Part shown: in pieces, positions 1 through 64,000 of the stretch
Layout of the letters: every line of letters begins with the position of its first letter
Position numbering within the stretch: position 1 is the stretch's first letter
NCBI RefSeq assembly: GCF_021917145.1
Contig: NC_061075.1
Coordinates: 5,107,240 to 5,171,239 of the forward strand
Source of the DNA: Hypomesus transpacificus
Lineage: Eukaryota; Chordata; Actinopteri; Osmeriformes; Osmeridae
Direction: 5' to 3'
DNA: 64,000 nt
Position numbers and translations under genes: made by a program
The notes under the pieces: model-generated
What the model saw: only the letters and a program-made list of their open reading frames with translations
Databases searched by the model: none
Told to the model about the DNA's origin: nothing

Positions 1-140
1 GGTGGGAGTGTGTGTGTGTGTGGGGGGGGGGGGGGTCGTGTTATTATAACAGGGGTCACAAAGTCATAGTCAGCTGATCAGGTGAGGCCCTCCAACACAC
101 ACACGCACACACACACACACACCAGTATTCTGAAAGACAG
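1..140. repeat. GT/CA microsatellites
   Basis: A GT tract with a G run at 6-35 and a CA tract at about 93-122. Simple sequence; no gene is seen. Confidence 0.9.
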
Positions 141-3100
141 AGAGGTATGGTTTGCTTTTATATGACAGAGCCTATTACTAAATTGAGCTGGCAGGTAATT
201 CTAAAGCAAATAAATGCTAGTGAGCTTAACAGAGGGAAAGGTCTTGGGGTGGCGGCATGAGCAATGACAGGAATTTTCTCGCCTCTCTTGACAGGAAGCA
301 TATTATTCTCCCTGCTTTATTTTCTCAGAACAGTTTTTGGGGGTATTTCTCTGTCCAAAATGAGCTCTTTTCATTCTGAAGTACCGCATATTGCTCACTT
401 AGGCTTCTGTTCTGCTAGCTAGACTTAATATTTATACGAGTGCTAAGCAGAGGTTCTGTATATTCAATCTATCGGAAGTAATTCTGTGTTTGATTTTGGT
501 TTTATGTGACACTTATTTGGTGAGTGCACCTTGCTATTTCAATGTTGAAGATTACGCTATCTTGCGAACAAACTTGCTCTCAAAATAATTTGTTTTCTGC
601 AAAGTGAACCCATCGTTGTGAAATGTTCTACAAAGGTCTCCTTAAACACGTATCTTCTTCAAACCCGGAACAAGATGAAAAGATGCACTAAAAAAGAACA
701 AGTTGAGACAAAACACACTAAAAATATACTACTTAAGAATCGTGATAAGACCTAATTAAAAGTGCCATCTTCTTAGAAATGCGTGGTAGGAAACAACACT
801 GACCTTGATATCCTGTTTAATATTGTTTTACACTGCGTCCGTAATTGAACATGCAATGCAAACAGTTTACTTTTATCAAAGGGAAATGTGTTTTTTTCTA
901 GGCAGCATGACTCCAAAACAATATGGCATACTTTCCCACTCATGTTCTATAATCATTAAAATCCAATCAAATATTAAATAATGTTTCAAAGATAAATCAC
1001 TAACCTAAAATGTACTTTGTCTGGTCAAAATAAAACCTTAATTGTGTTGAACAGCTTGTAGTAGTTATGTAGTAACTAGATATTAAAGATATGTAATAAC
1101 ATTTCATTTAATTATCTTCTGAACAGGGCACAGCAATGTATGACCACACACTTGCACTGACATTTCCTGGTAATCTGACCATTGCTGTGTCTGTGTGTGT
1201 AAGAAAGCATGTGTACTATGCAGTACCATGTTAGGGAGGTGGTGGGGGAAGGAGGTGGAGGAGGAAGAAGGAAGGGAGGGTGCCGTCACTGCCCCCAGAG
1301 AAGCTGAGGGTTCTATTGAGTGGATTGGACACCTGTCTGGGACACTGGACCCTCCGAGTCTGTTTTTGTTTCTTGTGCTGCACAGGGGATTTAAAATAAC
1401 CGGTCTCCCCTTTGTCTTAGGGGGAAGGGGCGGGAAGGTAGAGGAGGGCTGACACACACATGCACACAGCCCTACTGTAGATGGGAGCTGGGATCTTTAG
1501 TTGACAAGTAAACTGTGGAGAGGAGACCCGACAGAGACTGGCTGAGAGGTGGCCGGGAGGCCCACGCTAATCCCCTCCCAGTCTACTCCCAATACAACCA
1601 CCATTAATCAGTCTCAAGCACAAATGTATGGGGGTCAACTTCATTTGAATCCACTTTGCATATAGGCAAGATATGGCATTCAGTTAATAGAATAAACATC
1701 ATGATAAACATGTGTTCTATTACTAGTAAAGAAGATCAGGAACGGAGACAGAATTGATTCCAATGGTTCCGCACCATGCAAACCCAGGAGCACAGAAACA
1801 ATTGAGTAACACTTGGCTAATGATGGAGCAACTCAAAAAGTTGTAACGTGCCTAAACTAAAATTCAATTAGCTATGGATGTCCTCTTGTTGTCTTTTCAC
1901 ACCTTGTCACAAACATTTCTCTTCATCTAACAGACAGCTGATAACCCTTTGACCATGCAGATAGATTTGAACGCAGTTTGGGTTGGACAGGCAGTTTTGT
2001 AATTGTTTTCCTGGTTTGGGTACTAAGAAAGGCCACAACCAGTCAAACAAACATTAAAGACGTTGTCAAAATAACACTTCATGTCAAGCATCAAAACATT
2101 TTTTGAAATGTTGTCAAACAATATTTCATATCAAAGAACAAATCCTAAACAGATAAATTATGCGCATATGAATCAGTTATCTGTGTATTTAGTTGCTGCC
2201 GTGACAGTGAAACACTGATCTAGGGAAAGACTGTTATTATCCAAAGTCTATTGCGAAATGCCCTAAACAACACAGTATTAAAATAATTTATGTTACAATG
2301 CACTTGTGTGTACACTTGCTTGATATGGACATTAAGGTTCCAAGGATTAGTAATTATAAGTACAAATATTTTAACAATTTTATATATATACTATTGCATG
2401 CCATGTATAACAACTGGCTGGATACACCCAACATTAAACAAAATAAACATCTTCTTACACAATAAAACCACAAACTGGAGGGTTGTAATGGTACTGCCCT
2501 CTACTGGTTACCAGGGAGAGCTGTTGGACGCTTCACACTGAATTGCCTAAAACAAACCTGTAACAATACACACAGCACTCTTAACTAACACAACTCATTG
2601 AAAAACGGAGAAACGGTACCCCCAAGTTTACTTTTATGAGCAAACTCACTCAAGTTCCATACCCCCGGAACTCTTTCTCCATTTTCTCTCTCCCTTACCC
2701 TCTCTCTCTGTCTTTCTCTGTCTCTCTCTCTATCTCTCTCTGTCTCTCTGTCTGTCTTTCTCCTTCTCTTCGTTTCACACAAAAGTTATTGATAGTTCGA
2801 AGTTATGGTCTAATAATACGACGGACAATGCATGGGCAGGAGCCCATTATACTCAGGTAATGGATAGTGGGGGGGGGTTGAATGACATTGCACAGAGATT
2901 GGATGACGGAGGGTCACGCGATTTATGGCAGAGCAAAGCACCCCCCCCCCCCCACCCCCCTCGTGCCGCTTATTTCCAGCTTGATAAGAGAACAGATGAG
3001 GCATGGCTGTATTTATGATACACACATTCTTAAGAGACCACTGAGGGAAGGCTAAAACTCCAAAGGACTCAAATATTCAGATGAATGTTTGGTGAAATAG

Positions 3101-6100
3101 GGAGTGAGATTTTAGGTTGCTGTATCCTAGTCTAACTGCTTTAATAATGTATGTGACTGCATGGTTACAGTATGCATCTGTCTGAGTCAGAAATGTATGA
3201 TTTTGATTTAAACTATTGCAAATTATAAGTACAGTAACTATTAAGTCCTTGCCAAATGAATCAAATTGTGTTCCATAACTGAAATAAAGTTTGGTAAAAA
3301 AATTCAAATACCAAAGGTTTATAAAAATAAAGATTGTTCAAATCGTAAACAAATGCCACAAAAGTACAGAAGAACATTTAAAGACACAGTACGTTTCTGC
3401 AAATAAGTCTGTAGGCTACCTCAATGCTACCCCCAAAAACGATCAGCTAACAATTAAATAATGATTCTGTCCAGTAAATATTTGGTTCGGACCAAAATGA
3501 CATTTTCTTAGCTCGTTTTTGTTGGTCAAAAACAAGAAAGAAAAAAAAAACAACACTAAGTTTGCCAACAATCTTGTCAAGCACCCAATAGGGTGAGGCG
3601 TGTGATGAAAAAGGCTTGTCAACATGATCTGTTTCATTGATTTAACAGTAAAGACTGGCCACTTAAGCTTTATGTTGCTTTGGCTATCCCACTGGAAAAA
3701 CGATTGCCACAAATAAAATACATAAAGCCCTTAAAACTTCAATTTTTTTCACCCTATCACTTTGGGCTTTGTACGCAGTAATAGTGTTTACATGTAAACA
3801 AATATTTCTTTTGTGTTTTAGTTCTTTATGGTTGGCTTGATGTTGAACAGATTTTCCTAAGCAAAATGTCACTGAGCTGACATCTCTTTCAATGCTGAAT
3901 ATATGTTATATATTATTATTCATCCTGTTTTATTCAGGAATATAGCATGTGAGAATGATTGAGAAACAAGCTAAATCTCCTTTGTAGCGTTGCTTGTTTT
4001 ACCAACAGATAAAGAAAGTGCGGGCAAGAGAGAGAGAGAGTAATAAGGGGGGCAGAATTTTTTGGGAAAAAGAGAGCAAGAACGAAGGGGAGAAATCGAG
4101 TGAGAAATCGAGAATGATGAAGAAAGCAACTAAAGAGTGATAGTGAAGAGAGAGTGAGACAGAAACAGAGAGAGAGAAAGACAGAGAGACAAAGAGATAA
4201 AGAGAGAGAGCAAAGGGGCACACACGGATCTGGAAATCAGCAGGAAAACAGATGAATTCATTCTAAATTGAACACTGGGGACTGCTATTTTCTTCATGTT
4301 CCAGTGGAAAAGGCTGGGCCAAAGACCTCTCAGTACAATTAAAAGATCACAGAAAACACCCGGAATGTTTCCTTTTTCCCTCCGCAGCGCTAAAAACTCG
4401 GATCTTGGTGACTCACTGACAATATGGCTGCAATTTCCGCACCATCAAACAAGCGCAGCACATCCTCCTTGACTTGAAACAGTCACAGGTGAAAAAACAC
4501 GACAATCGAATAATACTTTGTTGAGGGATTTTAGTAACTACATGGATTTAGCACAACCTCATTTTCTCAGTTGAAAAGTCCAACTTAATTTTTTATGTAT
4601 TTAATTTCCATGCAATACTCAATTTTACAGCCCGTCATGACTATAAAGTAAATTCCCACTCAATATTTATTGCATAGAAAAAGGAATGTCTAGTCAATGG
4701 CACAACAAATTACCCTGACAACCCCACTGACCATCCAGGCTCTGCCGTTGTCAGTGAAACAGCTTTGAGACTAGCAGGGGTGTCGTGAGGCCTCCTATTC
4801 TCTGTGGCACGCGTCTTTAGAGTTGGCCTATTATGGTGTGGCAGCTGGCTGTTACGCAGAGCTGTCGCCCCCCCCCCCCTCCCTGACACCACAGTGGCCC
4901 CGTCGCTTCATTAACTTTTCCTCAGACTGGGTGAGGGCAAGGGGGGGGGGGGGGGGGGGGGGGGGGCTGGGCTGACCTCCCCCAGTCCTAGCTGGACTGT
5001 CTGGAGTCATTGGTGAAATGAATGAAATTACCTGCCAGTTTTTTTTTATATATATTCTAGTATATGTAACCAACCCAGAGGTTGGATTTGACACTGTTCG
5101 ACATTGAGACGATAAACTTGAATGCCGTGATGGGATGGGACCGTTTTTGGACAAGAGAGTAAATCAGGAGGGGAAGGGGATGTTTAAATCAAGCCTGTCT
5201 ATAATGGAGGTATTGTCAGTATGTGAGTTTCACAAAATGTGGCAATCATGTGCCATACAAGATAAGAAACATGAATCTCAAATAAACCCAGTTTTTATCC
5301 GTGCCATTTTACATGGGAACAGTCCAGCCAACACGGTGACTTCATCTCTACAACATAAATAAGAAGCTCTGCATACATTATAGTTCATATATAAAGAATT
5401 AAGATCAAATGTGAGAGAAAACAAACTATTTATAGAGAGGAGCTTTCTTAATGATCCGGCTCAGACTAAATCTCTATTGATTCCTTATGAAATATACAGC
5501 TCAATTATAGACACAGCTGATTGAAGATTACTACAAATTGCAAGGGAGGATTTTAACACAGAGCAGCAGTGAGTCAGACTGGACTGCTGCAGTGAGAGTG
5601 TTACATGATTCTCTTTCTCTCCATCCTCCCAAGCCAGAGAAATTACACTGGAATTACTTTTCATCCACAAGTTAATAGCTGGTTGCGAATGAAACATACT
5701 GATGTATTTTTCACAGTACACATTAAAAGCCAAAGAGTGTGAATGAAGAGTGTTTAAGTAAAAACTGTTGTCCCTTTTCCACTTAATTGAATTTTTTGAA
5801 AATCACTTTCAGAAAATAACTAATAATAATATCTCCACATAACTAGCTACCTAATTACCTTTACAGCTGACCTTTCTAATCAGCACAAAAAATGTATAAC
5901 TGCTGGAAGAAGAAGAAAAAACATGTTCAAAAATCATGTTTTCAACAACAACAAGCAAGCGCACAAAAAATCACATATTTAAAAGCAATTTCAGCCCAAC
6001 CTTTTGTCACTGACAAATTGAAAACCTTGAGTCTGTCGGTTCCCTTACTGACAGAAACAAAACAAACACCATGTATAATAGAAAAGGCTTTCCAATTCAG

Positions 6101-6629
6101 CATGTTGAATTGAATATTGCCTCGGTAAAGTGAGAATCTCTCAAAAATATCCCTTGCAGATTTATTGATTATTTTTTTTTCCATCAGTGTTCTGGAAATA
6201 CAGTAACCACACTCAGTAAATCCACACCCATTTTTACAGTTCAACAATTTCAACTTCCCTCATTTCAGCTGATACCCGCTCCAGTCTTTACCAAAATGTC
6301 AAATACCTGGTCCATTGAAAAGACTAACTTCACAAAAATATATGGCTGTCCATGAATAACACATAAAAAGTTGGGAACATTAAGGAAAATAACGATAATG
6401 AGGAAAAGGGTGAGAGAAAAATTGGGAGAAAGAAAGAATGAGCCATGGAGAGACATTAGAAAATAAATAAAGGGGAAAGCTTAAATGTGCTTGTGAGAGT
6501 GAGTGTGTGTGCGTGTGTGTGTCTGTGTGTGTACATGTGTGTGTGTGTGTGTGTGTGCGCGAGTGCATATGTGTGAGTATGCGTGAGTGTGTGTGTGTGT
6601 GTATTCCAAGCAGTCTGCAAGCCACATAC
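141..6629. other. non-coding stretch downstream of the receptor exons
   Basis: AT-rich sequence with no reading frame that resembles a protein I recognise. It holds a CT tract (about 2695-2765), a GA tract (about 4028-4215) and G/C runs (2940-2955, 4867-4880, 4941-4966). The missing last exon(s) of the minus-strand receptor gene should lie here or before the window; I searched for the usual post-TM7 motif and did not find it. Confidence 0.6.
6501..6603. repeat. GT microsatellite
   Basis: Imperfect (GT)n directly downstream of the TM6-TM7 exon. The Thr/His-rich reading frames across it are simple-sequence artefacts. Confidence 0.9.
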
Positions 6630-32267
<25,638 letters not shown>

Positions 32268-32929
32268 GTGTTAGTGGGGAAATAAATCGAAGTCACGCAC
32301 ATCATCATCCCATAATTATAAATAAGCGCAAACGTTAACCGGTTATTATATTATTCCTGCAAACATTTTGAGCTTGTTTTTGTGTTCCGTTACATCCTAC
32401 CTGAATATAGGCTACTTGTGACGGCTCGTCTTCAAAGTTTTTTCTCCTTTTTATTCCACTTCTGCTATCATTAGGCAGTCTTAAAAAAAAAGTATAGTTT
32501 AATCCCGCGCTTCCTTAGGCAATTTGTTATACAAATAGACATATATTCTGTGTAATATCGAACGAAATCTGTTGATAAACGTATCCTTCAATAACTTGGG
32601 GAAACTCCTCGATTACATCGGGCTTCATGAAGTGATGCAGATCGGGAGAGGAAGAGCAGTGGATGATGACGCTAGACTCTGCTAGAGGAATCGCAATTAC
32701 GTTGCGTCCATATGTCTATAAAAACAGTTTTTTTTTTCAAATGCCAACCTGCATTGGTCAAAACTGAAGTCACATTATTAAACCTCTTCACGCAGTCTTC
32801 ACACAGAAACGCACGCTACGTGGAGCAAACTGTCAATCATTTGTTATTGCTTTCACACAAAGGGCATTAAATGACCACTATCTCCAAAATCAAGATTTTT
32901 AAGATGTTTTTCTCATTCTTAATGCAGGG

Positions 32930-33370
32930 CTGCCAATTCTCAAGGCCGATTTAGGGTTCTCCGTTTTCAAAAAAACGGACACATGGGAACAAGTTTACGT
33001 GGAACGTAAAGCCCGGGGAGCTGGACGTGCATTAATTTCGGATAGTTACAGATACCCCCTTGGCTGTGATTGGTCAGTATTAAAGGGCAGATGGACGGAT
33101 TCGTTGAATTTACATTTAGTCATTTAGCAGACACTGTTATCCAGAGCGACTTACAGTAAGTACAGGGACATTCCCCCCGAGGCAAGTAGGGTGAAGTGCC
33201 TTGCCCAAGGACACAACTTCACTTGGCACAGCCGGGAATCGAAAAAGAGACCTTCTGATTACAAGGCCGATTCTCTAACCAATTTATAGTACTCCGAAGG
33301 CTGTGGGTGCTAATAACAATTCACCGCCAGAAGAGTAGGTGTTTTTTTCGGGTGGCTTAGGCACAGTTTT
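32930..33370. mobile_element. ISL2EU/Harbinger-like MITE, copy 1 (incomplete)
   Basis: Shares AAGGCCGATTTA, the AAAACGGACACATGGGAAC block and GGCTGTGGGTGCT..ACAATTCACCGCCAGAA with the better-preserved copy at 41340-41975. It is interrupted by the SINE-like piece at 33112-33283. Confidence 0.65.
33112..33283 (+). mobile_element. SINE-like teleost interspersed repeat
   Basis: Contains CATTTAGCAGACACTGTTAT, CCAGAGCGACTTACAGTAAG, GTGCCTTGCCCAAGGACAC and CCGGGAATCGAA. This block order is very common across teleost genomes. A short AATTTA repeat flanks it, which may be a TSD. Confidence 0.65.
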
Positions 33371-33872
33371 TGTAACTATTGGCTTTTTTTTGCAAAACTA
33401 CACACAAAAAAGAAAACCCTTCACCAAATCATCAAAATATGTAATTATCTTGCAAAAGCTAATAAACCTAGCTTAACTCTTCAAACCTTCATAAAAAATG
33501 TATTTTTGTATCAAACAGTTAAGACAAGCCATCACATTACGTAATAAGCACACAATGCACCAACTACACACCGATGGTATGAATAAAAAACACATCTGGC
33601 TTTTGCTTTCTCTGTGCACAAGGTAGGCTAGTCAGTTTGAGGTAGTAGTTCTGTAGACATACAAGGATCCAAACTTCAAGTACTGGTGTTTATTTACACA
33701 CATCAAAACAAACACAAGTGTGATTTTTCCAAGTCAAAACACAAAATAGTAATTTCACTGCAAAAAAAAGAAAAAAGAAAATCAGTCCACAACGCGCAAA
33801 ATGTTGTCTACATCACATGCAATGTCCTCTAGTACTGTAAGGCACCAGGGAAAATATATTCTGGAATGTTTG

Positions 33873-35630
33873 TTATTCTGGAATTATTGTTTCATTCAGA
33901 TTCTGTTGCAGGCAAGTACATAATACAGAAATGCTCACATTGTGTATATTTTGGAAGGTGGTGTCATCCTCAATTATGCACTGCTGTATTTCTCGTAGCC
34001 TTATGGAATTATTTGCTATCACCATATTGACTATATAGGTCTCTTGTTCTGCAGTGAACATTCTTCCTCTGCCCCCAGCATCTGGACGTCTAGCAATTCT
34101 ATAAAGGAACAATTTCAGTATTTTTACATGTATGGTATTGTTGTGTTTCTCATTAGAGTATGGCAGTGCTACAAAACTTTGTGCAAAGTGACTGTACTAA
34201 TCGATTCTCATTTCGAAATGTCCTTATGATGCCTGCTACAGTGTAGCAGCTCAAGTTAGGCTGAACCCGTTGGCCAGCTTCCCTCAGGGTGATTCCATGG
34301 TTGATTACATGTAAGGGATAATGCCCGACGAGGTGTCCAATATCACCTGGTAATGGACGATGCAGAGGCGTGAACCGTCCGACGCGCAGTGGAGTCCATT
34401 ATCGGGTGATATTGGACACCTCGTCGGGCATTATCCCGCTTATACCATGCTCACTTGCCAACGATTTTTTTTTACAAACATTAATTCATGTTTTCAGGCA
34501 TTTTGCTAAAAAAATCTAACGTTTTTTAACGTTAGCCAACTTTGATATTTTATACTACGCTCAGCTCATAGAACCAACACCGGCTTTCCCTTGGCTGAGA
34601 TATTAGCCCAAAAGCTAACGTTATGCTAGCAAGATTCAGAGGCAATAACATTGTGTACGGTTGACAAACAGTAAATATAATTTTACAGTATGTTTGAGAA
34701 TAAGATTTGCTAGCTAACCAGCCATGTCACTGTCCCAAAATCAATATCAAGATTATCATGAACAATATCGGCCATATAGGCCTACTAGTACTAGGCTACA
34801 GTATGGCCGCAGCCTGTGGAGCGAGTTGAATAGCAAATGGATGTGAGATGACCGCATCAAAGTTGACATTTTCTCCAAACAGTGATCATAATTTGAGAGT
34901 ATGTTTAACAACAAGACTAGCCAACTATTGAGCCATGTCATTGTCCCCAAATAAAATCAAGATTTTTAAGAAGAAAATAATCGGCCATGTGTAAAGTTGC
35001 TGCTACTGTCGTGTTGGCCGCAGCCCGTCTGAAGTATTGACTAGCGAGGTGAATAGCGAATGGGATGTGAGATGACAGGTTACGTTACACTGACACACTA
35101 CATTCAGAAAAGAAACATTTTTCAAATAGGTTAAAATAAATATTGAAGTCACTCATTGTTGTAAATACAAGTTAGCTTGTTAAAGTCTTTCAAAATTGTA
35201 AATGGAGGCTTTGACTCCGTCACTGTTGTTATGGTTCTTTATTTCAGATATTTTGTACAGGCTCCTGTGTAGCCAGCGGAATAATTTAGAATGGTGAAAA
35301 GACAGTTTTGCTGCAATCACGCAGTAGGTGTCCGTTATCATCCGATAATGGACACCCCTGCAGCCAATCAGAATTGAGTATTCACTCAGACCATGGTATA
35401 AGTTCCACTATCGTAGCTCTGATGTCATCAGTAATTCTATTTCTTACTCTTCTTGCCCTTCTTCTTCCCCTTCCTCGTCCTCCTCTTGCACCTTCTTGTC
35501 CTCTTCTCTAACTTCACCTCCTTGTCTTTGTCGTCCTCTCCCTCTCGCTTCTTCGCCTCCGCGTCTTCTTCCTCGGCTTACTCTTATTCTCCCTCTTCCT
35601 GCTCCCTTCATTGTACTCCACACTGACAGC
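33873..35630 (-). pseudogene. Tc1-like transposase N-terminal region, interrupted by a MITE
   Basis: On the minus strand, from 35630, an Arg/Gly/Glu-rich leader is followed by RITDDIRATIVE (ending near 35405). The frame resumes at 34314 with HVINHGITLREAGQRVQP and, after a frame break, GGRGRMFTAEQETYIVNMV and IRLREIQQCIIEDDTTFQNI. These are the tandem HTH blocks of a well-known fish Tc1-like transposase family. The DDE catalytic part is absent, so this is a dead element. Confidence 0.8.
34315..35398. mobile_element. palindromic MITE inserted in the Tc1-like transposase
   Basis: Flanked by TAA on both sides (34312-34314 and 35399-35401). It splits codons for ..TIVE and HVINHG.. of the transposase. 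Its left end is a near-perfect hairpin (about 34315-34437) built on GATAATGCCCGACGAGGTGT. A related GTGTCC..TCCGATAATGGACAC palindrome lies near its right end. Confidence 0.75.
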
Positions 35631-35811
35631 TTACCTGTGGCTTATTTATAGGCTGATTGCAAAGTGAACTAATTATCTAAAACAGTTTTCACATGTGACA
35701 GTGTGCCAGACAGTTGGCAAAATAGTGTAAATAATAGCCATACATGTGTATAGTTTCGCTTGGAGTGTGTTGATCATTTGGAAATTGAGTGTAAAGCAGT
35801 GAGTTGTTAGC

Positions 35812-36230
35812 CTGGCTGCCAGCCCAACTTAGCCCCTCCCACAAAACAATTTGGTCAGGAAGTTGGGTCTGGGGAACCTCGGTTGGGGGAAAACTATGTC
35901 CGAACAGAAGCTGTTCGGACCAAAAAAATTGTCAGGGCGTGCTTTATACGATGATGGACAGATGATCAACAGTAATGTAATCAACCACGTCACCAAAGAG
36001 CGCTTGGGTTGAATTTGTTTTCAACAAGCAACATTTAACGTTGCTCTGATTGGTTGTAGGTCTATCCAATTGAGGGAAGAGGTATTTGTTTTACAAGTTC
36101 GGTTGAAACACGCCCCATACTCACAGCCCAACGGACAGTTCTCAGACTCATATTCTGACTAGAATTATGAGTATGACAACGTCATAACGTCAAAAAGTGC
36201 TGTGCAGTGGATTGTACCGACAGTTTTGCA
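35812..36230. repeat. unclassified MITE-like insert
   Basis: Contains a short palindrome (CGAACAGAAGCTGTTCG, 35904-35920). It sits between two stretches rich in GTTTTGCAAAC words that look like the Tc1-like element's subterminal region. The boundaries are uncertain. Confidence 0.35.
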
Positions 36231-36367
36231 AAGCGTGTGTTACAAAATTGCAAACTAAGTGCAAAGCAGTGTTTGCTTTTAGTTTTGCAAACTCGGTGAG
36301 TGGTTTTGATATGAGTATAAATAGTTTCAGAAAGTAGTCAGAAATTGTGCTATAAGAATAACGGTTA

Positions 36368-37556
36368 AGGCCGATATATGCTCCTGCGTTTTTCGAAAAA
36401 CAGACACATGGGAACGCCCTCGTCTCCTTGGAACGCCCTCTACAAGCTCTCCGTCAACCCTCGGACTATGGAAGGCCTAGTGGGCAAGTATTAAAACGTC
36501 CCTGTGTGTTAACCACGCGTAATTAACGCCGACTTTGCATGCAAAGACGGCGTCCATTGCGCCGACTTCCATACAAAGTCTGCGTCTTTTTCGCCTCAAA
36601 TTGAAGCGGGCCACGTGACACGTTCAAAGCATGCGTCTAAATAAACGTGTGCTTTTTGAGACGTGTCTAGGAAACCACACAAAGTTAACGCCTGGTTTGG
36701 TTCAATCAGCGTCTGGTTTTCCAAAATTAAAGTCTGCTTGTTTGAATCTCCGATGGGATATTACGACAACGTGTAAATCTAATACGTAAGTAAAGTAGGT
36801 CTTAGGATGCTCGTGCGAGCTACTATCAAATACAATGTTGGTTAGCTAGTTAGCTAATAGTATGAATTTGGTGGTCACAATTACAATGCTGTCTGGCTTA
36901 GAACTTTGTGAACTTCTCTTGCACTGCGATTGCGTTGCCTCAGTATTGTGCCAACATTCCACACATTTGTGTAAGGCCGGCATGAGGTGTCTAGCCAACC
37001 AGTGCTTGAAGGAATGTTGGCAGTGAAACCAAATTGCGCACAATACTGAGGCAACGCAATCACAGTGCAAGAGAAGTTCACAAAGTTCCAAACCAGACAG
37101 CATTGCAATTGTGGGGGTTGCCCTGACCAACAAGAGAACAGAATCCTTTGCCCGTCATTATTGTGCGTTTTTACAATTAATATTTCAGCTAAACAGTACA
37201 TGTAAATCAGCATCTGAATTAAAATGTGACGAGAAGTGGGCAGTGTTGTTGCTGAAAATATGCGTATTTTATTGATGAAACGGCTCATTTGTAAATTTGC
37301 TCCGACCTGCTAGGTAAATATAGTTAACACTCGATGACGACTTCCACACAAAGACGGTTTCTCTAAGGTTGTCTTTGACAAAAAACCGTTGCGCCACCTA
37401 GTCTTCACCACCTTTCACTTGGCAGTGAATTGTTTTCAGCACCCACAGCCTACAGAGAACCATAAACAAAGTTTATCCGTCCGTATCTGTGCGGATCCGT
37501 GCGTATCCGTGCGCCCGCCCATCCGTAAACGGACACGCAGAAGCATATTTGGGCCT
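36368..37556. mobile_element. ISL2EU/Harbinger-like element, copy 2
   Basis: Starts AGGCCGATATATGCTCCTGC after TTA and ends GCAGAAGCATATTTGGGCC. Internally it repeats an inverted block around CTTCTCTTGCACTGCGATTG (36913) and its complement near 37062. No transposase is seen. Confidence 0.7.
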
Positions 37557-37859
37557 TAAGTCCGATTTATCGGACGGATTGGTTGAATTTGTGCTACTCC
37601 GACGGCTCTGCGTGCTGAAAGCAATTCACCGCCAGAACAGTAGATGGCGCTGCACTGCTATGCTAGTTAGGTTATCGAAAAGTCGGAGCAAATTTACAAA
37701 TTAGCCGTTTCATCAATAAAATAAGCACATTTCAGCAACTACACTGCCCATTTTTCGTCACATTTTAATTCAGATGCTGATTTACATGTACTGTTTAGCT
37801 GAAATATCAATTGTAACTTACAACATCAAAAACTTACAACAAAGGCGGTCAAAGGATTC

Positions 37860-40473
37860 AGGGGGCTATTCGTCGTAGCTCGCTAAGCAGTTTAGCGAGC
37901 TAATTTTCAGGCTAAGATAAAACACGCCCCGCTTTTTGGTTTGTGGAAGCAACCTTCGATAAATCACCATAGTAACATATCAATTAGCACTAACCTGCTC
38001 GAGAGCAGGCTAACGTAAGTGTATCTGGATAAGCTTGCACACCCACGGAAAATAATTGGCAGCACCCTTTTTGAGAGACCCAGCTGACCAAGGAGATATA
38101 TTCTAGTTCGATTAGCTTTCCATACCAATAGAGTTCTTCACGATCGCCAAGATCCTTTATTTCACACGGATGAGTTTGTGTTTGAGCGATATCGATTCAG
38201 CCGACAAGTATGGAGGATTATAGGGACCAAAACTAAATAAATAAATACTTGGATAAATAAATAATTATATAACACAAAGCTTAAATAAATGACACAAAAT
38301 ATATAAATGTTACATGTATTTGTGTGTATATATATATATGTTTACGTTTTCATGTGTTTACATTTATTCATTTATACTTACATTTATTCATTTATACTTA
38401 CATGTATTTATTTATACTTACATTTATGTATTTATACTTACATTTACCCACGGTGAAACTTCCTGCAGCAAAATAAATCTGTCGTCCCCCCGTCACCAAG
38501 TCAGGGGGCGGGTGTGCGACACTGCACGATGTGGTATAGATCCGATACCAAGGAGTAAATACAGGGCCAGTATTGCCAATACCGATACTTTGGGCTTAGA
38601 AAAGCAGTGGAGGGGCAAAGTGAGTTTGAGTGAAGTTAGACGGTGTTTGCACAACCAGTATGATGTAAAGGGAGTTGTGTACTCAGTGTGGAATGAAACT
38701 TAAGTATCGATCTTATCACGCTATCAATCAGGCTGTTGATACCAACGTTGGTATCGATAGTTGCCGGGTTTCCCAACCCGGCCACTGTCGGTCTTAAGAT
38801 CGATATTCCCACCCCTATGCTGTATCATCTTGCTGAGGATCGTGAACACATTTTCATTGATGTCTGTGTCAGTTAGGGCCAATATCATTCCTATAATTTC
38901 AGCGAAGCTCTCAATATGATGTAAAAAAAAGTGAACTGGCAGGTGCCTCCATGTCTTCAGCTTCCGCCAACATTTCGACCACTGTAGCATTCAATATTTC
39001 ATTCATTGAATCCGCACAAGGTGCTGCCACTTTGGAATAGTCAAAAGCAGTCGATTCAAGTTGAACCACCAATCAGAGGCTTTGACCCGCCCCCTGACTT
39101 TGTGACGGGGGGACGACAGATTTATTTTGCTGCAGGAAGTTTCACCGTGGATAAATGTAAGTATAAATACATAAATGTAAGTATAAATAAATAAATGTAA
39201 GTATAAATGAATAAATGTAAGTATAAATGAATAAATGTAAACACATGAAAATGTAAACATATATATATATACACACAAATACATGTAACATTTATATATT
39301 TTGTGTCATTTATTTAAGCTTTGTGTTATATAATTATTTATTTATCCAAGTATTTATATATTTAGTTTTGGCCCCTATAATCCTCCATAGACAAGGACTC
39401 ATTTATTTGCCAAACCTTTTCGGGCCGTAGCCTACATTGCAAATATCACACGCCGCAGCAAGTTTTAAGCTTATGCTGCTGTATGTGAATATGTAACGCT
39501 ATGTCTTATCTGTTGTGCCTGTGATTTTTATGTTTCACTGTGGGAGAGTGGGAAACGTCATATCGATTCCTTTTTATGTCTTGACGTGAAGAAGTTGACA
39601 ATAAAGCTATTTGAAACTTTTAATGTGCTTCAGACTCTGCATAGCCTTGAGGTTTTTCGCGTCAGGTATAGGCTACATTTTTATACAGTATAAGCGATGC
39701 AGAAAACATTGGCAAAGCCACAGCATGCGTTGCTGTAAGAAAAGTGTACTTGGCGCTTAACCAGCTGATGAATCAATTCATCATATTCCCTGGCCATGTC
39801 CCAGTCAATGAAATCAAAGAGGGATTTCCACATAGGCCTACATATATCCTCATAAGTGTCTATGAATTCGTATCAATTATATACTCTTTGGCCTTGTTTT
39901 TATACTTATTCTGAAAGAGTTGATATTATTTTCGCTAGCAAGATCTCATTCGATTATTAATTTCCATTGAGCCTACTCCCAGCAGGCACATTTAAAGAAA
40001 TGTGATCTGATTGATCGGGGTAATAAGGCACTAAAGATGAGCCTATACATTTGACCAAAATACGCATTTCGTTTATCGGCAATTTTATGGCCAAGCTGCC
40101 TTTCTTGCTCTGGCAGCGGTGGCGGTGTTTGACTTAGCCATAATAATATGCTTATTGTCTTCGTAAAGACTCATTATAATAGTTTGCTCATATGGCGAGA
40201 ATATCACCGCTCTCTCTTTCCTCTTTTCCGCCATCATACCGTTCACGGAGAAAATCACGGTTTTGGTGATCGACCTTTCCTGCCTTCTGAAGTAGGACGT
40301 GCTCGTGCACTTGCCCTGATAAGTTTAGCCTGATTGAAATTAACCACATGATTTGGATGCGGATCAGCCGTCGACGAACCGATATTTGCGGTTCTCACTT
40401 AGCTCGCTAATGTTAACGGGCTAAAGGGACAATTGATTAACTTAGCTTCAACCCTTACGACGAACGGGCCCCT
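37860..40473. mobile_element. 2.6 kb DNA transposon inserted in copy 3
   Basis: The terminal inverted repeats are imperfect: AGGGGGCTATTCGTCGTA on the left and TACGACGAACGGGCCCCT on the right. No transposase is recognised. The interior holds a long inverted repeat (38200-39390) and an AATAAAG-containing tail near 39598. Confidence 0.6.
38200..39390. repeat. long inverted repeat with TTTATACTTACAT arrays
   Basis: The left arm (about 38205-38515) matches in reverse the right arm (about 39085-39390). The arms include ACGTTTTCATGTGTTTACAT, tandem ATTTATACTTACATTT units and GTGAAACTTCCTGCAGCAAA. The 38520-39080 loop holds a further repeat rich in TATCGAT words. Confidence 0.85.
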
Positions 40474-40712
40474 GTTCTGTTGTTGGTCATGGCAACCCCG
40501 CCCCTGACGCAAGCGGTTCCTTATACGGACCAATCACAGCCAAGGGGTATCCGTAAACTGGCGGACTGACGGACAGATAGTCAGGAAAATCAGGAGGTGC
40601 ACGTGGAGCTCTCCGAGGGGCTCTCCGAGGGCACGGAGAGGGAGTTCCTTGACGGAGAGGGCATTCGCTGTGTGAGTGTCTGTATAAACGCAGAACTATA
40701 AATTGGCCTTTA

Positions 40713-40795
40713 GGCCGAATACGCACAGATACAGACGGATAGACTTCGTTTATGGTTCTCTGTAGGCTGTGGGTGCTGAAAACAATTCAGTTGGT
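40713..40795. mobile_element. ISL2EU-like terminal fragment
   Basis: AGGCCGAATACGCACAGATA through GGCTGTGGGTGCTGAAAACA repeats the left terminus of the 41340 copy; the rest is missing. Confidence 0.5.
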
Positions 40796-41339
40796 GTGTG
40801 CGTGAAGATAAAGCTTTGGTCAGCTTTGGGTCAATGGTTAAGAAACGGTTGACATTTCAAGGTGAAATTGCATGAAATTGTGCATGGTATTTCAGAATGG
40901 TATCATCTTGTTTAACTAAAAAGATAATCAAAATTATGACAGGACAAAAGATAATGGCTGGATTCCAACCTACTACCTTATACTTTACAGGTCACCATCC
41001 AAAGAGCTATTCTCAGTGTTGAATAGTGTCATGTTCAGTAACTGTCTAAAAAAGTAAGCTGTTTCTCCTGTGGTAAGCCTTGTTAGAAAAGTTAAAACTG
41101 CTTGTACATTTCCTATAAAAACGGGACAACGGGATGACTGGGTTGCTGCTGTAAAGCATAACTCACTGATAGTTTTTTTAAAAGGTTGTTTGGAGTGCCA
41201 TAACTTGTCATGGAAGGGAATTTCAAATCATGCCTAGCATCAGTGGGATGTGTCTTAGCTTAGGTTACTGAAATGAATTGGTGAAAGAGGCAAGGGATCC
41301 ACCTGAACAATCAATTTACTTCATTAGAAATAACCATTA

Positions 41340-41975
41340 AGGCCGAAATATGCTTCTGCGTCTCCGTTTACGGACGGATACGCACGGATACGCACGGTTC
41401 TTCGTAGGTTGTGGGTGCTGAAAACAATTCACCGCCAGAAGAGTAGGTGGCGCAACGTTTTTTTGTTTAGACGTCGTTGAGTGTTTATTTACCTAGGTTA
41501 CCGAGAAGTTGGAGCAAATTTACAAATTAGTCATTTTATCAATAAAGTACACACATTTTCAGCAACTACACTGCCCATTGCTCATCACATTTTAATTCAG
41601 ATGCTCATTTACATGTACCGTTTACCTGGAATATGAATTGTAAAAACTTTACAAGCAATGGCGGTCAAAGGATTCTGTTCGTCCTGCTATCACGGCGCCC
41701 CCGCCCCTGACGTAAGCGGTACTTATTACTGACCAATCACAGCCAAGCCCCGTAGCTCCCCCGTAGCTCCCCCGTAGCTCCCCCGTAGCTCCCCCGTAGC
41801 TCCCCCGTAGCCCCCCCGTAGCGCTACGACGGACAGTTAGAAAATTCAGGCGGTGCACGTCAAGCTCTCCGGGGCTCTCCGAGGGCTGACGGAGAGTTCG
41901 TAGAGGGCGTTCCACGGAGACGAGGGCGTTCCCATGTGTCAGTTTTTCGAAACACGCAGAGGCATATATCGGCCT
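41340..41975. mobile_element. ISL2EU/Harbinger-like MITE, best-preserved copy
   Basis: The ends are AGGCCGAAATATGC and the inverse GCATATATCGGCCT, with TTA flanking both sides (41337-41339 and 41976-41978). 636 bp and non-coding. Contains the CGTAGCTCCCC minisatellite. Confidence 0.8.
41748..41823. repeat. 11 bp minisatellite CCCCCGTAGCT
   Basis: About seven tandem copies, the last one altered. Confidence 0.95.
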
Positions 41976-41978
41976 TTA

Positions 41979-42287
41979 GAATTATCTCTACCATGCGTAG
42001 ACTACAAGTAGCTAGCTACTGTAATGAACCTGGCTTGTTTAGCAGAGATTTACACGTTCTCGCTAAACAGATGATCGGAGTGTTGTGATGGGCTCAAATA
42101 AACACGCATTGCTATGTTTTACAACCAGAGGATTGATCAGAAAACAAAACCGTTTTGTCAGGATAAAAAATTATGCCTCTGACTAGTTTGGAACCTAAAA
42201 CCCTTTGCTTACCAGCACAACATCTAAGCCAATAGAGCCTTTCCCAGACATGGAATACACAAAGATCAGTAACTGCATTATAAAAAC
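41979..42287. other. unassigned DNA between transposons and U4 array
   Basis: AT-rich; no gene, RNA or repeat is recognised. The array's homology starts abruptly at 42288. Confidence 0.6.
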
Positions 42288-42376
42288 GCTGAACCACCAA
42301 ACCTACCTCTGTGCCAGAGAGCGCCGGGCGGCACAGCAGCTGAATCACCTGGGATCATTGCCAAAACACGGACACA

Positions 42377-42389
42377 CTGTCTTTCATAC
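42377..42389 (-). terminator. candidate 3' box of the U4 gene
   Basis: GTATGAAAGACAG (GTGTGAAAGACAG in most units) begins about 6 bp after the U4 3' end. It resembles the snRNA 3'-end-formation box GTTTN0-3AAARNNAGA. Confidence 0.6.
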
Positions 42390-42394
42390 CGACG

Positions 42395-42540
42395 TCAGCC
42401 TCCGTGGAGGCGATAAAAAATTGTCAAGGCTGGCTATATTTCAAGCCAATCCTGACGGGGTATTGGGTTAAGTTTTCAACCAGCAATAATCACGTCTCAG
42501 CTGGACTTCATAGACTACGATATTGCCTCTGCGAAAGGAT
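42395..42540 (-). ncRNA. U4: U4 snRNA, copy 1 (array edge, altered Sm site)
   Basis: U4 is the spliceosomal RNA that pairs with U6 in the tri-snRNP and keeps it inactive until spliceosome activation. Read on the minus strand from 42540, it starts ATCCTTTCGCAG (U6 stem II partner) and continues with the kink-turn stem-loop (nt 20-52), GATTATTGCTGGTTGAAAAC (stem I region), AACCCAATACCCCG, a central hairpin with loop TTGAAATATAG, the Sm site and a terminal hairpin. In this edge copy the Sm site reads AATTTTTTA instead of the AATTTTTGA of all other copies. Confidence 0.9.
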
Positions 42541-42581
42541 AGCCAACCAAGCAAGAGGGAATTCGGCCTGGTGTAGGAGCT

Positions 42582-42602
42582 CAGCCGAGCCATGGACGGT
42601 GT
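42582..42602 (-). promoter_or_regulatory. candidate proximal sequence element (PSE)
   Basis: On the minus strand, CTACACCAGGCCGAATTCCC lies about 40-60 bp upstream of the U4 start and keeps a CACC..GAAT spacing like vertebrate PSEs. There is no TATA box at -25, which fits a Pol II snRNA gene. The match is loose. Confidence 0.45.
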
Positions 42603-42785
42603 CCCGTTCTTGGATTCAAGCCTATGTTCAGGACCAATTTAGGATCGAGCGTGTTGGCGCATTCTTTCAAAATGCCTTGGATGTTACGGAAAGTATTGAG
42701 GAAAAGAGCGGGTGGGTGAGCTTTGGTGGGTGAGCTTTGTTGGACTTTTGCGGAGCCCATCCTGAAGCATGACGCTAGTGCGAGA

Positions 42786-42804
42786 GCAAGGCATTGTGGG
42801 TAAT
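42786..42804 (-). promoter_or_regulatory. STAF/ZNF143 (SPH) element, distal sequence element of the U4 unit
   Basis: Read on the minus strand: TTACCCACAATGCCTTGCTC, which fits the STAF/ZNF143 consensus core CCCANAATGC. It lies about 246-264 bp upstream of the copy 1 start, the usual place for an snRNA DSE. It repeats in the units; some have TCCCCACAATG instead. A reversed CCAAT box (GATTGG) lies 40 bp nearer the gene in most units. Confidence 0.75.
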
Positions 42805-42975
42805 ATGCTGCAACGGTGCCTGCTGAGGCCAAGCGTGCTGGGGAACTGTAAGGGTTCACGGGCCTCACGCTGAACCACCAAACCTACCTCTGTGCCAGAG
42901 AGCGCCGGGCGGCACAGCGGCTGAATCACCTGGGATCATTGCCAAAACACGGACGCACTGTCTTTCACACCGACG

Positions 42976-43121
42976 TCAGCCTCCGTGGAGGCGATCAAAA
43001 ATTGTCAAGACTGGCTATATTTCAAGCCAATCCTGACGGGGTATTGGGTTAAGTTTTCAACCAGCAATAATCACGTCTCAGCTGGACTTCATAGACTACG
43101 ATATTGCCTCTGCGAAAGGAT
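42976..43121 (-). ncRNA. U4: U4 snRNA, copy 2
   Basis: Complete; Sm site AATTTTTGA. Carries CAGTCTTG instead of CAGCCTTG in the central stem, which turns a G-C pair into G-U. Confidence 0.93.
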
Positions 43122-43556
43122 AGCTAACCAAGCAAGAGGGAATTCGGCCTGGTGTAGGAGCTCAGCCGAGCCATGGACGGTGTCCCGTTCTTGGATTCAA
43201 GCCTATGTTCAGGACCAATTTAGGATCGAGCGTGTTGGCGCATTCTTTCAAAATGCCTTGGATGTTACGGAAAGTATTGAGCAAAAGAGCGGGTGGGTGA
43301 GCTTTGGTGGGTGAGCTTTGTTGGACTTTTGCGGAGCCAATCCTGAAGCATGACGCTAGTGCGAGAGCAAGGCATTGTGGGTAATATGCTGCAACGGTGC
43401 CTGCTGAGGCCAAGCGTGCTGGGGAACTGTAAGGGTTCACGGGCCTCACGCTGAACCACCAAACCTACCTCTGTGCCAGAGAGCGCCGGGCGGCACAGCG
43501 GCTGAATCACCTGGGATCATTGCCAAAACACGGACGCACTGTCTTTCACACCGACG

Positions 43557-43702
43557 TCTGCCTCCGTGGAGGCGATCAAAAATTGTCAAGGCTGGCTATA
43601 TTTCAAGCCAATCCTGACGGGGTATTGGGTTAAGTTTTCAACCAGCAATAATCACGTCTCAGCTGGACTTCATAGACTACGATATTGCCTCTGCGAAAGG
43701 AT
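43557..43702 (-). ncRNA. U4: U4 snRNA, copy 3
   Basis: Complete; matches the array consensus except GGCAGA at the 3' end. Confidence 0.93.
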
Positions 43703-44137
43703 AGCCAACCAAGCAAGAGGGAATTCGGCCTGGTGTAGGAGCTCAGCCGAGCCATGGACGGTGTCCCGTTCTTGGATTCAAGCCTATGTTCAGGACCAAT
43801 TTAGGATCGAGCGTGTTGGCGCATTCTTTCAAAATGCCTTGGATGTTACGGAAAGTATTGAGCAAAAGAGCGGGTGTGTGAGCTTTGGTGGGTGAGCTTT
43901 GTTGGACTTTTGCGGAGCCAATCCTGAAGCATGACGCTAGTGCGAGAGCAAGGCATTGTGGGTAATATGCTGCAACGGTGCCTGCTGAGGCCAAGCGTGC
44001 TGGGGAACTGTAAGGGTTCACGGGCCTCACGCTGAACCACCAAACCTACCTCTGTGCCAGAGAGTGCCGGGCGGCACAGCGGCTGAATCACCTGGGATCA
44101 TTGCCAAAACACGGACGCACTGTCTTTCACACCGACG

Positions 44138-44283
44138 TCAGCCTCCGTGGAGGCGATCAAAAATTGTCAAGACTGGCTATATTTCAAGCCAATCCTGACG
44201 GGGTATTGGGTTAAGTTTTCAACCAGCAATAATCACGTCTCAGCTGGACTTCATAGACTACGATATTGCCTCTGCGAAAGGAT
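44138..44283 (-). ncRNA. U4: U4 snRNA, copy 4
   Basis: Complete; the CAGTCTTG variant. Its upstream region is cut by the LINE junction at about 44507, which removes its STAF-site DSE. Confidence 0.9.
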
Positions 44284-44507
44284 AGCTAACCAAGCAAGAG
44301 GGAATTCGGCCTGGTGTAGGAGCTCAGCCGAGCCATGGACGGTGTCCCGTTCTTGGATTCAAGCCTATGTTCAGGACCAATTTAGGATCGAGCGTGTTGG
44401 CGCATTCTTTCAAAATGCCTTGGATGTTACGGAAAGTATTAAGCAAAAGAGCGGGTGGGTGAGCTTTGGTGGGTGAGCTTTGTTGGACTTTTGCGGAGCC
44501 CATCCTG

Positions 44508-46659
44508 GAGGCACTTCCTCCAGTTGAGGGCCCCGCTCCCCTCCACCGCGAAGTCCACCCCGAGGACCCTCATGGGCCCCGGGCACGGAGACAGGCCGCC
44601 CACACCGTCCTCCCTCCCCACCCACGGCCCAAAAAACTTTATGCAGGACTTCCCCAGGTTGACCCTGGCCCCCGACACCTCCCCGAACCGACCCAACAGC
44701 TCCACCACCCTCCTCACCGACCCCTCCGACGTGAGGAAAAGGGTCATGTCGTCTGCGTACAGGGAGATCCGCAGCTCCTCCGGGCCCCCACCAGGCAGAC
44801 GCAGGCCCGCCACCCCCGCGTCCACCCTGATGGCCTCCGCCAGTGGCTCCAGATACATTATGAACAGCAGGGGAGACAAAGGGCACCCCTGCCGGACCCC
44901 CGACAGCTGCGGCACCACCTCCCCCAAGTGCCCGTTCACCGCCACCCTGCTGCCCACCCCCGTGTACAGAACCCCCACCCACCGCAAAAACCGAGGCCCA
45001 AAACCCACCCTCTCCATCGCCGAAAACAAAAACCCGTGATCCACCCTGTCGAACGCCTTCTCCATATCCAGGCCCACCAGCATCAGGTGGACCCCCCGCT
45101 CCCTCACCCAGTGCAGGCAGTCCCGGACCAGGCCCGTGTTAAAGTGGACCCTGCGCCCCTCCACTCCGCACGTCTGGTCCATGTGGACCACGTGTGGCAG
45201 CGCCGCCCGGAGCCTCCGCGCCACCACCCTGGCCAGGATTTTGTAGTCCGCGCAGAGCAGAGTGATGGGCCGGTAGTTGCCCATCAGTTCCGGGTCCCCT
45301 TTTTTGAAGAGGAGGCTGAGGACCCCCACCCGCATGGTGGCCCCCAGAAGTCCCCCCTCCAGCGCCGCCGCCAGCACCTCCACCAGGTCCGGTCCCAGGA
45401 TCCCCCAGAAGGCAACGAAAAACTCCCGGGGCAGGCCGTCGAGCCCGGGCACCTTCCCCGCCGGCAGTCCCCGCATGGCCTCCTCCACCTCCGCCAGGGA
45501 CAGAGGCCGCTCGAGGTCCTCCGCCACCCCTGCCGGCACCCTCCCGGGCAGGCCCCCCACAAAGCGGTCAGCCCCCTCCCTGTCCACCCCCCGCAGTCCG
45601 AAGGCCTCCCTATAGTGGGCGGTCGCCACCCCCACCATCCCCTTGGGGTCAGTGACCCGGGCCCCGTCCTCCGCCCGCAGTCCCGGGATGACGCTGCGCG
45701 CCCTGGCTGCCCGGACCTGGCGGAAAAAGAAGGCCCCGGACACCTCCCCCAACTCGAAAGCGTCCGCCCGGCTCCGGAAGAGGAAGGCCTCGGCCCTGGC
45801 CCGGAAGTAGGAGGCCAGCCTCCCCTTGACCACCTCCATGCCCTCCATGTCCGTCCCCTCCCCACGGTTCTCCGCTGCCAGCAGGTGGGACAAGGCCCTC
45901 TGGAGGCCGGACAGCTCCGCTCTCTCCGCCCGCGCTCTCCCAGCTCGGTAGTCCGTGGCCAGGGTCCGGGTGTGGACCTTGACGGCTTCCCACCAGTCCA
46001 CCACAGACCCAAAGTAGGGCTTGAGGGAGGCCCAGACCTCATAGTGGTCCCCGAAACAGATCCGACTGCGGTCCCCCCGTGAGTTGCCCCACGTGTAACC
46101 CTCCCCCCTTGCGTGCACAGCCCTATAACAGTCCTGCAACAAAAAACCCCCCACCACATCCCGTACATGTTGCGCCGTGAAATCCCCCTCCCTATCCAAA
46201 GAAACATTAAAGTCCCCACCCAACACCAAAACCCTATCCGTGACACAAACATCCGCCAGCGCCAACAACACCCCCTTGCGCTCCCGACGATGGGCCGGAG
46301 CATACACGTTGATAAAACGAAAAGAAACCCCCCTCCACGCCGCATCCACCACCAAAACCCTCCCCTGGACCACAGAAAAACTCCCCGACACCCTGAAATC
46401 CCGGTCCCCAAACAAAATACCCACCCCCGAGGAATGCACCCCCCCCACACCCCAGCAGGACTCCCCCCACACCCCAGCAGGACTCCCCCCTCCCCCAGCC
46501 CCGTTGGAAAACCCCCACATCCCTCCCGTCCCTCAAGTGAGCCTCCTGCACAAAGCACACGTGAAAAGACACCCCCCCCAGATACAAAAACACCCCCGCC
46601 CTCTTCACAGCCCCTTGCATCCCCCGGACATTAACGGTACAAACAATAAAGTCACCCAT
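44508..46659 (-). pseudogene. LINE copy A ORF2 (endonuclease-RT), truncated
   Basis: Starts ATGGGTGACTTT, overlapping the ORF1 stop. It has the endonuclease blocks NVRG, QEAH and GGDFNVSLD. It lacks the 57-codon stretch that in copy B holds the SDHH catalytic motif; the deletion is in frame. The RT blocks FKKGDPELMGNYRPITLL, GLDMEKAFDRVDH, GVRQGCPLSPLLF and YADDM are present. A small direct duplication (CCCAGCAGGACTCC) near 46447-46490 also breaks the frame. It ends in spacer DNA after LNWRKCL. Confidence 0.9.
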
Positions 46660-47247
46660 CGGGAAGCTTGTCCATGAAGTCCAAGCCTGTCTCAGGCGCC
46701 GAAGAGTCGGGGTAGTCCACAATGGCGAGACCTGCGTTCGGCGACAGCAGCTCCGGGAGGGAGCCCGCCAGGCTCAGGGGCGACTCCGGCACTGGCTCCC
46801 GGACCGGGAGCCGCCGCCGGACCGGGAGCCGCCGCCGGACCGGGAGCCGCCGCCGGACCGGGAGCCGCCGCCGGACCGGGAGCCGCCGCCGGACCGGGAG
46901 CCGCCGCCCAGTACTGCCTCCGGGCAGCCCAGATCCCGTATCCGTCCCGCAGGTAGCGTACCTGGGGGTCCACCTTGCCATACTTCCCCAGGAAGCCCGC
47001 AATCGTTGCGTCCCCCACGTACGGGTTGTAGACCAGCACCCCTGGAGACGGAGAGCTCGTAGCCCCCCTCCGCCAGGTTAAACTGTAGGCAAAAAAACTC
47101 CGCCGGAGCCAACCCCAAGGCCCCCATGACCACCTTCCGGATGAACCAGTCCCGGTCCCCAACTCCAAAACCCTCCTCCGTTGAAGAAAAACGCAACGTG
47201 TTGCGCAGGCCGGCCCCAGCCGCCTGAGAAGAACTCCTCCCAGCCAT
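46652..47247 (-). pseudogene. LINE copy A ORF1, internally deleted
   Basis: Starts MAGRSSSQAAGAGLRNTLRF and continues through DWFIRKVVMGALGLAPAEFF. A frame break near 47050 precedes VYNPYVGDATIAGFLGKYG. All three zinc knuckles are gone. In their place is a six-copy 18 bp repeat (46801-46908) that encodes Pro/Gly/Ala runs. It ends LPDG-stop, overlapping ORF2. Confidence 0.8.
46801..46908. repeat. 18 bp minisatellite inside LINE ORF1
   Basis: Six copies of GGACCGGGAGCCGCCGCC. Copy B has only about two at 56373-56408, so the repeat expanded in copy A or is variable between copies. Confidence 0.95.
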
Positions 47248-47434
47248 CGTGCACTGGAGGTCAAAAAAAAGACTGCCCAAAAAACCCTGAGAAAAACTAA
47301 AACGCAAGACTAGAGGAGGGCCCCATACACCGCACGACACCTCCTCATCCGCCCCCCCTTAACAGCGAAAACCCCCGAAAAAACGCCAAACGCCACGATC
47401 GTCGGTCGCCGTCCTTCCTCCTGTTGCTCCGTCC
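47248..47434 (-). other. LINE 5' untranslated region
   Basis: 187 bp between the U4 junction and the ORF1 start codon; the only copy of the LINE 5' end in the window. Confidence 0.75.
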
Positions 47435-47487
47435 AATCACGTCTCAGCTAGACTTCATAGACTACGATATTGCCTCTGCGAAAGGAT
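47435..47487 (-). ncRNA. U4: U4 snRNA, 5' part only (nt 1-53), cut by LINE copy A
   Basis: Reads normally from ATCCTTTCGCAG to GACGTGATT, then passes into the LINE 5' end. Carries C38T in the kink-turn loop. It cannot make a whole U4. Confidence 0.92.
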
Positions 47488-47922
47488 AGCCAACCAAGCA
47501 AGAGGGAATTCGGCCTGGTGTAGGAGCTCAGCCGAGCCATGGACGGTGTCCCGTTCTTGGATTCAAGCCTATGTTCAGGACCAATTTAGGATCGAGCGTG
47601 TTGGCGCATTCTTTCAAAATGCCTTGGATGTTACGGAAAGTATTGAGCAAAAGAGCAGGTGGATGAGCTTTGGTGGGTGAGCTTTGTTGGATTTTTGCGG
47701 AGCCAATCCTGAAGCATGACGCTAGTGCGAGAGCAAGGCATTGTGTGTAATATGCTGCAACGGTGCCTTCTGAGGCCAAGCGTGCTGGGGAACTGTAAGG
47801 GTTCACGGGCCTCACGCTGAACCACCAAACCTACCTCTGTGCCAGAGAGCGCCGGGCGGCACAGCGGCTGAATCACCTGGGATCATTGCCAAAACACGGA
47901 CGCACTGTCTTTCATACCGACG

Positions 47923-48068
47923 TCAGCCTCCGTGGAGGCGATCAAAAATTGTCAAGGCTGGCTATATTTCAAGCCAATCCTGACGGGGTATTGGGTTAAG
48001 TTTTCAACCAGCAATAATCACGTCTCAGCTGGACTTCATAGACTACGATATTGCCTCTGCGAAAGGAT
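47923..48068 (-). ncRNA. U4: U4 snRNA, copy 5
   Basis: Complete; array consensus. Confidence 0.93.
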
Positions 48069-48503
48069 AGCCAACCAAGCAAGAGGGAATTCGGCCTGGT
48101 GTAGGAGCTCAGCCGAGCCATGGACGGTGTCCCGTTCTTGGATTCAAGCCTATGTTCAGGACCAATTTAGGATCGAGCGTGTTGGCGCATTCTTTCAAAA
48201 TGCCTTGGATGTTACGGAAAGTATTGAGCAAAAGAGCGGGTGGGTGAGCTTTGGTGGGTGTGCTTTGTTGGACTTTTGCGGAGCCCATCCTGAAGCATGA
48301 CGCTAGTGCGAGAGCAAGGCATTGTGGGTAATATGCTGCAACGGTGCCTGCTGAGGCCAAGCGTGCTGGGGAACTGTAAGGGTTCACGGGCCTCACGCTG
48401 AACCACCAAACCTACCTCTGTGCCAGAGAGCGCCGGGCGGCACAGCGGCTGAATCACCTGGGATCATTGCCAAAACACGGACGCACTGTCTTTCACACCG
48501 ACG

Positions 48504-48649
48504 TCTGCCTCCGTGGAGGCGATCAAAAATTGTCAAGGCTGGCTATATTTCAAGCCAATCCTGACGGGGTATTGGGTTAAGTTTTCAACCAGCAATAATC
48601 ACATCTCAGCTGGACTTCATAGACTACGAAATTGCCTCTGTGAAAGGAT
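48504..48649 (-). ncRNA. U4: U4 snRNA, copy 6 (several changes)
   Basis: Complete but carries G9A (CTTTCACAG, weakening U6 stem II), A20T at the base of the 5' stem, and C47T, which makes a G-U pair in the kink-turn stem. Confidence 0.9.
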
Positions 48650-49084
48650 AGCCAACCAAGCAAGAGGGAATTCGGCCTGGTGTAGGAGCTCAGCCGAGCC
48701 ATGGACGGTGTCCCGTTCTTGGATTCAAGCCTATGTTCAGGACCAATTTAGGATTGAGCGTGTTGGCGCATTCTTTCAAAATGCCTTGGATGTTACGGAA
48801 AGTATTGAGCAAAAGAGCGGGTGGGTGAGCTTTGGTGGGTGAGCTTTGTTGGACTTTTGCGGAGCCAATCCTGAAGCATGACGCTAGTGCGAGAGCAAGG
48901 CATTGTGGGGAATATGCTGCAACGGTGCCTGCTGAGGCCAAGCGTGCTGGGGAACTGTAAGGGTTCACGGGCCTCACGCTTAACCACCAAACCTACCTCT
49001 GTGCCAGAGAGCGCCGGGCGGCACAGCGGCTGAATCACCTGGGATCAATGCCAAAACACGGACGCACTGTCTTTCACACCGACG

Positions 49085-49230
49085 TCAGCCTCCGTGGAGG
49101 CGATCAAAAATTGTCAAGGCTGGCTATATTTCAAGCCAATCCTGACGGGGTATTGGATTAAGTTTTCAACCAGCAATAATCACGTCTCAGCTGGACTTCA
49201 TAGACTACGATATTGCCTCTGCGAAAGGAT
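49085..49230 (-). ncRNA. U4: U4 snRNA, copy 7
   Basis: Complete; C74T (CTTAATCCAATA). Confidence 0.93.
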
Positions 49231-49665
49231 AGCCAACCAAGCAAGAGGGAATTCGGCCTGGTGTAGGAGCTCAGCCGAGCCATGGACGGTGTCCCGTTCT
49301 TGGATTCAAGCCTATGTTCAGGACCAATTTAGGATCGAGCGTGTTGGCGCATTCTTTCAAAATGCCTTGGATGTTACGGAAAGTATTGAGCAAAAGAGCG
49401 GGTGGGTGAGCTTTGGTGGGTGAGCTTTGTTGGACTTTTGCGGAGCCAATCCTGAAGCATGACGCTAGTGCGAGAGCAAGGCATTGTGGGTAATATGCTG
49501 CAACGGTGCCTGCTGAGTCCAAGCGTGCTGGGTAACTGTAAGAGTTCACGGGCCTCACGCTGAACCACCAAACCTACCTCTGTGCCAGAGAGCGCCGGGC
49601 GGCACAGCGGCTGAATCACCTGGGATTATTGCCAAAACACGGACGCACTGTCTTTCACACCGACG

Positions 49666-49811
49666 TCAGCCTCCGTGGAGGCGATCAAAAATTGTCAAGG
49701 CTGGCTATATTTCAAGCCAATCCTGACGGGGTATTGGGTTAAGTTTTCAACCAGCAATAATCACGTCTCAGCTGGACTTCATAGACTACGATATTGCCTC
49801 TGCGAAAGGAT
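49666..49811 (-). ncRNA. U4: U4 snRNA, copy 8
   Basis: Complete; array consensus. Confidence 0.93.
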
Positions 49812-50246
49812 AGCTAACCAAGCAAGAGGGAATTCGGCCTGGTGTAGGAGCTCAGCCGAGCCATGGACGGTGTCCCGTTCTTGGATTCAAGCCTATGTTC
49901 AGGACCAATTTAGGATCGAGCGTGTTGGCGCATTCTTTCAAAATGCCTTGGATGTTACGGAAAGTATTGAGCAAAAGAGCGGGTGGGTGAGCTTTGGTGG
50001 GTGAGCTTTGTTGGACTTTTGCGGAGCCAATCCTGAAGCATGACGCTAGTGCGAGAGCAAGGCATTGTGGGTAATATGCTGCAACGGTGCCTGCTGAGTC
50101 CAAGCGTGCTGGGTAACTGTAAGAGTTCACGGGCCTCACGCTGAACCACCAAACCTACCTCTGTGCCAGAGAGCGCCGGGCGGCACAGCGGCTGAATCAC
50201 CTGGGATCATTGCCAAAACACGGACGCACTGTCTTTCACACCGACG

Positions 50247-50392
50247 TCAGCCTCCGTGGAGGCGATCAAAAATTGTCAAGACTGGCTATATTTCAAGCCA
50301 ATCCTGACGGGGTATTGGGTTAAGTTTTCAACCAGCAATAATCACGTCTCAGCTGGACTTCATAGACTACGATATTGCCTCTGCGAAAGGAT
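50247..50392 (-). ncRNA. U4: U4 snRNA, copy 9
   Basis: Complete; CAGTCTTG variant. The upstream flank reads TTGTCTGGCT instead of TTGGTTGGCT. Confidence 0.93.
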
Positions 50393-50827
50393 AGCCAGAC
50401 AAGCAAGAGGGAATTCGGCCTGGTGTAGGAGCTCAGCCGAGCCATGGACGGTGTCCCGTTCTTGGATTCAAGCCTATGTTCAGGACCAATTTAGGATCGA
50501 GCGTGTTGGCGCATTCTTTCAAAATGCCTTGGATGTTACGGAAAGTATTGAGCAAAAGAGCGGGTGGGTGAGCTTTGGTGGGTGAGCTTTGTTGGACTTT
50601 TGTGGAGCCAATCCTGAAGCATGACGCTAGTGCGAGAGCAAGGCATTGTGGGTAATATGCTGCAACGGTGCCTGCTGAGGCCAAGCGTGCTGGGGAACTG
50701 TAAGGGTTCACGGGCCTCACGCTGAACCACCAAACCTACCTCTGTGCCAGAGAGCGCCGGGCGGCACAGCGGCTGAATCACCTGGGATCATTGCCAAAAC
50801 ACGGACGCACTGTCTTTCACACCGACG

Positions 50828-50973
50828 TCAGCCTCCGTGGAGGCGATCAAAAATTGTCAAGACTGGCTATATTTCAAGCCAATCCTGACGGGGTATTGGG
50901 TTAAGTTTTCAACCAGCAATAATCACGTCTCAGCTGGACTTCATAGACTACGATATTGCCTCTGCGAAAGGAT
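50828..50973 (-). ncRNA. U4: U4 snRNA, copy 10
   Basis: Complete; CAGTCTTG variant. Confidence 0.93.
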
Positions 50974-51408
50974 AGCTAACCAAGCAAGAGGGAATTCGGC
51001 CTGGTGTAGGAGCTCAGCCGAGCCATGGACGGTGTCCCGTTCTTGGATTCAAGCCTATGTTCAGGACCAATTTAGGATCGAGCGTGTTGGCGCATTCTTT
51101 CAAAATGCCTTGGATGTTACGGAAAGTATTGAGCAAAAGAGCGGGTGGGTGAGCTTTGGTGGGTGAGCTTTGTTGGACTTTTGCGGAGCCAATCCTGAAG
51201 CATGACGCTAGTGCGAGAGCAAGGCATTGTGGGGAATATGCTGCAACGGTGCCTGCTGAGGCCAAGCGTGCTGGGGAACTGTAAGGGTTCACGGGCCTCA
51301 CGCTGAACCACCAAACCTACCTCTGTGCCAGAGAGCGCCGGGCGGCACAGCGGCTGAATCACCTGGGATCATTGCCAAAACACGGACGCACTGTCTTTCA
51401 CACCGACG

Positions 51409-51554
51409 TCAGCCTCCGTGGAGGCGATCAAAAATTGTCAAGACTGGCTATATTTCAAGCCAATCCTGACGGGGTATTGGGTTAAGTTTTCAACCAGCAA
51501 TAATCACGTCTCAGCTGGACTTCATAGACTACGATATTGCCTCTGCGAAAGGAT
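51409..51554 (-). ncRNA. U4: U4 snRNA, copy 11
   Basis: Complete; CAGTCTTG variant, with the same altered upstream flank as copy 9. Confidence 0.93.
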
Positions 51555-51989
51555 AGCCAGACAAGCAAGAGGGAATTCGGCCTGGTGTAGGAGCTCAGCC
51601 GAGCCATGGACGGTGTCCCGTTCTTGGATTCAAGCATATGTTCAGGACCAATTTAGGATCGAGCGTGTTGGCGCATTCTTTCAAAATGCCTTGGATGTTA
51701 CGGAAAGTATTGAGCAAAAGAGCGGGTGGGTGAGCTTTGGTGGGTGAGCTTTGTTGGACTTTTGCGGAGCCAATCCTGAAGCATGACGCTAGTGCGAGAG
51801 CAAGGCATTGTGGGTAATATGCTGCAACGGTGCCTGCTGAGGCCAAGCGTGCTGGGGAACTGTAAGGGTTCACGGGCCTCACGCTGAACCACCAAACCTA
51901 CCTTTGTGCCAGAGAGCGCCGGGCGGCACAGCGGCTGAATCACCTGGGATCATTGCCAAAACACGGACGCACTGTCTTTCACACCGACG

Positions 51990-52104
51990 TCAGCCTCCGT
52001 GGAGGCGATCAAAAATTGTCAAGGCTGGCTATATTTCAAGCCAATCCTGACGGGGTATTGGGTTAAGTTTTCAACCAGCAATAATCACGTCTCAGCTAGA
52101 CTTC
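51990..52104 (-). ncRNA. U4: U4 snRNA, 3' part only (nt 32-146), cut by LINE copy B
   Basis: The LINE 3' end abuts U4 nt 32 here. Carries C38T, like the fragment at 47435-47487. Sm site and both 3' hairpins are present. Confidence 0.92.
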
Positions 52105-52327
52105 TTAATAGATTTATTTCCACAACAAGACAAAACAAACACCAGGCCCACTAGCCACTCGGACCACATCGGTCAAGGAAAACAAAAACAGGTGAAAATA
52201 CAACACAAACAAAACCTTACAAACAAAACCACAGACATCAACCAGTCAGAAAAACAACCAAAAACAGGAGAAAAAACCATCGCAGTCCACAAACCCTCCA
52301 ACCACACATCAAAGGTCAAAAACCCCG
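52105..52327 (-). other. LINE 3' untranslated region
   Basis: 223 bp, less GC-rich than the ORFs, with no long poly(A). It ends TTTATTT/AATCTATTAA-like (read on the minus strand) at the U4 junction. Confidence 0.75.
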
Positions 52328-55300
52328 CTAGGGGAACAGAGGCCGCCACCTCTCTAGGGCGGCGTGGTACCCCCAACGGACCCTCTCCATCTCCCTCCTC
52401 CTCTGGAGCTCGGCCCTCACTCTCCACACCACCCCTCCCACACCCCAGTCCACCCGGTGGCGCACCAGCTCCCTTCGAGCGTCCCAGAGGACTGTCTTCC
52501 CCACCGACAGCAGGAGCCAGAGCAGGAAACCCTCCCGCCCCCTCCCCCGCAGGCCCAACCCCAACATTAGTAGGTCCCAGGACAGGGACAGGGCCCCCAA
52601 GCCGCGGAAGACGCGGCCCAGCTCCCCCCACACCTCCTTCACAAAGCTACATTCGACGAAGGCGTGAGCCACCGTCTCCTCCACACCTCCACAGGCCGCC
52701 CGCGGACACGTGCGCAGCTGGGAGAGGCCGTGTTTGTGGAGGACCTCCCTGACCGGCAGCCTCCTCAGGACCCCCAGCCAGTTGAGGTCCCGCTCCCGGT
52801 TGGACAGGCCCCGGTGGTTGACGAAGGCCCACCCGGCCGGGCCCACCCCGTAGACCCCCACCGGCCCCCTCTTCAATACCAGGGCGTTGTACAGGCCCCG
52901 GTGGTCGAGGCACAGGTCCCCCTCCCGACACTCCGCATGACGACCGGCCCACCCCACCACCCGCCCGTAGTGGGGCGGGAGCGCCTCGCCCTTGGGCCTC
53001 GAGTTGTCCCAGGACTCCACCAGCCGCCTGAGGGGAAAGGACAACCAGAAAAACAAAAAGGCCTCGCACCGGTGTCCACACGGGCTCCTCAGGCACCGGC
53101 AGAGGAAAGAAAAAAACAGGGTGTCCAGCTTCAAGGGGATGTCCGGGACCCCCCTCCCGCCCACCCCCACCTGCTGGTGCATCCAGTCCCTCTTCACATA
53201 CTCGTGCCCCCCCCACACGAAGGAGAAGACGTCCCGCACCAGGGGCGCCCTCAGATCCGACAGCAGGGGGAACACGAGCGCCAGGTAAATGAGTGAGGGC
53301 AGGATGTCGGCCTTCACCGCCAACACCCTGCCGCTCAGGGTGAGCCCACGGGCCCTCCACAGCCCCATCTTGGTCCGGACCGCGGCCAGGCACTTCCTCC
53401 AGTTGAGGGCCCCGCTCCCCTCCACCGCGAAGTCCACCCCGAGGACCCTCATGGGCCCCGGGCACGGAGACAGGCCGCCCACACCGTCCTCCCTCCCCGC
53501 CCACGGCCCAAAAAACTTTATGCAGGACTTCCCCAGGTTGACCCTGGCCCCCGACACCTCCCCGAACCGACCCAACAGCTCCACCACCCTCCTCACCGAC
53601 CCCTCCGACTTGAGGAAAAGGGTCATGTCGTCTGCGTACAGGGAGATCCGCAGCTCCTCCGGGCCCCCACCAGGCAGACGCAGGCCCGCCACCCCCGCGT
53701 CCACCCTGATGGCCTCCGCCAGTGGCTCCAGATACATTATGAACAGCAGGGGAGACAAAGGGCACCCCTGCCGGACCCCCGACAGCTGCGGCACCACCTC
53801 CCCCAAGTGCCCGTTCACCGCCACCCTGCTGCCCACCCCCGTGTACAGAACCCCCACCCACCGCAAAAACCGAGGCCCAAAACCCACCCTCTCCATCGCC
53901 GAAAACAAAAACCCGTGATCCACCCTGTCGAACGCCTTCTCCATATCCAGGCCCACCATCATCAGGTGGACCCCCCGCTCCCTCACCCAGTGCAGGCAGT
54001 CCCGGACCAGGCCCGTGTTAAAGTGGACCCTGCGCCCCTCCACTCCGCACGTCTGGTCCATGTGGACCACGTGTGGCAGCGCCGCCCGGAGCCTCCGCGC
54101 CACCACCCTGGCCAGGATTTTGTAGTCCGCGCAGAGCAGAGTGATGGGCCGGTAGTTGCCCATCAGTTCCGGGTCCCCTTTTTTGAAGAGGAGGCTGAGG
54201 ACCCCCACCCGCATGGTGGCCCCCAGAAGTCCCCCCTCCAGCGCCGCCGCCAGCACCTCCACCAGGTCCGGTCCCAGGATCCCCCAGAAGGCAACGAAAA
54301 ATTCCCGGGGCAGGCCGTCGAGCCCGGGCACCTTCCCCGCCGGCAGTCCCCGCATGGCCTCCTCCACCTCCGCCAGGGACAGAGGCCGCTCGAGGTCCTC
54401 CGCCACCCCTGCCGGCACCCTCCCGGGCAGGCCCCCCACAAAGCGGTCAGCCCCCTCCCTGTCCACCCCCCGCAGTCCGAAGGCCTCCCTATAGTGGGCG
54501 GTCGCCACCCCCACCATCCCCTTGGGGTCAGTGACCCGGGCCCCGTCCTCCGCCCGCAGTCCCGGGATGACGCTGCGCGCCCTGGCTGCCCGGACCTGGC
54601 GGAAAAAGAAGGCCCCGGACACCTCCCCCAACTCGAAAGCGTCCGCCCGGCTCCGGAAGAGGAAGGCCTCGGCCCTGGCCCGGAAGTAGGAGGCCAGCCT
54701 CCCCTTGACCACCTCCATGCCCTCCATGTCCGTCCCCTCCCCACGGTTCTCCGCTGCCAGCAGGTGGGACAAGGCCCTCTGGAGGCCGGACAGCTCCGCT
54801 CTCTCCGCCCGCGCTCTCCCAGCTCGGTAGTCCGTGGCCAGGGTCCGGGTGTGGACCTTGACGGCTTCCCACCAGTCCACCACAGACCCAAAGTAGGGCT
54901 TGAGGGAGGCCCAGACCTCATAGTGGTCCCCGAAACAGGCCTGGAAAGCCTCCTCCTCGAGGATCCGCGGATCGAGGCGCCAATAACCCCTCCCGTGCAT
55001 CGGAGCATCCACCCCGAAGGTCACCCGGAGCTGGTGATGGTCCGAAAACCATACCGGCGTGACCTCCGCAACCCCGACCACCGCCGTGCTGGGTACAAAA
55101 ACAAAGTCGATCCGACTGCGGTCCCCCCGTGAGTTGCCCCACGTGTAACCCCCCCCCCTTGCGTGCACAGCCCTATAACAGTCCTGCAACAAAAACCCCC
55201 CCACCACATCCCGTACATGTTGCACCGTGAAATCCCCCTCCCTATCCAAAGAAACATTAAAGTCCCCACCCAACACCAAAACCCTATCCGTGACACAAAC

Positions 55301-55688
55301 ATCCGCCAGCGCCAACAACACCCCCTTGCGCTCCCGACGATGGGCCGGAGCATACACGTTGATAAAACGAAAAGAAACCCCCCTCCACGCCGCATCCACC
55401 ACCAAAACCCTCCCCTGGACCACAGAAAAACTCCCCGACACCCTGAAATCCCGGTCCCCAAACAAAATACCCACCCCCGAGGAATGCACCCCCCCCACAC
55501 CCCAGCAGGACTCCCCCCTCCCCCAGCCCCGTTGGAAAACCCCCACATCCCTCCCGTCCCTCAAGTGAGCCTCCTGCACGAAGCACACGTGAAAAGACAC
55601 CCCCCCCCAGATACAAAAACACCCCCGCCCTCTTCACAGCCCCTTGCATCCCCCGGACATTAACGGTACAAACAATAAAGTCACCCAT
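52328..55688 (-). CDS. LINE copy B ORF2: endonuclease-reverse transcriptase
   Basis: About 1119 codons. It nicks target DNA and primes reverse transcription there. The endonuclease blocks are NVRG, QEAHLRDG, GGDFNVSLD, RSRIDFVF and WFSDHHQLRV. The RT blocks are FKKGDPELMGNYRPITLLCA, GLDMEKAFDRVDHGFLF, SGVRQGCPLSPLLF and SLYADDMTLFL. The C-terminal knuckle is CPRAACGG..VAHAFVEC. The start codon at 55688 overlaps the ORF1 stop (ATGGGTGA). A homopolymer has 9 C at 55600-55608 where copy A has 8; this shifts the frame after about 28 codons. That could be a real break or a sequencing error. Otherwise the frame is open for 1090 codons. Confidence 0.93.
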
Positions 55689-57058
55689 CGGGAAGCTTGT
55701 CCATGAAGTCCAAGCCTGTCTCAGGCGCCGAAGAGTCGGGGTAGTCCACAATGGCGAGACCTGCATTCGGCGACAGCAGCTCCGGGAGGGAGCCCGCCAG
55801 GCTCAGGGGCGACTCCGGCACTGGCTCCATGCATCCCGGCAGCACGACCGGGGCAAGCCCCGGGGCCCCGCCGGTCGCCGCCCCTGTCCCTTTAGAACCA
55901 GAAACCGCCTCCGCGCCCGGAGGGGCAGTGGGCGGTATGGCGTCCTCCAAGACGGCCTCTGCGTCGTCCGACCCAGAATGTAGGGCAAAGCGGTTGGCCA
56001 AAGGGAGAGAGGCAGGGGGGTCAAATGCCACACCCAACCCCTTCCTCTTCTTCCTCTTCCTCTTTCCCTGCACCGGAAGCTCCGACCGCCCCTCCCCGGA
56101 AGAGGAAGGCGACACCTCACCGCCCGACAACGACCGGCTCCTCCGCAGACTCGCCGCAGCCACCTCCATGCCATCCTCCTCGCTGCCCCCGACCGACCAG
56201 GAGCCACCCAGTGGAAAACTGGAAAAATCCAGCTCGGCCAGAACGGCCAGAGCATCCCCCTCCACCGCCTCTCCCCAGGACGAAATCAAGGTAGCTTCCA
56301 GCGCGTTGACCTCTGCCTCCCCCCGGAGGCCGGCACCCGCCGAATCGGGACCCGCCGCCGGACCCGCCGCCGGACCGGGAGCCGCCGCCGGACCGGGAGC
56401 CGCCGCCACCACCGCCGCCTGAACGGGATCCGCAGCCGGACCGGGAAACGCGTCCGCCGCCACCGCCTCCGGAACACGACCCGCAGCCGGACCGGGAAAC
56501 GCCTCCGCCGCCACCGCCTCCGGAACGGGATCCATAGCCGGACCGGGAATCGCCTCCTCCGCCGCCGCAGGACCCTCAGGACCCGCCTCCGCCGCCTGAC
56601 CACCAGGAGCCCTCCGACCAGCGGGGCCGGAAAACCCCCCCCAGGCACCCTGGCCCCCCCGATGGCCAGAGACCGCCCCGGCGTAGGAGCGCCTGGAGCA
56701 GTCGCGAAACAGGTGCCCGTCCTCGCCACAATGATGGCACTTCTTGGGGGCCTGGCAGGAAGCAACGCCGTGCCCCGCCTCCCCACAGTTCCGGCACCGC
56801 AGCTGGGCGCACCCGGTGGCCACGTGCCCGAAAACCCGGCACTTCCGGCAAAACGCGGGCTGCCCGGAGTAAAAAAGAAACCCTCTCTCGGCCCCGATGG
56901 TAAAGTAGGCCGGGGGGTGCCGGAGGCCGTCCGCACCCTCCGGATCGTCGGCCAGCAGGACCCGGTACTGCCTCCGGGCAGCCCAGATCCCGTATCCGTC
57001 CCGCAGGTAGCGTACCTGGGGGTCCACCTTGCCATACTTCCCCAGGAAGCCCGCAATC
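55681..57058 (-). pseudogene. LINE copy B ORF1, N-terminus missing
   Basis: An RNA-binding protein of the LINE RNP. Open from the junction to LPDG-stop. It contains IAGFLGKYGKVDPQVRYLRD, then three CX2CX4HX4C knuckles (CRKCRVFGHVATGC, CRNCGEAGHGVASC, CHHCGEDGHLFRDC). A long Pro/Ala/Glu-rich region follows, with a basic block KRKRKKRK that could act as a nuclear signal. It lacks the start region, which is kept in copy A. Confidence 0.88.
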
Positions 57059-57329
57059 AAGTATTGAGCAAAAGAGCGGGTGGGTGAGCTTTGGTGGACT
57101 TTTGCGGAGCCAATCCTGAAGCATGACGCTAGTGCGAGAGCAAGGCATTGTGGGTAATATGCTGCAACGGTGCCTGCTGAGTCCAAGCGTGCTGGGTAAC
57201 TGTAAGAGTTCACGGGCCTCACGCTGAACCACCAAACCTACCTCTGTGCCAGAGAGCGCCGGGCGGCACAGCGGCTGAATCACCTGGGATCATTGCCAAA
57301 ACACGGACGCACTGTCTTTCACACCGACG

Positions 57330-57475
57330 TCTGCCTCCGTGGAGGCGATCAAAAATTGTCAAGGCTGGCTATATTTCAAGCCAATCCTGACGGGATATTG
57401 GGTTAAGTTTTCAACCAGCAATAATCACGTCTCAGCTAGACTTCATAGACTACGATATTGCCTCTGCGAAAGGAT
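57330..57475 (-). ncRNA. U4: U4 snRNA, copy 12 (C38T type)
   Basis: Complete; C38T in the kink-turn loop and CAATATCCCG in place of CAATACCCCG. This is the same unit type as the LINE-bearing unit but without the LINE. Confidence 0.93.
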
Positions 57476-57910
57476 AGCCAACCAAGCAAGAGGGAATTCG
57501 GCCTGGTGTAGGAGCTCAGCCGAGCCATGGACGGTGTCCCGTTCTTGGATTCAAGCCTATGTTCAGGACCAATTTAGGATCGAGCGTGTTGGCGCATTCT
57601 TTCAAAATGCCTTGGATGTTACGGAAAGTATTGAGCAAAAGAGCGGGTGGGTGAGCTTTGGTGGGTGAGCTTTGTTGGATTTTTGCGGAGCCAATCCTGA
57701 AGCATGACGCTAGTGCGAGAGCAAGGCATTGTGGGTAATATGCTGCAACGGTGCCTGCTGAGGCCAAGCGTGCTGGGGAACTGTAAGGGTTCACGGGCCT
57801 CACGCTGAACCAACAAACCTACCTCTGTGCCAGAGAGCGCCGGGCGGCACAGCGGCTGAATCACCTGGGATCATTGCCAAAACACGGACGCACTGTCTTT
57901 CACACCGACG

Positions 57911-58056
57911 TCAGCCTCCGTGGAGGCGATCAAAAATTGTCAAGGCTGGCTATATTTCAAGCCAATCCTGACGGGGTATTGGGTTAAGTTTTCAACCAGC
58001 AATAATCACGTCTCAGCTGGACTTCATAGACTATGATATTGCCTCTGCGAAAGGAT
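57911..58056 (-). ncRNA. U4: U4 snRNA, copy 13
   Basis: Complete; G23A in the lower 5' stem (CAATATCATAG). Confidence 0.92.
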
Positions 58057-58491
58057 AGCCAACCAAGCAAGAGGGAATTCGGCCTGGTGTAGGAGCTCAG
58101 CCGAGCCATGGACGGTGTCCCGTTCTTGGATTCAAGCCTATGTTCAGGACCAATTTAGGATCGAGCGTGTTGGCGCATTCTTTCAAAATGCCTTGGATGT
58201 TACGGAAAGTATTGAGCAAAAGAGCGGGTGGGTGAGCTTTGGTGGGTGAGCTTTGTTGGACTTTTGCGGAGCCCATCCTGAAGCATGACGCTAGTGCGAG
58301 AGCAAGGCATTGTGGGGAATATGCTGCAACGGTGCCTGCTGAGGCCAAGCGTGCTGGGGAACTGTAAGGGTTCATGGGCCTCACGCTGAACCACCAAACC
58401 TACCTCTGTGCCAGAGAGCGCCGGGCGGCACAGCGGCTGAATCACCTGGGATCATTGCCAAAACACGGACGCACTGTCTTTCACACCGACG

Positions 58492-58637
58492 TCTGCCTTC
58501 GTGGAGGCGATCAAAAATTGTCAAGGCTGGCTATATTTCAAGCCAATCCTGACGGGGTATTGGGTTAAGTTTTCAACCAGCAATAATCACGTCTCAGCTG
58601 GACTTCATAGACTACGAAATTGCCTCTGCGAAAGGAT
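58492..58637 (-). ncRNA. U4: U4 snRNA, copy 14
   Basis: Complete; A20T, plus CACGAAGG in the 3' hairpin, which breaks one pair. Confidence 0.92.
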
Positions 58638-59072
58638 AGCCAACCAAGCAAGAGGGAATTCGGCCTGGTGTAGGAGCTCAGCCGAGCCATGGACGGTGTC
58701 CCGTTCTTGGATTCAAGCCTATGTTCAGGACAAATTTAGGATCGAGCGTGTTGGCGCATTCTTTCAAAATGCCTTGGATGTTACGGAAAGTATTGAGCAA
58801 AAGAGCGGGTGGGTGAGCTTTGGTGGGTGAGCTTTGTTGGACTTTTGCGGAGCCAATCCTGAAGCATGACGCTAGTGCGAGAGCAAGGCATTGTGGGGAA
58901 TATGCTGCAACGGTGCCTGCTGAGGCCAAGCGTGCTGGGGAACTGTAAGGGTTCACGGGCCTCACGCTTAACCACCAAACCTACCTCTGTGCCAGAGAGC
59001 GCCGGGCGGCACAGCGGCTGAATCACCTGGGATCATTGCCAAAACACGGACGCACTGTCTTTCACACCGACG

Positions 59073-59218
59073 TCAGCCTCCGTGGAGGCGATCAAAAATT
59101 GTCAAGGCTGGCTATATTTCAAGCCAATCCTGACGGGGTATTGGGTTAAGTTTTCAACCAGCAATAATCACGTCTCAGCTGGACTTCATAGACTACGATA
59201 TTGCCTCTGCGAAAGGAT
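59073..59218 (-). ncRNA. U4: U4 snRNA, copy 15
   Basis: Complete; array consensus. Confidence 0.93.
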
Positions 59219-59639
59219 AGCCAACCAAGCAAGAGGGAATTCGGCCTGGTGTAGGAGCTCAGCCGAGCCATGGACGGTGTCCCGTTCTTGGATTCAAGCC
59301 TATGTTCAGGACCAATTTAGGATCGAGCGTGTTGGCGCATTCTTTCAAAATGCCTTGGATGTTACGGAAAGTATTGAGCAAAAGAGCGGGTGGGTGAGCT
59401 TTGGTGGACTTTTGCGGAGCCAATCCTGAAGCATGACGCTAGTGCGAGAGCAAGGCATTGTGGGTAATATGCTGCAACGGTGCCTGCTGAGTCCAAGCGT
59501 GCTGGGTAACTGTAAGAGTTCACGGGCCTCACGCTGAACCACCAAACCTACCTCTGTGCCAGAGAGCGCCGGGCGGCACAGCGGCTGAATCACCTGGGAT
59601 CATTGCCAAAACACGGACGCACTGTCTTTCACACCGACG

Positions 59640-59785
59640 TCTGCCTCCGTGGAGGCGATCAAAAATTGTCAAGGCTGGCTATATTTCAAGCCAATCCTGA
59701 CGGGATATTGGGTTAAGTTTTCAACCAGCAATAATCACGTCTCAGCTAGACTTCATAGACTACGATATTGCCTCTGCGAAAGGAT
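59640..59785 (-). ncRNA. U4: U4 snRNA, copy 16 (C38T type)
   Basis: Complete; same changes as copy 12. The upstream and downstream spacers also match that unit. Confidence 0.93.
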
Positions 59786-60220
59786 AGCCAACCAAGCAAG
59801 AGGGAATTCGGCCTGGTGTAGGAGCTCAGCCGAGCCATGGACGGTGTCCCGTTCTTGGATTCAAGCCTATGTTCAGGACCAATTTAGGATCGAGCGTGTT
59901 GGCGCATTCTTTCAAAATGCCTTGGATGTTACGGAAAGTATTGAGCAAAAGAGCGGGTGGGTGAGCTTTGGTGGGTGAGCTTTGTTGGATTTTTGCGGAG
60001 CCAATCCTGAAGCATGACGCTAGTGCGAGAGCAAGGCATTGTGGGTAATATGCTGCAACGGTGCCTGCTGAGGCCAAGCGTGCTGGGGAACTGTAAGGGT
60101 TCACGGGCCTCACGCTGAACCACCAAACCTACCTCTGTGCCAGAGAGCGCCGGGCGGCACAGCGGCTGAATCACCTGGGATCATTGCCAAAACACGGACG
60201 CACTGTCTTTCACACCGACG

Positions 60221-60366
60221 TCAGCCTCCGTGGAGGCGATCAAAAATTGTCAAGGCTGGCTATATTTCAAGCCAATCCTGACGGGGTATTGGGTTAAGTT
60301 TTCAACCAGCAATAATCACGTCTCAGCTGGACTTCATAGACTACGAAGTTGCCTCTGCGAAAGGAT
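60221..60366 (-). ncRNA. U4: U4 snRNA, copy 17
   Basis: Complete; T19C and A20T (CAACTTCG). Confidence 0.92.
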
Positions 60367-60792
60367 AGCCAACCAAGCAAGAGGGAATTCGGCCTGGTGT
60401 AGGAGCTCAGCCGAGCCATGGACGGTGTCCCGTTCTTGGATTCAAGCCTATGTTCAGGACCAATTTAGGATCGAGCGTGTTGGCGCATTCTTTCAAAATG
60501 CCTTGGATGTTACGGAAAGTATTGAGCAAAAGAGCGGGTGGGTGGGGTGAGCTTTGTTGGACTTTTGCGGAGCCAATCCTGAAGCATGACGCTAGTGCGA
60601 GAGCAAGGCATTGTGGGTAATATGCTGCAACGGTGCCTGCTGAGGCCAAGCGTGCTGGGGAACTGTAAGGGTTCACGGGCCTCACGCTGAACCACCAAAC
60701 CTACCTCTGTGCCAGAGAGCGCCGGGCGGCACAGCGGCTGAATCACCTGGGATCATTGCCAAAACACGGACGCACTGTCTTTCACACCGACG

Positions 60793-60938
60793 TCAGCCTC
60801 CGTGGAGGCGATCAAAAATTGTCAAGGCTGGCTATATTTCAAGCCAATCCTGACGGGGTATTGGGTTAAGTTTTCAACCAGCAATAATCACGTCTCAGCT
60901 GGACTTCATAGACTACGATATTGCCTCTGCGAAAGGAT
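60793..60938 (-). ncRNA. U4: U4 snRNA, copy 18
   Basis: Complete; array consensus. The spacer upstream of copy 17 has a 9 bp deletion, so this unit sits 572 bp from it. Confidence 0.93.
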
Positions 60939-61373
60939 AGCCAACCAAGCAAGAGGGAATTCGGCCTGGTGTAGGAGCTCAGCCGAGCCATGGACGGTGT
61001 CCCGTTCTTGGATTCAAGCCTATGTTCAGGACCAATTTAGGATCGAGCGTGTTGGCGCATTCTTTCAAAATGCCTTGGATGTTACGGAAAGTATTGAGCA
61101 AAAGAGCGGGTGGGTGAGCTTTGGTGGGTGAGCTTTGTTGGACTTTTGCGGAGCCAATCCTGAAGCATGACGCTAGTGCGAGAGCAAGGCATTGTGGGTA
61201 ATATGCTGCAACGGTGCCTGCTGAGGCCAAGCGTGCTGGGGAACTGTAAGGGTTCACGGGCCTCACGCTGAACCACCAAACCTACCTCTGTGCCAGAGAG
61301 CGCCGGGCGGCACAGCGGCTGAATCACCTGGGATCATTGCCAAAACACGGACGCACTGTCTTTCACACCGACG

Positions 61374-61519
61374 TCAGCCTCCGTGGAGGCGATCAAAAAT
61401 TGTCAAGGCTGGCTATATTTCAAGCCAATCCTGACGGGGTATTGGGTTAAGTTTTCAACCAGCAATAATCACGTCTCAGCTGGACTTCATAGACTACGAT
61501 ATTGCCTCTGCGAAAGGAT
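61374..61519 (-). ncRNA. U4: U4 snRNA, copy 19
   Basis: Complete; array consensus. Confidence 0.93.
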
Positions 61520-61954
61520 AGCCAACCAAGCAAGAGGGAATTCGGCCTGGTGTAGGAGCTCAGCCGAGCCATGGACGGTGTCCCGTTCTTGGATTCAAGC
61601 CTATGTTCAGGACCAATTTAGGATCGAGCGTGTTGGCGCATTCTTTCAAAATGCCTTGGATGTTACGGAAAGTATTGAGCAAAAGAGCGGGTGGGTGAGC
61701 TTTGGTGGGTGAGCTTTGTTGGACTTTTGCGGAGCCAATCCTGAAGCATGACGCTAGTGCGAGAGCAAGGCATTGTGGGGAATATGCTGCAACGGTGCCT
61801 GCTGAGGCCAAGCGTGCTGGGGAACTGTAAGGGTTCACGGGCCTCACGCTGAACCACCAAACCTACCTCTGTGCCAGAGAGCGCCGGGCGGCACAGCGGC
61901 TGAATCACCTGGGATCATTGCCAAAACACGGACGCACTGTCTTTCACACCGACG

Positions 61955-62100
61955 TCAGCCTCCGTGGAGGCGATCAAAAATTGTCAAGGCTGGCTATATT
62001 TCAAGCCAATCCTGACGGGGTATTGGGTTAAGTTTTCAACCAGCAATAATCACGTCTCAGCTGGACTTCATAGACTACGAAATTGCCTCTGCGAAAGGAT
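61955..62100 (-). ncRNA. U4: U4 snRNA, copy 20
   Basis: Complete; A20T. Confidence 0.92.
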
Positions 62101-62535
62101 AGCCAACCAAGCAAGAGGGAATTCGGCCTGGTGTAGGAGCTCAGCCGAGCCATGGACGGTGTCCCGTTCTTGGATTCAAGCCTATGTTCAGGACCAATTT
62201 AGGATCGAGCGTGTTGGCGCATTCTTTCAAAATGCCTTGGATGTTACGGAAAGTATTGAGCAAAAGAGCGGGTGGGTGAGCTTTGGTGGGTGAGCTTTGT
62301 TGGACTTTTGCGGAGCCAATCCTGAAGCATGACGCTAGTGCGAGAGCAAGGCATTGTGGGTAATATGCTGCAACGGTGCCTGCTGAGGCCAAGCGTGCTG
62401 GGGAACTGTAAGGGTTCACGGGCCTCACGCTGAACCACCAAACCTACCTCTGTGCCAGAGAGCGCCGGGCGGCACAGCGGCTGAATCACCTGGGATCATT
62501 GCCAAAACACGGACGCACTGTCTTTCACACCGACG

Positions 62536-62681
62536 TCAGCCTCCGTGGAGGCGATCAAAAATTGTCAAGGCTGGCTATATTTCAAGCCAATCCTGACGGG
62601 GTATTGGGTTAAGTTTTCAACCAGCAATAATCACGTCTCAGCTGGACTTCATAGACTACGATATTGCCTCTGCGAAAGGAT
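62536..62681 (-). ncRNA. U4: U4 snRNA, copy 21
   Basis: Complete; array consensus. Confidence 0.93.
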
Positions 62682-63112
62682 AGCCAACCAAGCAAGAGGG
62701 AATTCGGCCTGGTGTAGGAGCTCAGCCGAGCCATGGACGGTGTCCCGTTCTTGGATTCAAGCCTATGTTCAGGACCAATTTAGGATCGAGCGTGTTGGCG
62801 CATTCTTTCAAAATGCCTTGGATGTTACGGAAAGTATTGAGCAAAAGAGCGGGTGGGTGAGCTTTGGTGGGTGAGCTTTGTTGGACGCGGAGCCAATCCT
62901 GAAGCATGACGCTAGTGCGAGAGCAAGGCATTGTGGGTAATATGCTGCAACGGTGCCTGCTGAGTCCAAGCGTGCTGGGGAACTGTAAGGGTTCACGGGC
63001 CTCACGCTGAACCACCAAACCTACCTCTGTGCCAGAGAGCGCCGGGCGGCACAGCGGCTGAATCACCTGGGATCATTGCCAAAACACGGACGCACTGTCT
63101 TTCACACCGACG

Positions 63113-63258
63113 TCTGCCTCCGTGGAGGCGATCAAAAATTGTCAAGGCTGGCTATATTTCAAGCCAATCCTGACGGGGTATTGGGTTAAGTTTTCAACCA
63201 GCAATAATCACGTCTCAGCTGGACTTCATAGACTACGATATTGCCTCTGCGAAAGGAT
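63113..63258 (-). ncRNA. U4: U4 snRNA, copy 22
   Basis: Complete; differs from consensus only by GGCAGA at the 3' end. Confidence 0.93.
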
Positions 63259-63693
63259 AGCCAACCAAGCAAGAGGGAATTCGGCCTGGTGTAGGAGCTC
63301 AGCCGAGCCATGGACGGTGTCCCGTTCTTGGATTCAAGCCTATGTTCAGGACCAATTTAGGATCGAGCGTGTTGGCGCATTCTTTCAAAATGCCTTGGAT
63401 GTTACGGAAAGTATTGAGCAAAAGAGCGGGTGGGTGAGCTTTGGTGGGTGAGCTTTGTTGGACTTTTGCGGAGCCAATCCTGAAGCATGACGCTAGTGCG
63501 AGAGCAAGGCATTGTGGGTAATATGCTGCAACGGTGCCTGCTGAGGCCAAGCGTGCTGGGGAACTGTAAGGGTTCACGGGCCTCACGCTGAACCACCAAA
63601 CCTACCTCTGTGCCAGAGAGCGCCGGGCGGCACAGCGGCTGAATCACCTGGGATCATTGCCAAAACACGGACGCACTGTCTTTCACACCGACG

Positions 63694-63839
63694 TCAGCCT
63701 CCGTGGAGGCGATCAAAAATTGTCAAGGCTGGCTATATTTCAAGCCAATCCTGACGGGGTATTGGGTTAAGTTTTCAACCAGCAATAATCACGTCTCAGC
63801 TGGACTTCATAGACTACGATATTGCCTCTGCGAAAGGAT
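63694..63839 (-). ncRNA. U4: U4 snRNA, copy 23 (last in window)
   Basis: Complete; array consensus. The array continues past position 64000. Confidence 0.93.
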
Positions 63840-64000
63840 AGCCAACCAAGCAAGAGGGAATTCGGCCTGGTGTAGGAGCTCAGCCGAGCCATGGACGGTG
63901 TCCCGTTCTTGGATTCAAGCCTATGTTCAGGACCAATTTAGGATCGAGCGTGTTGGCGCATTCTTTCAAAATGCCTTGGATGTTACGGAAAGTATTGAGC

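What the first reader, a model, noticed from the sequence alone, without database searches (positions are those of the whole stretch)
42288..64000. Tandem array of a divergent U4 snRNA whose changes are mostly compensatory
The 581 bp unit carries a minus-strand RNA that aligns end to end with vertebrate U4. Over the first 88 nt I count 19 differences from the human U4 I recall. Fish U4 is normally almost identical to human, so this is a strongly divergent paralogue. The differences preserve structure. In the 5' stem-loop, pair 27-46 changes C-G to U-A and 34-42 changes G-C to A-U; the sheared G32-A44/A33-G43 pairs and U31 are kept. The central hairpin has about four paired swaps, and the 3' hairpin has U-A changed to C-G. 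The 5' end (AUCCUUUCGCAGAGGC) matches the U6 complement at about 14 of 16 positions. The Sm site AAUUUUUGA is kept. This suggests past or present selection on a variant spliceosomal RNA, possibly stage- or germline-specific.
Basis: partly seen in the sequence, partly recalled or inferred. Interest (0 to 1): 0.93.

Follow-up and report, generated by a model that had tools for sequence, protein, structure and literature searches.

The report
Second U4 matched to second U6
Besides its ordinary splicing RNAs this fish carries a second set in long repeat arrays, and the variant U4 has a change that fits a change in a variant U6 on another contig, as if a second splicing machine, probably for eggs, were kept in one genome.

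Summary
The window has 24 Rfam U4 hits (69.5-113.2 bits), 23 of them full-length; the C16 array has 39 full-length copies and runs past the window. The same genome has ordinary U4 genes on C14 and C7 (114.8-128.6 bits), so this is a paralogue. From ordinary to array U4 all 24 tested core pairs survive and 6 changed on both sides (reached in 0 of 20,000 simulations). 'Mostly compensatory' holds for changes in paired columns (12 of 13-14), not for all 30-31 differences.

New: I noted, before seeing any U6 letters, that U4 G7U would fit a GCGAAA U6. Of 22 U6 genes fitting a pattern, the 17 in one C9 array read GCGAAA and 5 elsewhere GCGCAA: U6 C68A lies opposite U4 nt 7. Matched duplexes are predicted more stable than mixed ones. 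U1 and U2 also have variant arrays; U5 is unclear; minor-spliceosome U12 and U4atac gave 1 and 2 matches.

Best reading: a second major-spliceosome RNA set, probably maternal as reported for zebrafish. Expression is untested. A Keno-like retrotransposon interrupts U4 genes in the array.

The parts
42286..44507 (-). First block of the 581-bp U4 array (4 full-length U4 genes)
   Evidence: left edge from blastn to C26 units
42977..43121 (-). Representative U4 gene, 145 nt (Rfam match 42980-43121, 113.2 bits)
43177..43181 (-). ACCGT at -60, PSE-like position shared with 5 of 6 ordinary U4 genes (the sixth has ACCAT)
   Evidence: motif name recalled
43372..43381 (-). CCCACAATGC at -260, SPH/ZNF143-like (at -213 to -217 in the 6 ordinary U4 genes)
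   Evidence: motif name recalled
42957..42970 (-). GTGTGAAAGACAGT, 3'-box-like, 2 mismatches; 34 of 2000 shuffles do as well
   Evidence: motif recalled
44508..47434 (-). Retrotransposon copy A: has the element's 5' end in a U4 gene, lacks the 3' end, internally deleted
47435..52107 (-). Second block of the U4 array (7 full-length U4 genes, a 5' fragment at its left end and a U4 cut by copy B at its right end)
52108..57058 (-). Retrotransposon copy B: 3' end intact in a U4 gene, truncated at its 5' end
52328..55633 (-). Open frame of 1101 aa with RVT_1 (113.9 bits), zf-RVT (33.6) and a sub-threshold Exo_endo_phos (22.2, cut-off 24.5)
55681..57060 (-). Piece of the first open frame: ZCCHC3-like RNA-binding domain (61.5 bits) and zinc knuckle (25.0)
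57059..64000 (-). Third block of the U4 array (12 full-length U4 genes), continuing beyond the window

Best explanation
The array encodes a second, working U4 RNA whose natural partner is a second U6 RNA made from an array on C9; with variant U1 and U2 arrays they form a second set of major-spliceosome RNAs. Shown here: the array U4 keeps the tested U4 helices through double changes, keeps the K-turn letters and Sm site, shares motifs at promoter positions with ordinary U4, and its G7U lies opposite C68A of the C9 U6. Inferred: both are transcribed and assemble with each other. Inferred by analogy with zebrafish: the array set is made in growing oocytes, where many tandem copies supply the egg's stock, while the few ordinary genes serve the body. 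Unequal crossing-over would keep each array uniform. I put about 0.8 on a working U4 that pairs with the C9 U6 and about 0.65 on oocyte use.
For: Ordinary U4 on C14 and C7 beside the arrays. 24 of 24 core pairs kept, 6 double changes; random placement keeps 16.8-18.7 pairs on average with 0.5-1.0 double changes, and 0 of 20,000 runs in each of four settings reach six. K-turn letters in 39 of 39, Sm site in 38 of 39 C16 copies, U7 in 39 of 39. The GCGAAA U6 was noted as an idea before U6 letters were seen (read); 17 of 17 C9 copies have it and 5 of 5 others do not. Stem II: ordinary with ordinary -26.2 and -23.8, array U4 with C9 U6 -27.0, mixed -22.5, -19.5, -17.3 kcal/mol. Shared -60 and SPH-like motifs. 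Separate variant arrays of U2 and U1. Minor-spliceosome controls without arrays: U12 1 match, U4atac 2. Zebrafish: maternal U1 and U6 genes in a multi-copy block (PMC11075544, passages).
Against: No expression data. Gene and spacer vary alike within the array: 9 of 145 and 22 of 436 sites. The array scores below ordinary U4 (in-window 69.5-113.2 against 114.8-128.6 bits). The lowest-energy fold of the array RNA alone, and with either U6, is not the U4 fold: 5' stem-loop and stem I are lost. Pair 129-144 at the foot of the 3' stem is broken. The U4-U6 match is a single pair; by hand, chance alone gives it about 4-6% (3 or 4 changed positions of 23, one letter in three). U5 does not split into two clean sets. 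In zebrafish the two U4 genes named in PMC11075544 are somatic; it gives no maternal U4.
Confidence: 0.7

Rival explanations
1. A working but unspecialised second U4: array and ordinary genes are expressed together in all tissues, and U4 and U6 variants mix freely.
For: Promoter-position motifs are of the same kind in array and ordinary U4. Array U4 can pair with the ordinary U6 at 14 of 16 stem II positions, -22.5 kcal/mol. U5 shows no clean split.
Against: The U4 and U6 changes meet at one pair, and U1, U2, U4 and U6 variants each sit in their own arrays, which fits a co-used set better.
Confidence: 0.18
2. A decaying or silent amplified array: once a functional U4 variant, now carried along by unequal crossing-over and broken by retrotransposons.
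For: Equal variability of gene and spacer; lower covariance scores; retrotransposon pieces within the array.
Against: 22 of 39 C16 copies are identical over 145 nt and K-turn letters are intact in 39 of 39; motifs at -60, -260 and downstream are present; 6 double changes need a long functional past.
Confidence: 0.09
3. The array U4 has left the spliceosome and serves another RNP, for example a processing or regulatory role in the germline.
For: The 5' stem-loop pentaloop differs (UUUAU to UCCAG).
Against: Both U4-U6 stems, the K-turn and the Sm site are kept, and the U6 partner co-varies.
Confidence: 0.03

Closest known systems
Maternal snRNA genes of zebrafish (Wilson and Postlethwait 2024, PMC11075544, passages seen; it cites the preprint of Pagano et al. 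2020, which is not held and was not seen)
   Same: Maternal U1 and U6 genes in multi-copy blocks separate from somatic genes; two kinds of U6 letters, GCGCAA and GCGAAA, are known at zebrafish Dada-U6 sites (PMC3706591, passages).
   Different: The passages seen name maternal U1 and U6 and only somatic U4. A U4-U6 double change between arrays is not mentioned in them. Expression is known there, not here.
Developmental U4 isoforms of Xenopus, chicken and Drosophila (Lu and Matera 2014 as PMC4291461, passages seen)
   Same: More than one U4 in a genome, switched in development.
   Different: The same paper says vertebrate U4 paralogues (human, mouse, rat, chicken) have only three variable nucleotides; here about 30 of 144.
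Canonical vertebrate U4 (RF00015)
   Same: Same fold by covariance score, K-turn, Sm site, U6 stems.
   Different: About 20% different, with 6 double changes.
Keno and Utopia, U2-targeting non-LTR retrotransposons (PMC4640811, passages seen)
   Same: Close copies of the window's element on C42 and C12 are followed by U2 from nt 38; Utopia-disrupted U2 genes lack 38 bp and Keno has the same 3' flank.
   Different: In the window it lies in U4. That paper lists only Keno, Utopia, Dada-U1 and Dada-U6 as snRNA-targeting.

Membership tests
U4 snRNA (RF00015) | Covariance score above the family cut-off | tested here: met
   69.5-113.2 bits, cut-off 46, 24 hits
U4 snRNA (RF00015) | 5' stem-loop with K-turn (U31, G32-A44, A33-G43) | tested here: met
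   39 of 39 C16 copies by letters; pairs kept; lowest-energy folds do not show it
U4 snRNA (RF00015) | Sm site | tested here: met
   38 of 39 C16 copies
U4 snRNA (RF00015) | Complementarity to U6 in stems I and II | tested here: met
   15 of 16 stem II positions with the C9 U6, 14 of 16 with the ordinary; 8 of 8 in stem I
U4 snRNA (RF00015) | Assembly into U4/U6.U5 tri-snRNP | not testable with these tools
   needs RNA and protein experiments
Maternal-type snRNA set | Own multi-copy loci apart from ordinary genes | tested here: met
   U4 C16/C26, U6 C9, U2 C42/C158/C162, U1 C23; U5 not clearly
Maternal-type snRNA set | Sequence distinct from ordinary form | tested here: met
   U4 30-31 of 144, U6 9 of 107, U2 24 of 186, U1 13-14 of 164
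Maternal-type snRNA set | Expression in oocytes and replacement after zygotic activation | not testable with these tools
   no RNA data
Keno (U2-targeting, Tx1 clade) | Insertion at the U2 site | tested here: met
   3' flanks of the C42 and C12 copies begin at U2 nt 38; not true of the C16 and C26 copies
Keno (U2-targeting, Tx1 clade) | Apurinic-like endonuclease | tested here: inconclusive
   Exo_endo_phos 22.2 bits, below the cut-off of 24.5
Keno (U2-targeting, Tx1 clade) | Place in the Tx1 clade by a reverse-transcriptase tree | not tested
   no reference Keno sequence at hand

The most novel reading that the evidence does not exclude
One vertebrate genome keeps two insulated U4/U6 pairs: array U4 and array U6 have co-evolved so that each U4 prefers its own U6, giving a physically separate germline spliceosome, and snRNA-targeting retrotransposons live in these arrays and move between them.
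Probability: 0.35. Interest if true: 0.9.

Novelty: new variant of a known kind. Interest (0 to 1): 0.74.

Why it matters
Stage-specific snRNAs have long been known, but whether they build a functionally distinct spliceosome is open. A U4-U6 double change between separately encoded arrays gives a one-nucleotide handle on each side: the two U4s and two U6s can be told apart in reads, and cross-assembly can be measured directly. It would show how a second spliceosome could become insulated from the first.

Tried and rejected
Lineage-wide fast evolution of U4: rejected, ordinary U4 is in the same genome. Present selection read from variation inside the array: tested, no signal (9 of 145 gene sites, 22 of 436 spacer sites). 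A strictly U4-specific retrotransposon: considered from the window, dropped when 2 of the 4 close copies with a 3' end (C12, C42) were followed by U2, 1 by U4 (C16) and 1 by satellite DNA after AGTC (C26); a fifth, weak match on C7 (84 bp, 85%) was not examined. All five major snRNAs in two clean sets: dropped for U5, whose array form differs by one inserted base from a nearby single copy. Species: the host is a teleost by the named hits of a pentraxin frame (best named Oncorhynchus mykiss, 72%); not narrowed further. Pfam on 10 chosen frames of 1-42 kb found only that pentraxin. Paper searches (open-licence PMC only) showed no title or abstract reporting a U4-targeting retrotransposon or a matched U4-U6 variant pair; the zebrafish preprint is not held and may contain the latter.

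Rows left out of the pair test: 36-40 (no pair in ordinary U4), pairs around 89, 90 and 92 (different register), 128-145 and 129-144 (foot of the 3' stem; 129-144 is broken in the array). The pairs came from the Rfam structure and from folds that included the array, which favours agreement; the simulations treat sites as independent.
Full report
WHAT IS THERE. cmscan finds 24 U4 matches on the minus strand of the window, each over the full Rfam model, at 69.5-113.2 bits (gathering score 46). The window is C16:5107240-5171239 of a 437-Mb assembly of 376 contigs. The named hits of a pentraxin frame at 30185-30871 are fish, so the host is a teleost. Counting from the window to C16:5190000 gives 39 full-length copies, 23 in the window and 16 beyond it; 33 of the 38 intervals are exactly 581 bp. 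C26 has 3 full copies and a 5' fragment. 22 of the 39 C16 copies are identical over 145 nt.

ORDINARY U4 EXISTS. The genome has U4 at C14:3467808 (128.6 bits) and at five places on C7 (114.8-128.5 bits). The C14 copy differs from human U4, as I recall it, at 6 of 144 positions; the array form differs from the C14 copy at 17, and from the copy C7a at 15, of the first 88. The array is therefore a paralogue beside an ordinary U4.

STRUCTURE IS KEPT. Against C14 and C7a there are 30 and 31 differences in 144 aligned positions; 14 and 13 of them fall in the 24 core pairs tested, and 12 make six double changes: 27-46, 34-42, 95-108, 93-110, 86-117, 131-142. All 24 pairs stay standard. Random placement anywhere keeps 18.6 or 18.7 pairs on average with 0.5-0.6 double changes, and 16 and 36 of 20,000 runs keep all 24; placement within paired columns keeps 16.8 or 17.6 with 0.9-1.0 double changes, and 1 and 0 of 20,000 keep all 24; no run in the four settings has six double changes. 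So 'mostly compensatory' is right for changes in helices, while for the whole RNA it is 12 of 30-31, plus nt 7 through U6. K-turn letters are kept in 39 of 39 and the Sm site in 38 of 39 C16 copies. Against: the lowest-energy folds of the array RNA, alone or with U6, are not the U4 fold; pair 129-144 is broken; the array scores below ordinary U4; and gene and spacer vary alike inside the array, 9 of 145 and 22 of 436 sites.

A MATCHING U6. U4 nt 7 changes from G to U, which breaks its pair with C68 of ordinary U6. PMC3706591 (passages) gives GCGCAA and GCGAAA as zebrafish U6 letters at Dada-U6 sites. I wrote down that array U4 may fit a GCGAAA U6 (sent in the same turn as the U6 search, before its answer was seen), and then read the U6 letters. 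A 31-base pattern fits 22 places: 17 at C9:14502537-14525576 read GCGAAA with C86; 4 on C12 and 1 on C4 read GCGCAA with U86. U6 genes changed elsewhere in those 31 bases would be missed. The C9 copies are identical over 107 nt (17 of 17) and about 1.44 kb apart. The C9 U6 differs from the C12 form at 9 of 107 positions; C68A is the only one within the 23 U4-paired positions considered. Predicted stem II energies are -26.2 and -23.8 for ordinary pairs, -27.0 for array U4 with C9 U6, and -22.5, -19.5 and -17.3 kcal/mol for mixed pairs. Array U4 also turns U-G at nt 4 into C-G, so part of its stability does not depend on U6. By hand, chance would give such a match in about 4-6% of cases (3 or 4 changed positions of 23, one letter in three). 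It is one pair; that it was looked for in advance makes it stronger.

THE REST OF THE SET. U2: of 46 scored matches, 6 dispersed ones have 193.9-194.3 bits and 40 on C42, C158 and C162 have 167.8-172.9; one array U2 differs from an ordinary one at 24 of 186 positions. U1: of 42 matches, ordinary ones on C89 and C7 have 164.1-168.3 bits and 24 on C23 have 159.8, about 858 bp apart in two groups; they differ at 13 or 14 of 164 positions. U5: an array on C23 and single copies on C3 and C23 (47 matches), but no clean split. Minor-spliceosome controls: U12 gave 1 match of 44 scored candidates, U4atac 2 of 49. Array counts are lower bounds, as the tool states.

SIGNALS FOR TRANSCRIPTION. At -60 the array and 5 of 6 ordinary U4 genes have ACCGT (the sixth ACCAT); an SPH/ZNF143-like motif lies at -260 in the array and at -213 to -217 in the 6 ordinary genes; a 3'-box-like sequence follows the array gene with 2 mismatches (34 of 2000 shuffles do as well), while 4 ordinary genes have 3 or 4 mismatches. 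Motif names and consensus are recalled. These make transcription likely; nothing here shows it.

HOW IT MOST LIKELY WORKS. Many tandem templates allow a large stock, and unequal crossing-over keeps them alike. In zebrafish, maternal U1, U6 and 5S genes sit in a block active in oocytes, and somatic genes elsewhere replace them (PMC11075544, passages); the same passages call two zebrafish U4 genes somatic. U4 isoform switching is reported for Xenopus, chicken and fly (PMC4291461, passages). The simplest reading is that this array is the oocyte U4 of this fish and the C9 array its oocyte U6.

THE RETROTRANSPOSON. The two GC-rich blocks in the array are pieces of one minus-strand non-LTR element (99.7% alike over 1551 bp), with a 1101-aa frame bearing RVT_1 and zf-RVT. 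Copy A joins U4 at nt 52-53, copy B about nt 33-34, so a target duplication of about 20 bp is inferred from two different copies. A C26 copy has the same U4 5' junction with a different 5' end; its 3' flank is satellite DNA after AGTC. Close copies on C42 and C12 are followed by U2 from nt 38; the C12 flank is of ordinary U2 type. The C42 copy has 13 nt of U4 (nt 41-53) between its U2 flank and its 5' end, as expected if its RNA was read from a U4-resident copy and inserted into U2; chance or template jumping is not excluded. So the element is Keno-like and has also used U4. Two more distant relatives on C23 (33% identical) are followed by U1 (GGTTCACCCAGGGCGAGGC); the one whose 5' side I read has the same 16 U1 letters there and looks 5'-truncated. 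[quoted passage not shown] paper searches listed none for U4.

VERDICT. Observation confirmed; paralogue interpretation supported and extended by the matching U6; stage specificity untested. Developmental snRNA sets are known, so this is a new variant of a known kind; the co-varying U4-U6 pair between separate arrays is the part I did not find in print.

Noticed in passing
44508-47434 and 52108-57058; C42:192487-198162; C12:5845615-5846145; C26:4638533-4642600: Keno-like non-LTR retrotransposon lying in U4 (C16, C26 5' side) and in U2 (C42, C12); the C42 copy carries 13 nt of U4 at its 5' junction.
   Followed up: partly
C23:16592746-16595196 and C23:16748490-16751285 (flanks L063-L065): Relatives of that element (33% identical) inserted in the variant U1 array, a U1 target for a non-LTR element.
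   Followed up: partly
C9 U6 array unit, L032:2366-2562 minus: The unit also holds, on the other strand, a divergent U2 (127.3 bits) with GTAGTT in place of GTAGTA at the branch-pairing letters; read in one unit only.
   Followed up: no
C42:121786-129494 (one copy read, L057) and C158, C162 (L055, L056): Array U2 forms differ near the U6-pairing letters (AAG to CTG in L055 and L056) and, in L057, at the branch-pairing letters (GTAGTA to GTAGTG); L058 keeps AAG.
   Followed up: no
C23 U1 array (L061, L062): Array U1 reads ATTGCACTTC where ordinary U1 reads ATTGCACTCC in stem-loop 2, the U1A-binding loop as I recall it.
   Followed up: no
C16:5180936 (L073): The right end of the U4 array breaks inside a U4 (nt 20-21) and is followed by DNA resembling the U1-array element (by eye).
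   Followed up: no
C26:4636000-4638530 (L024:1-2523): Satellite repeat of about 630 bp beside the C26 U4 array, into which the element's 3' end opens (by eye).
   Followed up: no
30185-30871: Pentraxin domain frame (82.4 bits); several named hits are fish adhesion G-protein coupled receptor D2-like proteins.
   Followed up: partly
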